Shown here piece after piece: positions 1-64,000 of a DNA stretch of 64,000 bases. The translations under genes and the position numbers were made by a program. A model generated the notes under the pieces. That model had not been told where the DNA came from. It did not search any database and was given only the letters and a program-made list of their open reading frames with translations. The number at the start of each line of letters is the position of its first letter. Within the stretch, counting starts at the first letter, position 1. The stretch comes from Achromobacter xylosoxidans. GTDB taxonomy: Bacteria > Pseudomonadota > Gammaproteobacteria > Burkholderiales > Burkholderiaceae_B. The DNA is taken from assembly GCF_001457475.1 (NCBI RefSeq), contig NZ_LN831029.1:1054001-1118000 (forward strand). The letters are read 5' to 3'.

Positions 1-74
1 TCGGTCAGGTCCACCAGGCGGATGCGGCCCGACACCAGTTCGGTCATGAATTGGGCAAGTATGGGTTGGCTCAT
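1..74 (-). CDS. Cyclase-family (isatin hydrolase/kynurenine formamidase-like) protein, N-terminal fragment
   Basis: Only the first 24 codons lie in the window; the gene continues past the left edge. The start is the ATG at 74, preceded by GGAGCAACAG, a good ribosome-binding site. The peptide contains SGRIRLVDLT, which resembles the conserved N-terminus of the metal-dependent cyclase superfamily (kynurenine formamidase, isatin hydrolase). It follows the OB-SDR gene by 31 bases on the same strand and is probably the last visible gene of the catabolic operon. An isatin hydrolase would open isatin to isatinate, which suits the neighbouring genes. With so little sequence the family call is tentative and the substrate is inferred. 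Confidence 0.5.
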   Translation of the reverse strand, partial: MSQPILAQFMTELVSGRIRLVDLT

Positions 75-105
75 CTGTTGCTCCTTTGGTTTTCGTGTCG
101 GGGCG

Positions 106-1347
106 TCAGGCGCCCAGTTCCCGTTCCAGTCCCTTGGGGTTCTCCGCCAGCCGCGCGCGGAATTCCTGTGCCACGTCGCCGACGTACACGTCCTCGACGC
201 CATCCTTCAGCGCGCGCACGATGGCGCTCGCGATGGCCGCGGGCGCCACGCGCGGGGGCGGCGTGCGCTGCTCCCATTCATGGTCGACCGGGCCGGGGAA
301 CACGTTCACCACGCGCACGCCGGCCGGCCGCATTTCGGCGCGCAGGCATTGCGCCAGCGACAGCGCGGCGGCCTTGGAGGCCGACCACATGCCGCGCGCC
401 GGCAGGTTGAGGTGGGCGTAGATCGACAGCACGTTGACCCAGGCCGTGGCGTTGTTGACGCCGTCGGCGGCGCGGCCGCACAGCGCCGGGCCGAAGCCCT
501 GCGCCAGCCGCATCAGGCCCAGCACGTTGACGTCCAGGGCGTCGCGCGCGGTGTTGACGTCCTTGCGGCCGAGCAGGCCGCCTTCGCGTTCCAGGTCGGC
601 GGTGTTGACCAGGATCTCGACCTTGCCGCCGATCGACGCCGCGGCGCGCTCGACCGAGTCGCTGTCGGTCACGTCCAGCGCCAGCGCCTGCACCCGCGGA
701 TCGGCCGCCAGCGCGTCGAAGCCGGCGTCGCGGCGCCAGGCCTGCGGATCGCCCAGGAACACGGTCGGGCAGCCGGCGTCGAGCAGGGCGCGCGCCACCG
801 CCTGGCCCACCGCCGACTTGCCGTCGGTGACCAGCGCCCGGCGGAATTTCGGATCGCACGAGGTCTCGCGCAGGGTCTTGTCGTCTTCCATATTGGGTGT
901 ATTCCTTTCGGGCAGGGCGATCATCACGGCCTGGCCGCCGCGGTCGAGCTTGAGCGCCAGCCGCACGCGGGCGCCGTCGGCGCAATCCTGGTGCACGTGC
1001 GCCACCACCGACGGGCCGGCGTCCATGCGCACCGTGCCCACCCGCCACGGCAGGCGTTCACGGAAATAGAGGTCGTTGCTGTGGTGCAGCGTGGTGCTGA
1101 CCAGCAGCACGCCGTTGGGATCCACCGGCCGCCACGGCAGGCGTTCCGACAGGCAATGGCCGCAGACTTCGCGCGGCGGGTACTGCACCGCGCCGCAATC
1201 GGCGCAGGTCTGCAGTTCGAAGCGGCCTTCGGCGGCCGCGGCCGTCAGGCCCAGGGCGGCGCGGCTGCGGGCGCCCGGCGGCAGGGTCGGCTGGCGCGTG
1301 CGCGCCACCGGATTCTTGCGCGGCGGCTTGGCTAGCGGCTCGGTCAT
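106..1347 (-). CDS. DUF35/OB-fold acyl-CoA-binding domain fused to a degenerate short-chain dehydrogenase
   Basis: This is a 413-residue two-domain protein. Residues 1-150 form a DUF35 module: a rubredoxin-like zinc ribbon with Cys48, Cys51, Cys62 and Cys65, then an OB fold. DUF35 proteins partner thiolase-like enzymes and bind acyl-CoA. Residues 165-413 are an SDR Rossmann domain. The nucleotide-binding loop is atypical (TDGKSAVG, about 174-181), Ser308 is kept, but the usual YxxxK is WSASK, with Trp321 in place of the catalytic Tyr. The start ATG overlaps the thiolase stop (ATGA). There is no stop between the domains, but an ATG at 891 (Met153), about 10 bases after AAAGGA, could start the SDR part separately. 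Full oxidoreductase activity is doubtful. Confidence 0.75.
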   Translation of the reverse strand: MTEPLAKPPRKNPVARTRQPTLPPGARSRAALGLTAAAAEGRFELQTCADCGAVQYPPREVCGHCLSERLPWRPVDPNGVLLVSTTLHHSNDLYFRERLPWRVGTVRMDAGPSVVAHVHQDCADGARVRLALKLDRGGQAVMIALPERNTPNMEDDKTLRETSCDPKFRRALVTDGKSAVGQAVARALLDAGCPTVFLGDPQAWRRDAGFDALAADPRVQALALDVTDSDSVERAAASIGGKVEILVNTADLEREGGLLGRKDVNTARDALDVNVLGLMRLAQGFGPALCGRAADGVNNATAWVNVLSIYAHLNLPARGMWSASKAAALSLAQCLRAEMRPAGVRVVNVFPGPVDHEWEQRTPPPRVAPAAIASAIVRALKDGVEDVYVGDVAQEFRARLAENPKGLERELGA

Positions 1348-2519
1348 GCGTCGCTCCTGGCCAGGATGGCCGCGGCGGTGCACAGCCCACGGTCGTAGTT
1401 GATCATGCCGAAGCCGCTGACCAGGCCCAGGCGCGCGTCGGCCACCTGCGTGCCGCCGGCGGTGCCGGTCAGCTGGCGCAGCGCCTCGACCATGCCGAGG
1501 TAGCCGCCGGCGGCGCCGGCCTGGCCCACCGACAGCTGGCCGCCGTTGGTGTTGAACGGGAAGCTGCCGTCGACGGTGAAGGTGTTGGCGCGCACGAATT
1601 GCGGCGCCTCGCCCTTGGCGCAGAAGCCCAGGTCTTCCATCTGCATCAGGTTGATGACCGGGTAGTCGTCGTAGGCTTGCAGAAAGTCCATGTCGGCCGG
1701 GGCCGCATCCGCCATGCCGTAGAGTTCGTCGACGTCCATGGTCCAGCCGCCGCGGGTCTGGATCGGATCTTCGATCCAGGCGTTGTGGCGCTCGATGGTG
1801 GACAGGATGCGGGCGTAGGGTAGCTTCAGCGCCCGGGCCCGGTCTTCGCTCATCACCAGGAAGCCGTCGGCGCCGGCGCAGGGCATGACGCAGTCGAACA
1901 GGTGGATCGGGTCGGTGATGACGCGCGCGTCCAGGTATTGCTTGAGGGTCAGCGGCTTTTTCATCAGCGCGTGCGGATAGCGCAGGGCGTTGGCGCGCTG
2001 CGCCACGCAGACCTTGCCGAAGTCCTCGCGGGTGGCGCCGGTGCTGCGCATGTAGTGCGCGGTCAGCAGCGCGAAGCTGGCGTTGGGGCCGCCGGCGCCA
2101 TAGGGGTAGACGGCATCCTGGGCGAAGCGCGAGAACTGGCTGACGGTGTTGCGGAACGAGTCGACCTGGTTGGTGTCGCCCGCGATGCAGGCGACGATGC
2201 CGGCGTCGCCCGCCTGCACCGCGCGCGCGGCGCGGCGCAGCGCGGCCACGCCGCTGGCGCCGCCCATGGGGATGTGGTCGAGCCAGCGCGGGCTCATGCC
2301 CAGGTGCTGCGTCAGGCCCACGGCGGTGTCCGGCGCCAGCGTGAAGCTGGACACGCACAGGCCGTCGACGTCGGTCTTGGCGATGCCGGCCTGGCGGATC
2401 AGCGCGCCCAGCGCGCGGCCCAGCCACCAATGCGCGGCATGGGTGGAGTAGCGCTCATACGGAATGCTGACGGGCAGGGCCGCCACCACGCCGTCGTAGC
2501 GGGCGCGCGGCGTGCTCAT
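1344..2519 (-). CDS. Thiolase-like protein without catalytic Cys (candidate acyl-CoA aldolase/lyase)
   Basis: This 391-residue protein has the SCP2/Ltp thiolase fold. At the position of the nucleophilic Cys (normally CxSG) it reads G87-A-S-G, and the C-terminal GHP motif is GQAG inside GGQLSVGQAG. Family members without the Cys, such as steroid lyase Ltp2, work with a DUF35 partner as retro-aldolases that split beta-hydroxyacyl-CoA into an acyl-CoA and a carbonyl compound. Here a DUF35 domain is encoded immediately downstream with a 4-base overlap, and the CoA ligase overlaps upstream. I infer aldolytic cleavage of a CoA ester, possibly dioxindole-3-acetyl-CoA, rather than thiolysis. The start ATG at 2519 is fixed by the ATGA overlap. 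Confidence 0.8.
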   Translation of the reverse strand: MSTPRARYDGVVAALPVSIPYERYSTHAAHWWLGRALGALIRQAGIAKTDVDGLCVSSFTLAPDTAVGLTQHLGMSPRWLDHIPMGGASGVAALRRAARAVQAGDAGIVACIAGDTNQVDSFRNTVSQFSRFAQDAVYPYGAGGPNASFALLTAHYMRSTGATREDFGKVCVAQRANALRYPHALMKKPLTLKQYLDARVITDPIHLFDCVMPCAGADGFLVMSEDRARALKLPYARILSTIERHNAWIEDPIQTRGGWTMDVDELYGMADAAPADMDFLQAYDDYPVINLMQMEDLGFCAKGEAPQFVRANTFTVDGSFPFNTNGGQLSVGQAGAAGGYLGMVEALRQLTGTAGGTQVADARLGLVSGFGMINYDRGLCTAAAILARSDA

Positions 2520-4147
2520 CGGGCGGGCTCCTGGCGCTTCTTCATGGCGGTGGTGTCGACGCAGCTGGCCGTGCCTGGCAGGGTCGGCGCCAGCGCCTTC
2601 ATTTCGCCGCGCTGGATCTTGTTGGTGGTGGTGAGCGGCAGGCTGTCGACGAAGGCGACGTAGCCGGGCGCCTTGTAATAGGCCAGCTGTTGCAGGCTCC
2701 ACTGCACGATGTCGCGGGCCGCGTCGGCGCGGGCGGCGGCGTCGGCGGGCGCGGTTTCCGCCACCACGCAGGCCAGCACCTCGTCGCCGCGCACCGGGTC
2801 GGGCACGGCGGCCACTGCTACGGCCTTGACCAGCGGATGCTGCAGCAGCACGCTTTCGACTTCCACGGCCGAGATGTTCTCGCCGCTGCGGCGGATCACG
2901 TTCTTCTTGCGGTCGACGAAGCGCAGCGCGCCGTCGGCCTCGCGGCGCACGATGTCGCCGGTGTGGAACCAGCCGTCCTCCCACGCCTGCGAAGTGGCCT
3001 CGGCGTCCTTCAGGTACCCGGCGAAGAAGCCGTAGCGCGGGTCATCGCCGGCATGGCGCACCAGCAGCTCGCCCGGCTCGCCGGCCGCGGCCTCGCCGCC
3101 GTGGTCGGCGACGATGCGCACCTCTACGTCGTCCTCTTCGCGGCCGAAGCAGCTGCTGCCGATGTGGCGCGGCTCCTGGTTGGCGATGATGACGGCCCCG
3201 GCGCCGGTCTCGGTCATGGCCCAGGCTTCCAGCAGCGGGAAGCCGAAGCGTTCCTCGAACGGTTCATGCAGCTTGCGGTCGACGCCGGCGCCGAAGCCGA
3301 AGCGGATCGCCGGCTGCCTGTCCCGGGCCGAGGGTTCGGCCTTCATCAGGATCGCCGGCATCACGCCCAGGTAGTGCAGCACGGTGGCGCCCGAGTCGCG
3401 CACGCTGTCCCACCAGGTCTTGGGATGGAAGCGGTCCAGCGGAATCAGGCAGCCGCCGGTGAGCACCATGGCCATGGCGGAATAGGCCATGGCGTTCATG
3501 TGCACCAGCGGCAGCGGCGTCAGCATGCGTTCCTCGCCGGGGCGCAGCGCGGCCAGGCCGCCGATGCGGGCGTACCAGCCGCCCGCGTGCAGAAAATAGC
3601 GGTTCGGCAGGATGCAGCCCTTGGGACGGCCGGTCGTGCCGGACGTGTACAGCAGCGCGCACTCGGTCAGTTCATCCGGCTCGCCCGCCAGCGGCGCGGG
3701 GAAGGGCGCGGCGGGCGGGGCGTCGTCCGGCCCCATCACGCGCAGCGGCCGGCCGGCGCGCTCGGCGGCGGCTAGCAGGTCGGCGTGGCGCTCGGGCAGG
3801 GCCACCGCCAGCGCGATTTCGGAATGGCCGGTCAGGTACTCCAGTTCGGCCGCGCGCAGGTCGGGATTGATCGGCACCACCGACACGCCCAGCGCGTTGA
3901 GCGCGAACCAGTGCAGGAAGAAGGCGGGACGGTTTTCCAGCAGCAGGCCGGCGCGGTGGCCGTGGCCGTAACCGGCGCGGGCATAGGCCGCGCGCAGCGT
4001 CTCGATGGCGCTGGCCGCCTGGGCGTAGGTCAGCTCGCCGGCGCCGATGCCATAGATGGCGGCGGTTTCCGGCAGGATGCACAGGAAGGGCCGGGCGCCA
4101 TGCCGGGCCGCGGTGTCCAGAAAAGCCTGGTGGACGGTGGGGCTCAC
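2516..4147 (-). CDS. AMP-dependent acyl-CoA synthetase/ligase
   Basis: This is a 543-residue ANL-superfamily enzyme that activates a carboxylic acid as an acyl-adenylate and transfers it to CoA. The AMP-binding P-loop YTSGTTGRPKG lies at residues 167-177, followed by the AWAMTETG A5 motif, GWFHTGDI, and the C-terminal hinge and Lys region (DRKKNVIRRSGENIS, then NKIQRGEMK). Length is typical. Its end overlaps the thiolase start by four bases, and it begins 9 bases after the dioxygenase beta stop, so it is translationally coupled in the operon. The likely role is CoA activation of the oxygenated aromatic acid before C-C cleavage. The substrate cannot be read from the sequence. Confidence 0.9.
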   Translation of the reverse strand: MSPTVHQAFLDTAARHGARPFLCILPETAAIYGIGAGELTYAQAASAIETLRAAYARAGYGHGHRAGLLLENRPAFFLHWFALNALGVSVVPINPDLRAAELEYLTGHSEIALAVALPERHADLLAAAERAGRPLRVMGPDDAPPAAPFPAPLAGEPDELTECALLYTSGTTGRPKGCILPNRYFLHAGGWYARIGGLAALRPGEERMLTPLPLVHMNAMAYSAMAMVLTGGCLIPLDRFHPKTWWDSVRDSGATVLHYLGVMPAILMKAEPSARDRQPAIRFGFGAGVDRKLHEPFEERFGFPLLEAWAMTETGAGAVIIANQEPRHIGSSCFGREEDDVEVRIVADHGGEAAAGEPGELLVRHAGDDPRYGFFAGYLKDAEATSQAWEDGWFHTGDIVRREADGALRFVDRKKNVIRRSGENISAVEVESVLLQHPLVKAVAVAAVPDPVRGDEVLACVVAETAPADAAARADAARDIVQWSLQQLAYYKAPGYVAFVDSLPLTTTNKIQRGEMKALAPTLPGTASCVDTTAMKKRQEPAR

Positions 4148-4156
4148 AAGCCGCTC

Positions 4157-4648
4157 CTACATGAACAATTGGATGTTGCCGAATGCGGCGTCGCAGTTCA
4201 CCAGGTCGACGCGCTTGAGGCGGATGCGCAGCGCGCCGTCCTGCTCGACCAGATGATGCGTGGCCCAGCCGGCGTACAGGGTCTGCGCGTCCTGGCGCGT
4301 TTCGACGTAGTGGAAGGCGGTGCGCACCACATGGCGACCCTGCCCGGGCGCCGAGTCGGGATGGTCGCGTTCGACCGTGGGCGCCTGTAGCAGGTGATGG
4401 CAACGGCTCTTGGGTTGCTGCGAGAAGGTGCGCTGGCCCGCCAGGCGCTCGACCCGCACGCGCAGCAGCAGCTTGTCCTCGTACATCAGCGAGGCGTGCA
4501 GGCGGGCGTCGGTCTGGCCGTGGGCCAGCGGCATCCAGTAGTGGCCGTCCTCGGTGTACAGATCCAGCCAGTCCTCGAAGCGCAGCTCGTCGAGCAGGCG
4601 CGCCTCGGCGTAGACGAAATCGATCAGGTCGCGGTCGCTCAAGCTCAT
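4157..4648 (-). CDS. Aromatic-ring-hydroxylating dioxygenase, beta (small) subunit
   Basis: This 163-residue protein has the NTF2-like cone fold of Rieske oxygenase small subunits. Recognisable segments are FVYAEARLLDE, the WLDLYTEDGHYWMP strand region and the closing FGNIQLF. It is non-catalytic and stabilises the alpha3beta3 oxygenase. The ATG at 4648 overlaps the alpha-subunit stop (ATGA), which fixes the start and supports paired synthesis. A longer reading that begins upstream inside the alpha gene is rejected because it lacks family similarity. Confidence 0.9.
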   Translation of the reverse strand: MSLSDRDLIDFVYAEARLLDELRFEDWLDLYTEDGHYWMPLAHGQTDARLHASLMYEDKLLLRVRVERLAGQRTFSQQPKSRCHHLLQAPTVERDHPDSAPGQGRHVVRTAFHYVETRQDAQTLYAGWATHHLVEQDGALRIRLKRVDLVNCDAAFGNIQLFM

Positions 4649-5958
4649 GCCTGCTCCGTCATGTAGCGGCCCCATGCGCGGTACTGGTTGCGCATCTGCC
4701 ATTCGTTGGTGCCGTTGGTGGTGACGTTCTTCTGGCCGAGCTCGGCCGGGTCGTACAGGCGGCCGACGTTGACCCAGTCGCGGGCGCGCGATTGCAGGCC
4801 GTCCTGGGCGCGCTCGTACATCTCCAGGTCGTCATGGCCGACCACCGAGGTGGGCGCGTTGATCAGGCGGTTGTACATGAGGGTGCGTTCCAGCAGCAGG
4901 TCGGGCGCGCCGACCAGGCGGAAGGTCCACGACTCCACCAGGGTGCGGTCGGCGGCGATCGGCTTGAACACGCGCAGGGTCTGGATCGGGCCCTTGACCA
5001 TGATGTTGGGGAAGTACACGGTGTTGTGGCGCACGTCGCCCAGGATCTGGCGGGCGCGCTCCTCGCCGTAGGCGGCGACCATCGACTCCCAGTAACCCGG
5101 AATGCCCGAATAGGCGGCGTGGATCGAATCGGACACGCCGGTGTGTCCGTGGCCGTTTTCCCAGACGCGGATGCCCATGTTCTCGAAGAACTCATAGGGC
5201 GAGATGAACGGCGCGAACAGTTCCACCGCCATCGGCTTGGGCGTGCCGGCCGGGGCCTGTTCCCACACCTTCACCGCCGTGCCGGCCGATGATTCGTGCG
5301 CCACCATCGGGTGGCAGGTGTCGGTCTGGTTGTCGACCAGCATCTTCCAGTTGCAGCGGTGCATGTAGCGCAGCACGCCGCCGGCAACTTCCAGCCGGCC
5401 CTCGGGCGAGCGGTCGACCATGTTGTCCAGCGTCGACAGCGCGTCGCCGAAGAAGTCCTCGAACGACTGGCCGACGGGATTCAGGCGGCAGAACACGAAG
5501 CCGCGGTGGTTGCGCACGTCTTTCACCGCCGCCATGCCCTGGCTGGCCTCGCACTGCTCCAGGCCGGTGTTCTCATAGCCCTTTTTCAGCGGGATCGACA
5601 GCAGGCTGCCGTCGGTCTTGAAGGTCCAGGCGTGATAGGGACAGCGGAAGAACTTGCCGGTGTTGCCGCAGGCGTCGCCCGCCACCATGGTGCCCTTGTG
5701 CGGACAGCGGTTGTGCAGCACGCGCACCGAGCGGTCGCTGTGGCGCACCATCACCACCGGCTGGTTGCCGACGGTGGTGGTGATGTAGTCGCCGGGGTTG
5801 GGCACCTGGCTGTCGTGGCCGACGTAGACCCAGGTGTTGGCGTACAGCCGTTCCATCTCCAGGTCGAACAGTTCATCGTCGATGAACAGGTCCTTGTGCA
5901 CCTCGGTCTCGCGCAGCAAGGCGCGGATGGCATCGGGGTTGTCGCGGTATTTGACCAT
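4645..5958 (-). CDS. Rieske aromatic-ring-hydroxylating dioxygenase, alpha subunit
   Basis: This is a 437-residue oxygenase large subunit. The Rieske [2Fe-2S] ligands are Cys85, His87, Cys106 and His109 (CPH, then CPYH). The mononuclear iron site is DNQTDTCHPMVAH, with the electron-bridging Asp213 and ligands His216 and His221. It inserts dioxygen into an aromatic substrate using electrons from the reductase encoded next to it. The start ATG at 5958 follows GAGGAGACC at good spacing; a longer frame upstream is not family-like. Overlap with the beta gene and its place in a CoA-ligase/thiolase/IOR operon recall IacC/IadD-type indole-acetate dioxygenases. Indole-3-acetate as substrate is inferred. 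Confidence 0.93.
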   Translation of the reverse strand: MVKYRDNPDAIRALLRETEVHKDLFIDDELFDLEMERLYANTWVYVGHDSQVPNPGDYITTTVGNQPVVMVRHSDRSVRVLHNRCPHKGTMVAGDACGNTGKFFRCPYHAWTFKTDGSLLSIPLKKGYENTGLEQCEASQGMAAVKDVRNHRGFVFCRLNPVGQSFEDFFGDALSTLDNMVDRSPEGRLEVAGGVLRYMHRCNWKMLVDNQTDTCHPMVAHESSAGTAVKVWEQAPAGTPKPMAVELFAPFISPYEFFENMGIRVWENGHGHTGVSDSIHAAYSGIPGYWESMVAAYGEERARQILGDVRHNTVYFPNIMVKGPIQTLRVFKPIAADRTLVESWTFRLVGAPDLLLERTLMYNRLINAPTSVVGHDDLEMYERAQDGLQSRARDWVNVGRLYDPAELGQKNVTTNGTNEWQMRNQYRAWGRYMTEQA

Positions 5959-5984
5959 CGTGGTCTCCTCTTCTCGCGCCCGGC

Positions 5985-6962
5985 CTACAGGTCCAGCACC
6001 AGGCGCGCCGACTTGGCGCGCGAGATACAGATCTGGATGATCTTGCCGCTGGCTTTCTCGGTATCCGACAGGTAGTAATCGCGGTGGTCCGGCTCGCCTT
6101 CCAGCACGGTGGCTTGGCAAACGCCGCATTCGCCGCGCTTGCAGTCGTACATCGGGTCGCAGCCTTCTTCTTCCATCACCTCGACGATGGTCTTGTCGGC
6201 GGGAATGGTCAGCACCCGGCCGGACTGGCGCAGCTCGACCTCGAAGGGCTGGTCGCCGGCCTGCGGCGCGGCGCTGGTGAACAGTTCGAAATGGATGTGG
6301 GCGTCGGGCCAGTGGCGCGCGCGCGCTTCCTGGATGACGGCGTCTATCAGGCCCTTGGGACCGCAGACGTACAGATGCTGGCGTGGACTGGCGGCGTCCA
6401 GCAGCGCCTTCAGGTCGAAGCGGCAGGAGGGATCATCGTCGGCGTGCAGCACCAGCGCGTCGCCGGCCAGCGCCTGCAGTTCCGGCAGGAAGGCCAGTTG
6501 GTCGCGGCTGCGGCCGCTGTAGTGCAGTTCGAAGGCGCGGTTGGCGGACTTGAGCGCCGCCGCCATCGACGCCACCGGCGTGATGCCGATGCCGCCGGCG
6601 ATCAGCACCACCGGCTCGTCGCCGGCCGGGCCCTCGTGCAGCGGGAAATCGTTCTTTGGCCCTTCGACGCTGAGCGTGTCGCCCACTGCCAGGCCATGCA
6701 TGTGGCGCGAGCCGCCCGCGCTGGCTTCTTCCAGCCGCACGCCCAGGCGGTATTCGACGGGTTCGGCGAAGCGGCCGGCTTCCGGCGCCAGTTGCACCAG
6801 CGAGTAGCAGCGCGGTTCGCGCAGGCCCGGCACGCTGACCTTCAGGTGGGCGCCGGGGCCGAAGGCGGGCAGGGCGCCGCCGTCTTCGCGCGCCAGGCGC
6901 AGCGAGCGGATCAGCGGCGATTCCTGCCGGACTTCACGGACGATGAGTTTCAGGGTTTGCAC
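5985..6962 (-). CDS. Rieske oxygenase reductase (FMN/NAD domain plus C-terminal 2Fe-2S ferredoxin, VanB type)
   Basis: This 325-residue phthalate-dioxygenase-reductase-type protein moves electrons from NAD(P)H to the Rieske oxygenase. It has a flavin-binding RCYSL motif at 51-55, a nucleotide-binding GGIGITP around 123-129, CGPKGL at 200-205, and a plant-type [2Fe-2S] ferredoxin domain with Cys274, Cys279, Cys282 and Cys312. The start is GTG at 6962 with GAGACGAAC upstream; no better ATG exists near the domain start. It lies 26 bases upstream of the alpha-subunit gene, so oxygenase and reductase form one functional set. Confidence 0.92.
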   Translation of the reverse strand: MQTLKLIVREVRQESPLIRSLRLAREDGGALPAFGPGAHLKVSVPGLREPRCYSLVQLAPEAGRFAEPVEYRLGVRLEEASAGGSRHMHGLAVGDTLSVEGPKNDFPLHEGPAGDEPVVLIAGGIGITPVASMAAALKSANRAFELHYSGRSRDQLAFLPELQALAGDALVLHADDDPSCRFDLKALLDAASPRQHLYVCGPKGLIDAVIQEARARHWPDAHIHFELFTSAAPQAGDQPFEVELRQSGRVLTIPADKTIVEVMEEEGCDPMYDCKRGECGVCQATVLEGEPDHRDYYLSDTEKASGKIIQICISRAKSARLVLDL

Positions 6963-6984
6963 GGCGTTCGTCTCTATCTCGATG

Positions 6985-8529
6985 TCAGGCGGCCAGTTTC
7001 TCGGCCAGTTGGCGTTCCATGGGGCCGCATTTCTCGTCGGCCAGCGCGGCCTGGCGCAAGGCGCGCAGCGAAGCCGCCGCGTCGGGCCGGCCGGCCAGCT
7101 TGGCGGCGGCCGCGATCAGCTGGCGGTACTTGCCGCCGCCGCGCGCGTGGGTGTCGCTGTAGCCCTTGACCAGGCGGCGGCAGTTCACCGTCTCGACCGC
7201 CAGGTCGTAGTCGCGTGGCGCCAGGTCGGCGATCAGGTCCAGCCATTGCGTCAGGCCTTCGGATTCGATCTGGTGGCGCAGCGTGCGGCGCCGAAAGCGG
7301 CGCATGCCGGCCAGCGCATACAGCATCAGAAAGCCGCCCAGCGTGCCGCTCTGCATGCGGCGGCCCTTGCCCAGGCGGCGTTCGACGAAGCCGCCGAAGG
7401 CCTTCGACCGTTCCAGCCAGCGGCCCAGCCCGGCCGGCAACGTGCCGCAGATCTCTTCCAGCCGCGGGTGCATGAATTCGGTGGTGTAGACCAGCTGATC
7501 CGGCTTGGCGCCGACTTCGGCGCGCACCCGCTCGAAGCGGCTGCCTCGCGTCTTCAGGTCGGCCACGCGGATCACGTCGTCATAGGCCATGGCGGTGGCC
7601 AGGTAGCGCGCGGCGGCACAGGTCAGCGCCCATTGCTTCGATTCGCCACCGTGGCGCGCGTCCAGTTCGCGGATCGCGGCCATGCGGGCCAGGTAGTCCT
7701 CGGCGTATGCCAGGTCCTGGAATTCGATCTGGCGGCGCGCGCCGGCCGTCAGCATCGGCTGCGCACAGGCGGGAAAGTCGCGGGTGATGCGGTCGAGCAA
7801 GGCTTGCGCTCTCGGGCTGGCGGCGCGCTCGGGCACGACAGGGACCGGGCGCGCCAGATCGATCGCGGCCGGTTGCGCGGGCGCCTGGTCGGCGGCCTCG
7901 AAGCCCAGCGCGAAGGCGCGCAGGCTGGCGTCCACGCCGACGCCGGCGCGGCGCACGGTGGCCTCGAAGTCGTCGCGCGAGAACGGCAGCGCGCCGCTGC
8001 CGGCCACGGCGCCGAACAGGCTGGCGCTGATGACGCTGCCGGCGCGGTCGGCCAGGTCCTGCAGGTCGAAGCAGAGGAAGCGGCGGGCCGCCGCGCGGCC
8101 GGCCTCCAGCACCTTGTTGGGATCGGCGATGCCGTTGCCGGGGGCCGATTTTTCGCTGACCGCGTAGCTGCGGTGCGACGAGGCGATCAGCACGCTGCGG
8201 TCGGGCGTCACCAGCCCGCGCTGGATGGCGCGGCCGCCTTCCATCAGCTCGGCCGCCACCACCAGGTCGACGTCGCCCGGGGTGGGCATCAGCGCCAGCG
8301 CCGGCGGGCGGCCGGCGCGCGTCACGTCGGACTCGGGCAGCAGTTCCAGGTAATAGATGGTGGCGCCGGTGCGCTGCGCCACGCCTGGCACCGAGGTGGT
8401 CTGGGCCCACCAGCCGGCGTGCTCGGCCATGTCGACGATCCAGTCGGCCAGCACGCCGCCGCCCTGGCCGCCCATGGCCAGGATGGCGATCTTGATGGGA
8501 GTGCCTTGCTGCAATGCCACCGGGTTCAT
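6985..8529 (-). CDS. Indolepyruvate oxidoreductase beta-like subunit with C-terminal DUF6537-type domain
   Basis: This 514-residue protein starts with a 2-oxoacid:acceptor oxidoreductase gamma/beta domain (AILAMGGQGGGVLADW near residue 15, VPGVAQRTGATIYY near 47), about 190 residues long. A mostly helical C-terminal extension of about 300 residues matches the extra domain of large proteobacterial indolepyruvate:ferredoxin oxidoreductases. It would pair with the alpha subunit encoded 11 bases upstream to decarboxylate a 2-oxo acid oxidatively to a CoA ester. The start ATG at 8529 follows GAGGACCCGCCCC. In this cluster isatinate (2-aminophenylglyoxylate) is an attractive 2-oxo acid substrate, but that is inference. 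Confidence 0.85.
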   Translation of the reverse strand: MNPVALQQGTPIKIAILAMGGQGGGVLADWIVDMAEHAGWWAQTTSVPGVAQRTGATIYYLELLPESDVTRAGRPPALALMPTPGDVDLVVAAELMEGGRAIQRGLVTPDRSVLIASSHRSYAVSEKSAPGNGIADPNKVLEAGRAAARRFLCFDLQDLADRAGSVISASLFGAVAGSGALPFSRDDFEATVRRAGVGVDASLRAFALGFEAADQAPAQPAAIDLARPVPVVPERAASPRAQALLDRITRDFPACAQPMLTAGARRQIEFQDLAYAEDYLARMAAIRELDARHGGESKQWALTCAAARYLATAMAYDDVIRVADLKTRGSRFERVRAEVGAKPDQLVYTTEFMHPRLEEICGTLPAGLGRWLERSKAFGGFVERRLGKGRRMQSGTLGGFLMLYALAGMRRFRRRTLRHQIESEGLTQWLDLIADLAPRDYDLAVETVNCRRLVKGYSDTHARGGGKYRQLIAAAAKLAGRPDAAASLRALRQAALADEKCGPMERQLAEKLAA

Positions 8530-8540
8530 GGGGCGGGTCC

Positions 8541-10766
8541 TCACAGGGCGAATTTGGCCAGGCGCGCTTCGCGGCGGCGCTGCAGGTAGCCGATCACGCC
8601 CTGGCGCAGGCGCGCCAGGAAACGGTCGCGGCCGCTGGGGTTGTGGACGATGTCGGCGCGGTAGAACGACGGGCACAGCACGGCGGCGTGCGCCACTTCG
8701 CCGCAGTTGCCGCAGCCGACGCAGCTGCTCTCCACGTGGGCCACCGGATCTTCCTTGAGCGGATCGCCGCTGTCTTTGACCGTCAGCGACGGGCAGCCGG
8801 ACAGCCGGATACAGGCATGGTCGCCGGTACAGACGTCGGGGTCGACGCCGAAGCGTTCCTTGACCACGCGCTTGCCCGCCTTGACCGCCTGGTTGAACAG
8901 CGGCTTGATGCGGCGCTGCTTGTTCAGCATGCATTCCGACTGGGCGATGATGACCTTGGGGCCCTTGACGTCGGTGGTCAGCGCTTCCTCGATGGTGGCG
9001 CGCACCTTGGCGACGTCATAGGTGCGGTCCAGCGTGCGCACCCACTTCACGCCCACGCCGCGCACGGCCTGGTCGATGGGATTGTTGGTGGAGCGGTCCG
9101 GATTCTCGGCGCGCGAGGACAGGATGTCCTGGCCGCCGGTGGCCGAGGCGTAGAAGTTGTCGACGATGACGATGACGCCGTCGTACTTGTTGAACACCGC
9201 GTTGCCGATGCCCGAGGCCAGGCCGTTGTGCCAGAAGCCGCCGTCGCCCATGATCGAGATGGGCCGCTTGGCCGCCGGCACGTTGAAGGCCGCGGCGCTC
9301 GATGCGCCCAGGCCGTAGCCCATGGTGGTCGCGCCCAGGTTGAACGGCGGCAAAATCGAGAACAGGTGGCAGCCGATGTCGCAGGAAATGTGGTGCTGGC
9401 CCAGCGTTTCCTGCGCCAGCGTCAGGGCCGAGAAGATCGGCCGTTCCGGACAGCCGGTACAGAAGCCGGCCGGGCGCGGCGGCACCACCGCGGCGAGTTC
9501 GGCGACGTGCTTGTGGAAGGTGATGGGCTGTTCGGCCGGCCGCGGCGCGGGCTTGGGCCGCGTGATCTCGGTGACCTGCAACGTCGTTTCCGCCGCGGCG
9601 CTGTCGGCGGCCACGGCGGGATGGGTCTGCAGCGATTCGGGGCGCTCGCGCTTGAGGAATTCGCGCAGGCCGTCGCGCATCACCTGGGTGGTGTATTCGC
9701 CGGCCATCGGCAGCACGTCCTTGCCGGACAGCTTCGTATCGACGCCGGCCTTGCGCAGCACCGCGTGCAGGGCCTGTTCCAGGTAATCGGGCTGGCCTTC
9801 CTCGAGCAGCAGCACGGCGCGCTTGCCGCGGCAAAAGTCGATGACCTCGTCTTCGATGACAGGGTAGGCCACGTTCATCACATACAGCGGAATGCGGCTG
9901 TTGCCGAAGTTGTCCGCCAGGCCCAGCAGTTGCAGGGCGCGGATCACGCCGTTGTACAGGCCGCCCTGCAGGATCAGGCCGATGTCGTCCTGGTCGCCGT
10001 CGAAGTGCTCGTTGAGCTTGTGTTCCTTGATATAGCGGATGGCGGCGGGCCAGCGCTCCTTGATCTTTTCCTGCTCGTGCAGGAACGAGGCCGGCGGCAG
10101 CACGATGCGGCTGGTGTCGCGCGCCGGGCTTTCCAGCGCCTGGGCCAGCGAGAACGCCGGCCGCTGGTTGTCCTTGGCGATGAAGCGGCCGTGCACGTGG
10201 CAGCCGCGGATGCGCAGTTGCAGCATCACCGGCGTCTTGCTGGCTTCCGACAGCGCGAAGCCGTCTTCCACCGCCTTGACCATGCTTTCCAGGTTGGGAC
10301 GCGGATCGAGCAGCCAGATCTGCGACTTCATGGCGAACGCGTGCGAGCGTTCCTGCATGATGGACGAGCCTTCGCCGTAGTCCTCGCCGACGATGACCAG
10401 CGCGCCGCCGGTGACGCCGCCCGATGCCAGGTTGGCCAGCGCGTCGGAGGCGACGTTGGTGCCGACGGTGGATTTCCAGGTGACCGCGCCGCGGATCGGG
10501 TACATGACCGAGGCGGCCAGCGTGGCGGCGGCAGTGGCCTCGGAGGCGCTGGCCTCGAAGTGCACGCCGAGTTCCTGCAGGATGTCGTTGGCGTCGGCCA
10601 GCACGTCCATCAGGTGCGAGATGGGCGAGCCCTGGTAGCCCGCGACGTAGCCCACCCCGGATTGCAGCAGCGCCTTGGTGACCGCGAGGATGCCCTCGCC
10701 GCGGAACTCTTCGCCAGCGCCGATGCGCAACTGCTGGACTTCTTTCTTGAAAGACCTTTCAGCCAT
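8541..10766 (-). CDS. Indolepyruvate:ferredoxin oxidoreductase alpha-like subunit (TPP and 4Fe-4S)
   Basis: This 741-residue protein binds thiamine pyrophosphate and iron-sulfur clusters. The N-terminal pyrimidine-binding domain contains GYQGSPISHLMD and ESNA-like regions. The TPP motif is GDGGFWHNG followed by IVIVDN. The C-terminus carries cysteine-rich ferredoxin motifs: CTGDHACIRLSGCP, then CVGCGNCG followed by a Cys near LCPSF. It oxidises a 2-oxo acid to acyl-CoA and CO2, passing electrons to ferredoxin. The start ATG at 10766 follows GGAGGAGTTCGAG, a strong site; a slightly longer frame is less likely. It is the first gene of the minus-strand operon, next to the shared control region. 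Confidence 0.9.
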   Translation of the reverse strand: MAERSFKKEVQQLRIGAGEEFRGEGILAVTKALLQSGVGYVAGYQGSPISHLMDVLADANDILQELGVHFEASASEATAAATLAASVMYPIRGAVTWKSTVGTNVASDALANLASGGVTGGALVIVGEDYGEGSSIMQERSHAFAMKSQIWLLDPRPNLESMVKAVEDGFALSEASKTPVMLQLRIRGCHVHGRFIAKDNQRPAFSLAQALESPARDTSRIVLPPASFLHEQEKIKERWPAAIRYIKEHKLNEHFDGDQDDIGLILQGGLYNGVIRALQLLGLADNFGNSRIPLYVMNVAYPVIEDEVIDFCRGKRAVLLLEEGQPDYLEQALHAVLRKAGVDTKLSGKDVLPMAGEYTTQVMRDGLREFLKRERPESLQTHPAVAADSAAAETTLQVTEITRPKPAPRPAEQPITFHKHVAELAAVVPPRPAGFCTGCPERPIFSALTLAQETLGQHHISCDIGCHLFSILPPFNLGATTMGYGLGASSAAAFNVPAAKRPISIMGDGGFWHNGLASGIGNAVFNKYDGVIVIVDNFYASATGGQDILSSRAENPDRSTNNPIDQAVRGVGVKWVRTLDRTYDVAKVRATIEEALTTDVKGPKVIIAQSECMLNKQRRIKPLFNQAVKAGKRVVKERFGVDPDVCTGDHACIRLSGCPSLTVKDSGDPLKEDPVAHVESSCVGCGNCGEVAHAAVLCPSFYRADIVHNPSGRDRFLARLRQGVIGYLQRRREARLAKFAL

Positions 10767-11137
10767 CTCGAACTCCTCCACGCGGACCGGCATCCGGGTC
10801 CCGAAGCCATGCTGCTGCGCAGCACGCCCATGTCACGAAATTTCGCTCTGAAAAATACTTTAGGAGTCAACGTTTTAGCTGTCAACAAAAAAGATGAAAT
10901 TTCATGGAATCAAAAAAATATCACGCTAAAACAAGGGTGTATATACTGGTTGTTCTCTATCCGAAGGGCCGGGAAAAGGCGCTTTGATGGTGCAAAAACG
11001 GGTTGCGATTCGGGGTATACCCTGTGCTGCGCAACAGCATTGCGCCGCGTCATGGCGCAGGCCGGCGCCAACGTGGTGCAATGCGCCTGCCGGCCTCGGG
11101 TCGCCTATTCAATATTGATGCGTGGGAGCAGAACAAC
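10767..11137. promoter_or_regulatory. Divergent control region with palindromes (oxidoreductase operon versus marR)
   Basis: This 371-base gap is AT-rich between about 10835 and 10980, unlike its GC-rich surroundings. It contains the 10-base palindrome CGAAATTTCG at 10836-10845 and the 12-base palindrome ATGAAATTTCAT at 10894-10905. They share the core GAAATTTC with centres 59 bases apart. Two further palindromes are GTATATAC at 10939-10946 and GGGTATACCC at 11013-11022. The divergent MarR gene suggests that some of these are its operators. No gene is visible in the gap. Confidence 0.6.
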
Positions 11138-11629
11138 ATGCGGTCGGACAAGCACGGCGATACCCTGGCCGGCGGCGCGCGGTTCGTCGACGACTACCTG
11201 GCCTACCTGCTGGCGCAGGCCAGCCAGCGCATTTCGGCGGAGTTCCACCAGCAGGTGAAGGCGGCCGGCCTGTCGGTCACCGAATGGCGGGTGCTGGCCA
11301 GCCTGGAAGGCAGCGCGGGCGAGACCATCGGCGACCTGGCGGTGCTGGCCATCACCAAGCAGCCGACGCTGAGCAAGGTGGTGCAGCGCATGGAGGCCGA
11401 AGGGCTGGTGGCGCGCAACGGGGTGCGCGCCGACCGGCGCCAGACCCGGGTCTGCATCACCACCAAGGGCCGTAACCTCATTGCCGCGCTGTGCGAGCAG
11501 GCGAAGCAGCACCAGAAGGCGGTGCTGGCCCCTTTCGGCGAAGAAAAGGCCGCCCTGCTGATTGACATGCTGCGGGTGCTGATGACCGAGCATGTGCCGC
11601 TCGACCTGCCGCTGGAGGCCGACGAGTAG
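11138..11629 (+). CDS. MarR-family transcriptional regulator
   Basis: This 163-residue winged-helix regulator has the typical MarR layout: an N-terminal dimer helix (DDYLAYLLAQASQRIS), the recognition region LAVLAITKQPTLSKVV, and the wing with conserved basic DRRQTRVCITTKGR. Such proteins usually repress an adjacent catabolic or efflux operon and release DNA when an aromatic ligand binds. It is transcribed divergently from the oxidoreductase operon and upstream of the ABC importer. The start ATG at 11138 follows GGGAGCAGAACAAC; an in-frame upstream extension is not family-like. iad loci are known to be controlled by MarR proteins, which fits the proposed function. Confidence 0.92.
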   Translation: MRSDKHGDTLAGGARFVDDYLAYLLAQASQRISAEFHQQVKAAGLSVTEWRVLASLEGSAGETIGDLAVLAITKQPTLSKVVQRMEAEGLVARNGVRADRRQTRVCITTKGRNLIAALCEQAKQHQKAVLAPFGEEKAALLIDMLRVLMTEHVPLDLPLEADE

Positions 11630-11854
11630 GGCGGCACCGGCCGCCAGGGGCCGAGCCCTTGATGAGGCGCGTTGCGGTCGGGTGAACACCGTTTACATCA
11701 AGAGAACAGCGATTTTTTTGTCATATTTTTATACGTCCCTAAATAGGTTCTCCCTGGGAAAACCCCCTCCGGTACGCATAAACCCTTAATTGACGCGGGT
11801 CTTGGCGCTAGGCAATATCGCGCCGGTATTCAGACTACAGTCAGGAGTTGAACC

Positions 11855-13426
11855 ATGCGCCGCACTTTGATTGCCATCGCGATCGCCGCCGCCGTGGCCG
11901 TGCCCTCGATCGGGCAGGCCAAGACCTTCCGTTGGGCCGCCCAGGGCGACATCCTCACCTTCGATCCGCACTCGCAGAACGAAGGCATGACGATCGCCGC
12001 CAACAGCTATGTCTATGAACCGCTGGTGGACTACGACAAGGACTTCAAGGTGGTGCCGCGCCTGGCAACCGAATGGCAGCAGGTTTCGCCCACGCTGTAC
12101 CGCTTCAAGCTGCGTCCCGGCGTCAAGTTCCACGACGGCGCCGCCTTCACGGCCGACGACGTGGTGTTCTCGGTGCATCGCGCCATGGCGCCCACCTCGA
12201 ACTACAAGGCCTACACCACCGGCATCAAGGAAGCGCGCAAGATCGACGACCTGACGGTCGAGATCGAGACCACGGCGCCCAACCCGGTGCTGCTGCGCCA
12301 GCTGCCCAACGTGTTCATCATGAACAAGGCCTGGTCGGAGAAGAACAACATCGCCAAGCCGCAGGACTTCGTCAACAAGGAAGAGACCTACGGCGCGCGC
12401 AACACCAACGGCACCGGCCCGTACAAGCTGAAGTCGCGCGAAGTCGACGTGCGCACCGTGTTCGAAGAAAACAAGGACTGGTGGAACAAGGCCGGCAAGG
12501 TCGGCAACGTGACCGAAGTGGTGTTCACGCCGATCAAGCAGAACGCCACGCGCACCGCGGCGCTGCTGTCCGGCGAGATCGACTTCGTGCTCGACCCGGC
12601 CGCGCAGGATCTGGACCGCCTGCGCCAGTCGGCCAAGGTGGTCGAGGGCAACGAGTACCGCACCATCTACCTGGGCCTGGACCAGAAGCGTCCCGAGCTG
12701 CAGTATTCCAACATCAAGGGCAAGAACCCGTTCCAGGACATCCGCGTGCGCGAGGCGCTGTACCGCGCCATCGACGTCGACGCCATCAAGCGCGCCGTGA
12801 TGCGCGGCCTGTCGGCGCCCACCGGCACCATGATCGCGCCGCAGGTCCACGGCTGGACCGAGTCGCTGCACAAGCGCGTGCCCTACGATCCCGAAAAGGC
12901 CCGCGCCCTGCTCAAGGAAGCCGGCTACGACGGCACCCTGAACTTCACGCTCGACTGTCCCAACAACCGCTACATCAACGACGAAGCCATCTGCCAGGCC
13001 GTGGTCGGCATGTGGGCCAAGGTGGGCGTGAAGGCGACCATGAACGCCATGCCGCGTTCGACCTACTTCCCCAAGGTGCAGAGCTCCGACACCAGCGCCT
13101 ACCTGTTCGGCTGGGGCGTGCCCACGTTCGACGCCATGTACACGCTGCAGAACCTGATCCGCACCAAGGGCGAGGGCGCGGACGGCATGTACAACCTGGG
13201 CAACTACAGCAACAAGGAACTGGACGCGATCATCGACCGCATCAAGACCGAAACCGACGCGGCCAAGCGCGACGCCGACATCCACAAGGTGCTGGAAGTG
13301 CATGCCAAGGAATTCGGCCACATCCCGCTGCACGACCAGGTCATTCCCTGGGCCATGCGCAAGAACGTGTCGGTGATCCACCGCGCGGACAACCGCCTCG
13401 TTGCCGACTGGGTCAAGGTCGACTGA
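11855..13426 (+). CDS. ABC transporter substrate-binding protein, family 5 (peptide/opine/solute type)
   Basis: This is a 523-residue periplasmic binding protein (SBP_bac_5). Residues 1-22 form a Sec signal peptide ending SIGQA, followed by KTFRWA. The family signature region is RLATEWQQVSPTLYRFKLRPG with FHDGAAFTADDVVFS. It captures the solute for the permeases and ATPases encoded downstream. The start ATG at 11855 follows CAGGAGTTGAACC. The 225 bases upstream contain an AT-rich stretch (about 11700-11765), the likely promoter. Family 5 proteins carry peptides, nickel or glycosides, so the ligand is unknown; proximity to the MarR/dioxygenase locus suggests an aromatic acid or conjugate. Confidence 0.9.
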   Translation: MRRTLIAIAIAAAVAVPSIGQAKTFRWAAQGDILTFDPHSQNEGMTIAANSYVYEPLVDYDKDFKVVPRLATEWQQVSPTLYRFKLRPGVKFHDGAAFTADDVVFSVHRAMAPTSNYKAYTTGIKEARKIDDLTVEIETTAPNPVLLRQLPNVFIMNKAWSEKNNIAKPQDFVNKEETYGARNTNGTGPYKLKSREVDVRTVFEENKDWWNKAGKVGNVTEVVFTPIKQNATRTAALLSGEIDFVLDPAAQDLDRLRQSAKVVEGNEYRTIYLGLDQKRPELQYSNIKGKNPFQDIRVREALYRAIDVDAIKRAVMRGLSAPTGTMIAPQVHGWTESLHKRVPYDPEKARALLKEAGYDGTLNFTLDCPNNRYINDEAICQAVVGMWAKVGVKATMNAMPRSTYFPKVQSSDTSAYLFGWGVPTFDAMYTLQNLIRTKGEGADGMYNLGNYSNKELDAIIDRIKTETDAAKRDADIHKVLEVHAKEFGHIPLHDQVIPWAMRKNVSVIHRADNRLVADWVKVD

Positions 13427-13448
13427 CCCCGCCCCGGCTAACCAGACA

Positions 13449-13476
13449 GCGAAGCCCCGCGGGGCTTCGCCGTTTT
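13449..13476 (+). terminator. Intra-operon hairpin with short U-run (likely attenuator)
   Basis: A perfect 22-base palindrome (13449-13470, arms GCGAAGCCCCG/CGGGGCTTCGC) is followed by CGTTTT. It sits between the binding-protein stop and the first permease start, a place where partial termination commonly gives excess binding protein over membrane components. Confidence 0.7.
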
Positions 13477-13489
13477 GCCTTTCCCGCCT

Positions 13490-14479
13490 ATGTTTGCTTT
13501 CATACTGCGTCGCCTGTTGCAGGCCGTAGCGGTGATGCTCACCGTCGCGCTACTGGCCTTCGTGCTTTTCCAATACGTCGGCGACCCTGTCACCATCATG
13601 CTGGGGCAGGACGCCACCGATGCCGAGCGCATCGAGCTGCGTGAGCGCCTGGGGCTGAACGAGCCCGCCATCGTCCAGTTCGGCCATTTCGTGGCCAACG
13701 CCGCGCAGGGCAATTTCGGCATTTCCCTGCGCCAGAGCGAACCGGTCTCGAGCCTGCTCAAGTCGCGCCTGCCGGCCACGCTGGAGCTGTCCCTGGTGGC
13801 GGCCCTGCTGGCGCTGGTGGTGGGCGTGCCGCTGGGCGTGTACACCGCGCTCAAGCGCAACAGCCTGCTGTCGCAGCTGCTGCTGGCCGGTTCGCTGCTG
13901 GGCGTGTCGTTGCCGACCTTCCTGATCGGCATCCTGCTGATCCTGGTGTTCTCGGTGCAACTGGGCTGGCTGCCCAGTTACGGCCGTGGCGACACCGTGG
14001 CGCTGGGCTGGTGGACCTCGGGCCTGTTCACCGCCAATGGCTGGAAGCACCTGATCCTGCCGTCGATCACGCTGTCGCTGTTCCAGATGACGCTGGTGCT
14101 GCGGCTGGTGCGCTCCGAAATGCTGGAGGTGCTGCGTTCGGACTACATCAAGTTCGCCCGCGCCCGCGGCCTGAAGCGGCGCGCCATCCATTTCGGCCAC
14201 GCGCTCAAGAACACCATGGTGCCCGTCATCACCATCACCGGCCTGCAGCTGGGCGGCATCATCGCCTTCGCCATCGTGACCGAGACGGTGTTCCAGTGGC
14301 CCGGCATGGGGCTGCTGTTCATCCAGGCGGTGCAATTCGCCGACGTGCCGGTGATGGCCGCGTACCTGTGCCTGATCGCGCTGGTGTTCGTGGTGATCAA
14401 CCTGATCGTCGATCTTCTGTATTTTGTCGTGGACCCGCGCCTGCGCTCCGGGCTGACCCGCGGCGGAGGTGGCCACTGA
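13490..14479 (+). CDS. ABC transporter permease (DppB/OppB type)
   Basis: This 329-residue membrane protein has about six transmembrane segments and begins MFAFILRRLLQAV, the characteristic start of DppB/OppB permeases. The EAA loop, which contacts the ATPases, reads EVLRSDYIKFARARGLK (about residues 210-226). It forms one half of the translocation channel. The ATG at 13490 is chosen because it matches the family N-terminus; a TTG 15 bases earlier is possible. Its stop overlaps the next start (TGATG). Confidence 0.92.
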   Translation: MFAFILRRLLQAVAVMLTVALLAFVLFQYVGDPVTIMLGQDATDAERIELRERLGLNEPAIVQFGHFVANAAQGNFGISLRQSEPVSSLLKSRLPATLELSLVAALLALVVGVPLGVYTALKRNSLLSQLLLAGSLLGVSLPTFLIGILLILVFSVQLGWLPSYGRGDTVALGWWTSGLFTANGWKHLILPSITLSLFQMTLVLRLVRSEMLEVLRSDYIKFARARGLKRRAIHFGHALKNTMVPVITITGLQLGGIIAFAIVTETVFQWPGMGLLFIQAVQFADVPVMAAYLCLIALVFVVINLIVDLLYFVVDPRLRSGLTRGGGGH

Positions 14480-15393
14480 TGCGCGCCGTTCTGAAACGCT
14501 GGTGGGACAGCGACATTGCCTGGGCCTGGCGCCGGGCGCCCGTGGCTATCGTCGCCACCGTCATGCTGGCGCTGCTGCTGATCGGTTCCTTCGGCGCCGG
14601 CTGGGTGGCGCCGCACAATCCGTTCGACCTGACCAAGGTCGAGCTGCTGGACGCGTTGTTGCCGCCGGCCTGGTCGCCCAACGGCCAGTCGACCTATCTG
14701 CTGGGCACCGACAGCCAGGGCCGCGACCTGTATTCGGCGATCCTGTACGGCACCCGCGTGTCGCTGCTGATCGGCCTGGCCTCGGTGCTGCTGTCGATGC
14801 TGATCGGCATCGTGCTGGGGCTGATCTCGGGCTACGCCGGCGGACGCATCGATGCCTTCATCATGCGCATCGCCGACGTGCAACTGTCGTTCCCGGCGAT
14901 CCTGATCGCGCTGCTGATCGATGGCGTGGCGCGCGCGGCGGTGCCGCGCGAGCTGCACGAGATCATCGCGTTCCCGGTGCTGATCGGCGCCATCGCGCTG
15001 GCCGGCTGGCCGCAGTACGCGCGCACGGTGCGCGGTTCGACCCTGGTGGAAAAGAACCGCGAATACGTGCAGGCGGCGCGCGTGATCGGCGTGGCTTCGC
15101 CCGTCATCATGTTCCGCCACGTGCTGCCCAACGTGCTGGGGCCGGTGCTGGTGCTGGCCACCGTGCACCTGGCGACCGCCATCATCACCGAGGCGACGCT
15201 GTCGTTCCTGGGGGTTGGGGTGCCGCCGACGGCGCCGTCGCTGGGCACGCTGATCCGCATCGGCAACGATTTCCTGTTTTCCGGCGAATGGTGGATCACC
15301 ATCTTCCCGGGCGCGGCGCTGGTGCTGCTGGTGCTGTCGGTCAACCTGCTGGGCGACTGGCTGCGCGACGCATTGAATCCACGCCTGAATTAG
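14479..15393 (+). CDS. ABC transporter permease (DppC/OppC type)
   Basis: This 304-residue partner permease has an N-terminal cytoplasmic stretch, a transmembrane segment near residues 22-42, and the DppC hallmark LLGTDSQGRDLYSAILYGTR (about 74-93). The EAA loop reads LVEKNREYVQAARVIG. It pairs with the preceding permease to form the channel. The start overlaps the upstream stop by one base. It ends 10 bases before the first ATPase gene. Confidence 0.92.
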   Translation: MRAVLKRWWDSDIAWAWRRAPVAIVATVMLALLLIGSFGAGWVAPHNPFDLTKVELLDALLPPAWSPNGQSTYLLGTDSQGRDLYSAILYGTRVSLLIGLASVLLSMLIGIVLGLISGYAGGRIDAFIMRIADVQLSFPAILIALLIDGVARAAVPRELHEIIAFPVLIGAIALAGWPQYARTVRGSTLVEKNREYVQAARVIGVASPVIMFRHVLPNVLGPVLVLATVHLATAIITEATLSFLGVGVPPTAPSLGTLIRIGNDFLFSGEWWITIFPGAALVLLVLSVNLLGDWLRDALNPRLN

Positions 15394-15403
15394 AGATATA
15401 CCC

Positions 15404-16384
15404 ATGAGCGCATTACTTGAAGTCCGCAATCTGCGCGTCGAGTTTCCGACGCGCCGCGGCACGCTACGCGCCCTGGACGACGTGTCCTTTTCGATCCAGG
15501 CGGGCGAAGTCCTGGGCGTGGTGGGGGAATCGGGCGCCGGCAAGTCGCTGACCGGCGCGTCGATCATCGGCCTGCTGGAACCGCCTGGCCGCATCGCGGC
15601 CGGCGAGATCCTGCTGGCGGGCCGGCGTATCGACAACCTGCCCGACGAGCAGATGCGCCGCGTGCGCGGCCGCGAGATCGGCGCGGTGTTCCAGGATCCG
15701 CTGACCTCCCTGAATCCGCTGTACACGGTGGGCCGGCAACTGGCCGAGACCATCGTGACGCATCTGGACATGAGCTGGTCGCAGGCGCGCAACCGCGCGG
15801 TCGAGCTGCTGGCGGCCACCGGCATCCCGGCGGCGCGCGAGCGTATCGATCATTACCCGCACCAGTTCTCGGGCGGCATGCGGCAGCGTGTGGTGATCGC
15901 GCTGGCGCTGGCGGCCGAGCCGAAATTGGTGGTGGCGGACGAGCCGACCACGGCGCTGGACGTGTCGATCCAGGCGCAGATCATCGAGCTGCTCAAGCGC
16001 CTGTGCCGCGAGCAGGGCACGGCGGTGATGCTGATCACGCACGACATGGGCGTGATCGCGGAAACGGCGGACCGGGTGGCGGTGATGTACGCGGGACGCG
16101 TGGCCGAGATCGGCCCCGTGCGCGACGTCATCCACCAGCCGCGCCATCCGTACACGATGGGGCTGATGGGATCGATCCCGTCGCTGCAAGGGCATGCCGA
16201 GCGGCTGGTGCAGATCGATGGCAGCATGCCGCGCCTGAACGCGATTCCGCCGGGCTGTGCCTTCAATCCGCGTTGCGGCCGGCGCCTGCCGCGCTGCGGC
16301 CAGGACCGGCCCGAACTGATGCCGGCGGGCACGTCCCGCGCGGCCTGTTGGTTGCATGAAAACGAAGTCGAGGTGACGCCATGA
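15404..16384 (+). CDS. ABC transporter ATP-binding protein (DppD/OppD type)
   Basis: This 326-residue ATPase powers the importer. Walker A is GESGAGKS (about residues 43-50), the Q-loop region is [11 protein letters not shown], the signature is FSGGMRQRV, and Walker B is [12 protein letters not shown]. The C-terminal oligopeptide-transporter extension includes a Cys-containing segment (CAFNPRC...CGQDRPE) that binds an iron-sulfur cluster in some relatives. It overlaps the second ATPase gene by four bases. Confidence 0.94.
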
Positions 16385-17376
16385 GCACGCCGTTGGTGGA
16401 AGTGAAGGACGCGGCGCGCTGGTTCGATGTGTCGCCGCCCTGGCTGGAGCGCAAGCTGGCGGGCAAGCCGCGGGTGATGCTGCGCGCGGTGGACGGCGTG
16501 TCGTTCGAGATCAATCGGGGCGAGACACTGGCGCTGGTGGGCGAGTCGGGCTGCGGCAAGTCGACGGTGGCGCGCATGCTGGTGGGGCTGTATGGGCTGA
16601 CGCGTGGCGACATCCGTTTCGACGGCCAGCCGCTGTCGCGCATGTCGGAGCCGGGCGGGCGCGAGCTGCGCAAGCGGCTGCAGATGATTTTCCAGGATCC
16701 GTACGCGAGCCTGAATCCGCGCTGGCGCGTCGGCCGCATCATTGCCGAGCCGATGCTGACGCATACGAAAATGACGCCGGCCGAGCGCACGGCGCGGGTC
16801 GGCGATCTGCTCAGGCAGGTGGGGCTGGATCCGGCCGACCAGAGCCGTTATCCGCACCAGTTCTCGGGCGGGCAGCGCCAGCGCATTTCGATCGCGCGGG
16901 CGCTGGCGGTGAATCCGGAGTTCCTGGTGTGCGATGAGCCGACCTCGGCGCTGGATGTGTCGGTGCAGGCGCAGGTGCTGAACCTGATGAAGGACCTGCA
17001 GCGCGAGCTGGGGCTGACCTATCTGTTCATTTCGCACAATCTGGCGGTGGTGCATCACGTGGCCGATCGGGTCGGGGTGATGTATCTGGGGCGGATGGTG
17101 GAGGTGGCGCCGCGCGACGAGCTGTTCGCGCGGCCGCGGCATCCGTATACGCGGATGCTGCTGGCGGCGATTCCGGATATCGATGGGACCGGGAAGCCGC
17201 GCACTGCGGTGGCGGGGGAAGTGCCGAATCCGTTGAATCCGCCGTCGGGGTGCACGTTTCATCCTCGGTGTCCGCATGCGAATGAGCGGTGCAGGGGGGA
17301 GGCGCCTGTGGCTCGGGTGGCGGGAGTGGCGGTGGTGGCTTGCCATGCGGTGGAGGAGGGGCGGATTGCGGGGTGA
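16381..17376 (+). CDS. ABC transporter ATP-binding protein (DppF/OppF type)
   Basis: This 331-residue second ATPase of the importer has Walker [10 protein letters not shown] (about 54-62), Q-loop [10 protein letters not shown], signature FSGGQRQRI and Walker [12 protein letters not shown]. The C-terminal extension contains the paired Cys residues of the family ([10 protein letters not shown]...RC). It heterodimerises with the preceding ATPase. It is the last gene of the five-gene operon; codon use near its 3' end becomes slightly more G-rich than its neighbours. Confidence 0.94.
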
Positions 17377-17413
17377 TCTTTTGCTTGCTGGCCTTGTAAG
17401 GGGTTCTTGAGGC

Positions 17414-17577
17414 GTCTGCCGCGGCGCGGGGCGGGGTGCGCGGGGCTACGATTGCGGTCCGGAGCCTTCGCTCCGGACTACCCCTTCCTCATCTTCGTCC
17501 AGGCCTTCGGCCTTCCCTTCAGATTCCGTCGGGCGCATCTACACGCCCCGCGCACCCCGCCCCGCGCCGCGACAGAC
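17414..17577. repeat. Long imperfect inverted repeat enclosing smaller hairpins
   Basis: A 27-base perfect inverted repeat has arms at 17420-17446 and 17545-17571; with one mismatch the arms extend to 17414-17446 and 17545-17577. The 98-base interior holds a second perfect hairpin (GTCCGGAGC/GCTCCGGAC at 17457-17478, loop CTTC) and a GGCC-TTC-GGCC hairpin near 17502-17514. No ORF fits. It could be a dispersed REP/MITE-like element, an RNA element or a bidirectional end signal. It lies in the 490-base gap between the ABC operon and the acidic-protein gene. Confidence 0.65.
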
Positions 17578-17670
17578 TCGCGTCGGCGACTCATGACGGG
17601 CGCTTGGGAGAGTGGTGTGCTTGGCGTTTTTGCCGACACTGTCGTGAGGGAGGAGCGTCTTGCGGGGCTG

Positions 17671-17703
17671 CTGCAACGGGGCCGCGCGGGCGGCCCGTTG
17701 CAG
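17671..17703. other. Hairpin-forming inverted repeat
   Basis: A 10-base perfect inverted repeat, CTGCAACGGG (17671-17680) and CCCGTTGCAG (17694-17703), encloses a GC-rich loop that can pair further. It lies in the same 490-base gap and has no adjacent U-run, so a terminator role is not clear. Confidence 0.5.
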
Positions 17704-17792
17704 CGTCTGAGGGGTGGGGCGTCGAGGTGGTGCTGGCTTGCTCGCTTGCCCGCTTTTTTGGCGGGGCGGTGTCGCGGGAGAGTGGTTTTGGC

Positions 17793-17820
17793 AAAGGGCT
17801 TCTTTTGGGAAGCCCTTTTT
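17793..17820. terminator. Rho-independent terminator
   Basis: A ten-base-pair stem, AAAGGGCTTC (17793-17802) with GAAGCCCTTT (17809-17818), has a six-base loop and a five-T tail on the plus strand. It lies between two convergent genes and can serve the ABC operon and, less strongly, the acidic-protein gene. Confidence 0.75.
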
Positions 17821-17866
17821 GCTTGGTGGCGGGCGGCTCATTGGGGCCTGCCGCCCGCCTGCTGGT

Positions 17867-18388
17867 TCAGTGGCGATGACCCGGATCGTTGTGGTCGTGA
17901 GCGTGGTCGTGGGCGTCGTCCTCGTCCTCGTCGTCTTCTTCCTCGTCTTCCTCATCCGGGTCGGGCAGGGGTTCCTCGGTCAGGGCGAAGGGCAGGACAT
18001 CTTCCAGGTTGTCGGACCAGGCGGATTCCTCGCCGTCGTGGTCGAGCTTGATGAAGCGTTCGCCTTCGTTCAGCGAGATCTGGATGGCCCAGAGGTAGAG
18101 GCAGTCGTAGGTGTCGTCGCCGCTCTGGGGCAGGCCGCCGCGGTTGCCGAGCAGGCGGGCGCCGGGGCCGCCCAGCTGGACGTGGGTCTGGTCTTCGTCG
18201 GGTTCGGCGTTTTCGTCGATGGGCACGCCGTAGGTGACCCATTCGGTGCCTTCTTCGCCCAGCACGACTTCGGCCAGGACGGGCTTGCCCAGGTAGGCGC
18301 TGAGGGCGTCGGCGGTCTTGGCGAGCATGTCCAGTTCGGTCGCGCTGAAGTGGGTCAGGGAAGGCGGGGGCGTGGCGGAGGCGGACAT
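17867..18388 (-). CDS. Conserved acidic protein with Asp/Glu- and His-rich C-terminal tail
   Basis: This 173-residue cytosolic protein has no signal peptide or membrane segment. Residues 1-140 look like a compact alpha/beta domain (LTHFSATELDMLAKTADALS; DCLYLWAIQISLNEG). From about residue 142 the chain is almost purely acidic (PDEEDEEEDDEDEDD) and then His/Asp-rich (AHDHAHDHNDPGHRH). Such a tail could bind divalent metals or solubilise the protein. I do not recognise a named family. The neighbouring AraC gene is on the same strand but 110 bases upstream, so co-regulation is uncertain. Translation from the ATG at 18388 is well supported by coding bias. Confidence 0.7.
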   Translation of the reverse strand: MSASATPPPSLTHFSATELDMLAKTADALSAYLGKPVLAEVVLGEEGTEWVTYGVPIDENAEPDEDQTHVQLGGPGARLLGNRGGLPQSGDDTYDCLYLWAIQISLNEGERFIKLDHDGEESAWSDNLEDVLPFALTEEPLPDPDEEDEEEDDEDEDDAHDHAHDHNDPGHRH

Positions 18389-18498
18389 GGGGGTTCCTGG
18401 CGCGATGATGCCGCGGGGACGGCGTTACGAAAAAAATGCAGACGCTATTGTCTCGCGATCGCGCGCGGCGTGCATCGGGCGCTTGGATTACGCGCGTT

Positions 18499-19287
18499 TC
18501 AGGCGGGCGCGGCGGCGCGCTTGCGGGCGCTGTCGGGGGACTGGCCGGTCAGGCGCTGGAACATGGCGATGAAGGCGGACGGCGTGCTGTAGCCGAGTTC
18601 GCGCGATACGGCCTGTACCGGTTGGCCGGCGTCGAGCATTTCCAGCGCACTGACCACGCGCAAGCGTTGGCGCCATTCGTTGAACGACATGCCCAGGTGT
18701 TGCTGGCAGTGGCGCAGCAGGGTGCGTTCGGTGATGCCGGCGGTGGCGGCCCAGTAGGCGGCGCCGCGCTTGTCGCCAGGCTGGCGTTGCAGGGCGGTCA
18801 GGATGGGGGCCAGCACGGGTTCGGTCGCGGACGGCAGGTAGCTGGCGTAGGCGGGGGCGACGCGGATCTGGTCGATGACCACTTGCGCCAGGCGCCGGTC
18901 TTCCGGCGTATCTGGATAGGCGATGCCGCGCCGTTCGAAGTCGGCCAGAATGGCGCGCATGACGGGACTGATCCCCAGCGTGCAAGGCCTGGCGGGCAGG
19001 TCGGCGCAGGCGGCGGCCGGAATGTCGATGCAGGCGTAGTGCACTTCCCCCTGGTTCTGGCAGCAGTGCGAGACGCGCGGCGGTATCCAGATGGCGTATT
19101 GGGGCGGCGACAGGTAGGTGCTGTCCTCGATGCCGATTTCCATGATGCCGGACAGGGCGAAATTCAGTTCGCCCCAGGGCGAGCTGTGGCGCTGGACGCG
19201 CGAGTGCGGCAGGAAGTGCAGGATACGGCAGGCCAGCGGATAGGGCCGGCCCGGGCCAAGGCTGGGCGGCGATACGGCGAGGTCCAT
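18499..19287 (-). CDS. AraC-family transcriptional regulator
   Basis: This 262-residue regulator has an N-terminal cupin-like sensor domain (PWGELNFALSGIMEI, YAIWIPPRVSHCC) and a C-terminal double helix-turn-helix (about residues 165-255: ITERTLLRHCQQHLGMSFNEW and VSRELGYSTPSAFIAMFQRLTG). It is divergent from the EamA exporter with a 98-base shared gap, which makes that exporter its likely target. Metal-ligand-like His and Cys residues in the cupin (SHCCQ) may sense a small ligand. The start is the ATG at 19287, close to the family's usual N-terminus. Confidence 0.9.
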   Translation of the reverse strand: MDLAVSPPSLGPGRPYPLACRILHFLPHSRVQRHSSPWGELNFALSGIMEIGIEDSTYLSPPQYAIWIPPRVSHCCQNQGEVHYACIDIPAAACADLPARPCTLGISPVMRAILADFERRGIAYPDTPEDRRLAQVVIDQIRVAPAYASYLPSATEPVLAPILTALQRQPGDKRGAAYWAATAGITERTLLRHCQQHLGMSFNEWRQRLRVVSALEMLDAGQPVQAVSRELGYSTPSAFIAMFQRLTGQSPDSARKRAAAPA

Positions 19288-19385
19288 GTCCGAAGTTCAC
19301 TGGCGTTTGTCGGTTTTTCATTATATACATCAAGTCGGACAAATCCTACACTGGCCAGCCGTAATCCTGTTTTGGCAGTTGTTCC

Positions 19386-20312
19386 ATGACGCGCGCAGAT
19401 GCTTCGCCCACCCCGGCTCGCTATTTGTTGTTCCCGCTGCTGGCGGCTTTGATCTGGTCGGTCAACATGATCGTGACCAAGATGGCGGCCGGCGTGATCG
19501 CGCCGGCCGCCATCGGCTTTTACCGCTGGGCGCTGGCCGGGCTGCTGCTGACGCCGTTCGCGCTGCCGGCCGCCTGGCGCCAGCGGCGCGCGCTGTGGCC
19601 TTACCTGCCCAAGTTCGCGGTGCTGGGCGGCCTGGGCATGGCGCTGTACCAGGGCCTGGCCTATGTGGCGGCCAGCAGCACCACCGCCACCAACATGGGC
19701 ATCATCACCGCGATGATTCCGTTGCTGACGATCGCGGTCGGCGCCGTGGTGTTGCGCGAGCGTCCCTCCCTGATGGCGCTGCTGGGCGGCCTGCTGTCGC
19801 TGGCGGGGCTGGCGTTGCTGATCGGCGAAGGCGATCCGGCGCGCCTGCTGTCGGTGGGCGCGAACCATGGCGACGTGCTGATGGGCGTGGCCGCGCTGGC
19901 CTATGCGTTGTACGGCGTGCTGCTGCGGCGCTGGGGCCTGCCGGCCGGACCGTGGGTGTCGCTGTACGTGCAGGTGGCGTTCGGCGTGCTGTTCCAGTTG
20001 CCCACCTTCCTGATGGCGCCGGCCTCGCCGCTCAATGCCGAGAACCTGCCGCTGGTGCTGTATGCGGGCCTGTTCCCGTCGCTGTTCGCGCCGTTCCTGT
20101 GGATGCAGGGCGTGCGCCACCTGGGGCCGGCCCGCGCCAGCGTGTTCCTGAACCTGATGCCGGTGGCCACGGTGGCGATCGCGGCGTTGTTCCTGGACGA
20201 GAAACCGCACCTGTTCCACATCGTTGGCGGCGCGATGGCGCTGGCCGGCGTGATGCTGGCGCAGATGCGCGCGCCATTCGCCGGCGCGCGCCGCGCGCGG
20301 GTTGCCTCGTAG
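19386..20312 (+). CDS. EamA/DMT-family transporter
   Basis: This 308-residue inner-membrane protein has about ten predicted transmembrane helices arranged as two EamA repeats (first from LLFPLLAALIWSVNMIVTK, second from GDVLMGVAALAYALYGVLL). Members export metabolites or amino acids; the substrate here is unknown. The ATG at 19386 follows GTTGTTCC without a strong ribosome site. The divergent AraC gene is the probable regulator. Codon use matches the surrounding genome. Confidence 0.9.
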   Translation: MTRADASPTPARYLLFPLLAALIWSVNMIVTKMAAGVIAPAAIGFYRWALAGLLLTPFALPAAWRQRRALWPYLPKFAVLGGLGMALYQGLAYVAASSTTATNMGIITAMIPLLTIAVGAVVLRERPSLMALLGGLLSLAGLALLIGEGDPARLLSVGANHGDVLMGVAALAYALYGVLLRRWGLPAGPWVSLYVQVAFGVLFQLPTFLMAPASPLNAENLPLVLYAGLFPSLFAPFLWMQGVRHLGPARASVFLNLMPVATVAIAALFLDEKPHLFHIVGGAMALAGVMLAQMRAPFAGARRARVAS

Positions 20313-20324
20313 GGGCTTTCCGCT

Positions 20325-21143
20325 TCAGCCCGGCGCGGGCTGGCCTTGCCAGTAGCGCGCGGCGTGTTCGACGGCGACCCGCGCTGACACGCGCAGGCCG
20401 TGGCCCGCGCCGAGCGGGAAGCGCCGCGCCAGTCCGGCGTCGATCAACGACTGGCCGACCGGCAGGAAATGATCGGAGTCGAGCAAGGCGGGCTGATCAT
20501 ATCGCTTCCAGACACGCCGGCCGTGCTCGATGATGGGCGAGGCTTCGGGCTGGCGCGGCCGCGCCGGCCAGGCGCGTTGTTCGGCCAGGTGCAGCATGGT
20601 GCAGACATCGAAGCCGACGCCCAGCAACAGGATCTCGGCGTCGGCGCGCAACAGCTTGGCCAGCGGCGAGGTTTCGCCCAGCGGGTCCTCCAGTTGGTGG
20701 CCGGCGGTCAGCGTTTGGGCGCCGGCGCCGACGGCCGCGAACGAACAGGTGGGATGCAGGCTGCGCACGGCGCCGGGCCAGGTGCGGAACAGTTCGGCCA
20801 CCGCGCCCATGCCACGCGTGGGCGTGATGGCGGGATCGTAGGCCGGCATGTGCTCGTACAGGGTGTCCAGCCAGGCGGCCGGCACCGGCGGCGCCTGCCA
20901 TTGCGCGGGATCGGTCAGGTCGGAGGAGTGCGCCGGCATCGCCACCAGGCCGTCGGAACCGACGCAATCGAGCAAGGCGTGGATCAGCGCCACGGGACCG
21001 CCCGCGATCCAGCCCAGGGCGCGCAGCGAGGTGTGCACGAGCACCGTGGCGCCGGGGCGCAGGCCGCCCTCGCGCAATTGCGCCGCGAGGCTGTCGCGGG
21101 TGGCGGGAAACGGGGTACGGGCCAGCAGGTCGGCTTCGGTCAT
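20325..21143 (-). CDS. AAC(3)-family N-acetyltransferase (aminoglycoside 3-N-acetyltransferase-like)
   Basis: This 272-residue protein matches the antibiotic_NAT family: VLVHTSLRALGWIAGGP near residue 35, VAMPAHSSDLTDP, the conserved LHPTCSFAAVG, LGETSPLAKLL and ILLLGVGFDVCTMLHLAE. These enzymes transfer acetyl from acetyl-CoA to the 3-amino group of deoxystreptamine aminoglycosides; some chromosomal members have other acceptors. The ATG at 21143 gives a family-typical length; an in-frame start at 21233 is possible but adds an unrelated leader. It sits among core genes with normal GC and no mobile element, so it looks intrinsic. Resistance is not proven by sequence. Confidence 0.85.
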   Translation of the reverse strand: MTEADLLARTPFPATRDSLAAQLREGGLRPGATVLVHTSLRALGWIAGGPVALIHALLDCVGSDGLVAMPAHSSDLTDPAQWQAPPVPAAWLDTLYEHMPAYDPAITPTRGMGAVAELFRTWPGAVRSLHPTCSFAAVGAGAQTLTAGHQLEDPLGETSPLAKLLRADAEILLLGVGFDVCTMLHLAEQRAWPARPRQPEASPIIEHGRRVWKRYDQPALLDSDHFLPVGQSLIDAGLARRFPLGAGHGLRVSARVAVEHAARYWQGQPAPG

Positions 21144-21252
21144 CGGGGTGGGCGGGGCGCCGCGAAAGGCGTCATGGAACGGACACAAGCCGTAAATATA
21201 GCCTTGCCACCCGCGCGCGGACCCCGCCCGCACGCCTGCCCGGGTTCCGGCC

Positions 21253-21258
21253 TACAAT
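21253..21258 (+). promoter_or_regulatory. Putative -10 box for ettA
   Basis: TACAAT lies 36 bases upstream of the ettA ATG in the 151-base gap. The same hexamer recurs upstream of several genes in this window. A matching -35 is weak. Confidence 0.45.
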
Positions 21259-21294
21259 CAGCGATTCATCAGCTTTCTTTCCCTATACGAGCCC

Positions 21295-22968
21295 ATGGCC
21301 CAATACGTCTACACCATGAACCGCGTCGGCAAGATCGTGCCGCCCAAGCGGCAGATCCTGCGTGACATCTCGCTTTCGTTTTTTCCTGGCGCCAAGATCG
21401 GCGTGCTGGGCCTGAACGGCTCGGGCAAGTCGACGCTGCTGAAGATCATGGCGGGCGTGGATCGCGAGATCGAAGGCGAAGCCATCCCCATGCCGGGCCT
21501 GAACATCGGCTACCTGCCGCAGGAACCGCAGCTCAACCCCGAGCACACGGTGCGCCAGGCGGTTGAGGAAGGCCTGGGCGCGGTGGTCACCGCCAAGAAG
21601 CGCCTGGACGAGGTCTACGCCGCCTACGCCGAGCCGGACGCCGACTTCGACGCGCTGGCCGCCGAGCAGGCCGAGCTGGAAGCGATCATCGCGGCCGCCG
21701 CCTCCAGCGGCGCCGACGACATCGAACACCAGATGGAAATCGCCGCCGACGCGCTGCGCCTGCCGCCCTGGGACGCCATCGTCGGCAACCTGTCCGGCGG
21801 TGAAAAGCGCCGCGTGGCGCTGTGCCGCCTGCTGCTGTCCAAGCCCGACATGCTGCTGCTGGATGAGCCCACCAACCACCTGGATGCCGAAAGCGTCGAA
21901 TGGCTGGAACAGTTCCTGCACAAGTTCCCGGGCACCGTCGTCGGCGTGACCCACGATCGGTACTTCCTGGACAACGCCGCCGAATGGATCCTCGAACTGG
22001 ACCGCGGCTACGGCATTCCCTGGAAGGGCAACTACAGCTCCTGGCTGGAGCAGAAGGAAGATCGCCTCAAGCAGGAAGAGGCGTCCGAATCGGCCCGCCA
22101 GAAGACCATCAAGAAGGAACTGGAGTGGGTGCGCCAGAACCCGAAGGGCCGCCAGGCCAAGGCCAAGGCGCGCCTGGCCCGCTTCGAGGAACTGTCGTCC
22201 TACGAATACCAGAAGCGCAACGAGACCCAGGAAATCTTCATTCCGGTGGGTGAGCGCCTGGGCAACGAGGTCATCGAATTCAACAACGTCAGCAAGGCCT
22301 ACGGCGACCGCCTGCTGATCGACAACCTCAGCTTCAAGATCCCGGCCGGCGCCATCGTCGGCATCATCGGCGCCAACGGCGCCGGTAAATCGACGCTGTT
22401 CCGCATGATCGCGGGCCGCGAGCAGCCGGATTCGGGCGAAGTGAAGATCGGCCAGACCGTCAAGCTGGCCTACGTCGACCAGTCGCGCGACGCGCTCGAA
22501 GACAAGAAGACCGTGTTCGACGCGGTCGCCGACGGCGCCGACCTGCTCACCGTGGGCAAGTTCGAAATGTCCTCGCGCGCCTACCTGGGCCGCTTCAACT
22601 TCAAGGGCGGCGACCAGAACAAGGTGGTCGGCCAGTTGTCGGGCGGTGAACGCGGCCGCCTGCACATGGCCAAGACGCTGATCGCCGGCGGCAACGTGCT
22701 GCTGCTGGACGAACCGTCCAACGACCTCGACGTCGAAACGCTGCGCGCGCTGGAAGACGCGCTGCTGGAGTTCCCCGGCAGCGTCATGGTCATCAGCCAC
22801 GACCGCTGGTTCCTGGACCGTATCGCCACGCACATCCTGGCTTTCGAGGGCGATTCGCAGGTGGTGTTCTTCGACGGCAACTACCAGGAGTACGAAGCCG
22901 ACAAGAAGCGCCGCCTGGGCGAAGAGGGCGCCAAGCCCAAGCGCCTGCGCTACAAGGCGCTGAAGTAA
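21295..22968 (+). CDS. ettA: Energy-dependent translational throttle protein EttA (ABC-F ATPase)
   Basis: This is a 557-residue ABC-F protein with two ATPase domains and no membrane segments. The first has Walker [10 protein letters not shown] (about 39-47) and signature [11 protein letters not shown]; the second has GANGAGKST and [11 protein letters not shown]. The P-site tRNA interaction linker with the charged [13 protein letters not shown] helix lies between them. EttA binds the ribosomal E site and gates the first peptide bond according to ADP/ATP ratio. Length matches E. coli EttA (about 555). It ends just before a strong terminator and appears monocistronic. Confidence 0.96.
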
Positions 22969-22989
22969 GCCGGCCTGTCAGGCGGTGCG

Positions 22990-23023
22990 AAAATCCCGGC
23001 CATTGCGCGCCGGGATTTTTTTT
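22990..23023 (+). terminator. Rho-independent terminator of ettA
   Basis: A ten-base-pair stem AAATCCCGGC (22991-23000)/GCCGGGATTT (23009-23018) with an eight-base loop is followed by a run of T residues, 22 bases after the ettA stop. Confidence 0.9.
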
Positions 23024-23092
23024 CGGATGATAGAATCAAAAAGTTCATCATTTGATGCGAATTTTTGCTCCAATCATTTCAAGGAGGCCAGT

Positions 23093-23302
23093 GTGCGTAC
23101 GACTGTGACGCTCGATGACGACCTGCTCGAATTGGCCCGTACCTATACGGGCGTCCAGGAGACATCGGCGCTCGTAACGCGAGCGCTGACCCAGCTCGTG
23201 CAGAAAGAGGCCGCGAAGCGGCTGGCCAAGCTTGGTGGTAGTTCGCCCAAGTTGAAGCCTATCCCGCGGCGGCAGACGGAAACCTGCAATGATCCTGGTT
23301 GA
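23093..23302 (+). CDS. vapB: VapB-type antitoxin (ribbon-helix-helix)
   Basis: This 69-residue antitoxin starts at GTG 23093, five bases after AAGGAGG, a near-perfect ribosome site; upstream in-frame codons are non-coding. The sequence RTTVTLDDDLLELARTYTG followed by SALVTRALTQLVQKEAAKRLAKLGG is typical of short VapB/DUF2191 antitoxins: an N-terminal DNA-binding strand and helices, then a basic tail that wraps the toxin. It overlaps vapC by 14 bases. GC content drops here relative to neighbours, suggesting horizontal acquisition. Confidence 0.88.
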   Translation: MRTTVTLDDDLLELARTYTGVQETSALVTRALTQLVQKEAAKRLAKLGGSSPKLKPIPRRQTETCNDPG

Positions 23303-23666
23303 CACTTCCATCTGGATAGATCATTTATCCGACGGCGAGCCATGTCTGGTGCGCTTGCTGGAGGAAGAAAGTGTATTGATGCACCCGTTCATCGCGGGTG
23401 AATTGGCGCTGGGTTCGTTGGGCCGGCGTGACGTTGTATTGGGTACGATGTCGCTATTGCCTCAAGTCGTGCGTGCGAGTCATGACGAAGTCATGCACTT
23501 TCTTCATAGCGAGAGATTGTTTGGAAAGGGCATTGGTTATGTGGATTTACACTTGTTGGCGTCCACGCGACTGACACCTGGCGCGGCGCTATGGACCAGG
23601 GAAAAACGGCTGCAGGCACTCGCCACCACCTTGAGCCTGGCGGTTGATCCCCCGAGATATCATTGA
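23289..23666 (+). CDS. vapC: VapC-type PIN-domain ribonuclease toxin
   Basis: This 125-residue PIN-domain protein has acidic active-site residues Asp5 (LVDTSIWIDH), Glu38 (GELALGS) and Asp86 (GYVDLHLLAS). The usual fourth Asp in LWTRDKRL is Glu105 here. VapC toxins cleave tRNA or rRNA and are neutralised by VapB, which also autoregulates the operon. Overlap with the antitoxin by 14 bases indicates translational coupling. Lower GC and more A/T-ending codons than adjacent genes suggest transfer. RNA target unknown. Confidence 0.9.
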   Translation: MILVDTSIWIDHLSDGEPCLVRLLEEESVLMHPFIAGELALGSLGRRDVVLGTMSLLPQVVRASHDEVMHFLHSERLFGKGIGYVDLHLLASTRLTPGAALWTREKRLQALATTLSLAVDPPRYH

Positions 23667-23733
23667 ATGAAGCGGTTTGGCGTGATGGTCGTACCGTATC
23701 GTCGATACCGCCTTCAACCTCAGGAGACCTCCC

Positions 23734-24267
23734 ATGTTGTTGCAAGCCTCCGATTCCACGCTGCTCATCGTCGACATGCAGGGCCGCCTGATGCCTGCGA
23801 TCCACGACGGCGACGCGGTGGTGGCGGCCAACGCCAAGCTGGCGCGGGCCGCGCGGCTGCTGGATGTCCCCGTGGTCGCCACCGAGCATCACAGCAAGAT
23901 GCTGGGCGTCACCGTGGCGCCGCTCGCCGAGCTGGTGCAGTCCACTTTCCAGAAGATGCACTTTTCGGCCGCGCGCGAACAAGGCTTCGATGCCTGGCTG
24001 CCGGCGGCGCGAAAAACGGTGCTGGTGACCGGCTGCGAAGCCCACATCTGCGTGTTGCAGACCGTCATCGGTTTGACCGGGCTGGGTTACAAGGCGGTGC
24101 TGGTGGCCGATGCGGCCGGTTCGCGCAAATCGTCCGACCACCATGCCGCGTTGCGCCGCGCGCGCGCCCACGGCGCCGAGATCGTCACCACGGAAATGGC
24201 CATTTTCGAGTGGATGGAGACCTGCGAGCATCCGCGCTTCCGCGACGTGTTACGTCTGGTCAAATAG
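23734..24267 (+). CDS. Isochorismatase-family cysteine hydrolase
   Basis: This 177-residue protein has the cysteine-hydrolase fold of YcaC and nicotinamidase-like enzymes. The probable triad is Asp14 (LLIVDMQGRL), Lys74 (STFQKMHFSA) and Cys106 (GCEAHICVLQT). Such enzymes hydrolyse amides or vinyl ethers; the substrate is not evident. AGGAGACCTCCC upstream provides the ribosome site for the ATG at 23734. It stands alone between vapBC and the lipoprotein gene. Confidence 0.88.
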   Translation: MLLQASDSTLLIVDMQGRLMPAIHDGDAVVAANAKLARAARLLDVPVVATEHHSKMLGVTVAPLAELVQSTFQKMHFSAAREQGFDAWLPAARKTVLVTGCEAHICVLQTVIGLTGLGYKAVLVADAAGSRKSSDHHAALRRARAHGAEIVTTEMAIFEWMETCEHPRFRDVLRLVK

Positions 24268-24319
24268 CCGGCCGCGCCTGCAACATCGTCCCTGGGAGTC
24301 GCAAAGATTCCCTCGCCCT

Positions 24320-24348
24320 TTGACACAATTCCTGGGCAAACCTAACAC
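24320..24348 (+). promoter_or_regulatory. Putative sigma70 promoter of the lipoprotein gene
   Basis: TTGACA at 24320-24325 is spaced 17 bases from TAACAC at 24343-24348. This gives an untranslated leader of about 100 bases before the ATG at 24458. The -10 is weak. Confidence 0.5.
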
Positions 24349-24457
24349 CGCGGGACGGGATATTTTGCGATCCTGAAGGCTCTAAACCCATAAGGGGTAT
24401 CGTGCGCTCGCGTCTGGATCTAGGTGCGGCCCCGGGTACAAGAATAGGAGCCTCATC

Positions 24458-24682
24458 ATGAAAATCGCATCTCTTTCCAAAATCTGTGTCGCTGTCGCCA
24501 TGGCCGCCGCCATGGCCGGTTGCTCGTCGTGGGACAGCATGAGCCACCGCCAGAAAAGCACGGTGGGCGGTGCGGCGCTCGGCGGTGTGGCGGGTGCCGT
24601 CATCACCAACGGCGGCATCCTCGGCACGGTGGGCGGCGCGGCGATCGGCGGCGTCATCGGTGATCAGGTGGGCAAGCACTAA
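24458..24682 (+). CDS. Small glycine-zipper lipoprotein (OsmB-like)
   Basis: This is a 74-residue outer-envelope lipoprotein. Residues 1-21 form a lipoprotein signal ending in the lipobox MAGC, with Cys21 as the lipidated residue. The mature part has a glycine zipper (GGAALGGVAGAVITNGG, GTVGGAAIGGVIGDQVG) that can form membrane-associated helices. It resembles OsmB-type stress lipoproteins. AGGAG lies about eight bases before the ATG. A strong terminator follows. Confidence 0.88.
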   Translation: MKIASLSKICVAVAMAAAMAGCSSWDSMSHRQKSTVGGAALGGVAGAVITNGGILGTVGGAAIGGVIGDQVGKH

Positions 24683-24730
24683 GCCGCGAACCAGGCAGTC
24701 GCCAGCATGCGCTGGCGTACCGTGCCAAAC

Positions 24731-24763
24731 GCAAAAACGCCCGGCATTGCCGGGCGTTTTTGC
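24731..24763. terminator. Bidirectional rho-independent terminator
   Basis: GCAAAAACGCCCGGCA and its near-complement CCGGGCGTTTTTGC form a stem of about 13 base pairs. A and T runs on opposite sides suit both the lipoprotein gene and the convergent minE. Confidence 0.9.
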
Positions 24764-24811
24764 TTTGTGGCGCAGAACGAGGCGCGCGCCGGCGGGCGGC
24801 GCGCGCGGACA

Positions 24812-25069
24812 TCAGGTTTCGCTTTGCGGCATCTCGATCTTGACCTCGAGCACTTCGAGCGTGTCCTGGCGTTCCAGGTGCACCTTGATGTCCTCGGGAT
24901 TGATCTTCACGTACTTCGAGATCACCGCGATCAGTTCCTGCTGCAATTGCGGCAGGTAGTCGGGCGAATCGCCACGGCCCCGCTCGTGGGCCAGGATGAT
25001 CTGCAACCGTTCCTTGGCGACGGAAGCGGAGGTTTTCTTTTGACCAAGCAGAAACGACAGGAAGGACAT
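24812..25069 (-). CDS. minE: Cell division topological specificity factor MinE
   Basis: This 85-residue protein has the N-terminal membrane-targeting helix MSFLSFLLG, the anti-MinCD segment [18 protein letters not shown], and the dimeric topological-specificity domain ([29 protein letters not shown]). MinE stimulates MinD ATPase and drives its pole-to-pole oscillation so that division occurs at mid-cell. It lies three bases after minD. Length is close to E. coli MinE (88). Confidence 0.97.
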
Positions 25070-25072
25070 TGC

Positions 25073-25888
25073 TTACTTGCCTCCGAACAGGCGTTTCAGG
25101 AAACCCGGCTTTTCGTAGTCGGTAAAGCGCAGGGCCTTGTCTTCGCCCAGGTAGCGGGCCACGACGTCCTTGTAGGCCTCGGAGACGTCGGTATCTTTCA
25201 GGTGGATGGCGGGCAGGCCCTGGTTGGAGGCTTGCAGCACGGCTTCGGACTCGGGAATGACGCCGATCAGCTTGATGCGCAGGATGTCCTCGATGTCGCC
25301 CAGCGACAGCATTTCGCCGTCGACCACGCGCTTGGGGTTGTAGCGCGTCAGCAGCAGGAATTCCTTGACCGGCTCGCCGCCCTCGACGGCGCGTTTGGAC
25401 TTGGCCGCCAGGATGCCCAGGATGCGGTCGGAATCGCGCACCGACGAGACTTCCGGGTTGGTCACGACCAGCGCGTCGTCGGCGAAATAGGCCGCCATCA
25501 GCGCGCCCGTCTCGATGCCGGCGGGCGAGTCGCAGACGATGTAGTCGAAGCCCATTTCCTTCAGGTCGTTGATGACCTTTTCCACGCCTTCCTGCGTCAG
25601 CGCGTCCTTGTCGCGCGTCTGCGAGGCGGGCAGGATGAACAGGTTTTCAAGCTGCTTGTCCTTGATCAGCGCCTGGTTCAGCGTGGCTTCGCCCTGGATC
25701 ACATTGACGAAGTCGTACACCACGCGCCGCTCGCAACCCATGATGAGGTCGAGGTTGCGCAGGCCGACATCGAAGTCGATGACAGCGGTCTTGTGGCCCC
25801 GCATCGCGAGGCCCGCGGAAAAACTGGCGCTCGTCGTGGTCTTGCCCACGCCGCCTTTGCCGGAAGTCACCACAACAATGCGTGTCAT
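25073..25888 (-). CDS. minD: Septum site-determining ATPase MinD
   Basis: This 271-residue ParA-type ATPase has the deviant Walker A SGKGGVGKTT (about residues 9-18), a Walker B region DYIVCDSPAGIE, and the C-terminal amphipathic membrane-targeting helix (GFLKRLFGGK). It recruits MinC to the membrane and oscillates with MinE. The ATG at 25888 matches the family start; a short N-terminal extension is possible but not needed. It is separated from minC by 188 bases that carry two hairpins. Confidence 0.97.
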   Translation of the reverse strand: MTRIVVVTSGKGGVGKTTTSASFSAGLAMRGHKTAVIDFDVGLRNLDLIMGCERRVVYDFVNVIQGEATLNQALIKDKQLENLFILPASQTRDKDALTQEGVEKVINDLKEMGFDYIVCDSPAGIETGALMAAYFADDALVVTNPEVSSVRDSDRILGILAAKSKRAVEGGEPVKEFLLLTRYNPKRVVDGEMLSLGDIEDILRIKLIGVIPESEAVLQASNQGLPAIHLKDTDVSEAYKDVVARYLGEDKALRFTDYEKPGFLKRLFGGK

Positions 25889-25943
25889 GACGATCAAACC
25901 CTTATGTTCGAATAAATCGCGTTATCGTAAAGCAAAAAGCCCG

Positions 25944-25987
25944 TGTAAGGCTTCTTACAGAATGTGTTGAACGGGCACGGCCCGTTC
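25944..25987. other. Two hairpins in the minC-minD gap
   Basis: TGTAAG/CTTACA (25944-25949 and 25954-25959, loop GCTT) and GAACGGGC/GCCCGTTC (25969-25976 and 25980-25987, loop ACG) are both perfect. They lie within the unusual 188-base gap and could cause partial termination or stabilise a processed minDE message. Confidence 0.5.
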
Positions 25988-26076
25988 GAGACTGACAGAG
26001 TATTGCGTTGCAGGACCATTCCGCGTCCGGCGCCGTCTCGCGCCAGCCCCGACGGCATGGACCGCGGAAGGGCATC

Positions 26077-26994
26077 TCAGGCTTTCAAGGCCTCGATGCG
26101 CAGGGTGTCGCCGTCCAGCCGGACCAGCGCGGGCTGGTTGTGCAGCGAGCGGTCGAGCTTGTCTTCCACCACGCGGTACACGCCGGCCACGGCCAGCAGC
26201 TCCGCGTCCAGGTGCGTGGTGAAGATGCGCGCCGACGTGTCGCCGCGCGCGCCGGCCATGGCCTTGCCGCGCAGCGGACCGTACACGTGCACGTTGCCGT
26301 CGGCGATGACCTCGGCGCCCTGGCTTACCATGCCGATCACGACCAGGTCGGTATGGCGCGCGTAGACGCGCTGGCCCGAACGCAGCGGCTTGGTGATGAC
26401 CAGGGCCGATGACGATTGCGGCGCGGCCGGCGTGGGGCTGGGCGCCGATGTGGTGCTGGCGGCGGCGCGCTCGGGCAGCGGCTCGGCGGCCGCCTTGTCG
26501 GCGGGCTTGTCGGTGGCCTTGTCCGCGGATTTATCGGCGGTCTTGTCGGCAGCCTTGTCGACCTGCGCTTCAGCGGCGGGCGTGGGGGCGGGGGCGATCT
26601 CGACGGCGGCGGCCGGCACCGACGGCACCGGCGTGGCGACATCGTTGGGCGGCGCCGTATCGATGACCTGCGCCGGCCGGGCCGCGGGGGTGGACAGCTC
26701 CACCGGCGTCAGGCCGGCGGCGCGGGCCGCGGCCAGGTTGGCGCCCTCGGCCACGACGCCGATGGGGGGCAGGTTGTGCCCGCGCAAGGCCGCGACCAGG
26801 GCGGGCCAGTCGATGGTGTCCTCGACACGGCTGGCGTCGATCACCACGGGCTCGTTCTCGAAGAAGCTGCCCGCGTCCGCCATGCGCTTGGCCAGCGCGG
26901 CGTTCAGGCGTTCGGGATCGGCACTGTGCAGGACCACCCGGATGGCATACAGGGTGGCGCTCTTGAAGTCCAGGGCTAGGGATTCAGTGTTCAT
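26077..26994 (-). CDS. minC: Septum site-determining protein MinC with long Ala/Asp-Lys linker
   Basis: This 305-residue FtsZ antagonist is longer than E. coli MinC (231). The N-terminal domain (about 1-110: [36 protein letters not shown]) binds FtsZ. The C-terminal beta-helix (about 200-305: [20 protein letters not shown]...[17 protein letters not shown]) dimerises and binds MinD. In between lies an unusual Ala/Pro-rich linker with tandem ADK units. The ATG at 26994 is chosen by the conserved N-terminus; upstream in-frame sequence is not family-like. Confidence 0.95.
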
Positions 26995-27104
26995 CTTGAT
27001 CGGGGGCTGGCGGTTCCGGGCGCCTGGAAGGGGCGCGCGCAACCGGCTGCGGAATGTCGGGCATGATAACCCGCCCCGGGCCCGTTCAATCGATTCGGCA
27101 AGGG

Positions 27105-27161
27105 GGAAAAAAACCGGAATCGCGGCGGATGGCGCAGGCGCCGCCGGACGCGGCGCCATCC
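27105..27161 (-). terminator. Likely rho-independent terminator of glnS
   Basis: GGATGGCGC (27127-27135) pairs with GCGCCATCC (27153-27161). Read on the minus strand it is followed about ten bases later by a seven-T run, 50-100 bases after the glnS stop. Confidence 0.55.
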
Positions 27162-27211
27162 GGCGGGTCTTTCATGCGGGTCCCGGCCCTGGCAGCCGGT
27201 CCCGCCGACGA

Positions 27212-28978
<1,767 letters not shown>

Positions 28979-29114
28979 TCTTGAAAGAATAGGAAAAAGC
29001 AGCGACAAAGCGTCAATTTTGCCACGTTCCCGGGACAAGCCATTTTTGGCTCGCTGCAAGCGGTTTCAAACTGGCCCCCATTGTCATGTAACTGGCTCTA
29101 CACTACGGGCCATC

Positions 29115-30458
29115 ATGGATATTTCCACTCTTTCATTGGCCCGCGCGCAATTCGTGGCCAGCCTGAGCTTCCTGGCGTTGTTTCTCGCCGTGGCCCTGGC
29201 GCTTGCGTGGGTCCTGCTGTTCTTCAAACTCCGGGCCCGGTTCTCGGGCCTGGGCGGCTGGACCGCCGCCTACCGCTTCTGGGTCCGCATCTTCGCCCTG
29301 TCGTTCGTGCTGACCCTGGCCGCCTGTGTACCGGTGCTGATCCAGCTTGGCAGCCTGTGGTCCGGCCTGATGGACAAGATCGGCAACGTTGCCGGTCCCC
29401 TGCTGGGCTACGGCATCCTGTCGGTCTTCATCCTCAAGTCGTGCTTCCTGGGCGTCATGCTGTTCGGCCAGCGCCGCGTGTCCGACGGCGCCCATACCCT
29501 GGCGGTGCTGATGGTGGCGGTGGGGCAACTGGTGGCGCTGTTCTGGGTGCTGGCGCTGCAATCCTGGATGCAGACGCCTGATGGCGCGGTGCTGGTCGAT
29601 GGCCGCTACCAGGTCTACGACTGGACCGCAGTGGTATTGAACCCCTCCGTCGGCTGGCGCATGGCCGTGGTGGTGGTGGGATCGGCCCTCGCCGCCGCCT
29701 TCCTGATGATGGGCGTGACCGCGCTGCAGGCATTACGCCGCCCGCTGGGCGATGGCGAACGCGCCACCTTCAAGACCGGCCTGGTGATTGCCGCCCTGGC
29801 CGCGGTGCTGCAGGTGCCGGTGGCGACCGGCGCCGGCCAGATGGTGGCCAAGTACCAGCCCGCCAAGGCCGCGGCCGCCGCGGGCTATTGGGAAAGCGGC
29901 AGCGAACCGCGCCTGGTTCTGTTCGGCTGGCCGGACGCCCGCGCCCATGCCAACGTGGCCGACTGGACCTGGAACAACGCCGGCGGCATGTGGCTGCATC
30001 GCAATGACGACGGCACCTATCTCGGCCTGGACAAGTATTCGGGCATGCTGCCGCCGGTCGCGCTGACCTTCTGGTCGCTGCGGGTCGCGGCCGGGCTGGG
30101 CCTGTTGATGCTGGCCGTCTCCTGGATCACCTTCCTCTGGACCTGGCGCCGCGGCCTGGACGTCTCGGTGCTGCCGCAATGGTGGCAGCGCGTGCTCTGC
30201 GGCATGATGTTCTCGGGCGGTATCGCCGTGGTGGCCAGCTGGTGGGTCTCGGTGATCGGCCTGCAGCCCTTCGTCGTCAACGGCACCGTCACCCAAACCG
30301 AGGTGCTGGGCACCATGTCCTCCAGCACCGTGCTGTATGGGCTGGTCGGCTATGGCGTGTTGTATGCGCTGCTGCTGGCGGCGTTTGCCGGCATGCTGTT
30401 CCACGCGGCCCGCTACGGCGTGGTGCCGGTGCGCAAACTGGGCGGAGGCACGCCATGA
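29115..30458 (+). CDS. Cytochrome bd oxidase subunit I homologue lacking canonical heme ligands
   Basis: This 447-residue membrane protein has about nine transmembrane helices and recognisable CydA/CioA landmarks: ARAQF near the N-terminus, YRFWVRIFALSF, LQSWMQTP, LNPS and the short CIO-type Q-loop with YQPAKAAAAAGYWES. By hand alignment to E. coli CydA the heme ligands are gone: His19 is Leu20, His186 is Val185 and Met393 is Arg323. Glu99 and Glu107 of the proton path are Tyr/Leu-Lys. It therefore probably cannot bind the b558/b595/d hemes normally. The ATG at 29115 fits the family start. The cydB-like gene overlaps by four bases. Function unknown. Confidence 0.75.
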   Translation: MDISTLSLARAQFVASLSFLALFLAVALALAWVLLFFKLRARFSGLGGWTAAYRFWVRIFALSFVLTLAACVPVLIQLGSLWSGLMDKIGNVAGPLLGYGILSVFILKSCFLGVMLFGQRRVSDGAHTLAVLMVAVGQLVALFWVLALQSWMQTPDGAVLVDGRYQVYDWTAVVLNPSVGWRMAVVVVGSALAAAFLMMGVTALQALRRPLGDGERATFKTGLVIAALAAVLQVPVATGAGQMVAKYQPAKAAAAAGYWESGSEPRLVLFGWPDARAHANVADWTWNNAGGMWLHRNDDGTYLGLDKYSGMLPPVALTFWSLRVAAGLGLLMLAVSWITFLWTWRRGLDVSVLPQWWQRVLCGMMFSGGIAVVASWWVSVIGLQPFVVNGTVTQTEVLGTMSSSTVLYGLVGYGVLYALLLAAFAGMLFHAARYGVVPVRKLGGGTP

Positions 30459-31510
30459 TCGCCATGCTGGCCGCTTCGCAGGGGTTGAGCCCCGATGATC
30501 CTTCCTTCTGGATGCCGCTGGCGTTCATGGGCCTGCTGTTCGTCGTCATCGCCGCCGGCGTGGTGCTGGACGGCTTCGACCTGGGCGTGGGCATCCTGCT
30601 GCAGCTGGCGCCCGAACAGGAGCGCGGCCGCATGATGAGCCTGCTGAGTCCCTGGCGCGACGCCAACGAGTTCTGGCTGTTGCTGGGCATGGGCCTGTTC
30701 GCTTCCGCGTTTCCGTTCGCCTGGGGCGCGGTGCTGGGCAAGCTGTACGGGCCGCTCACCTTCATGGTGTTGGGCGTGGTGTTGCGCAGCGTGGCCTTCG
30801 AGTTCCGCATCCGCGCCCGCAACGAGGCCAAGCCGCGCTGGATCTTCGCCTTCTGGGCCGGGTCGCTGATGACCGCTTTCGGCCAGGGCATGCTGCTCGG
30901 TCGCATCGCCACCGGCTACCAATCCGACGCCGGCTATGGCTGGTTCGCGCTGTTCGTCGGCCTGTGCGCCGTGGCCGCCTATGTGCTGCTGGGCGCGTCC
31001 TGGCTGGTGATGCGGGTCGACGGCGACCTGCAGCGCCGCGCCGCCAACTGGGCGCGCCATGCGATCCGCTGGACCGCGGTCGGCATGGTGGCCATTGCCG
31101 TCACGCTGGGCCTGGCCAACGCCGGCATCTTCTACAAGTGGAGCAACATCGCCCACCTGAGCCTGGCGGCCACGGTATGGGTGCTGATGCTGGCGGGCTT
31201 CGTGGCCGCCGAAATGCTGCTGGCGCGACTGCCGGGCCGCGCCGACCGCTTCAGCTGGCTGCCGTTCGTGCTGTGCGTGGCGCTGTTCCTGCTGATGCTG
31301 AGCGGGCTGGCCTACAGCCTGTTCCCCTTCCTGATCCTGGACGACATGACGCTCTGGGACGGCGCCGGCGCGCTGGGCTCGATGCGGCTGGTGATGGCCG
31401 GAGCGGTGGTGGGGATACCGGTGGTGCTGGTGTTCAACATCCTGGCCTACCGCTCGGTGTTCGGCAAGGAGCGCGCGCCCGTGCCGCTGTTGCCGCCGCC
31501 GTCGCCCTGA
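30455..31510 (+). CDS. Cytochrome bd oxidase subunit II-like protein
   Basis: This 351-residue CydB/CioB-like membrane protein has about eight or nine transmembrane helices. The family motif VVLDGFDLGVGIL is near residue 40, followed by DANEFWLLLGMGLFASAFPFAWGAVL and LRSVAFEFRIR. Its start overlaps the subunit I stop (ATGA). In normal oxidases subunit II binds no heme but stabilises the heterodimer. Conservation of its motifs contrasts with the degraded heme sites of its partner and argues that the pair is retained for some membrane function. The tail is Pro-rich (PVPLLPPPSP). Confidence 0.82.
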   Translation: MIAMLAASQGLSPDDPSFWMPLAFMGLLFVVIAAGVVLDGFDLGVGILLQLAPEQERGRMMSLLSPWRDANEFWLLLGMGLFASAFPFAWGAVLGKLYGPLTFMVLGVVLRSVAFEFRIRARNEAKPRWIFAFWAGSLMTAFGQGMLLGRIATGYQSDAGYGWFALFVGLCAVAAYVLLGASWLVMRVDGDLQRRAANWARHAIRWTAVGMVAIAVTLGLANAGIFYKWSNIAHLSLAATVWVLMLAGFVAAEMLLARLPGRADRFSWLPFVLCVALFLLMLSGLAYSLFPFLILDDMTLWDGAGALGSMRLVMAGAVVGIPVVLVFNILAYRSVFGKERAPVPLLPPPSP

Positions 31511-31621
31511 GGTCCGAGGCGGCAGGCGCCGGCGGATGGCCATGTCATCCGCCGTGCCGGGCCGCCCTGGTCGGCCACCCCGGCCGCTCCGGTCGCGGCT
31601 CCCGGGAGCGGGGGCCCGGCG

Positions 31622-33451
<1,830 letters not shown>

Positions 33452-33544
33452 GGGGGTAGGCGGTGAGCATCATGGCAGGGATTTTAAGCCGCAAATCGGA
33501 CCGCCCGGGCGCGGGCGGACATTTCCGTCCGTGGGCGGGCCGGC

Positions 33545-34849
33545 TCACCAGCTCAGCCAGGTGCCGCGCATGAAGGTGTCGACCGGCATGCTGAGATTGG
33601 CGCGCCATTCATAATTGCCGGAGATGATGTCGCGGTCGGCCCCCACCGCCAGCTTGACCTTGGGCGCCACGAACATGCTGTGCGACAGGCCGAGCCGCTG
33701 CTCGGCCAGCGCCGACCCTTCATGCAGGCCGGAATAGGTGCCACTGAGCGTGCCCCAGCCGGTGATCGGCACGCCGGCGGTCAGGGTGTTGCGGGTCTGC
33801 GGCGCCGCGGCCACGCCACCGGAATAGGTGGACAGGTCGCCGAAGCCGGCGCCGATCTGTTCGTTGGTGTAGCCCAGGTTGACCGCGTCGGCCACGTCCA
33901 CGCTGTAGCCGAAGCGGTAGCGCCAGGCGCTGGCCGCATCGAACGAGCTCTGGGTGGCTCCCGCCTGGAACGTGCCGTACTCGCCCGCGGTGTAGGTGGT
34001 GCCCATGCCCCGGGTGGTCAGGGATGGCGCGCTCTGCATCTGGCCCTCCAGCGTCAGCACCGGCGTCAGCCCGTAGCGCACGGTGCTGTTGCCGACCGAG
34101 GCGCCGTAGTCGACCGCGCCGGAAGTGGCGGATGGGTCCATGCGGTTGAGCCGCCCGAGCGACGACGAATAGCCAAAAGTGCCTTCCGCCAGCGGCGCCG
34201 TGGTGCTTTGCAGGTTGGATATCTGCAACCCGCCCACCGGCGCGCTGCTGCCCCAGGTGGGGGCATTGGCGCTGATGTTGCCCACCGCGAACGACGGACC
34301 GCCGGTATTGCGGTAGATCCAGTTGCGGTCGCCGCCATAGCGCAGGCCGTCCTGGCCGCTGACCGAGGCGAACCAGGGGCGGCTTGGCCGCGACACGCCG
34401 GAGATCACCACCACCGGCACTCTTGGTATGTCCCCGTTTTCCAGGTCAAACGAGTAGCTGGGGGCGTCGGTCGACGCCGTGGCGGCCTGGGTGTCTTCGC
34501 AAGCCAGCGGGCCCGTGGCGGCGTCTCCGGACAGGGTCGAACCCGTCCCCGGTATGGCTTCGGCGCCGCCTCCGGCCACGCTGGTGTCCATGGCCGGTTC
34601 GCTGGTCTGCAGGTCGCAGGGCGTCGGATCCAGCGGCACCGCCCGTGACGCCATCGACGGCGCCGGCCGCACCGGTATCGGCTGCACCGGCGCCAGCACG
34701 CCGATACCGCGCGCGACGTAGGCCGGAGCCGACGGGGAGGAAGAGGGCGCAGCGGGCGTGCCGCCAAACGCCGGCATCAACGGGCAGGCCAGGCCAGCCG
34801 TCAACGCCGAGTGCAGCAGCCGCCTGCGCCAGGATGCAGGGGCGACCAT
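33545..34849 (-). CDS. Putative secreted outer-membrane beta-barrel protein (usher-like pattern)
   Basis: This is a 434-residue orphan. It starts with a signal peptide (MVAPASWRRRLLHSALTAGLACPLMPAFG) followed by about 120 Ser/Pro/Ala/Thr-rich residues with Cys-containing segments. From about residue 150 the chain is a series of alternating beta-strands with Gly/Tyr/Thr turns (RYGLTPVLTLEGQMQ, GEYGTFQAGATQSSFD, RYRFGYSVDVADAVNLGY), ending in WLSW. The strand pattern resembles the barrel of fimbrial ushers, but no chaperone, pilin or full usher domains are present. A GTG at 34909 would extend the N-terminus; the ATG at 34849 gives a better signal peptide. Function unknown. Confidence 0.65.
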   Translation of the reverse strand: MVAPASWRRRLLHSALTAGLACPLMPAFGGTPAAPSSSPSAPAYVARGIGVLAPVQPIPVRPAPSMASRAVPLDPTPCDLQTSEPAMDTSVAGGGAEAIPGTGSTLSGDAATGPLACEDTQAATASTDAPSYSFDLENGDIPRVPVVVISGVSRPSRPWFASVSGQDGLRYGGDRNWIYRNTGGPSFAVGNISANAPTWGSSAPVGGLQISNLQSTTAPLAEGTFGYSSSLGRLNRMDPSATSGAVDYGASVGNSTVRYGLTPVLTLEGQMQSAPSLTTRGMGTTYTAGEYGTFQAGATQSSFDAASAWRYRFGYSVDVADAVNLGYTNEQIGAGFGDLSTYSGGVAAAPQTRNTLTAGVPITGWGTLSGTYSGLHEGSALAEQRLGLSHSMFVAPKVKLAVGADRDIISGNYEWRANLSMPVDTFMRGTWLSW

Positions 34850-35071
34850 AACCGACAGTGTAAAAAGGGGGCGTTGCCCCTGCTGTAAACGATCTTTAGC
34901 AAACCGCACCAGCGTATGCGGGGCAATGGCGATATTTTAGGGCCAGTCCTGTCCGGCGGGTGACGCTGGCGCCAACGGGCCGGCATCGCCGGCAAACATC
35001 GTGCAACAGGTATATTTCAGATGATTTCCCGGCTCTTGCCGCCGCGGGCGGACGGCTCCACTATGGCATCC

Positions 35072-35773
35072 ATGGACAATCACCACACCAAGCTGCTGGT
35101 CGTCGACGACGATCCGGCCTTGCGCCAGTTGCTGGCCGACTACCTGAACCGTCACGGCTATGACACGCTGCTGGCGCCCGACGCCAGCGACCTGCCGTCG
35201 CGCATCACCCGCTACGCGCCCGACCTGCTGGTGCTGGACCGCATGCTGCCGGGCGGGGACGGCGCCGATGCCTGTCGCCGCCTGCGCGAGCAGGGCGAGG
35301 ACATCCCCGTCATCCTGCTGACCGCCCGCGACGAGGCCGTCGACCGCATCATCGGCCTGGAGGCCGGCGCCGACGACTACGTCGGCAAGCCCTTCGATCC
35401 CCGCGAGCTGCTGGCCCGCATCGAAGCCGTGCTGCGCCGCAAGCGCGGCCCCTCGGCCCTCACCAAGGACGCGCCGGTCGCGTTCGGCCCGTTCCTGTTC
35501 GATCCGTCCACCCGCCAGCTGTCGCGCGACGGCACGGTGGTCAAGCTCACGGGCGGCGAAATCAACCTGCTCGAAGCGCTGGTGCGCAACGCCGGCAAGC
35601 CGCTGTCGCGTGAACGCCTGCTGGCGCTGGCGCGCGACGATGACGCCGGCGAACGTAACGACCGCGCCATCGACATCGCCATCCTGCGCCTGCGCCGCGT
35701 CATCGAGGACGATCCCAAGCAACCCCGCTGGATCCAGACCGTCTGGGGCATCGGCTACCGGTTCTCGCCCTGA
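35072..35773 (+). CDS. OmpR-family response regulator
   Basis: This 233-residue two-domain regulator has a receiver with the acidic pocket VDDD (11-14), phospho-acceptor Asp56 (LLVLDRMLP), and Thr/Lys switch residues (LLTARDE, VGKPFDP). The C-terminal winged helix (about 130-233) includes LTGGEINLLEALVRNAGK and DRAIDIAILRLRRVIEDD, ending WGIGYRFSP. The start is ambiguous: ATG at 35072, 35063 or 35021 are in frame and none has a strong ribosome site; I chose the one just before the receiver. The stop overlaps the kinase start (TGATG). DNA targets unknown. Confidence 0.92.
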   Translation: MDNHHTKLLVVDDDPALRQLLADYLNRHGYDTLLAPDASDLPSRITRYAPDLLVLDRMLPGGDGADACRRLREQGEDIPVILLTARDEAVDRIIGLEAGADDYVGKPFDPRELLARIEAVLRRKRGPSALTKDAPVAFGPFLFDPSTRQLSRDGTVVKLTGGEINLLEALVRNAGKPLSRERLLALARDDDAGERNDRAIDIAILRLRRVIEDDPKQPRWIQTVWGIGYRFSP

Positions 35774-37320
35774 TGCGCTTCTCCGCCAGTTCCCTGGTGC
35801 CGCGCTCGCTGCGGGCGCGGCTGATCCTGCTGATCCTCGGGTCGGTGCTGCTGACGCAGGCGGCCACGCTGGTCACGGTTTCGTACTTCCGCCACAAGTT
35901 CATGGAAGACGTGGCCATCGGCTACATCACCACCACCATCCGCACCCTGCGCGCCGCCGTGTCGCAGGTCCCCGCCGAAGACCGCGCCGATTTCGTGCGC
36001 GCGGCCTCGCAGAACCAATGGCGCCTGTGGTCGCGGGTGCTGCCGGCCGAAGCCAAGCTGCAGCGTTTCAACGGCCGCCGCCCGCCGCCGCGCGGCACGC
36101 AACGGCCACCGCCGCCGCCGCCACCGCCGAGCGCGCAGATCCAGGGCCCGCCACTGCCGCCGGAGATGCGCGACGAACACGAAGTCGAACAGGAGCGGGC
36201 CGAGCGCGAACGCCAGCGCGAGCATGAAGAACACATGCGCCGCTACAAGCCCGAACCCGACGATATCCGGCGCGATCTGAAGGGGCTGGTGCAGCAGCTG
36301 AACGAACGCCTGAACGACGGCACCCGGGTGGCGCTGTCGCGCGGCCCCACGCCCGAGATCTTCATCTCGCTGGCGCCCAATCCGGCCAGCGAGGACGCGC
36401 CGCGCCTGCGCGAATGGCTGGTGATCCCGCTGGACCGCCTCGACCCGCCCGTGGCCACGCCGCTGATCGCCGCCTGGCTGGGCGGGCTGGGGCTGCTGCT
36501 GTTGCTGGCGGTGGGGTTCTCCTGGCACATCACGCGTCCCATCACCCGCCTGGCCGACGCCGCCGACCGCCTGGCCGCCGGCCAGCCGCAACGGGTCGAA
36601 CCTTCAGGTCCGCACGAAACCCGTGTGCTGGGCGAGCGCTTCAACGCCATGCTGGATGCGCTGGCCGAATCCGACTCGGTGCGCCGCACGCTGCTGTCGG
36701 GCCTGCCGCACGACCTGAAGGGGCCGCTATCGCGCATGTGGCTGCGCATTGAGCTGGCCGACGATTCGGCCCTGAAGGAGGGCCTGCGCACCGACCTGCA
36801 GGACATGCAGCACATGGTCGACCAGTTCATCGGCTTCGTGCGCGGCACCGATCCCGCGGCCTACCGCTACGCGTCGATGGTGCTGCCCGATTGGCTCACC
36901 GAGCGCGTCAACGCCTGGCGCGGCGCGGGCACCGACATCCACCTCAAGACGGCCGACAGCGACGACGCCCTGGTGGTGCAGGGCGATGCCGTCGCGCTGG
37001 GCCGCCTGCTCGACAACCTGATCGGCAATGCCCTCAACCACGGCGCGCCGCCGGTTGACGTCAGCCTGCGGCGCGAAGGCCGCCAGGCGGTGCTGGACGT
37101 GGCGGACCACGGCCCCGGCATCGTGCCGGAACGCCGCCAGGAAGCGCTGCGTCCGTTCAGCCGCCTGGACGATGCCCGGACCCGTACCGGCAGCGTCGGC
37201 CTGGGGCTGGCGCTGGCCGAAGCCATCGCCCGCGCCCATGGCGGCTCGCTGGAGTTGCTGCAGGCCGAGTCCGGAGGCCTGTGCGTGCGGGTCAAGCTGC
37301 CGGTGGCGGAAGGCGCCTGA
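35773..37320 (+). CDS. EnvZ-type sensor histidine kinase with proline-rich periplasmic domain
   Basis: This 515-residue membrane kinase has TM1 at about 17-37, a periplasmic domain to about 225 and TM2 at 230-250, then HAMP ([19 protein letters not shown]), the H-box [14 protein letters not shown] with phospho-acceptor His313, N-box [10 protein letters not shown] and G-boxes ([18 protein letters not shown]). The periplasmic domain is odd: [10 protein letters not shown], eight prolines in a row at 112-119, then a charged Glu/Arg/His helix around 131-157. It phosphorylates the OmpR-type regulator encoded upstream. The signal is unknown; the architecture resembles EnvZ/RisS-like kinases of betaproteobacteria. 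Confidence 0.92.
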
Positions 37321-37423
37321 CCCCGCCCCCGCCAGGGCGTGGCGGGGCGGAATCCGGTCCCGGGGGGGCGGTGGTTACGGTACGATGCAGCATCCCGCTC
37401 AGTATCCAGTCGTTTTCCGCACC

Positions 37424-38497
37424 ATGGCCATCCAGTCCGATTCGCTTTCCTCCCGTCCCGACGCGCCTCGCATCGTGGCGCCCCAGCCGGCGTCGCCCAA
37501 CGAGGAGTCGATCGAACGCGCCCTGCGCCCCAAGGCGCTGGAGGAATATGTCGGCCAGCAGCGCGCCCGTGAACAACTCGAGATCTTCATCGCCGCCGCC
37601 CGCAAGCGCGGCGAAGCGCTCGACCACGTGCTGCTGTTCGGTCCGCCCGGATTGGGCAAGACCACCCTGGCCCACATCATCGCCCACGAAATGGGCGTGC
37701 AATTGCGCCAGACTTCCGGCCCCGTCCTGGAACGCCCGGGCGACCTGGCGGCGCTGCTGACCAACCTGGAAAAGAACGACGTCCTGTTCATCGACGAAAT
37801 CCACCGCCTGTCGCCCGTGGTCGAGGAAATCCTCTACCCGGCGCTGGAGGACTTCCAGATCGACATCCTGATCGGCGAAGGTCCGGCCGCGCGCAGCGTC
37901 AAGCTCGACCTGCAACCGTTCACGCTGGTCGGCGCCACCACCCGCGCCGGCATGCTGACCAACCCGCTGCGCGACCGCTTCGGCATCGTGTCGCGGCTGG
38001 AGTTCTACAACGCCGACGACCTCGGCCGCATCGTCACCCGCAGCGCCGGCCTGCTCAATGCGGTCATCACGCCGGATGGCGCTGCCGAAGTGGCGCGCCG
38101 CGCCCGCGGCACGCCGCGTATCGCCAACCGCCTGCTGCGGCGCGTGCGCGATTACGCCGAGGTCAAGGCCGGCGGCACCATCGACGCCGATGTCGCCGGC
38201 CGCGCGCTGGCCATGCTGGAAGTCGATCCGCAAGGCCTGGACCTGATGGACCGCAAGCTGCTCGAGGCCATCATCCACAAGTTCGACGGCGGCCCGGTCG
38301 GCGTCGACAGCCTGGCCGCGGCCATTGGCGAAGAGCGCGACACCATCGAGGACGTGATCGAGCCCTACCTGATCCAGCACGGCTACCTGCAGCGCACGCC
38401 GCGTGGCCGCACGGCCACCCTGACCACCTGGCGCCACCTGGGCCTGACGCCGCCCGCCGGCGCCGCCAGCACCAGCGGCGAGCTGTTCGGCAAGTAA
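37424..38497 (+). CDS. ruvB: Holliday junction branch migration ATPase RuvB
   Basis: This 357-residue AAA+ motor has Walker [12 protein letters not shown], Walker [10 protein letters not shown], sensor region [19 protein letters not shown] and the C-terminal winged helix ([17 protein letters not shown]). RuvB hexamers pump DNA through RuvA-bound Holliday junctions. The ATG at 37424 gives the family N-terminus; a longer upstream frame runs through the kinase gene and is rejected. It is on the plus strand, about 2.2 kb from ruvA, which is encoded with ruvC on the other strand. Confidence 0.97.
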
Positions 38498-38591
38498 ACC
38501 GTCCGGGCGTGGCGGCGGCGGGAACGCCGCCACGGGTTTATGATCCGGAGGTTTCGCTTCCGACTCTTTCCGCGTTCAAAGGACTGTTTCC

Positions 38592-39557
38592 ATGTTGCCC
38601 GAACTGCCCACTTTCGACGATGTCGCGCGCGCCAGCGAGCGCCTGGCCGGCCACGCGCACCGCACGCCGGTGCTGACCTCGACCACGGCCGATGCCATCG
38701 CCGGCGCCTCGCTGTTCTTCAAGTGCGAGAACTTCCAGCGCATGGGGGCGTTCAAGTTCCGCGGCGGCTTCAACGCCATCGCGCGCCTGACGCCCGAGCA
38801 GCGCGCCGCCGGCGTGGTCACGTTCTCGTCGGGCAACCACGCGCAGGCGATCGCGCTGGCCTCCAAGCTGCAGGGCGTCAAGGCCACCATCATCATGCCG
38901 CTGGACGCGCCGGCGGCCAAGCGCGCCGCTACCGAAGGCTATGGCGGCCAGATCGTCACCTACGACCGCTACACCGAAGATCGCGAAGAGATCGCGCGCC
39001 GCATTCAGGCCGAGACCGGCGCCACGCTGATCCCGCCCTACGACCACGAGGACGTGATCGCGGGGCAGGGCACCGCGGCCAAGGAACTGTTCGAGGACGT
39101 CGGCGAATTGGATTACCTGTTCGTGTGCCTGGGCGGCGGCGGCCTGCTGTCGGGGTCGGCGCTGTCGGCGTACGCGCTCAGCCCGCGCTGCCTGGTCTAC
39201 GGCGTCGAGCCCGAGGCCGGCAACGACGGCCAGCAATCGCTGCGCAAGGGCGAAGTCGTTCGCATCCCCGCGCCCAAGACCCTGGCCGACGGCGCCGCCA
39301 CCACCCACCTGGGCCACCTGACCTTCCCGCTCATCCAGAAGCACGTGCGCGACATCGTCACGGTGACGGATGACCAGCTGGTCTCGACCATGAAGTTCTT
39401 CGCCGAGCGCATGAAGATGGTGGTGGAACCGACCGGCTGCCTGTCGTCCGCGGCCGTGCTGCAGGGCGTGGTGCCGGTGCGCGGCGCGCGCGTCGGCGTG
39501 ATCATCAGCGGCGGCAACGTCGACCTTCCGGCCTACGGCAAGTTGCTGGCAAGCTGA
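38592..39557 (+). CDS. Serine/threonine dehydratase-like PLP enzyme (possibly 3-hydroxyaspartate ammonia-lyase)
   Basis: This 321-residue fold-type II PLP enzyme has the cofactor Lys in GAFKFRGG (about 50-57), substrate loop SSGNHAQA, and phosphate-binding GGGGLLSG. It lacks the C-terminal ACT domain of biosynthetic IlvA. Length and motifs match catabolic threonine dehydratase, serine racemase and threo-3-hydroxyaspartate dehydratase, which cannot be separated by eye. It would convert a hydroxy-amino acid to the keto acid and ammonia. No operon partner is evident; 94 bases separate it from ruvB. Confidence 0.9.
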   Translation: MLPELPTFDDVARASERLAGHAHRTPVLTSTTADAIAGASLFFKCENFQRMGAFKFRGGFNAIARLTPEQRAAGVVTFSSGNHAQAIALASKLQGVKATIIMPLDAPAAKRAATEGYGGQIVTYDRYTEDREEIARRIQAETGATLIPPYDHEDVIAGQGTAAKELFEDVGELDYLFVCLGGGGLLSGSALSAYALSPRCLVYGVEPEAGNDGQQSLRKGEVVRIPAPKTLADGAATTHLGHLTFPLIQKHVRDIVTVTDDQLVSTMKFFAERMKMVVEPTGCLSSAAVLQGVVPVRGARVGVIISGGNVDLPAYGKLLAS

Positions 39558-39670
39558 GGGTCGGCGCCGGGCGTCGGCGGGATATCGTCCGGCGCTTTGG
39601 CCGCGCGCTTGCGGATGCGGCCCGTGCAGGGCAGAATCGGGCCTGAATCCTGAAGAACAGGGGCTGCTCC

Positions 39671-40591
39671 ATGCGTATCCTTGTCATCGGCGGCACTGGC
39701 TTCATCGGCCGTCATCTCGTCGCCCGGCTTTCGGGTGGACAGCACCAGATCCTGGTGCCCACCCGCCGCTACGGCCAGGGACGAGAACTCCAGATCCTGC
39801 CCACCGTCACCCTGCTCGCCAGCGACGTGCACGACGACGACGCGCTCGACCGCCTGGCGCGCGACTGCGACGTGGTCGTCAATCTCGTCGGCATCCTGCA
39901 CGGCAATGCGGGCCGCCCCTATGGCTCCGATTTCGCGCAGGCGCACGTGCACCTGCCGCAACGCATCGCCCGGGCCTGCCGCCGCCAGGGCGTGCGCCGG
40001 CTGCTGCATGTCAGCGCGCTGGGGGCGGATTCCAATGGCGGCAGCATGTACCAGCGTTCCAAGGGCGATGGCGAGGCCGCCATCCGGCAGGAGCTGGCCG
40101 ATTGGCGCGAAGGGGGGTGGACGATGTTCCGCCCCTCGGTGGTGTTCGGGCCGGACGACAATTTCACCAACATGTTCGCGCGCCTGGCGCGCTGGCTGCC
40201 GGTGCTGCCGCTGGCCGGCGCGCACGCGCGCATGCAGCCGGTGTACGTGGGCGACGTGGTGTCGGCGATGCTGTCGGCGTTGGCCAACACGCATGCCTGC
40301 GGCAAGACCTACGAGCTGGGCGGACCGCAGGTCTACACCCTGGGCGAGATCGCGCGCCTGTGCGCGGGCTGGAGCGGCCATCCGCGTCCGGTGATGAGCG
40401 TGCCGATGGGCGTGGGCCGGATGCAGGCGTTGCTGTTCGAATGCTTGCCGGGGCGGCCGCTGATGTCGCGCGACAACCTCGATTCCCTGCGCAGCGACAA
40501 CATCTGCGGGGCGCCGATGGCCCCCGAACTGAATGTGGTGCCGACCGGCCTGGAGGCGGTGGCGCCCGGCTACCTGGCGCCGGCGCGCTAG
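39671..40591 (+). CDS. NAD-dependent epimerase/dehydratase, complex I NDUFA9-like
   Basis: This 306-residue atypical SDR has the Rossmann motif GGTGFIGRHL at about 7-16, VVVNLVGIL, and the NDUFA9-like VSALGADSNGGSMYQRSKGDGE with the YxxxK-like YQRSK. Bacterial relatives are annotated as complex I NAD-binding proteins, though a role in complex I assembly is not established in bacteria. The ATG at 39671 follows CAGGGGCTGCTCC. It lies 113 bases after the dehydratase gene and may share its transcript. Confidence 0.88.
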   Translation: MRILVIGGTGFIGRHLVARLSGGQHQILVPTRRYGQGRELQILPTVTLLASDVHDDDALDRLARDCDVVVNLVGILHGNAGRPYGSDFAQAHVHLPQRIARACRRQGVRRLLHVSALGADSNGGSMYQRSKGDGEAAIRQELADWREGGWTMFRPSVVFGPDDNFTNMFARLARWLPVLPLAGAHARMQPVYVGDVVSAMLSALANTHACGKTYELGGPQVYTLGEIARLCAGWSGHPRPVMSVPMGVGRMQALLFECLPGRPLMSRDNLDSLRSDNICGAPMAPELNVVPTGLEAVAPGYLAPAR

Positions 40592-40700
40592 TGCGCGAAG
40601 CCTGCGTCGACGGGGGCAGCCCTGGGGCGTATCGCGCCTGTTGCCGCGACCAGCCCTGGTCGCAATGATCTGCGGGCGGCGCGGCCCAGGTGGCGCCCCT

Positions 40701-41273
40701 TCAGCGCACCAGGGCTTTCAATGCCTGCTTGATGCCGTCGGAGACGCCCACTCCCTCGGGCAACGTCTTCAGGGCCGACAGCGATTCCTTCTCGGAGTAT
40801 CCCAGCGCCAGCAACGCGTTCAGGATGTCGGACTGGTTGTCGTGCACCGCGTGCGCGGTGGCGCCGATGTCCGCGCCCAGCTTGCCGCGCATTTCCAGCA
40901 GCAGGCGTTCGGCGGTTTTCTTGCCGATGCCGGGCACCCGCGTCAGGCGACCCGATTCCTGCAGCGTGATGGCCTGCGCCAGATCTGCCACCGACAGGCC
41001 CGACAGCACCGACAGGGCAGTGCGCGCGCCGATGCCGCTGACCTTGATCAGTTCGCGGAAGGCGCTGCGTTCGCCGGCGGTGGCGAAACCGTAGAGGATG
41101 TGGGCGTCTTCGCGCACGGTCAGGTGCGTGTACAGCGTGACGCGGGCGCCGGTTTCCGGCAGCGAGTACAGCGTGCTCATGGGCACGTCGATGTCATAGC
41201 CCAGACCGTTGACGTCCACGCAGACGGTGGGCGGCAGTTTCTCGATCAGGGTTCCGGTGATGCGTCCGATCAT
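40701..41273 (-). CDS. ruvA: Holliday junction DNA helicase RuvA
   Basis: This 190-residue protein starts MIGRITGTL with the OB-fold domain (1-62), continues with tandem helix-hairpin-helix motifs ([38 protein letters not shown]), and ends with the flexible linker and domain III ([22 protein letters not shown]) that contacts RuvB. It binds four-way junctions as a tetramer. It follows ruvC by 99 bases on the same strand. Confidence 0.97.
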
Positions 41274-41372
41274 GGTGGCAGTGGCCTGGCAGAAGAAGAG
41301 GCCGCGTCAGTCGCGGCGAATGCGGGGATTCTATACGGGTCCGCGCGCCGCGTGGCGCGGGCCGCGGCGTTT

Positions 41373-41920
41373 TCAGCCCAGCAGGCGGCCGTTGCGGATG
41401 CGGGTCTTGCCGCTCAGGCTCAGGCGCGTGCCCAATTCCGTCAGCCGATCCTGCAAGGGCCCGACGTGGGCGTGGCAGATGGCGCAGGCCAGCGCGTCGG
41501 CCGAGTCGGGCGCGGGGGTGCCGTCCAGCGCCAGGAGGTGCTGCACCATCATCTGGACCTGTTCCTTGGCCGCGCGGCCGGTGCCCACCACCGCTTTCTT
41601 GATCTGCAGCGCGGTGTACTCGTGCACCGCCAGCGAACTGTCGGCCAGCGCGCACAGCGCCGCGCCGCGGGCCTGGCCCAGCAGCAGGGTCGAGGCCGGA
41701 TTGGTGTTCAGGAAGACGATTTCCAGCGCGGCCACGTCGGGTTGCGTGTCGCGCGCCACCTGGCGCAGGTTGTCCAGGATGACCTTGAGGCGTTCGGATA
41801 GCGTCAGCGCCGGCGGCACCACGATGGTGCCGCTGGCGACATAACGCAGGCGCGGGCCGTCGGCATCGATCACTCCGAAGCCGGTGCGGCGCAGGCCGGG
41901 ATCGATGCCGAGGACGCGCA

Positions 41921-41921
<1 letters not shown>
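41373..41921 (-). CDS. ruvC: Holliday junction resolvase RuvC
   Basis: This 182-residue endonuclease begins [17 protein letters not shown] with the catalytic Asp7. The second acid is in [12 protein letters not shown], and the C-terminal acidic pair is in [13 protein letters not shown]. It cuts Holliday junctions symmetrically after RuvAB migration. The ATG overlaps the purH stop by one base (TGATG), showing translational coupling in a purH-ruvC-ruvA transcript. Confidence 0.97.
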
Positions 41922-43510
<1,589 letters not shown>

Positions 43511-43613
43511 GGTGAGGGACGGGAGTGGGGCGCGTGCGCCTGTCTCGCTTCAGGTCGGGATGGGAAATCTGTCATGCGGGGCGCGCCAGCCGGCCCGCCC
43601 GCGCGGCAATGCG

Positions 43614-43853
43614 CTATACCTGGATGTTGTGGGCCAGCAGCTTCTTGCGCAGGGTGTTGCGCGTGATGCCCAGCATTTCGGACGCCCGCGACTGGTTGCC
43701 GCCGGACCGTTCCAACGCCACTTCGAGGACCGGGCGCTCCACGCAGCGCATCACCATGTCCCACATGTCGTGGGGCTCGGATTCGCCCAAGTCTTCGAAA
43801 TAGCGCTCCAGGCTGGCGCGCACGCATTCTTCCAGGACATCTTTCTTGCTCAT
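43614..43853 (-). CDS. fis: DNA-binding protein Fis
   Basis: This 79-residue nucleoid protein is slightly shorter than E. coli Fis (98) at the N-terminus. The C-terminal recognition helix-turn-helix NQSRASEMLGITRNTLRKKL is well conserved. Fis bends DNA and regulates stable RNA and many promoters. It is directly downstream of dusB, the classic dusB-fis arrangement. Confidence 0.95.
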   Translation of the reverse strand: MSKKDVLEECVRASLERYFEDLGESEPHDMWDMVMRCVERPVLEVALERSGGNQSRASEMLGITRNTLRKKLLAHNIQV

Positions 43854-43889
43854 CGGAGTACAGATATTTTTATGTTGGTGTTGAGGCGG

Positions 43890-44915
43890 TCATGCCGCCA
43901 GCAGGGCTTTCGCGACAGGCGCCGGGTTGGGGTTGCCGTCGCGGGAAAGATTGAGGAACCAATCCGACACCGCCCGCCACTGGTCGCGGGTGTTGTCGAT
44001 CAGGTTCATGCGGTCGCGGAACGAGTCCGCGTCCGGCAGGCCGTCCAGATACCACCCTATGTGCTTGCGCGCCGTGCGTACGCCGGTGTGTTCGCCATAG
44101 AAGCGGTAGTGGTCGTCGAGATGTTCGAGCAGCAGTTCGCGCATTTCCCCATAGCCGGGAGGGGCCAGTGTTTCGCCCGTGCGCAGGTAGTGGTCGACTT
44201 CGCGGAAAATCCAGGGACGGCCCTGGGCCGCCCGGCCGATCATGACCGCATCGGCGCCAGTGTAATCCAGGACGCGTTTGGCTTTTTCGGGCGAGTCGAT
44301 ATCGCCATTGGCGATCAGCGGGATTTTCAGCTCGGCGCGGACGGCGCGGATAGTGTCATATTCCGCCTCGCCCGTATAGAGGTCGGCGCGGGTGCGCCCG
44401 TGCAGCGTCAGGGCGGCGATGCCGGCATTTTCGGCCAGCCTGGCCACCCGCAGCGCGTTGCGGCTGTCGCGGTCCCAGCCGGTGCGGGTCTTGAGGGTCA
44501 CGGGGACCCCCAGCGGCGCGCAGGCCTCGACCACGGCGTCCAGGATGCGGGCGATCAGGTCTTCGTGGCGCAGCAGGGCCGAACCCGAGGCCACATTGCA
44601 GACCTTCTTCACGGGGCAGCCCATGTTGATGTCGATGATGCGCGCGCCTTTGTTGGCATTGAACACGGCCGCTTCGGCCATCATGGCCGGGTCGGCGCCG
44701 GCGATCTGCACCGAAATGGGCGCGATCTCGCCGTCGTGGTTCAGGCGGCGCGAGGTCTTGACGCTGTCCCACAGCTTGGGGTTGCTGGCGGCCATTTCCG
44801 ACACGGCGTAACCGGCCCCCAATTTCTTGCAGAGCTGTCGGAAAGGACGATCCGTCACGCCCGCCATGGGCGCGACCAGAACGTTGTTGGGAAGAGTCCA
44901 CGGGCCTATGCGCAT
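43890..44915 (-). CDS. dusB: tRNA-dihydrouridine synthase DusB
   Basis: This 341-residue FMN-dependent TIM-barrel enzyme reduces uridines in tRNA D-loops. Motifs are VLVAPMAGVTDRPFRQLC, the active-site segment NMGCPVKKVCN, LTLHGRTR and LIANGDIDSPEKA with FMN-phosphate site MIGRAAQGRPW. The ATG at 44915 is chosen; a GTG two codons upstream (44921) is equally placed and neither has a strong ribosome site. It forms the dusB-fis operon typical of proteobacteria. Confidence 0.95.
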   Translation of the reverse strand: MRIGPWTLPNNVLVAPMAGVTDRPFRQLCKKLGAGYAVSEMAASNPKLWDSVKTSRRLNHDGEIAPISVQIAGADPAMMAEAAVFNANKGARIIDINMGCPVKKVCNVASGSALLRHEDLIARILDAVVEACAPLGVPVTLKTRTGWDRDSRNALRVARLAENAGIAALTLHGRTRADLYTGEAEYDTIRAVRAELKIPLIANGDIDSPEKAKRVLDYTGADAVMIGRAAQGRPWIFREVDHYLRTGETLAPPGYGEMRELLLEHLDDHYRFYGEHTGVRTARKHIGWYLDGLPDADSFRDRMNLIDNTRDQWRAVSDWFLNLSRDGNPNPAPVAKALLAA

Positions 44916-44998
44916 GGTCACATTTTAACCGGCTCGATCGAACCCCCATTTTTTGCTCCGCAACCGCTTGGTAACAGGCGGGCAAAAAAAGGGCGAGA

Positions 44999-46168
44999 TC
45001 AGGCCCGGAAACCCTGCAGCAGATGGCGCGCCAGCGGCGCGCGCAGGGGCGCGGCCAGGTCCAGGCCCAGCAATGCCAGGCCACAGGCGTGTTCGACCGG
45101 CGCCAGGCCGGTGGCGAAGATGCGTGGCATCAGGTCGGTGACTCCGGCGGTGATGACCCGGTCGACCTGGCGCGCGCGGGCGAAGTCGTGCAGCGCGGGG
45201 TGGGGGGTGGCGTTTGGCTGGGCCAGCCAGCCGCCCAGGGACTGGGCCAGCCTGGCGGCGTCCCGCAGCCCCAGGTTGAGCCCCTGTCCCGCCACGGGGT
45301 GCAGGGTCTGCGCCGCATTGCCGATCACGGCCACGCGGCCCTGCACCAGGGCGCGGCGCGCGCTCAGCGCCAGCGGGAAGACATGGCGCGGCGCCTGGCA
45401 CGTCAGGCGGCCCAGGCGGTCGCCAAAGGCCGCGCTCAGCGCCTGCGAGAAGGCGGTGTTGTCCAGCGCCGCCAGCTCGGCCGCGCGCTCGGGCGCGCTG
45501 CACCAGACCACCGAATAGGCGTCCGGCGTCTGCGGGTGCGGCAGCAACGCCAGCGGTCCTTCGGTGGTGAAGCGCTCCCAGGCCCAGCCGCGGCGCGGCA
45601 GGCTGGCGTGGGCGGTGGTCAGCAGGGCGTGCTGGCCGTACTCGCGGCGCACGTCGCTGCCCCCGGCGCCGTCGGACTGCACGGCGATGCGGCAGCTCAG
45701 CGCGGCATCGCCCTGGCTGATGCGCACGCCGTCGGCATCCTGGCCGTCCACCACGGCCGGCGGCCCGGACAGCAGCGTGACGCCGCTGGCGGCCACGCAT
45801 TCTTCGAGGCGGGCGTGCAGCGCCGAGTAGGCGACCACGCAGCCCAGCTGCGGCACGTCGAAATCGGTATTGCGGATCACGCTGCGGCCGAGCCGGCCGC
45901 GCTGCGAGACGTGGATGTTGAGGATGTCCGCCGCCTTGGCGGGCCAGGCGTGCAGCGATTCCAGCAGCACGCGGCTGCCGTGGTTCATGGCCAGCACGCG
46001 CGGATCGGCCGCGGGCACGGCGGCGGCCGGCGTGACGGGCGCCGGCGACGCGCCCTGCAGCAGGGCGATGCGGGACGGGTCCGGCGCCACGCGCGCCAGC
46101 ATCAACGCCAGGACACGCCCCACGGGGCCGGCGCCGAGAATCGCAATGTCGAAGGCGGAGATAGTCAT
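44999..46168 (-). CDS. UbiH/UbiF-family FAD-dependent hydroxylase
   Basis: This 389-residue flavoprotein monooxygenase has the FAD motif ILGAGPVGRVLAL near the N-terminus, an SDGAGG variant of the DG motif, and the conserved GNAAQTLHPVAGQGLNLGLRD. These enzymes hydroxylate the ubiquinone ring. Which ring position it serves cannot be told by eye. The GDxxH-type motif reads GNAAQTLHP here, as in UbiH/UbiF relatives. It is divergent from the TM2-domain gene across an 80-base gap. Confidence 0.9.
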   Translation of the reverse strand: MTISAFDIAILGAGPVGRVLALMLARVAPDPSRIALLQGASPAPVTPAAAVPAADPRVLAMNHGSRVLLESLHAWPAKAADILNIHVSQRGRLGRSVIRNTDFDVPQLGCVVAYSALHARLEECVAASGVTLLSGPPAVVDGQDADGVRISQGDAALSCRIAVQSDGAGGSDVRREYGQHALLTTAHASLPRRGWAWERFTTEGPLALLPHPQTPDAYSVVWCSAPERAAELAALDNTAFSQALSAAFGDRLGRLTCQAPRHVFPLALSARRALVQGRVAVIGNAAQTLHPVAGQGLNLGLRDAARLAQSLGGWLAQPNATPHPALHDFARARQVDRVITAGVTDLMPRIFATGLAPVEHACGLALLGLDLAAPLRAPLARHLLQGFRA

Positions 46169-46189
46169 GCCGGGATTTTACCCGTCCAC

Positions 46190-46195
46190 TACAAT
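46190..46195 (+). promoter_or_regulatory. Putative -10 box for the TM2-domain gene
   Basis: TACAAT lies in the 80-base gap between the divergent ubiH-like and TM2 genes, 53 bases before the ATG at 46249. Confidence 0.45.
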
Positions 46196-46248
46196 CCGGG
46201 TCTGCCGGCGCGGCTTGGCGTGCGCGCCCCCTGCACAGGTTGATTGAC

Positions 46249-46713
46249 ATGACGCAGCTCCAGGCTTCATCTTCGCTGTCCGCCGCAATCCCGCGCCGTC
46301 CGCGCGGCAAGGTCGCCGTCGGCCTGCTGGCCTGCCTGTTCGGCTGGCTCGGGGCGCACTGGTGGTACCTGGGCCGGCGCCATGCCTGGCTGGTGACCGT
46401 GCTGGCGCTGCTCAGCCTGTTCTGTGCGTTCCGCTATTTCCCGGTCTGGTACGACAACCCGGCCTTCTTCCTGCTGTTCATTCCCATGATCGACGGTTTC
46501 ATCGAGAGCGCGGTGTTCTCGCTGATGTCCGACGAGAAGTTCGACCGCCTCTACAACCCCGGGCTGCCGCCATCCCGCAAGACCGGCTGGGGGCCGGTGC
46601 TGGTCGCCATCCTGGCCTGCCTGGTCGGCGCCACCGTGTCCATGTTCGCCATCGCGATGGTGGTGGTCTACGTCTGGGTGGCGATGGGCTGGCTGGACGG
46701 CCTGACCCTGTAG
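46249..46713 (+). CDS. TM2-domain-containing membrane protein
   Basis: This 154-residue inner-membrane protein has a basic N-terminus, then the TM2 motif (GLLACLFGWLGAHWWYLGRR) followed by more hydrophobic helices, about four transmembrane segments in all. The TM2 family has no settled biochemical role. A TTG three codons upstream is also in frame, but the ATG is more natural. It is short and monocistronic, ending about 80 bases before the convergent pepP gene. Confidence 0.85.
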   Translation: MTQLQASSSLSAAIPRRPRGKVAVGLLACLFGWLGAHWWYLGRRHAWLVTVLALLSLFCAFRYFPVWYDNPAFFLLFIPMIDGFIESAVFSLMSDEKFDRLYNPGLPPSRKTGWGPVLVAILACLVGATVSMFAIAMVVVYVWVAMGWLDGLTL

Positions 46714-46795
46714 ACACCTGTAGGCAGGTCCCCCGTAGTGGGCAGATCCCCCCGGCCCCCCGCGGGCGGGCCTGGCGCGGCGCCCGCCCGCGCCA

Positions 46796-48139
<1,344 letters not shown>

Positions 48140-48249
48140 GGGCAAAGGGGCGCAAGGCCCGGCGGGAAGCTGTGGTGCCACTTACTTTACCCGTCGTGCC
48201 GCCGATGCGACAGTCCGGCGCCATTCCCGCGCGCGGCGTGCGGATTCAC

Positions 48250-48277
48250 TGGACTGTCACCGGCGGACTGCTACAAT
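48250..48277 (+). promoter_or_regulatory. Putative promoter of the riboswitch-controlled exchanger gene
   Basis: A -10 TACAAT at 48272-48277 is preceded at about 16 bases by the weak -35 TGGACT (48250-48255). Transcription would start near 48284, just before the riboswitch. Confidence 0.5.
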
Positions 48278-48284
48278 CGCGGCT

Positions 48285-48450
48285 CTGTCATTGGGGAGTA
48301 GCCATCCTTTGTCCCCAAAGGAGTTAGCGTCAACAGACTTGGTGGTTCGGTGCCGCACCGCGGTTTCCAGGACTCCATGGCGCTAACGGTCTCCATGCCG
48401 CGGTCCGCCCGCGCATGGATCAGCCAGGCGAGACCTTTGGCCGCGTAGCG
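48285..48450 (+). promoter_or_regulatory. yybP-ykoY-family (Mn2+-sensing) riboswitch
   Basis: The 375-base gap before the exchanger gene carries the two conserved halves of this class. The 5' segment TCATTGGGGAGTAGCC runs 48288-48302, and the 3' segment GGCGAGACCTTTGGCC runs roughly 48427-48442, with a hairpin-rich variable arm between them (GAGTTAGCG...CGCTAACGG pairing at about 48321/48380). Members bind Mn2+ and control Mn2+ exporters and exchangers. The family is assigned by motif recall; exact boundaries are approximate. Confidence 0.85.
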
Positions 48451-48463
48451 TTCACCCTGGCCG

Positions 48464-48511
48464 GGCGAGCCGCTGCGTCGCGCCAATTGGTTTCTGCTCG
48501 TCCGGCTCGCC
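48464..48511 (+). other. Hairpin abutting the exchanger start codon
   Basis: GGCGAGCCG (48464-48472) is perfectly complementary to CGGCTCGCC (48503-48511) with a 30-base loop. The 3' arm ends three bases before the ATG at 48515. No clear Shine-Dalgarno is seen, so this stem could mask the initiation region when the riboswitch is unbound. It has no U-run. Confidence 0.6.
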
Positions 48512-48514
48512 TAT

Positions 48515-49519
48515 ATGTTGCTCACCCTGTTCCTGTTTTTCCTGTCCGCGGCAGTCATCTATCTCGCCTGCGAATTCTTCGTCAATGGCGTTGAATGGGT
48601 CGGACATCGCTTCCAGCTCGGCGCCACCGCGACCGGCACGGTGCTGGCCGCCTTCGGCACCGCCTTGCCGGAAAGCGCCGTGACCTTCATGGCCGTGGTG
48701 TTCGGCGACACGCCCGAACAGAAGGACATCGGCGTCGGCGCGGCCATGGGCGGCCCGCTGGTGCTGGCGACGCTGGCCTATGCCGTGGTCGGCCTGGCCT
48801 TGTGGCGCGCGCGCCGCGGCCAGCCCGCGCAAGCCAACTGTATCAACGCGGACCAGCGCCGGCTGGCCCGCGACCAGGCCTGGTTCATGGGCATCTTCGT
48901 CTTCAAGGTCGGCCTGGGCCTGCTGGCCTTCGCCTGGAAACCCTGGCTCGGCATCCTGTTCCTGGCCACCTACGGCCTGTACATCAAGCGCGAACTGAGC
49001 AACGACGAGGACTGCATCGATTGCGAGGACCTGGAACCGCTCAAGCTGCGCCCGCGCGACGACAATCCGTCGATGTTCTGGGCCGCGACCCAGACGCTGC
49101 TGGCCCTGGTCGTGATTGCCGGCGCCTCGCACGTGTTCGTCAACCAGATCGAACTGCTGGGCATCGCCATGGGCGCCTCGCCGCACGTGGCCGCGCTGCT
49201 GCTGGCGCCCGTGGCCACCGAACTGCCGGAAATCATGAACGCGCTGATCTGGGTGCGCCAGGGCAAGGAACGCCTGGCGCTGGCCAACATCTCGGGCGCC
49301 ATGATGATCCAGGCCACCATTCCCAGCGCGCTCGGCATCTTCCTGACGCCCTGGCTGCTCGATGGCCCGCTGCTGGCCGCCGGCCTGTTCACCATGCTGT
49401 CCATCAGCCTGCTGTGGCTGCGTTTCCGTCGCGCCGGCATGAGCGTGCCGGCCTTGTCGGCGGTGGGCGGCTTCTATGCCCTGTTCGCGGCCTATCTGGG
49501 CTGGCATTTCTACGCGTGA
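48515..49519 (+). CDS. CaCA-family cation (Na+/Ca2+-type) exchanger, probably Mn2+/Ca2+ exporter
   Basis: This 334-residue membrane protein has about ten helices and two inverted alpha-repeats: FGTALPESAVTFMAV around residues 48-62 (Glu53) and LAPVATELPEIMNALIW in the second half. A cytosolic loop carries an acidic Cys pair (NDEDCIDCEDLEPL, about 164-177). CaCA proteins exchange divalent cations for Na+ or H+. The upstream yybP-ykoY riboswitch points to Mn2+ as the controlling and likely transported ion. The ATG at 48515 follows the riboswitch-associated hairpin. A terminator follows. Confidence 0.9.
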   Translation: MLLTLFLFFLSAAVIYLACEFFVNGVEWVGHRFQLGATATGTVLAAFGTALPESAVTFMAVVFGDTPEQKDIGVGAAMGGPLVLATLAYAVVGLALWRARRGQPAQANCINADQRRLARDQAWFMGIFVFKVGLGLLAFAWKPWLGILFLATYGLYIKRELSNDEDCIDCEDLEPLKLRPRDDNPSMFWAATQTLLALVVIAGASHVFVNQIELLGIAMGASPHVAALLLAPVATELPEIMNALIWVRQGKERLALANISGAMMIQATIPSALGIFLTPWLLDGPLLAAGLFTMLSISLLWLRFRRAGMSVPALSAVGGFYALFAAYLGWHFYA

Positions 49520-49529
49520 CCGGGCAAGG

Positions 49530-49561
49530 GCGCGAGGCACCGCGGCCTCGCGCCTTTTTTT
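49530..49561 (+). terminator. Rho-independent terminator of the exchanger gene
   Basis: GCGCGAGGC (49530-49538) pairs with GCCTCGCGC (49544... to 49553) and is followed by a seven-T run, ten bases after the stop. Confidence 0.9.
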
Positions 49562-49593
49562 GCGCGCAAAAGCAATTTTTATGCCGGCAAACC

Positions 49594-49622
49594 TTGTCCA
49601 TCAGTGGAAACCCGCGTAAAAT
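49594..49622 (+). promoter_or_regulatory. Putative promoter of the Mg2+ transport locus
   Basis: TTGTCC (49594-49599) and TAAAAT (49617-49622) are separated by 17 bases, a good sigma70 arrangement. Transcription would begin near 49629, giving an untranslated and leader region of about 335 bases before the ACT-like gene at 49964. Confidence 0.6.
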
Positions 49623-49654
49623 TCTGCCCGTTATCCATCCCAGGAGCAGTCTTC

Positions 49655-49708
49655 GTGAATACCGATTCCGGCGAAAGTAGTCGATCTTGCATCGACGCCG
49701 CTGTTTGA
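49655..49708 (+). CDS. Candidate 17-residue leader peptide, ORF1
   Basis: A GTG at 49655 lies eight bases after CAGGAGCAG and opens a short frame reading MNTDSGESSRSCIDAAV, ending at TGA 49706-49708. It begins about 26 bases into the predicted transcript. A six-base-pair hairpin, GTCGAT/ATCGAC (49680-49685 and 49691-49696), lies inside its own codons, a common design for translation-coupled attenuation. The peptide is acidic and contains one Cys. There is no direct evidence that it is translated. Confidence 0.5.
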   Translation: MNTDSGESSRSCIDAAV

Positions 49709-49732
49709 CAGGTCCACGCAGAACTCCGTCTG

Positions 49733-49813
49733 CCGCAACCTGTTGAACAGGTTGCGGTTGTATCCCCCGCCCCGGGTCTCGTGCCGGGCAGCAGCGCAAG
49801 CCCACGGCTTGCG
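49733..49813 (+). promoter_or_regulatory. Leader hairpins downstream of ORF1
   Basis: Two perfect hairpins follow the leader ORF: a 12-base inverted repeat at 49733-49757 (CCGCAACCTGTT/AACAGGTTGCGG) and CGCAAGCC/GGCTTGCG (49795-49802 and 49806-49813, loop CAC). Neither has a U-run, so Rho-dependent or translational control is more likely than intrinsic termination. The rest of the 444-base gap up to 49963 shows no other gene. Confidence 0.6.
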
Positions 49814-49963
49814 GGGATTCTTCCCAACATAAACCGCCAGAACCGCCGCTAGTCGCAGCGTCAACGCGCGCGCACGTCTTTCCGTGCCCGTTCGCCTGGC
49901 GCCGTGTGCCTCGCGTGCGCGCGTATGCGCGAAAGCCGCTCCCATTACGCAATGGAGGTCGCT

Positions 49964-50296
49964 ATGCGTTTCTTCGACTTGTTCCTGCGCCGCGCCGGCG
50001 TCGATCGTGCCACCGCCATGGGCCGCCGCCGCGGCACGTCGCGCCTGACGGTCATCTGCCCGCGCGATGAACTGGGCGCCCTGCGCAAGCAGATCTGCCT
50101 GGACTTCAGCGCCGCCGGGCTCGATGTGTCGCAAGTGCAGATCGACCAGGGGCGCGACCCCGGCCTGGCTTCGGCCTGCATCACCGTCAATTGCCCGCCC
50201 GAACTGCGTGGCGAACTGATGTCGCAAGCCCGTCGGCTCAGCGCCAATCCCGCCGTGCGCCACGTGCATTTCGGCGCGCAACCGCTGGCGGCCTGA
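49964..50296 (+). CDS. Stand-alone ACT-like protein resembling the MgtC C-terminal domain
   Basis: This 110-residue soluble protein has no membrane segments. The body (about 25-108) shows a beta-alpha-beta-beta-alpha-beta pattern: RLTVICPRDELGALRKQICLDFSAAG, VQIDQ, ACITVNCPPELRGELMSQARRLSANPAVRHVHF. This resembles the C-terminal ACT-like domain of MgtC/SapB proteins, but the MgtC membrane domain is absent. Start ATG 49964 follows ATGGAGGTCGCT, a strong ribosome site. It lies between two leader elements and upstream of mgtA, so a role in Mg2+ homeostasis is likely. I do not know a described function for the isolated domain. Confidence 0.7.
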   Translation: MRFFDLFLRRAGVDRATAMGRRRGTSRLTVICPRDELGALRKQICLDFSAAGLDVSQVQIDQGRDPGLASACITVNCPPELRGELMSQARRLSANPAVRHVHFGAQPLAA

Positions 50297-50323
50297 AGCC
50301 GCCCGTCACCCCCAGGAGAGACC

Positions 50324-50389
50324 ATGCCCAGTGCCTTAGACCCCGAGCCTCGATTGCGCCACGTGCGCGGCGCCGGCATGCCTGTCTGA
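50324..50389 (+). CDS. Candidate 21-residue MgtL-like leader peptide, ORF2
   Basis: An ATG at 50324, five bases after AGGAG (50314-50318), opens a short frame ending at TGA 50387-50389. The peptide begins MPSALDPEPRLRHV, so it has an Asp-Pro-Glu-Pro run followed by basic residues. MgtL, the mgtA leader peptide of enterobacteria, has a similar acidic/proline run that destabilises ribosomes when Mg2+ is low. This ORF lies in the 415-base gap directly before mgtA, upstream of several hairpins. A rare TTA Leu codon precedes the run. Function by analogy only. Confidence 0.6.
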   Translation: MPSALDPEPRLRHVRGAGMPV

Positions 50390-50565
50390 CCCGTCTTCTC
50401 CCTTGCGAGCCGACTGGCCGGATAGTCACCCGGTCTAGTACGGAATCCGCAGCCCCGAACCTCCGGCCAGGCCCGCTCCTCGCGCGCCACTGCCGCCGGC
50501 CCCGGTTCTCCCGCTAGTTTCCCGTTCCGCTTTCACGCACCCGGCGCGCCTCGACGCGATCCGGA

Positions 50566-50641
50566 CACCGGCAACATCGCTCCGGTGCCTGCGCACGCCC
50601 GTACGGGGCGACCACGACCCGCCCGGGTCGCGGCCCCGTGC
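50566..50641 (+). promoter_or_regulatory. mgtA 5'-leader hairpins
   Basis: CACCGG/CCGGTG (50566-50571 and 50582-50587) is followed by a nested structure. The outer stem ACGGGGC/GCCCCGT (50603-50609 and 50633-50639) encloses CGACCC/GGGTCG (50615-50620 and 50625-50630). GGCGCC repeats follow at about 50653-50665. Together with ORF2 they make a compact attenuator-like leader for mgtA. No other ORF is seen in the 50390-50711 stretch. Confidence 0.6.
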
Positions 50642-50711
50642 TGCCCGCGCGCGGCGCCTGGCGCCTGTCGTCCGTGTCTTCCATAACAACACCAATAACG
50701 GGAACACTACG

Positions 50712-53513
50712 ATGTTCAAATTCCTCAAGACTTTTTTCTCGTCCGCGGCCGGGCTGCGGCGCTCTGGCCGGCACTTCCGGCGTTCGCCCATGCTGGAGCA
50801 GGGCGGCGGGCAGGCCGCGGCCGACACTTCCGATGCAGCGCGCCGCGCCAACCGCCGCATGCTGGATGTGGCGCAACAGGATTTCGATGCGCTGTTCGCC
50901 CTGTTCCGCAGCGGCCGCGGCGGCCTTTCCCAGGTCCAGGCCGAAGAGGCCCGCGCGCGCTACGGCGCCAATGAGGTCGACCACGAAAAGCCGCTGACCT
51001 GGTATGCCCATCTCTGGCAATCGTTCCGCAATCCCTTCAACCTGCTGCTGACCGGCCTGGCTTCGCTGTCCTGGGTCACGGACGTGTACATGGCCGAGCC
51101 CGACGACCAGTCGTGGAAGGGCGTCATCATCATCGGCTCGATGGTGGCGATTTCGACGCTGCTGCGTTTCGTGCAGGAACGCCGTTCCAACCGCGCCGCG
51201 GAAGCGCTCAAGGCGATGGTGCAGAACACCGCCACCGTGCTGCGCAGCGACCCCGCGGGCATGGCCGAGGGCGATGCCCGCCGTTTCTTCGGCGCCACGC
51301 TGCACGCCTGCGGTTCGCGCCAGATCGAGGTGCCGCTGGCGGAACTGGTGCCCGGCGATGTGGTGCTGCTTTCCGCCGGCGATATGATCCCGGCCGATTG
51401 CCGCATCCTGGGCGCCAAGGACCTGTTCGTGGCCCAGGCAGCCCTGACCGGCGAGTCGCTGCCGGTGGAAAAGTACGCAGTGCAACGCACCGCGACGGGC
51501 AACGCCCTGGAGTTGGAGAACATGGCCTTCATGGGAACCAACGTGGTCAGCGGCTCCGGCAGCGCGCTGGTGGTGGCGACCGGCTCCGGCACCTACTTCG
51601 GCCAACTGGCCGGGCGCGTGACCCAGGCTTCGCGCGTGCCGACGCAGTTCCAGCAGGGCATCAACCGGGTGAGCTGGGTGCTGATCCGCTTCATGCTGGT
51701 GATGGCGCCGATCGTGCTGCTGATCAATGGCTTCACCAAGGGCGACTGGCTCGAGGCGCTGCTGTTCGCGCTGGCCATCGCCGTCGGCCTGACGCCGGAG
51801 ATGCTGCCGATGATCGTCACCGCCACGCTGGCCAAGGGCGCGGTCAGGATGTCCCGGCGCAAGGTCGTGGTCAAGCGGCTCGACGCGATCCAGAACCTGG
51901 GCGCGATGAACGTGCTGTGCACCGACAAGACCGGCACGCTGACGCAGGACCGCATCGCGCTCGAGCGCCACACCGATGTGTACGGCGCCACCAGCGACGA
52001 CGTGCTGGCCTACGCCTATCTCAACAGTTACTACCAGACCGGCCTGAAGAACCTGCTCGACGTGGCCGTGCTGCGCCACGCCGAGGTCGAACGCAAGCTG
52101 GACCTGGCCGCCCGCTACCGCAAGATCGACGAGATTCCGTTCGATTTTTCGCGCCGCCGCATGTCGGTGGTGGTCAGCGAAACCGAAAACGGGCGTGAGC
52201 ACCATGAACTGATCTGCAAGGGCGCGCTGGAGGAAATGCTGTCCGTCTGCACCCGCCTGCGGGTCGGCAGCGAGGTGCATCTGCTGACCGATGCGCGGCG
52301 CGCCGATATCCGTCGCGTGACGGCCGAACTGAACCGCGACGGCTTGCGCGTGATCGCGGTGGGCGTGCGCGAGCTGCCACCCACCCAGCAGGCCTATGGC
52401 GTGGCGGACGAGGCCGACCTGGTGCTGGTCGGATACATCGCCTTCCTCGACCCTCCCAAGGAATCCACTGGCCCGGCCCTGGCCGCGCTGCGCGATTCCG
52501 GGATCGAGGTCAAGGTCCTGACCGGGGACGTTGAACTGGTGACCCAGAAGGTGTGCCGCGAAGTCGGGTTCGAAGTCCGCAAGGTGTACCTGGGCGCCGA
52601 GATCGAGGCCATGGACGACGCCAGGCTGGCCGCGGCGGTGCGCGAGGCCAATGTGTTCGCCCGCCTGACCCCGGCGCACAAGGAGCGCATCGTGCGCATG
52701 CTGCGCGCCCAGGGCAACACCGTCGGCTTCGTGGGCGACGGCATCAACGACGCGCCGGCCCTGCGCGCCGCGGATGTGGGCATCTCGGTGGACTCGGCGG
52801 TCGATATCTCCAAGGAGGCCGCCGACATCATCCTGCTGGAAAAGAGCCTGATGGTGCTGGAGGATGGCGTGATCGAAGGCCGCAAGACCTTCTGCAACAT
52901 GCTCAAGTACCTGAAGATGACCGCCAGCTCCAATTTCGGCAACGTCTTCTCGGTGCTGGTGGCCAGCGCCTTCCTGCCGTTCCTGCCGATGTTGCCGATC
53001 CACCTGCTGCTGCAGAACCTGATGTACGACATCTCGCAGACCGCGATTCCCTTCGACAATGTCGACGAGGAATTGCTCAAGAAGCCGCAGCAGTGGGACC
53101 CGGCCGGACTCGGGCGCTTCATGGTGTTCTTCGGCCCGATCAGCTCCATCTTCGACATCGCCACCTACGCGCTCATGTGGTACGTGTTCCAGGCCAACGC
53201 CCCCGAGCACCAGACCCTGTTCCAGTCCGGCTGGTTCGTCGAAGGCCTGTTGTCGCAGACGCTCATCGTGCATATGATCCGCACACGCAAGATTCCGTTC
53301 CTGCAGAGCCGCGCCGCCTGGCCGCTGATGGCGATGACGGTGATGGTGGTCGGGCTGGGGCTGTTCCTGCCGTTCTCGCCCCTGGCCGGCTACTTCCAGC
53401 TGCAGGCGCTGCCGTGGAGCTATTTCCCCTGGCTGGCCGGGATCCTGCTGAGCTACTGCGTATTGACCCAAATGCTCAAGGGTATCTGGGTGCGTCGCTA
53501 CGGCTGGCAATAG
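50712..53513 (+). CDS. mgtA: Magnesium-translocating P-type ATPase (MgtA/MgtB type)
   Basis: This 933-residue P3B-type ATPase imports Mg2+. After a cytoplasmic N-terminal extension it has TM segments from about residue 105, the actuator TGES motif (AALTGESLPVEK), the phosphorylation site CTDKTGTLTQ (about residue 404), a KGALEE nucleotide-binding segment, the hinge GDGINDAPALRAADVGI (about 673-689) and six C-terminal helices with QNLMYDISQ. The ATG at 50712 has only a weak ribosome site (GGGAACACTACG). Its long structured leader with a short ORF suggests Mg2+-responsive control. A porin gene follows 54 bases later. Confidence 0.95.
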   Translation: MFKFLKTFFSSAAGLRRSGRHFRRSPMLEQGGGQAAADTSDAARRANRRMLDVAQQDFDALFALFRSGRGGLSQVQAEEARARYGANEVDHEKPLTWYAHLWQSFRNPFNLLLTGLASLSWVTDVYMAEPDDQSWKGVIIIGSMVAISTLLRFVQERRSNRAAEALKAMVQNTATVLRSDPAGMAEGDARRFFGATLHACGSRQIEVPLAELVPGDVVLLSAGDMIPADCRILGAKDLFVAQAALTGESLPVEKYAVQRTATGNALELENMAFMGTNVVSGSGSALVVATGSGTYFGQLAGRVTQASRVPTQFQQGINRVSWVLIRFMLVMAPIVLLINGFTKGDWLEALLFALAIAVGLTPEMLPMIVTATLAKGAVRMSRRKVVVKRLDAIQNLGAMNVLCTDKTGTLTQDRIALERHTDVYGATSDDVLAYAYLNSYYQTGLKNLLDVAVLRHAEVERKLDLAARYRKIDEIPFDFSRRRMSVVVSETENGREHHELICKGALEEMLSVCTRLRVGSEVHLLTDARRADIRRVTAELNRDGLRVIAVGVRELPPTQQAYGVADEADLVLVGYIAFLDPPKESTGPALAALRDSGIEVKVLTGDVELVTQKVCREVGFEVRKVYLGAEIEAMDDARLAAAVREANVFARLTPAHKERIVRMLRAQGNTVGFVGDGINDAPALRAADVGISVDSAVDISKEAADIILLEKSLMVLEDGVIEGRKTFCNMLKYLKMTASSNFGNVFSVLVASAFLPFLPMLPIHLLLQNLMYDISQTAIPFDNVDEELLKKPQQWDPAGLGRFMVFFGPISSIFDIATYALMWYVFQANAPEHQTLFQSGWFVEGLLSQTLIVHMIRTRKIPFLQSRAAWPLMAMTVMVVGLGLFLPFSPLAGYFQLQALPWSYFPWLAGILLSYCVLTQMLKGIWVRRYGWQ

Positions 53514-53527
53514 TCAATTCGATATGT

Positions 53528-53552
53528 CCGGCGGCGGAGGGCCCGCCGCCGG
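53528..53552 (+). other. Hairpin between mgtA and the porin gene
   Basis: CCGGCGGCGG (53528-53537) pairs perfectly with CCGCCGCCGG (53543-53552) over a five-base loop. It has no U-run and may be a processing or stability element within a bicistronic mRNA. Confidence 0.6.
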
Positions 53553-53567
53553 GTTCAGGAGATGTGC

Positions 53568-54674
53568 ATGAAAATCTCGACTGTTGCCACCACCCTGGTG
53601 GCGGGCGCGGCCAGTTGGCCGTTGGCCACCTGTGCGGCCGGCGGGGCGTCGGGCGTAGCGCTTTACGGCGTGGTCGACGCGGGCGTGGCCACCACCCATA
53701 CCTCCGGCCAGGGCACGCACAACGGCCTGCTCAACGGCGGCCTGACCGACTCCCTGTGGGGGCTGCGCGGTTCCGAGGACCTGGGCGACGGCTGGAGCAG
53801 CCGTTTCCAGCTCGAAAGCGGTTTCGATCCGTCCACCGGCAAGCGCGCCGACGACGACCGCCTGTTCAACTACGGCGCCTGGGTGGGGCTGGCCCATGAT
53901 AACTATGGCGACCTGCGCCTGGGGCGCCAGTACACGGTCGGCAAGACCTACGGCAACGCGCTGGAGCTGGCGTCATGGAAGGAAATGGGCATGGGCGCCA
54001 CCTTCAAGGCCTCCGACAACTACCAGTTCAGCAACCTGGTCAACTATTACACGCCCACCTGGCAGGGCTTGCAGGCGGGCATCGGCTATTCCTTCGACGC
54101 CGACGGCCGCGACCGCTTCAAGACCGCGGCCAACAACCGCGCGCTGAGCCTGGGCCTGAAGTACGAGGACGGTCCCTTGCTGGCGGTCGCCACTTGGGAC
54201 CAGTTGCGCCTGGCCGAGCCGCCGGCGGGCCAGGCGGGGCGGCCGCGGGCGGTGCAGCTCGGGGCGTCCTACGATTTCGAAGTCGTCAAGGTGTCGGTCG
54301 CCTGGTCGCGCCAGCGCAATGGCTATGTCGGGCTGGATGGTGGCGATCCGGACGGCCTGGGGCAGAACCTGGGGCCGGCGGCCTTTGCGCGCGGCGGCAG
54401 CGTCAACGCCTGGCTGCTGGGCGCCAGCGTGCCCGTGGGCCACGGCGCCGTGGTGGCGCAGTGGTCGCTGGCGCGGCCCGACTGGAAATGGGATGACGGT
54501 TCGACAGCGCGCAATGCGCAATTGGTGACATTGGGGTATACGTATGACCTGTCGCCGCGCACCACGCTCTACGCGTTCGCCGGCTACGCATCCAATTACA
54601 CCCTGGACAACCAGTTCGACCCTGGCCATTCCCACACCTCGCGCTTCGGTACGGGCATTTCGCACCGGTTCTGA
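53568..54674 (+). CDS. Gram-negative general porin (trimeric 16-strand type)
   Basis: This 368-residue outer-membrane porin has a signal peptide (MKISTVATTLVAGAASWPLATCA) and then SGVALYGVVDAGVATT, the typical first strand of betaproteobacterial porins. Other landmarks are WGLRGSEDLGDGW, LGRQYTVG and the terminal FGTGISHRF, with a final Phe as BAM signal. ATG 53568 is chosen because AGGAG sits at proper distance; an ATG six bases earlier is too close. The proximity to mgtA suggests it may help Mg2+ cross the outer membrane; this is an inference. Confidence 0.92.
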   Translation: MKISTVATTLVAGAASWPLATCAAGGASGVALYGVVDAGVATTHTSGQGTHNGLLNGGLTDSLWGLRGSEDLGDGWSSRFQLESGFDPSTGKRADDDRLFNYGAWVGLAHDNYGDLRLGRQYTVGKTYGNALELASWKEMGMGATFKASDNYQFSNLVNYYTPTWQGLQAGIGYSFDADGRDRFKTAANNRALSLGLKYEDGPLLAVATWDQLRLAEPPAGQAGRPRAVQLGASYDFEVVKVSVAWSRQRNGYVGLDGGDPDGLGQNLGPAAFARGGSVNAWLLGASVPVGHGAVVAQWSLARPDWKWDDGSTARNAQLVTLGYTYDLSPRTTLYAFAGYASNYTLDNQFDPGHSHTSRFGTGISHRF

Positions 54675-54699
54675 GCCGTACGGGGGCGGCCGGGTCTAC

Positions 54700-54705
54700 T
54701 ACAAT
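54700..54705 (+). promoter_or_regulatory. Putative -10 box for the CtaG-like gene
   Basis: TACAAT lies in the 87-base gap after the porin stop, 57 bases before the start at 54762. Confidence 0.4.
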
Positions 54706-54761
54706 CGACCCGGCTGCGTGTTCCGGCCCGAACCCGCCACGCCCCCGTCGGCATTTTCCGG

Positions 54762-55649
54762 ATGACCCGCATGGACAGTCTCGAATGGCTCATACCCTGG
54801 GAGTTCTCTCCCACGCTGGTGGCCTCCTTCCTGGTGGCCATCGTGCTGTTCGTGCGCGGCCAGCGCGCGCATCACGTCACGGGCGCGCGCCGCGTGCTGT
54901 TCTGGACGGGCATGGTGCTGCTGTACCTGTCCATGCACACCCGCCTGGACTACTACGCCGAACGCATGTTCTTCATCCACCGCATCCAGCATCTGGTGCT
55001 GCACCACCTGGGGCCGTTGCTGGTGATGGCGGCATTTCCCGGGCAGGTCATGCGCGCCGGCCTGCCGATGGCCTGGCGCATCCGGCTGCGTGACTTCCTG
55101 CGCACCGGCGCCGGCCGCCTGACCGTGGCGGTGCTGACCAACAAGATCTTCGTGCCGACGCTGTTCGTGTTCCTGGTGCTGGTCTGGCTGATCCCGTCGG
55201 TGCAGTTCTATTCGATGCTCGACTGGCGGCTCTACCGCCTGATGAACTGGTCGGTGGTGATCAGCGGCTTCATGTACTGGAACCTGATCCTGGACCGCCG
55301 GCCCGCCCCGCCGGCCGCGATGACCCCGGGCGGCCGGGTGATTTCGCCGATCCTGACCATGTTGCCGCAGATGGTGGCGGGCGCCGTCATCGCCTTCACC
55401 GAAAGCGATATCTATCCCTTGTTCGAGCTGTGCGGCCGGGCCATCGCCATGTCGGCGCAGACCGACCAGACCATCGGCGGCCTGACCATGTGGATTCCCG
55501 CGGCGCTGGTCGAGGTGATCGGGTTGATGGTGGCCCTGGGGACGCTGATGCGTTTGTCGGCCAAGGGCCGCCTGCGCAAGGCCGATCGCGACGCCCTGGC
55601 GCGGGCGCGTCATGCGCGGCCGATTGGCCGCGCCCACGCAAGCGAGTGA
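54762..55649 (+). CDS. CtaG-like (caa3-type) cytochrome c oxidase assembly membrane protein
   Basis: This 295-residue inner-membrane protein has seven or eight helices and conserved histidines in YLSMHTRLDYYAERMFFIHRIQHLVLHHLGP (residues about 55-85), typical of the CtaG_Bacillus family rather than the Cox11-type CtaG. Members assist copper/heme oxidase assembly, and the His cluster may bind metal. Starts at 54762 (MTRMDSL) or 54771 (MDSL) are both possible. It is convergent with galU. Confidence 0.85.
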   Translation: MTRMDSLEWLIPWEFSPTLVASFLVAIVLFVRGQRAHHVTGARRVLFWTGMVLLYLSMHTRLDYYAERMFFIHRIQHLVLHHLGPLLVMAAFPGQVMRAGLPMAWRIRLRDFLRTGAGRLTVAVLTNKIFVPTLFVFLVLVWLIPSVQFYSMLDWRLYRLMNWSVVISGFMYWNLILDRRPAPPAAMTPGGRVISPILTMLPQMVAGAVIAFTESDIYPLFELCGRAIAMSAQTDQTIGGLTMWIPAALVEVIGLMVALGTLMRLSAKGRLRKADRDALARARHARPIGRAHASE

Positions 55650-55677
55650 TCAGGCGGCCCGTGCGGCCGCCTCGTCG

Positions 55678-56523
55678 TCATTCCGGCAGCAGGCCGTGGT
55701 ACTTCCTGCCCAGCGCCACGGTGGCCTGGAACATCCCGGCCTTGTTGCCGCAGTCGTAGCGCGTGCCGTCGTAGCGGTGCGCATAGACAGCGCGTTCGCG
55801 CATCATCGAGGCGATGCCGTCGGTCAGCTGGATCTCATTGCCGGCGCCCATCTTGGTTGAACGCAGGTGATCGAAGATGGCGGCTTCCAGCACGTAGCGT
55901 CCCACCACCGCGAGGGTCGAGGGGGCGGCGTCGGGATCGGGCTTTTCAACGATGTGGGTGACGCGTTCGGTGCGGCCATCGCCTTCGCCATCACGGGTGG
56001 CGACGATGCCGTACTTGCGCGTGTCTTCGCGCGGCACGTCCTGCACCCCCAGCACGCTGGCGTTCTGGGCCATGGCGATATCGACCAGCTGCTTCATGGC
56101 CGGCGTGTCGGCGTCGATCAGGTCATCGGCCAGCAGCACGGCGAACGGCTCGTCGCCCACGGCCGGCGCGGCCGACAGCACGGCATGGCCCAGCCCCAGC
56201 GGCGCCGATTGACGGATATAGAGGCAATTGACGTGGGCGGGTAGAATGCCCCGCACCATGGCGAGAAGCTCGTGCTTGCCCTTGCTTTCGAGGTCGGATT
56301 CGAGTTCGGGAGCGGAGTCGAAATGGTCTTCGATGGCCCGCTTGTTGCGACCGGTAACGAAAATCAGGTCGGTGATGCCGGCGGCCACGGCTTCTTCGAC
56401 GGCGTACTGGATCAACGGCTTGTCGACGACGGGCAGCATTTCCTTGGGCATCGCCTTGGTGGCGGGCAGGAAGCGCGTGCCCATGCCGGCGACGGGGAAA
56501 ACGGCTTTACGGACGGGACGCAT
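55678..56523 (-). CDS. galU: UTP-glucose-1-phosphate uridylyltransferase
   Basis: This 281-residue nucleotidyltransferase makes UDP-glucose for envelope polysaccharides. The signature [20 protein letters not shown] is at residues 4-23, followed by [19 protein letters not shown], the LADDLID metal site and VGRYVL. The ATG at 56523 follows GAGG with typical spacing; a further upstream in-frame start is not conserved. It is divergent from the BepA-type protease, with 57 bases between them. Confidence 0.96.
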
Positions 56524-56580
56524 TGAAACCTCGTTGGGGGTATCGATGAAACATTTTAAGCGCATCGCTATCATAGGCTC

Positions 56581-58104
56581 ATGAACCGCAGGAAAATGCC
56601 ATCCATTTGCTCGATTGCGCAGCGGGGCGCGATCTTCGGAATCTGTGCCGCGCTGGCCATGCCGGCCCTGCCGGCGACGGCCTGGGCCCAGCCGGTGGGG
56701 TTACCCTCGATGGGTGCCGCATCCTCCGCGGATCTCTCGCCCGCGCTGGAGCGCAGCCTCGGCGAAGCCATCATGTCGCAGGGGCGCCGCGATCCGACCT
56801 ATGTCGACGATCCCGAACTCAGCCAGTACCTGACCACCATGGGGCGCAAGCTGGCGGCGTTCTCGCCCGGGGCGGTGCCCGACGTCGAGATGTTCGGCGT
56901 GCGCGATCCCGAGATCAACGCCTTCGCCATGCCGGGCGGCTTCATCGGCGTGAACACCGGGCTGATCGTCTCCTCGGGCAGCGAATCGGAACTGGCGGCG
57001 GTGCTGGCGCACGAAATCGGCCACGTGGTGCAGCGCCATATCGCGCGCGGCATGACGCAGCAGAGCCAGAACAGCATGGTCATGCTGGCGAGCCTGGCGG
57101 GCGCGCTGCTGGCGGCCCTGGCCGGCGGCGGCGGCAACCTGGCGATGGGCGTGGCCGCGTTCGGCCAGGCCGCCGCCATCAACCGCCAGCTCGGCTTCTC
57201 GCGCGACGCCGAACGCGAGGCCGACCGGGCCGGTTTCACCATGCTGACCAAGGCCGGCTACGATGCCCAGGGCATGGCGCAGATGTTCTCGCGCCTGATG
57301 AACGCCTCGCGCCTGAACGAAGGGGCGGGCGGCGGTTCCTGGGCCAGCACCCACCCGCTGTCGATCGAGCGGATGTCCGACGTGCAGAACCGCGTGCGAT
57401 CGCTGCCCGTATCGCGCCATGTCGACAGCGATGACTTCTGGTACATCCGCGCCAAGATGCGCGTGGTGCAGGGCCGTGACGCGGTCAGCCTGCGCACGGC
57501 CGGCCAGCAGCTGCAGGACGAGGCCCAGGCCCTGTCCGGCGTGCGCCGCTCGGCGGCCTACTACGGACTGGCCTTGCAGGCCTTCCAGCGCAACAGCCTG
57601 GACGAGGCCGAGCGCCAGCTCGCGCAGGCCCAGGCCGATGGCCGCGATTCGCCGCAGATGGCCAGGCTTGCCGTCGACATCGCGCTGGCCCGCAAGGACA
57701 ACCGGCGCGCGCAGGACCTGGCCCAGGCCGCCACCCGCCGCTGGCCCGAGCAGCGGGCCCTGGGCATCGCCTACGCCACGGCCCTGCAGGCCAACGGCCG
57801 CCACGCCGAAGCGCAGGACTACCTGCGCGCCAAGATCAAGCAATGGGGCTCGGATGAGCCCAGCCTCTACCAGATGCTGGCGCAGAGCGAGGAACGCACC
57901 GGCAAGCCGGTGCAGGCACGGCGCGACCTGGCGCGCTACTACGTGATGACAGGCGCCTTCGCCGCGGCGGAATCGCAACTGCAGCAGGCACGCGGCATGT
58001 CCAGCGACTTCTACGAGCAATCGCAGATCGACGTGCAGATCAAGGAAGTCAAGGACAAGCTGGCCGAAGAGCGCCAGCTGCTGGAGCGCTTCAAGTCAGG
58101 CTGA
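56581..58104 (+). CDS. bepA: M48-family periplasmic metalloprotease, BepA/YfgC type
   Basis: This 507-residue envelope protein has a signal peptide ending near ATAWA (residue 36). The zinc site is HEIGH at 144-148 with the downstream EREAD segment at 212-216. The C-terminal half (about 290-507) is a tetratricopeptide-repeat domain of Ala-rich helical pairs. BepA degrades or chaperones LptD and BAM substrates in outer-membrane assembly. The gene start is at 56581; it is divergent from galU. Length matches E. coli BepA (487) plus a longer leader. Confidence 0.92.
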
Positions 58105-58147
58105 CGCTCGCCGGATGCGCCGTGGGGAGCCGCCCGACGGAGGCCGT

Positions 58148-59248
58148 TTACAGCCCGGTTTCGAAAAAGCGGCCCAGGCGCTGCGGCAGCCAGCCCAGGT
58201 GGGCGGGAAAGGCGCCGGTCGGAAAGCCCGCGTGGCCGCCATCGGTGGGCTGGTGCAGCAGGATGCTGGACGAGCATTCGTCGGGCTTGGGCAGCGCGCT
58301 GGCGGGAATGAAGGGGTCGTTCAGCGCGTTCAGCACCAGCGTCGGCACCGAGATGCGCGGCAGCCAGGGCTTGCTGGAGGCGCGCGTCCAGTAATCGAGG
58401 GCATTGCGAAAGCCGTGCATGGGCGCGGTGTAGGCATCGTCGAAGTCGCGCAGGTCGCGCGCGTGGGCGATGCGCATCACGTCGATGGCCCCGGGGTAGC
58501 GATGGGCTTTCTCCAGCACCTTGTGCTTGAGGGTCTTGAGGAAGTGGTTGGTGTAGACCTTGCGGTTGAAGAATCCGGTCGACAGGGTCTTGCCGCAGGC
58601 CACCAGGTCCAGCGGCACCGAGACGCCCGCGCAGGCGGTCAGCCAGCCGGTGTCCTCCTGGTGTTCGCCCAGGTATTTCAGCAGCGCATTGCCGCCCAGC
58701 GACACGCCCACGGCGTGCCAGCGCGCGTGCGGGATGCGGTTGCGCACCGTGTTCAGCAGGAAGCCGACTTCGGCCGAATCGCCCGAATAATAGGCCCGCG
58801 CCAGGCGGTTTGGCACGCCCGAGCAGCCGCGGAAGTGCGCGATGACCACGATCCAGCCGCGCGCCCGGAAGTGGTGCGCGATGGATTGCGCATAGCGGCT
58901 GTTGCTGCCGCCCTCCAGGCCGTGGAACAGCAGCAGCGCCGGCGTGTCGGCCGTCTGCGGCAAGGATTTCCAGTCGGCCTCGGTCATCCAGCGCGCGGCC
59001 GCGGTCTTGCCGTTGGCCACGGGTTGCTGCCCGCTGACGGGCGCGCCGTCGGCGGCCTTGTGCGGAAACAGCCCCGGCCCGGTCCAGTCGAAGTCGACGA
59101 AGTCGGTGTCGGGCGTCTCGACCCGGTCGCGCACGAAAGCGATGCGGTGGTATTGCGCGAATAGCGCGGCGTAGACCGTCTGGGCATCGCCTCCGGGGAG
59201 CCAGGAGGGAACGGGGCAGGGCGTGGTATCGAAACGAGCAGCAGCCAA
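58148..59248 (-). CDS. YheT-type alpha/beta hydrolase
   Basis: This 366-residue protein begins PCPVPSWLPGGDAQTVYAALF after a short leader, typical of the YheT/ABHD1-3 family. It has the conserved LLFHGLEGGSNSRYAQ, FRGCSG, the nucleophile elbow GVSLGGNAL (Ser) and catalytic Asp/His regions (LNDPFIPAS; DGGHAGF). There is no in-frame ATG in the right place; TTG at 59248, 11 bases after the upstream stop, is the best start. The physiological ester or lipid substrate is unknown. It is coupled to the NTF2-like gene upstream. Confidence 0.88.
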   Translation of the reverse strand: MAAARFDTTPCPVPSWLPGGDAQTVYAALFAQYHRIAFVRDRVETPDTDFVDFDWTGPGLFPHKAADGAPVSGQQPVANGKTAAARWMTEADWKSLPQTADTPALLLFHGLEGGSNSRYAQSIAHHFRARGWIVVIAHFRGCSGVPNRLARAYYSGDSAEVGFLLNTVRNRIPHARWHAVGVSLGGNALLKYLGEHQEDTGWLTACAGVSVPLDLVACGKTLSTGFFNRKVYTNHFLKTLKHKVLEKAHRYPGAIDVMRIAHARDLRDFDDAYTAPMHGFRNALDYWTRASSKPWLPRISVPTLVLNALNDPFIPASALPKPDECSSSILLHQPTDGGHAGFPTGAFPAHLGWLPQRLGRFFETGL

Positions 59249-59259
59249 AATCGACCCGA

Positions 59260-59682
59260 TCAGTGCAGCATGTCGGGCACGTCGTGCAAGTCGAGCACCC
59301 CGGCTTCGGTGGGCGCCGAGGAGGCGTGGTGCATGACCATGCGCCAGCCCGTGGGGCCCTTGTGATAGATGTTGGTGGCGTAGCAGTTGGCGAACTGCGT
59401 GCCTTCCCGCGTGCGCACCGCCACCTGCTCGACCAGCACGTGCACCGCGCACATCATGCTCAGCATGACCAGCGGGCGCAGCGGCCGGATGTGCAGCGGG
59501 CCGTTCGCCAGCACGTGTTGCCAGGATTCGTGCACGGCCGAGTGGCCGACGATGCGCAGGCCTCCCGGATGGATGCAGACGACTTCCTCGTCGTCCGCCC
59601 ACACTTGCATCAGGCGGACGGCGTCCCCCTGCTCAAGGGCTTCGTAGAACGCGTGCTCTGCTTCTTCGGGCGTGGCGAACAT
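59260..59682 (-). CDS. NTF2-like/SnoaL-fold protein
   Basis: This 140-residue protein has the NTF2-like cone fold (TPEEAEHAFYEALEQGDAVRLMQVWADDEEVVCIHPGG; WRMVMHHAS). Homologues annotated as DUF4440 or nuclear transport factor 2 family have no assigned reaction; the CIHPGG/HHAS region suggests a small-molecule pocket. It precedes the YheT gene by 11 bases and probably shares its transcript. Confidence 0.85.
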   Translation of the reverse strand: MFATPEEAEHAFYEALEQGDAVRLMQVWADDEEVVCIHPGGLRIVGHSAVHESWQHVLANGPLHIRPLRPLVMLSMMCAVHVLVEQVAVRTREGTQFANCYATNIYHKGPTGWRMVMHHASSAPTEAGVLDLHDVPDMLH

Positions 59683-59716
59683 GATGGCGGGACGGATGGC
59701 TGTTGAGCGGCGATTC

Positions 59717-59929
59717 TCAGTGGTGGCCGTGCAGCACGGTGCCGGGCTTGAGCTTGTACTCGGCGCCGCAATAGGCGCAGCGCGCCGAGCCGGTGTGGGC
59801 GACGTCCAGGAAGACGCGCGGGTGCATGCTCCACAGCGGGGCCTTGGGACCCGGACAGAACACAGGCAGGTCTTCGGCGCCGACTTCGATGACTTCGTGG
59901 GGGGCGGCGGCCGGGGCAGCGGCGGTCAT
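59717..59929 (-). CDS. Small zinc-finger protein (NDUFS6-like C-terminal domain)
   Basis: This 70-residue protein has an Ala/Pro-rich N-terminus and a zinc-finger core: VFCPGPKAPLWSMHPRVFLD, then CAYCGAEYKL. The Cys/His spacing matches the small bacterial zf-CHCC proteins related to the mitochondrial complex I subunit NDUFS6. It may bind zinc in a respiratory or stress role. It lies between the NTF2-like gene and ilvE on the same strand. Confidence 0.88.
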   Translation of the reverse strand: MTAAAPAAAPHEVIEVGAEDLPVFCPGPKAPLWSMHPRVFLDVAHTGSARCAYCGAEYKLKPGTVLHGHH

Positions 59930-60008
59930 GGAATTTCCTGAATAAAAAATACCGGTAGGACGGTAGGTTGGGGCAGTAATGCCGTCCCGCCAGGCAGGAC
60001 GGCGCGAA

Positions 60009-60929
60009 TCAGACTTTGCTCAGCCAGTGATGGTACTTCGGGTTGCGGCCATTCACCATGTCAAAAAAGGCTTTCTGCAGCTTCTCGGTGATGGGGCCGC
60101 GCCGGCCCGAGCCGATCTGGCGGTTGTCGACCTCGCGGATCGGCGTCACTTCGGCGGCGGTGCCCGTGAAGAAGGCTTCATCGGCAATGTAGACGTCGTC
60201 GCGCGTCAGGCGCTTGGTCACCACGCGCAGGCCGAAATCGGCGGCCAGCGCATGGATGGTGGAACGGGTGATGCCGGTCAGGGCCGAGGCGATCTCGGGT
60301 TCGCACAGCACGCCGTCCTTGACCAGGAACAGGTTCTCGCCGGAGCCCTCGGCCACGAAGCCTTCGGTGTCCAGCAACAGGGCCTCGTCGTAGCCGTCCT
60401 GCAGGGCCTCGGTGTTGGCCAGGATCGAGTTGGCGTAGGTGGTGGCGACCTTGGCGCGCGGCATCGTCACGTTGACGTGCTGGCGCGCGAACGACGAGAC
60501 CTTGACCCGGATGCCCTGCGACAGGGCTTCCTCGCCCAGATAGGCGCCCCAGGGCCAGGCGGCGATCGCCACGTGCACCTTGGCGCCCTTGGGCGACACG
60601 CCCATCTTTTCAGGACCGTAGAACACCAGCGGCCGCAGGTAGCAGGATTCGAGCTGGTTCTCGCGCACCACCGTCCGCTGCGCCTCGTTGATCGTGTCGC
60701 GATCGAACGGCATGGGGATCTGGTAGATGTGCGCCGAGTTGAACAGGCGGTTGGTGTGGTCTTCGAGACGGAAAATCGCCGTGCCGATCTCGGAACGGTA
60801 GGCGCGCACGCCCTCGAATACCGACAGGCCATAGTGCAGGGAGTGGGTCAGGACGTGCGTGGTCGCGTCGCGCCAGGGCACGAGCTTGCCGTCATACCAG
60901 ATGAAGCCATCGCGGTCAGCCATCGACAT
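60009..60929 (-). CDS. ilvE: Branched-chain amino-acid aminotransferase
   Basis: This 306-residue fold-type IV PLP enzyme interconverts branched-chain 2-oxo acids and amino acids. Motifs are WYDGKLVPWRDATTHVLTHSLHYGLSVFEGVRAY, the cofactor Lys in MPRAKVATTYANS, EGSGENLF and TGITRSTIHALA. The ATG at 60929 follows GGGAGACAGGCC. It is divergent from the AzlCD exporter gene, an interesting link because AzlCD exports branched-chain amino acids. Confidence 0.95.
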   Translation of the reverse strand: MSMADRDGFIWYDGKLVPWRDATTHVLTHSLHYGLSVFEGVRAYRSEIGTAIFRLEDHTNRLFNSAHIYQIPMPFDRDTINEAQRTVVRENQLESCYLRPLVFYGPEKMGVSPKGAKVHVAIAAWPWGAYLGEEALSQGIRVKVSSFARQHVNVTMPRAKVATTYANSILANTEALQDGYDEALLLDTEGFVAEGSGENLFLVKDGVLCEPEIASALTGITRSTIHALAADFGLRVVTKRLTRDDVYIADEAFFTGTAAEVTPIREVDNRQIGSGRRGPITEKLQKAFFDMVNGRNPKYHHWLSKV

Positions 60930-60981
60930 GGCCTGTCTCCCTCTCTAAACCCGAGGGCCGTATTGTATCAAGCGGCGAGGT

Positions 60982-60987
60982 TACAAT
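60982..60987 (+). promoter_or_regulatory. Putative -10 box for azlCD
   Basis: TACAAT lies in the 126-base gap between divergent ilvE and azlC. Confidence 0.4.
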
Positions 60988-61055
60988 AGCGGCCTATTCG
61001 CGCACCGGCGCGGTGCCTTGCGGCGCCCGCGGCCCCGGCGGGCGAGCAGGTTGTC

Positions 61056-61865
61056 GTGAGTTTCCTTCCCACAGAGTTTCCATGTCGTCCTGTCCGATTC
61101 CCCAGGGGCTTGCCGTTGTCCTCTGAGTCCGCGTTTCCCGAAACCGAAGACCCACGGGCGGTCCGCCAGGAGCGTGTCGCCGCTTTCCGTGCCGGCGTGC
61201 ATGCCATCGTGCCCGCGCTCATCGCCACCGCCACGTGGGGGCTGGTGACCGGCGTGGCCATGGTCAAGTCCGGCCTTACCGAATCCATGGCCCTGGCCAT
61301 GACGCTGCTGCTGTACGCCGGTTCGGCCCAGCTCACTTCGCTGCCCCTGATCGCCACCGGCGCGCCCCTGTGGCTGATCTTCGCCGCCGGCTGCGTGGTC
61401 AACCTGCGCTTCCTGATCTTCGGCGCGGCATTGCAACCCTATTTCCGCCACCTGTCGTGGCCCAAGCGGCTGGGACTGGGCTATTTCACCACCGACATGG
61501 GCTTCGTGCTGTTCATGCCGCGTTTCGGCGATGCGGCCGAGCGCGGCACCCGTGAACAGCTCTGGTATTTCATCGGCACCATCGCCCCGGGCTGGTTCGT
61601 GTGGCAGACCTCGTCGATCGTCGGGATCTACCTGGGCACCATGGTGCCGGCCGCGTGGTCGCTGGATTTCGCGGCGGTGTTGGCGTTGCTGGCCATCACC
61701 GTGCCGCTGGCCAATTCCAAGCCCATGCTGGTGTCGATGCTGGCCGCGGGCGTGGTCGCCTGGACCGGCCAGGTGTTGCCGCTGCGCCTGGGCCTGGCGG
61801 CCGCGGTCATTGCCGGCGTGGTGGCGGGCATGTGGGCCGAACGCTTCTTCAAGGCGCGGGCATGA
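61056..61865 (+). CDS. azlC: AzlC-family branched-chain amino-acid exporter, large subunit
   Basis: This protein of up to 269 residues has about six or seven helices. The AzlC core starts at AFRAGVHAIVPALIATATWG and includes LLYAGSAQLTSLPL and VNLRFLIFGAAL. With AzlD it exports branched-chain amino acids. The start is uncertain: GTG 61056 follows GAGCAGG, but TTG codons at 61110 and 61116 would give a more typical length. Its stop overlaps the azlD start (ATGA). Confidence 0.9.
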   Translation: MSFLPTEFPCRPVRFPRGLPLSSESAFPETEDPRAVRQERVAAFRAGVHAIVPALIATATWGLVTGVAMVKSGLTESMALAMTLLLYAGSAQLTSLPLIATGAPLWLIFAAGCVVNLRFLIFGAALQPYFRHLSWPKRLGLGYFTTDMGFVLFMPRFGDAAERGTREQLWYFIGTIAPGWFVWQTSSIVGIYLGTMVPAAWSLDFAAVLALLAITVPLANSKPMLVSMLAAGVVAWTGQVLPLRLGLAAAVIAGVVAGMWAERFFKARA

Positions 61866-62197
61866 CTCTCTGGCCTTCGGAAATCTACGTCTATTCTGCG
61901 ATTTTGCTGCTGGCGCTGTGCAGCGTGCTGACGCGCGCCGGCTTCATGCTGTTCGGCGACTACATCCCGCTGCCCGATGGCGTGCGCCGGGCCCTGCGCT
62001 ACGCGCCGGCCGCCGCGCTCACCGCCATCGTGGTGCCCGACCTGCTGCCCTGGAAGGCCGGGCTGGGCCCCATCTTCGACTACAAGCTGGTGGCAGGCAT
62101 CATCGCCATCCTGGTGTTCCTGCGCACCCGCAGCGCCGTGCTGGTCATCGTGGTCGGCATGCTGGTGCTGTGGGGGCTGCGCTGGCTGGCGGGCTGA
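61862..62197 (+). CDS. azlD: AzlD-family branched-chain amino-acid exporter, small subunit
   Basis: This 111-residue membrane protein has four helices (YVYSAILLLALCSVLTRAGF; LRYAPAAALTAIVVPDLL). It is the small partner of AzlC in the branched-chain amino-acid exporter. The start overlaps the AzlC stop. It is convergent with the FAD monooxygenase gene, the two stops being six bases apart. Confidence 0.92.
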   Translation: MTLWPSEIYVYSAILLLALCSVLTRAGFMLFGDYIPLPDGVRRALRYAPAAALTAIVVPDLLPWKAGLGPIFDYKLVAGIIAILVFLRTRSAVLVIVVGMLVLWGLRWLAG

Positions 62198-62203
62198 GGC
62201 CGC

Positions 62204-63370
62204 TCAGCCAAGCGCGGCGGCAGCCTCCATTTCGGATTTCAGCCCGCTGAGGAAGTATCGCTTCAGGATCAACCTGGGCAGTAACCGCAGGGCCGTGTTG
62301 CGCAGGCCGAAGGCGAATGCCGAGGCGGGCACGTAGACGGGCGCAAGCCTGCGGCTGCGCTGCTGCAGGCTGTCGATTACCGGCCGTAGCCGCCGCTCAT
62401 GAGCGGCCAGGGCCTCCGGCAGGGGCGCGCACGCCAGTTCCTGGGCCAGCACGTAGGCGCTGGCCAGCGCCATCCCCGCTCCCTGGCCAGAAATCAGGGA
62501 CAGGCTATGTGCGGCGTCGCCGGCCAGCAGGATGCGGCCCTGGTGCCAGCGCGGCATCTCGATCAGCGCCAGGTCATCCATGACGATCGGCGCGTCGGCG
62601 GGCAGTGTGTCCAGCTGCCGTCCCACTTCCGCGTGAGTCGTGCGCGCCAGTTCCCGCAGCAGGCCCAGCCGCCGCGGCGCCTCGACCCATCCGGCCTCAT
62701 GGCTGCGCCAGACGTGCAGGGCCGCTTTGCGGCCGCCGCCCAGCCCATGGTATTCGACCTGATGGCCCGGCGTGGCATAGGACACGAAGTCGCTCGCCAT
62801 GCCGGTGTCGTCGTCGACGTCATAGGCGGCATATCGGTAGCCCAGCGGCGATGGCACCGCCGTGCTGGCGCCGAAGACCCGGGCGCGCAACGCCGAGCGC
62901 ACGCCATCGGCGCCGATCAGCAGATCCGCGCGCAATTGGGACCCATCCGACAGCGTCACGTCCACGCCGTGGGCATCCTGGCTACAGTCCGCCACGGTGG
63001 TGGCCAGCCGGATTTCGGCGCGGTCTCGCACCGCGGCGTGCAGTACCTGGACGAGATCGGTGCGCCGCAGGGTGATCCAGTCCAGTTCCCGCAGCAGCTC
63101 GCGATAGCGGATCCGCATGACTTCGCGGCCCCGGCGGTCGCGGTAGACGTTCTCGCCGATTTCGCGCTCCACGGCGCGCAGGGCGGGCACCAGCTCCATG
63201 CGGCGGGCGGTCAGCAGGCCGGGGCCGGACAGGCCCATCATGTAGCCGCCGTCACGCAGGTGCGGCGCGCGTTCGGCGATCACGGCGCGCCAGCCCTGCC
63301 GGGCCAGCCACCAGGCGCAGGCCAGTCCGGCGACGCCGGCGCCCGCGATGACCACGGTGCGTTCAGACAT
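62204..63370 (-). CDS. FAD-dependent aromatic-type monooxygenase (PHBH fold)
   Basis: This 388-residue flavoprotein has FAD motif VVIAGAGVAGLACAWWL (about 5-21), the DG motif LLIGADGVRSALR, and the GD motif LLAGDAAHSLSLISGQGAGMAL. Such single-component hydroxylases act on phenols, quinones or antibiotics; the substrate is unknown. ATG at 63370 lies seven bases after GGAG; an earlier ATG at 63376 is too close. It is two bases downstream of the MFS gene, so they form an operon, perhaps modifying and exporting or importing one compound. Confidence 0.88.
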   Translation of the reverse strand: MSERTVVIAGAGVAGLACAWWLARQGWRAVIAERAPHLRDGGYMMGLSGPGLLTARRMELVPALRAVEREIGENVYRDRRGREVMRIRYRELLRELDWITLRRTDLVQVLHAAVRDRAEIRLATTVADCSQDAHGVDVTLSDGSQLRADLLIGADGVRSALRARVFGASTAVPSPLGYRYAAYDVDDDTGMASDFVSYATPGHQVEYHGLGGGRKAALHVWRSHEAGWVEAPRRLGLLRELARTTHAEVGRQLDTLPADAPIVMDDLALIEMPRWHQGRILLAGDAAHSLSLISGQGAGMALASAYVLAQELACAPLPEALAAHERRLRPVIDSLQQRSRRLAPVYVPASAFAFGLRNTALRLLPRLILKRYFLSGLKSEMEAAAALG

Positions 63371-63372
63371 GT

Positions 63373-64000
63373 TCATTCTCCAGAAGACGAAAGCGGCGCG
63401 GCGCGCCGCATCAGGACGGAAAGGACAGGCAGGCCGGCCGCGCCCAGTGCGGCGGCGATGCCGAAGCAGGCGCCGTAGCCCAGGTGCTGCGCCAGCCAAC
63501 CGGCGGCCACGCCGCCAACCATGGCGACCAGCGCATCGGCGCACTGGAACAGCGTGAAATCGACGCCGGCTTGGGCCGGCGACGCCAGGCCCATGAGAAA
63601 GGCGTACAGCGTGACGAAACCCGTGGCGGCGGTGGCTGCCTTGAACAACGTCAGCGCCACCAGCCAGCCGGGGCTGGCGGCCGGCAGTCCCAGGCCGGGC
63701 GCGGCGACGCCGGCCACGAACAGGATCAGCGCGGCCGCCTGCAGGGCCATGGCCGCGACCACCGCGCGCGGCGCGCGCCAGCGTTGCAGCGCCAGCGCCC
63801 CCAGCAATGTGCCCGCCAGGCCCGCGACGACCGCGCCAGCGCCGTTGATCCAGCCCACCGAGGCCAGCGGCACGCCGCGGTCCAGCAACAGCGGCGAGGT
63901 CATGCCGGCGCCGAGCCGCGAACCGATCTGGAACACCACGGTGATGAGCAGGCCCAGCCGCACGCCGGACCGACCCAGCGCGTGCGGCAGGCTGGGCCGA
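63373..64000 (-). CDS. MFS transporter, C-terminal part (RhtX/FptX-like), partial
   Basis: The gene is cut by the right edge; about 209 codons are visible. The fragment has six transmembrane segments (GLLITVVFQIGSRLGAG onward), and the loop AGVDFTLFQCADALVAMVGGVAAGW resembles RhtX/FptX siderophore importers. The substrate is uncertain. The reading frame is open to the edge, so no start is assigned. It overlaps no gene and ends two bases before the monooxygenase start. Confidence 0.75.
   Translation of the reverse strand, partial: RPSLPHALGRSGVRLGLLITVVFQIGSRLGAGMTSPLLLDRGVPLASVGWINGAGAVVAGLAGTLLGALALQRWRAPRAVVAAMALQAAALILFVAGVAAPGLGLPAASPGWLVALTLFKAATAATGFVTLYAFLMGLASPAQAGVDFTLFQCADALVAMVGGVAAGWLAQHLGYGACFGIAAALGAAGLPVLSVLMRRAAPLSSSGE

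Follow-up and report, generated by a model that had tools for sequence, protein, structure and literature searches.

Positions 1-11629 of the window, the whole 64,000-nucleotide stretch analysed here, are the locus for indole-3-acetate degradation (iad) of an Achromobacter. With a probability of roughly 0.78, it encodes an iad-type pathway for indole-3-acetate (IAA) in which a redox-neutral IadG-IadH retro-aldolase is followed by the isatin hydrolase IadI, IadAB acting last. The iad locus itself is already known from Variovorax, Bradyrhizobium and Achromobacter; what is new here is the putative retro-aldolase signature of IadG, the apparently lost SDR dyad of IadH and the presence of IadA/IadB together with the core in genomes without detectable IadD and IadJ. 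These features suggest that the poorly understood middle step is a C-C cleavage by an aldolase, helped by a protein whose dehydrogenase domain is dead. Whether root bacteria can clear auxin and restore root growth depends on the iad locus, which is being transferred to further root bacteria; in the preprint its middle steps are assigned from annotation (PMC12633357). Statements attributed to PMC12633357, PMC9613470, PMC11630574 and PMC8383072 refer to extracts of these sources.

Identity and organization of the locus

The features are as follows, by position in the window.

iadI, 1..74 (first 24 codons only), minus strand: cyclase family, isatin hydrolase by homology; whole gene L006:15289-16077, minus strand, 262 aa, PF04199
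iadH, 106..1347, minus strand: 413 aa, DUF35 (zinc ribbon and OB fold, about residues 1-148) and SDR (about 165-413); proposed aldolase partner
iadG, 1344..2519, minus strand: thiolase-fold protein (PF22691) without nucleophilic Cys; proposed retro-aldolase on dioxindole-3-acetyl-CoA
iadF, 2516..4147, minus strand: acyl-CoA ligase (PF00501 and PF13193), proposed dioxindole-3-acetate--CoA ligase; placed as in the published iad locus
iadE, 4157..4648, minus strand: oxygenase beta subunit (PF00866)
iadD, 4645..5958, minus strand: Rieske oxygenase alpha (PF00355 and PF00848), ortholog of the Variovorax IAA oxygenase
iadC, 5985..6962, minus strand: NAD(P)H:acceptor reductase with a 2Fe-2S domain (PF00175, PF00111; NAD_binding_1, Fer2)
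iadB, 6985..8529, minus strand: IOR-beta-like subunit, POR (PF01558) and C-terminal DUF6537 (PF20169)
iadA, 8541..10766, minus strand: IOR-alpha-like ThDP subunit (TPP_enzyme_C, PF02775); with IadB, proposed isatinate oxidative decarboxylase
Twin direct repeat TTTAGNNGTCAAC, 10859..10886 (10859-10871 and 10874-10886), plus strand: between iadA and iadR, candidate IadR operator
iadR, 11138..11629, plus strand: MarR repressor, likely IAA sensor; best PDB matches 7kki/7kfo, Variovorax MarR_73
Opp/Dpp-type ABC importer, 11855..17376, plus strand: neighbour of iadR; SBP_bac_5, two BPD_transp_1, two ATPases with oligo_HPY (Pfam)
Importer genes, plus strand: SBP 11855-13426; permeases 13475-14479 and about 14539-15393; ATPases 15404-16384 and 16381-17376

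The gene set iadR-iadABCDEFGHIJK is present in order, including iadA and iadB, the marker genes of the iad locus (PMC9613470), and since many related genomes repeat this gene set in an unchanged order, the grouping is not due to chance; among Achromobacter, iadH is present in 42 of 43 genomes. The iadR gene is divergent from iadA-H, iadI starts at window position 74, and iadI-N extend beyond the window, where, to the left, lie iadJ, which encodes a second dehydrogenase, and iadK-N, which encode an ABC importer of the branched-chain type. A sequence-only reading had proposed a MarR-controlled IAA-to-anthranilate locus of iad type, its operon divergent from a MarR gene and next to an ABC importer, and this is strongly supported: both neighbours are there, the genes named are long ORFs with matching Pfam domains, content and order are those of the published locus, and the protein-by-protein comparison gave as best PDB matches Variovorax IadD (9o71, 7yls), IadR (7kki, 7kfo) and isatin hydrolase (5nmp, 5nna).

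For the counts below, sequences shorter than 75% of the query were dropped and identical rows were collapsed to one copy (IadH SDR half, 110 to 100; DUF35, 122 to 110; IadG, 124 to 112; IadI, 120 to 108; IadJ, 90 to 80; IadD, 92 to 80), some genomes being reached by two routes, and the named-genome scan comprises the best 80 of at least 562 relatives. The Variovorax-like genome G607 (IadD 94% identical) stands in for V. paradoxus CL014 in the reading of IadH.

Regarding its control, IadR would repress the locus and let go on binding IAA, as shown in Variovorax. Five of the seven IAA pocket residues (Y15, A18, S28, H32, W45, R46, V65) are identical (Y, S, H, W, R), the alignment to the PDB match giving Tyr for A18 and Leu for V65. 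A palindromic MarR operator was sought between iadA and iadR and rejected, as only short inverted repeats occur there and the conserved block contains the direct repeat instead. This repeat has two matches in 64 kb (0.01 expected), and its block is conserved in 13 aligned relatives, with the exact pair in nine and one exact copy in four. The importer SBP adjoins iadR at 90% identity or more in 15 Achromobacter and two Bordetella loci; a link between this importer and the iad pathway is only a possibility.

Proposed steps from IAA to the CoA ester

By its sequence, IadD is orthologous to the proven IAA oxygenase: its top PDB matches are 9o71 (V. paradoxus IadD, E 2e-199; 63% identity with 9o71 as query) and 7yls (2e-197), the next match lying at 2.5e-44, and the Rieske Cys/His columns and those of D213, H216 and H221 are invariant in 80 distinct relatives. 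As published for Variovorax, IadCDE would oxygenate IAA and IadJ would oxidise the product to dioxindole-3-acetate. A dioxygenase yielding dioxindole-3-acetate directly, as assumed earlier, is unsupported in detail, as the 2025 V. paradoxus preprint describes a monooxygenase, IadCDE, with IadJ completing the product (PMC12633357), and iadJ lies off the window, unseen by that reading. IadF would then form the CoA ester of dioxindole-3-acetate, the ligase role proposed before, which agrees with homology and gene co-occurrence.

Proposed cleavage of the side chain by IadG and IadH

IadG, held by the DUF35 half of IadH, would convert this tertiary beta-hydroxyacyl-CoA to isatin and acetyl-CoA by a retro-aldol reaction with Tyr283 as base. 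Its PDB sequence matches are CtSal (9myr), 4u4e and Ltp2 (6ok1), and the three top-ranked Foldseek structures are of Sal-Shy(DUF35) and Ltp2-ChsH2(DUF35), the Sal-DUF35 aldolase leading in both sequence and fold. Gly stands where thiolases carry the nucleophilic Cys, and all 112 distinct sequences have G86-G87 at this lost nucleophile together with Y283-D-D-Y, which keeps the YDxx catalytic Tyr of the Ltp2/Sal retro-aldolases; the catalytic roles of these Tyr and Gly residues come from the paper on Sal. In the alignment to CtSal and Ltp2, neither the general acid of Ltp2 (Tyr344) nor that of Sal (Cys304) is present in IadG: Asp285 occupies the position of Sal Cys304 and Gln333 that of Sal Gln352, counted along the alignment with an inferred chain numbering offset of 24, and direct Ltp2 alignment places Gly335 at Tyr344. 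IadG is possibly a third subfamily, neither Ltp2 nor Sal. The lack of Cys noted earlier for this thiolase-like protein concerns the nucleophile alone, other cysteines being present, and the release of isatin and acetyl-CoA by a thiolase/DUF35 pair agrees with homology, invariant residues and co-occurrence. The dN/dS values of iadG for L071 and L077 were an alignment-shift artefact (identity 0.09) and were not used.

The DUF35 partner is indeed present, not as a separate gene but as the N-terminus of a DUF35-SDR fusion whose SDR had been missed. Its DUF35 half matches zf-ChsH2 and OB_ChsH2_C (PF12172, PF01796) and keeps the four zinc-ribbon Cys in 110/110 sequences. The SDR half, meanwhile, looks like a catalytically dead pseudo-dehydrogenase, with the catalytic Tyr kept in 15, the Lys in 44 and both in 5 of 100 distinct relatives, against both in 80/80 for the YxxxK of the control IadJ; since a few retain these residues, some members may still be active. 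Neither classical SDR motif, YxxxK or TGxxxGxG, is intact in the window IadH, which has W and K at the dyad positions and TDGKSAVG in the glycine-rich stretch, and the G607 protein has Phe at the Tyr position. The AlphaFold model has a pLDDT of 89.3, and the 50 Foldseek matches listed are SDR-type throughout, thus saying nothing on the DUF35 half. Within Achromobacter, purifying selection acts on the SDR half, so it is not merely decaying.

DUF35 occurs without the SDR domain in nine distinct loci, among them Alcaligenes, which is reported to convert IAA to anthranilate via isatin (PMC8383072); half of IadH would be dispensable if the retro-aldolase reading is true, as these relatives suggest. 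In 20-kb slices, IadA and IadB were missing from standalone-DUF35 loci, seemingly tracking the SDR, an idea dropped when whole-genome searches found both outside the slice in 8/8 such genomes searched. A tie between an intact SDR dyad and IadJ absence was likewise discarded, the J-less loci showing Y/K, H/H, L/N and Y/E alike.

As the SDR half would be a conserved pseudo-dehydrogenase, the step is predicted to be redox-neutral. Taken with the Tyr-bearing, nucleophile-free IadG, the isatin hydrolase match of IadI and the presence of IadA/IadB with the core, this indicates that dioxindole-3-acetyl-CoA is probably split to isatin and acetyl-CoA redox-neutrally, not "reductively" as in the latest preprint. 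Such a retro-aldolase would also account for the grouping of a thiolase-like protein lacking the nucleophilic Cys with a DUF35 domain and an isatin hydrolase.

Proposed steps from isatin to anthranilate

Strong homology points to IadI as an isatin hydrolase, which would convert isatin to isatinate. The best PDB match is the isatin hydrolase 5nmp (E 1e-116), followed by 5nnb, 5nna and 4j0n, and the motif H-x-G-T-H-F-D-A-P-x-H-W, which contains the isatin hydrolase motif HxGTHxDxPxH, is conserved in 108/108 distinct relatives; the arylformamidase model gave 27.7 of 223 bits. The opening of isatin by a cyclase-family hydrolase, as previously suggested, fits this homology; no more than the initial 74 bases of its gene lie in the window.

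In the weakest step of the proposal, the ThDP enzyme IadAB would oxidatively decarboxylate isatinate to anthranilate or anthraniloyl-CoA. IadA scores below the cut-off of the curated IOR_alpha model (264.3 against 650.9 bits), and IadB reaches 709 bits with NF006179 (cut-off 348). The earlier proposal of an IOR-like enzyme decarboxylating isatinate agrees with homology and co-occurrence. However, its claim that each gene has one job ignores the apparently dead SDR domain of IadH and the Variovorax result, in which an iadC-K2 fragment without iadAB restored anthranilate (PMC12633357), so that IadAB is not strictly needed there. The Variovorax-like G607 has a second IadA/IadB pair (55% and 38%) and, as a guess, such a pair could cover for the missing iadAB.

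Distribution and an oxygenase-free module

IadA and IadB matches were found in 25/25 searched genomes with the core and, at family level, IadA occurs in 97/97 iadH-positive against 17/171 iadH-negative genomes, a co-occurrence partly due to shared ancestry. An IadD match was absent in 10 of 15 genomes searched and an IadJ match in the same ten (11 of 13 searched lacked IadJ), suggesting that the steps before dioxindole-3-acetate were lost together while G, H, I, A and B stayed; IadA and IadB were kept in all ten of these G-H-I genomes. No oxygenase was common to the D-less loci among the selection of ORFs scanned. Among these ORFs, L131 has two flavin reductases, L138 has a GMC oxidoreductase, and L145 has a copper amine oxidase together with two aldehyde dehydrogenases and an M20 peptidase.

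The module without detectable IadD or IadJ is found in rhizobia and others (Rhizobium lusitanum, Neorhizobium, Xaviernesmea, Mesorhizobium, Ochrobactrum), frequently with an Opp/Dpp importer as neighbour. It is conceivable, at somewhat less than even odds, that F-G-H-I-A-B form a self-standing module for dioxindole-3-acetate (dioxIAA), the plant's own oxidised auxin, with a third DUF35-dependent retro-aldolase family, its DUF35 on a dead dehydrogenase, as core. In iad loci it would be joined to the IAA oxygenase and IadJ, and carriers lacking D and J would eat plant-made dioxIAA or its amino-acid conjugates. This makes them candidate users of auxin already inactivated by the plant, a trait for which no report was found among the literature matches listed.

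Alternative explanations

The published V. paradoxus view, in which IadF activates, IadG is a ketothiolase, IadH an alcohol dehydrogenase reductively removing the side chain to give dioxindole, and IadI an amidase further down, is considered quite improbable. It draws on metabolite patterns in deletion and overexpression strains, C8H7NO2 (the dioxindole formula) accumulating both without iadI and in a strain with C-H, J and K2 but no I, and the preprint extracts report no isatin from either (PMC12633357). In addition, Bradyrhizobium work, as extracted, places dioxindole before isatin. These data weigh against the retro-aldol reading, which needs an off-pathway reduction of isatin. In favour of that reading, isatin, isatinate and dioxindole are all described from Variovorax cultures. 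The published roles, however, are at odds with the Gly at the thiolase nucleophile of IadG, with an IadH whose YxxxK is not intact in 95/100 relatives, carries Phe for Tyr in G607 and lacks the SDR in nine loci, and with an IadI closest to isatin hydrolases, not formamidases.

It is also possible, if unlikely, that IadAB act upstream, converting indole-3-pyruvate to IAA or indoleacetyl-CoA and feeding the pathway from tryptophan instead of acting on isatinate, as both belong to the indolepyruvate oxidoreductase superfamily and iadC-K2 alone still gives anthranilate. Against this stand the IOR_alpha score, the retention of the pair in the ten IadD-less genomes, where IAA feeding has no known purpose, and the isatinate-formula and aminobenzaldehyde-formula compounds that accumulate on iadC-K2 overexpression without iadAB (PMC12633357), which may be an overexpression effect. 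A merely iad-like locus for another substrate, such as a steroid or another indole acid, would suit the resemblance of IadG and DUF35 to steroid side-chain aldolases and is highly improbable, given that IadD, IadR and IadI each best match IAA or isatin proteins, that most IadR contacts to IAA are kept and that, in an IAA-degrading Achromobacter, IAA reportedly induces the iad operon (PMC11630574).

Comparison with known systems

Content and order (R / A B C D E F G H I J K) are those of the iad loci of Variovorax paradoxus CL14/CL014, Achromobacter and Bradyrhizobium (PMC9613470, PMC12633357, PMC11630574); the Opp/Dpp-type importer adjoins iadR here, whereas none was seen in the G607 slice, and the locus is otherwise ordinary. 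The steps proposed here for G, H, I and A-B differ from those of the V. paradoxus preprint (PMC12633357). IadI resembles isatin hydrolases A/B (5nmp, 5nna, 4j0n; PMC6117287) over nearly its full length, the His-rich motif included, with nothing notable differing besides its operon context in IAA catabolism. Similar to indolepyruvate:ferredoxin oxidoreductase (IOR), IadAB has ThDP alpha and POR-type beta subunits; however, IadA falls under the IOR_alpha cut-off, IadB bears DUF6537 and the proposed substrate is isatinate.

IadG-IadH shares with the steroid side-chain retro-aldolases Ltp2-ChsH2(DUF35) and Sal-Shy(DUF35) (6ok1, 9myr; PMC12329534, PMC11321319) the thiolase fold without nucleophilic Cys, the YDxx Tyr, the DUF35 zinc-ribbon partner and a beta-hydroxyacyl-CoA logic. 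Meanwhile, the IadG motif is YDDY, not YDHF/YDCY, its Gln333 matches the Sal residue (Gln352) that replaces the acid Tyr344 of Ltp2, the DUF35 of IadH is fused to a putative pseudo-SDR instead of a MaoC domain, and the proposed substrate is an oxindole.

Locus identity and the published pathway

At the left end of the window (G000:C1:1054001-1118000, on the single contig of the 6.81-Mb source genome), ORF and domain analysis recovered a compact minus-strand operon with a divergent MarR gene, in agreement with the domain calls of the sequence-only reading. The operon continues beyond the window edge, as seen in a longer slice of the same locus (L006):

left of the window edge: iadI, cyclase-family; iadJ, classical SDR; a periplasmic binding protein; a branched-chain-type ABC importer

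The complete gene order, R / A B C D E F G H I J K L M N, is that of the published Achromobacter set iadABCDEFGHIJKLMNR (PMC9613470, PMC11630574), and IadH is present in 42 of the 43 genomes of the genus, the single miss being a 57%-complete genome; the iad finding is thus genuine and concerns a locus that had already been described. Among the best 80 of at least 562 relatives from named genomes, the closest to IadG are from Achromobacter dolens, A. ruhlandii and A. pulmonis (97-98%). Beyond the known locus, the analysis proposes testable roles for the middle pathway steps.

The proposal that this region degrades indole-3-acetate (IAA) to anthranilate was borne out by the gene order and by a protein-by-protein comparison, where IadD and IadR match their Variovorax counterparts best and IadI matches isatin hydrolases. 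The top two PDB matches of IadD are Variovorax 9o71 (E 2e-199) and 7yls (E 2e-197), followed by a 3-phenylpropionate dioxygenase (E 2.5e-44). IadR is closest to the Variovorax MarR_73 structures and, in the PDB-match alignment, five of the seven IAA-contacting residues described in PMC9613470 are identical (Y15, S28, H32, W45 and R46), while A18 and V65 are changed. For IadI, isatin hydrolases are the best PDB matches (E 1e-116), and its score with the arylformamidase model, 27.7, is below the cut-off of 223. Two further IadD-like oxygenases occur in the Variovorax-like genome G607 (loci L163 and L172), one with 54% identity to A. xylosoxidans IadD within the iad neighbourhood and the other, with 45%, on a different contig.

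According to PMC12633357, iadC-K2 of V. paradoxus is enough to convert IAA to anthranilate; IadCDE works as a monooxygenase and IadJ, acting next, gives dioxindole-3-acetate (C10H9NO4); this compound builds up on deletion of F, G, H or I. The earlier outline, in which a dioxygenase made dioxindole-3-acetate, is outdated at this step, its recognition of the locus being correct.

The iadA-iadR gap and the neighbouring importer

In the gap between iadA and iadR, an alignment of 13 loci from Achromobacter and Bordetella shows a conserved block, and a complete importer adjoins iadR:

window 10859-10886: twin direct repeat TTTAGNNGTCAAC in the iadA-iadR gap, 15-base period
window 11855-17376, + strand: complete Opp/Dpp-type importer

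The repeat, with two matches in 64 kb against 0.01 expected, is a candidate operator; the exact pair occurs in 9 of the 13 aligned loci and one copy in the other 4. The same pair is found upstream of iadC in Schauerella (L056:3482-3509), where iadI is relocated behind transporter genes, with a gene resembling flavin amine oxidases after it (L056:15387-19123), perhaps a feeder reaction. The importer binding protein is kept beside iadR with at least 90% identity in 15/15 Achromobacter loci extending that far, and likewise in 2 Bordetella loci. A fitting substrate for the importer would be auxin-amino acid conjugates; the iad operon also has its own branched-chain-type importer. Further along, window 17867-18388 on the minus strand encodes a 173-aa protein with no Pfam match; its tail is acidic and its C-terminus rich in His, like a metal-binding tail.

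Two proposed modules meeting at dioxindole-3-acetate

IadA matches occur in 25/25 core-carrying genomes, even where far from the core (64-72% identity, in one or two pieces), and IadB adjoins IadA in all of them. G, H (or DUF35 alone) and I lie on the fetched locus in 24 of the 25; the remaining genome, G062, has G and DUF35 matches only. Second IadA copies are found in three of the 25 (55-57%) and, with identities reaching 67%, in part of the family. Across the family, IadA is present at E<=1e-120 in 97/97 iadH-positive genomes versus 17/171 without an iadH match at E<=1e-40 (Fisher p ~1e-55, not corrected for ancestry). Nine genomes of one genus (G189, G191-G198) carry a 70-71% IadA match without an iadH match, which may point to another context for IadAB in that genus.

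Meanwhile, of 15 genomes searched for IadD, 10 gave no match at E<=1e-60 and G1027 just one of 36%; IadJ was not found at E<=1e-50 in 11 of 13, namely the same ten and G1027. With IadD and IadJ lacking a match in the same genomes and IadA/IadB matching in all core genomes, there are two gene groups: D pairs with J, and G, H, I, A and B form a set accompanied by a nearby CoA ligase that in some loci is only a distant IadF relative (33-35%). The seam between the two modules is dioxindole-3-acetate. On slices of at most about 10 kb each side, some from shorter contigs, DUF35/IadH occurs without D in 28 of 123 loci, and 10 of these also have an Opp/Dpp importer; in three Bradyrhizobium-like genomes, D is present further from the core than the slice.

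The IadD-less genomes by this search are R. lusitanum, two Neorhizobium, Xaviernesmea, Mesorhizobium, Ochrobactrum, G111, G112, G902 and G1013, all keeping a CoA ligase, G-H-I and IadAB. They may feed on dioxindole-3-acetate (dioxIAA), a plant auxin catabolite whose Asp and Glu conjugates occur in rice roots (PMC10390838, PMC11936858); besides gene content, the hints are an Opp/Dpp importer next to several of these loci and an M20 peptidase next to one. In that last locus, from an Ochrobactrum (L145:1130-17566), F-G-H-I are surrounded by a copper amine oxidase, two aldehyde dehydrogenases, the M20 peptidase and another CoA ligase, so that the region resembles a broader one for indole amine/amide catabolism. 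The CoA ligase and iadG of Rhizobium lusitanum are separated by an OsmC-family gene (L124:9567-9995), and two other loci (L120, L185) have an ORF of similar size at this position.

Since IadAB is kept on the G-H-I side of the seam, its placement is downstream, which favours isatinate over indolepyruvate as its substrate. This agrees with the build-up of C8H7NO3 and C7H7NO when iadC-K2 was overexpressed without iadAB, but the anthranilate restored without iadAB, also described in PMC12633357, disagrees unless a second pair or another enzyme helps; G607 carries such a second IadA/IadB pair in the whole-genome search.

Removal of the side chain

PMC12633357 labels IadG a ketothiolase and IadH an alcohol dehydrogenase, with IadI annotated as kynurenine formamidase, and proposes a "reductive removal" of the side chain giving C8H7NO2; its main text has no words beginning aldol, DUF35 or decarboxyl. 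A reductive step would fall to the SDR half of IadH, which mostly lacks an intact catalytic Tyr and Lys. IadH (413 aa; model pLDDT 89.3) is a zinc ribbon and OB fold followed by an SDR domain, a fusion missed when its DUF35 part was first taken for a separate partner. The four zinc-ribbon Cys are kept in 110/110, whereas among 100 distinct sequences the catalytic Tyr position holds W in 53, Y in 15, F in 13, T in 7, H in 7 and others in five; Lys is kept in 44 and both residues in 5. The cofactor motif is mostly TDG[KR] instead of TGxxxGxG, while the control IadJ from the same loci has Tyr, Lys and TGxxxGxG in 80/80.

On a quick tree, parsimony requires 8 changes of the Tyr state. Against six Achromobacter relatives, dN/dS is 0.08-0.18 for the SDR half, similar to DUF35 (0.05-0.21) and IadJ (0.06-0.24); against two Bordetella-group loci (L038, L063), the SDR half gives 0.18 and 0.42. 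DUF35 occurs without an SDR domain in nine distinct loci (eleven rows, since two loci came up twice), including Alcaligenes, Paenalcaligenes and Schauerella; iadJ directly follows in eight, and in one (L110) the DUF35 protein ends within a linker remnant. Other Alcaligenes strains than those analysed reportedly convert IAA to anthranilate via isatin (PMC8383072), and G607, whose IadD is 94% identical to 9o71, has Phe at the catalytic Tyr. From the motif loss, the SDR-less loci and this Phe, a reductive role of IadH seems unlikely, and a scaffold or structural partner fits better; by its motifs, IadH appears to be DUF35 plus a dead dehydrogenase.

A retro-aldol reaction on dioxindole-3-acetyl-CoA would instead release isatin and acetyl-CoA, a step for which no proposing paper was found among the open-access listings searched. 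From its sequence and model, IadG looks like a retro-aldolase. Its PDB sequence matches are, in order, CtSal 9myr (E 6e-50), 4u4e and Ltp2 6ok1. With the AlphaFold model (pLDDT 85.4), the top Foldseek match is Sal-Shy(DUF35) (2e-26) and the next two are Ltp2-ChsH2(DUF35), with a modest margin to SCP2-thiolase-like proteins (from 3e-23) and SCP2 thiolases (from 3e-21).

Comparison with Sal and Ltp2

In Sal, Gly replaces the nucleophilic Cys, hence no thiolysis, and the YDxx Tyr is the base (PMC12329534). IadG has Gly86-Gly87 at the nucleophile site and Y283-D-D-Y, invariant in 112/112 distinct sequences. Counted along the alignment with an inferred offset of 24, Asp285 occupies the position of Sal Cys304, and Gln328 and Gln333 (112/112 each) correspond to Gln347 and Gln352, which flank Cys304 in Sal; Ltp2 Tyr344 aligns directly with Gly335. 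Shy, a MaoC-DUF35 protein (PMC11321319), is a precedent for a DUF35 domain attached to a different enzyme domain, as in IadH, and dioxindole-3-acetyl-CoA is a tertiary beta-hydroxyacyl-CoA, the pattern of the Ltp2 substrate. Having a different general acid, IadG is therefore neither an Ltp2 nor a Sal, yet it likely works like both.
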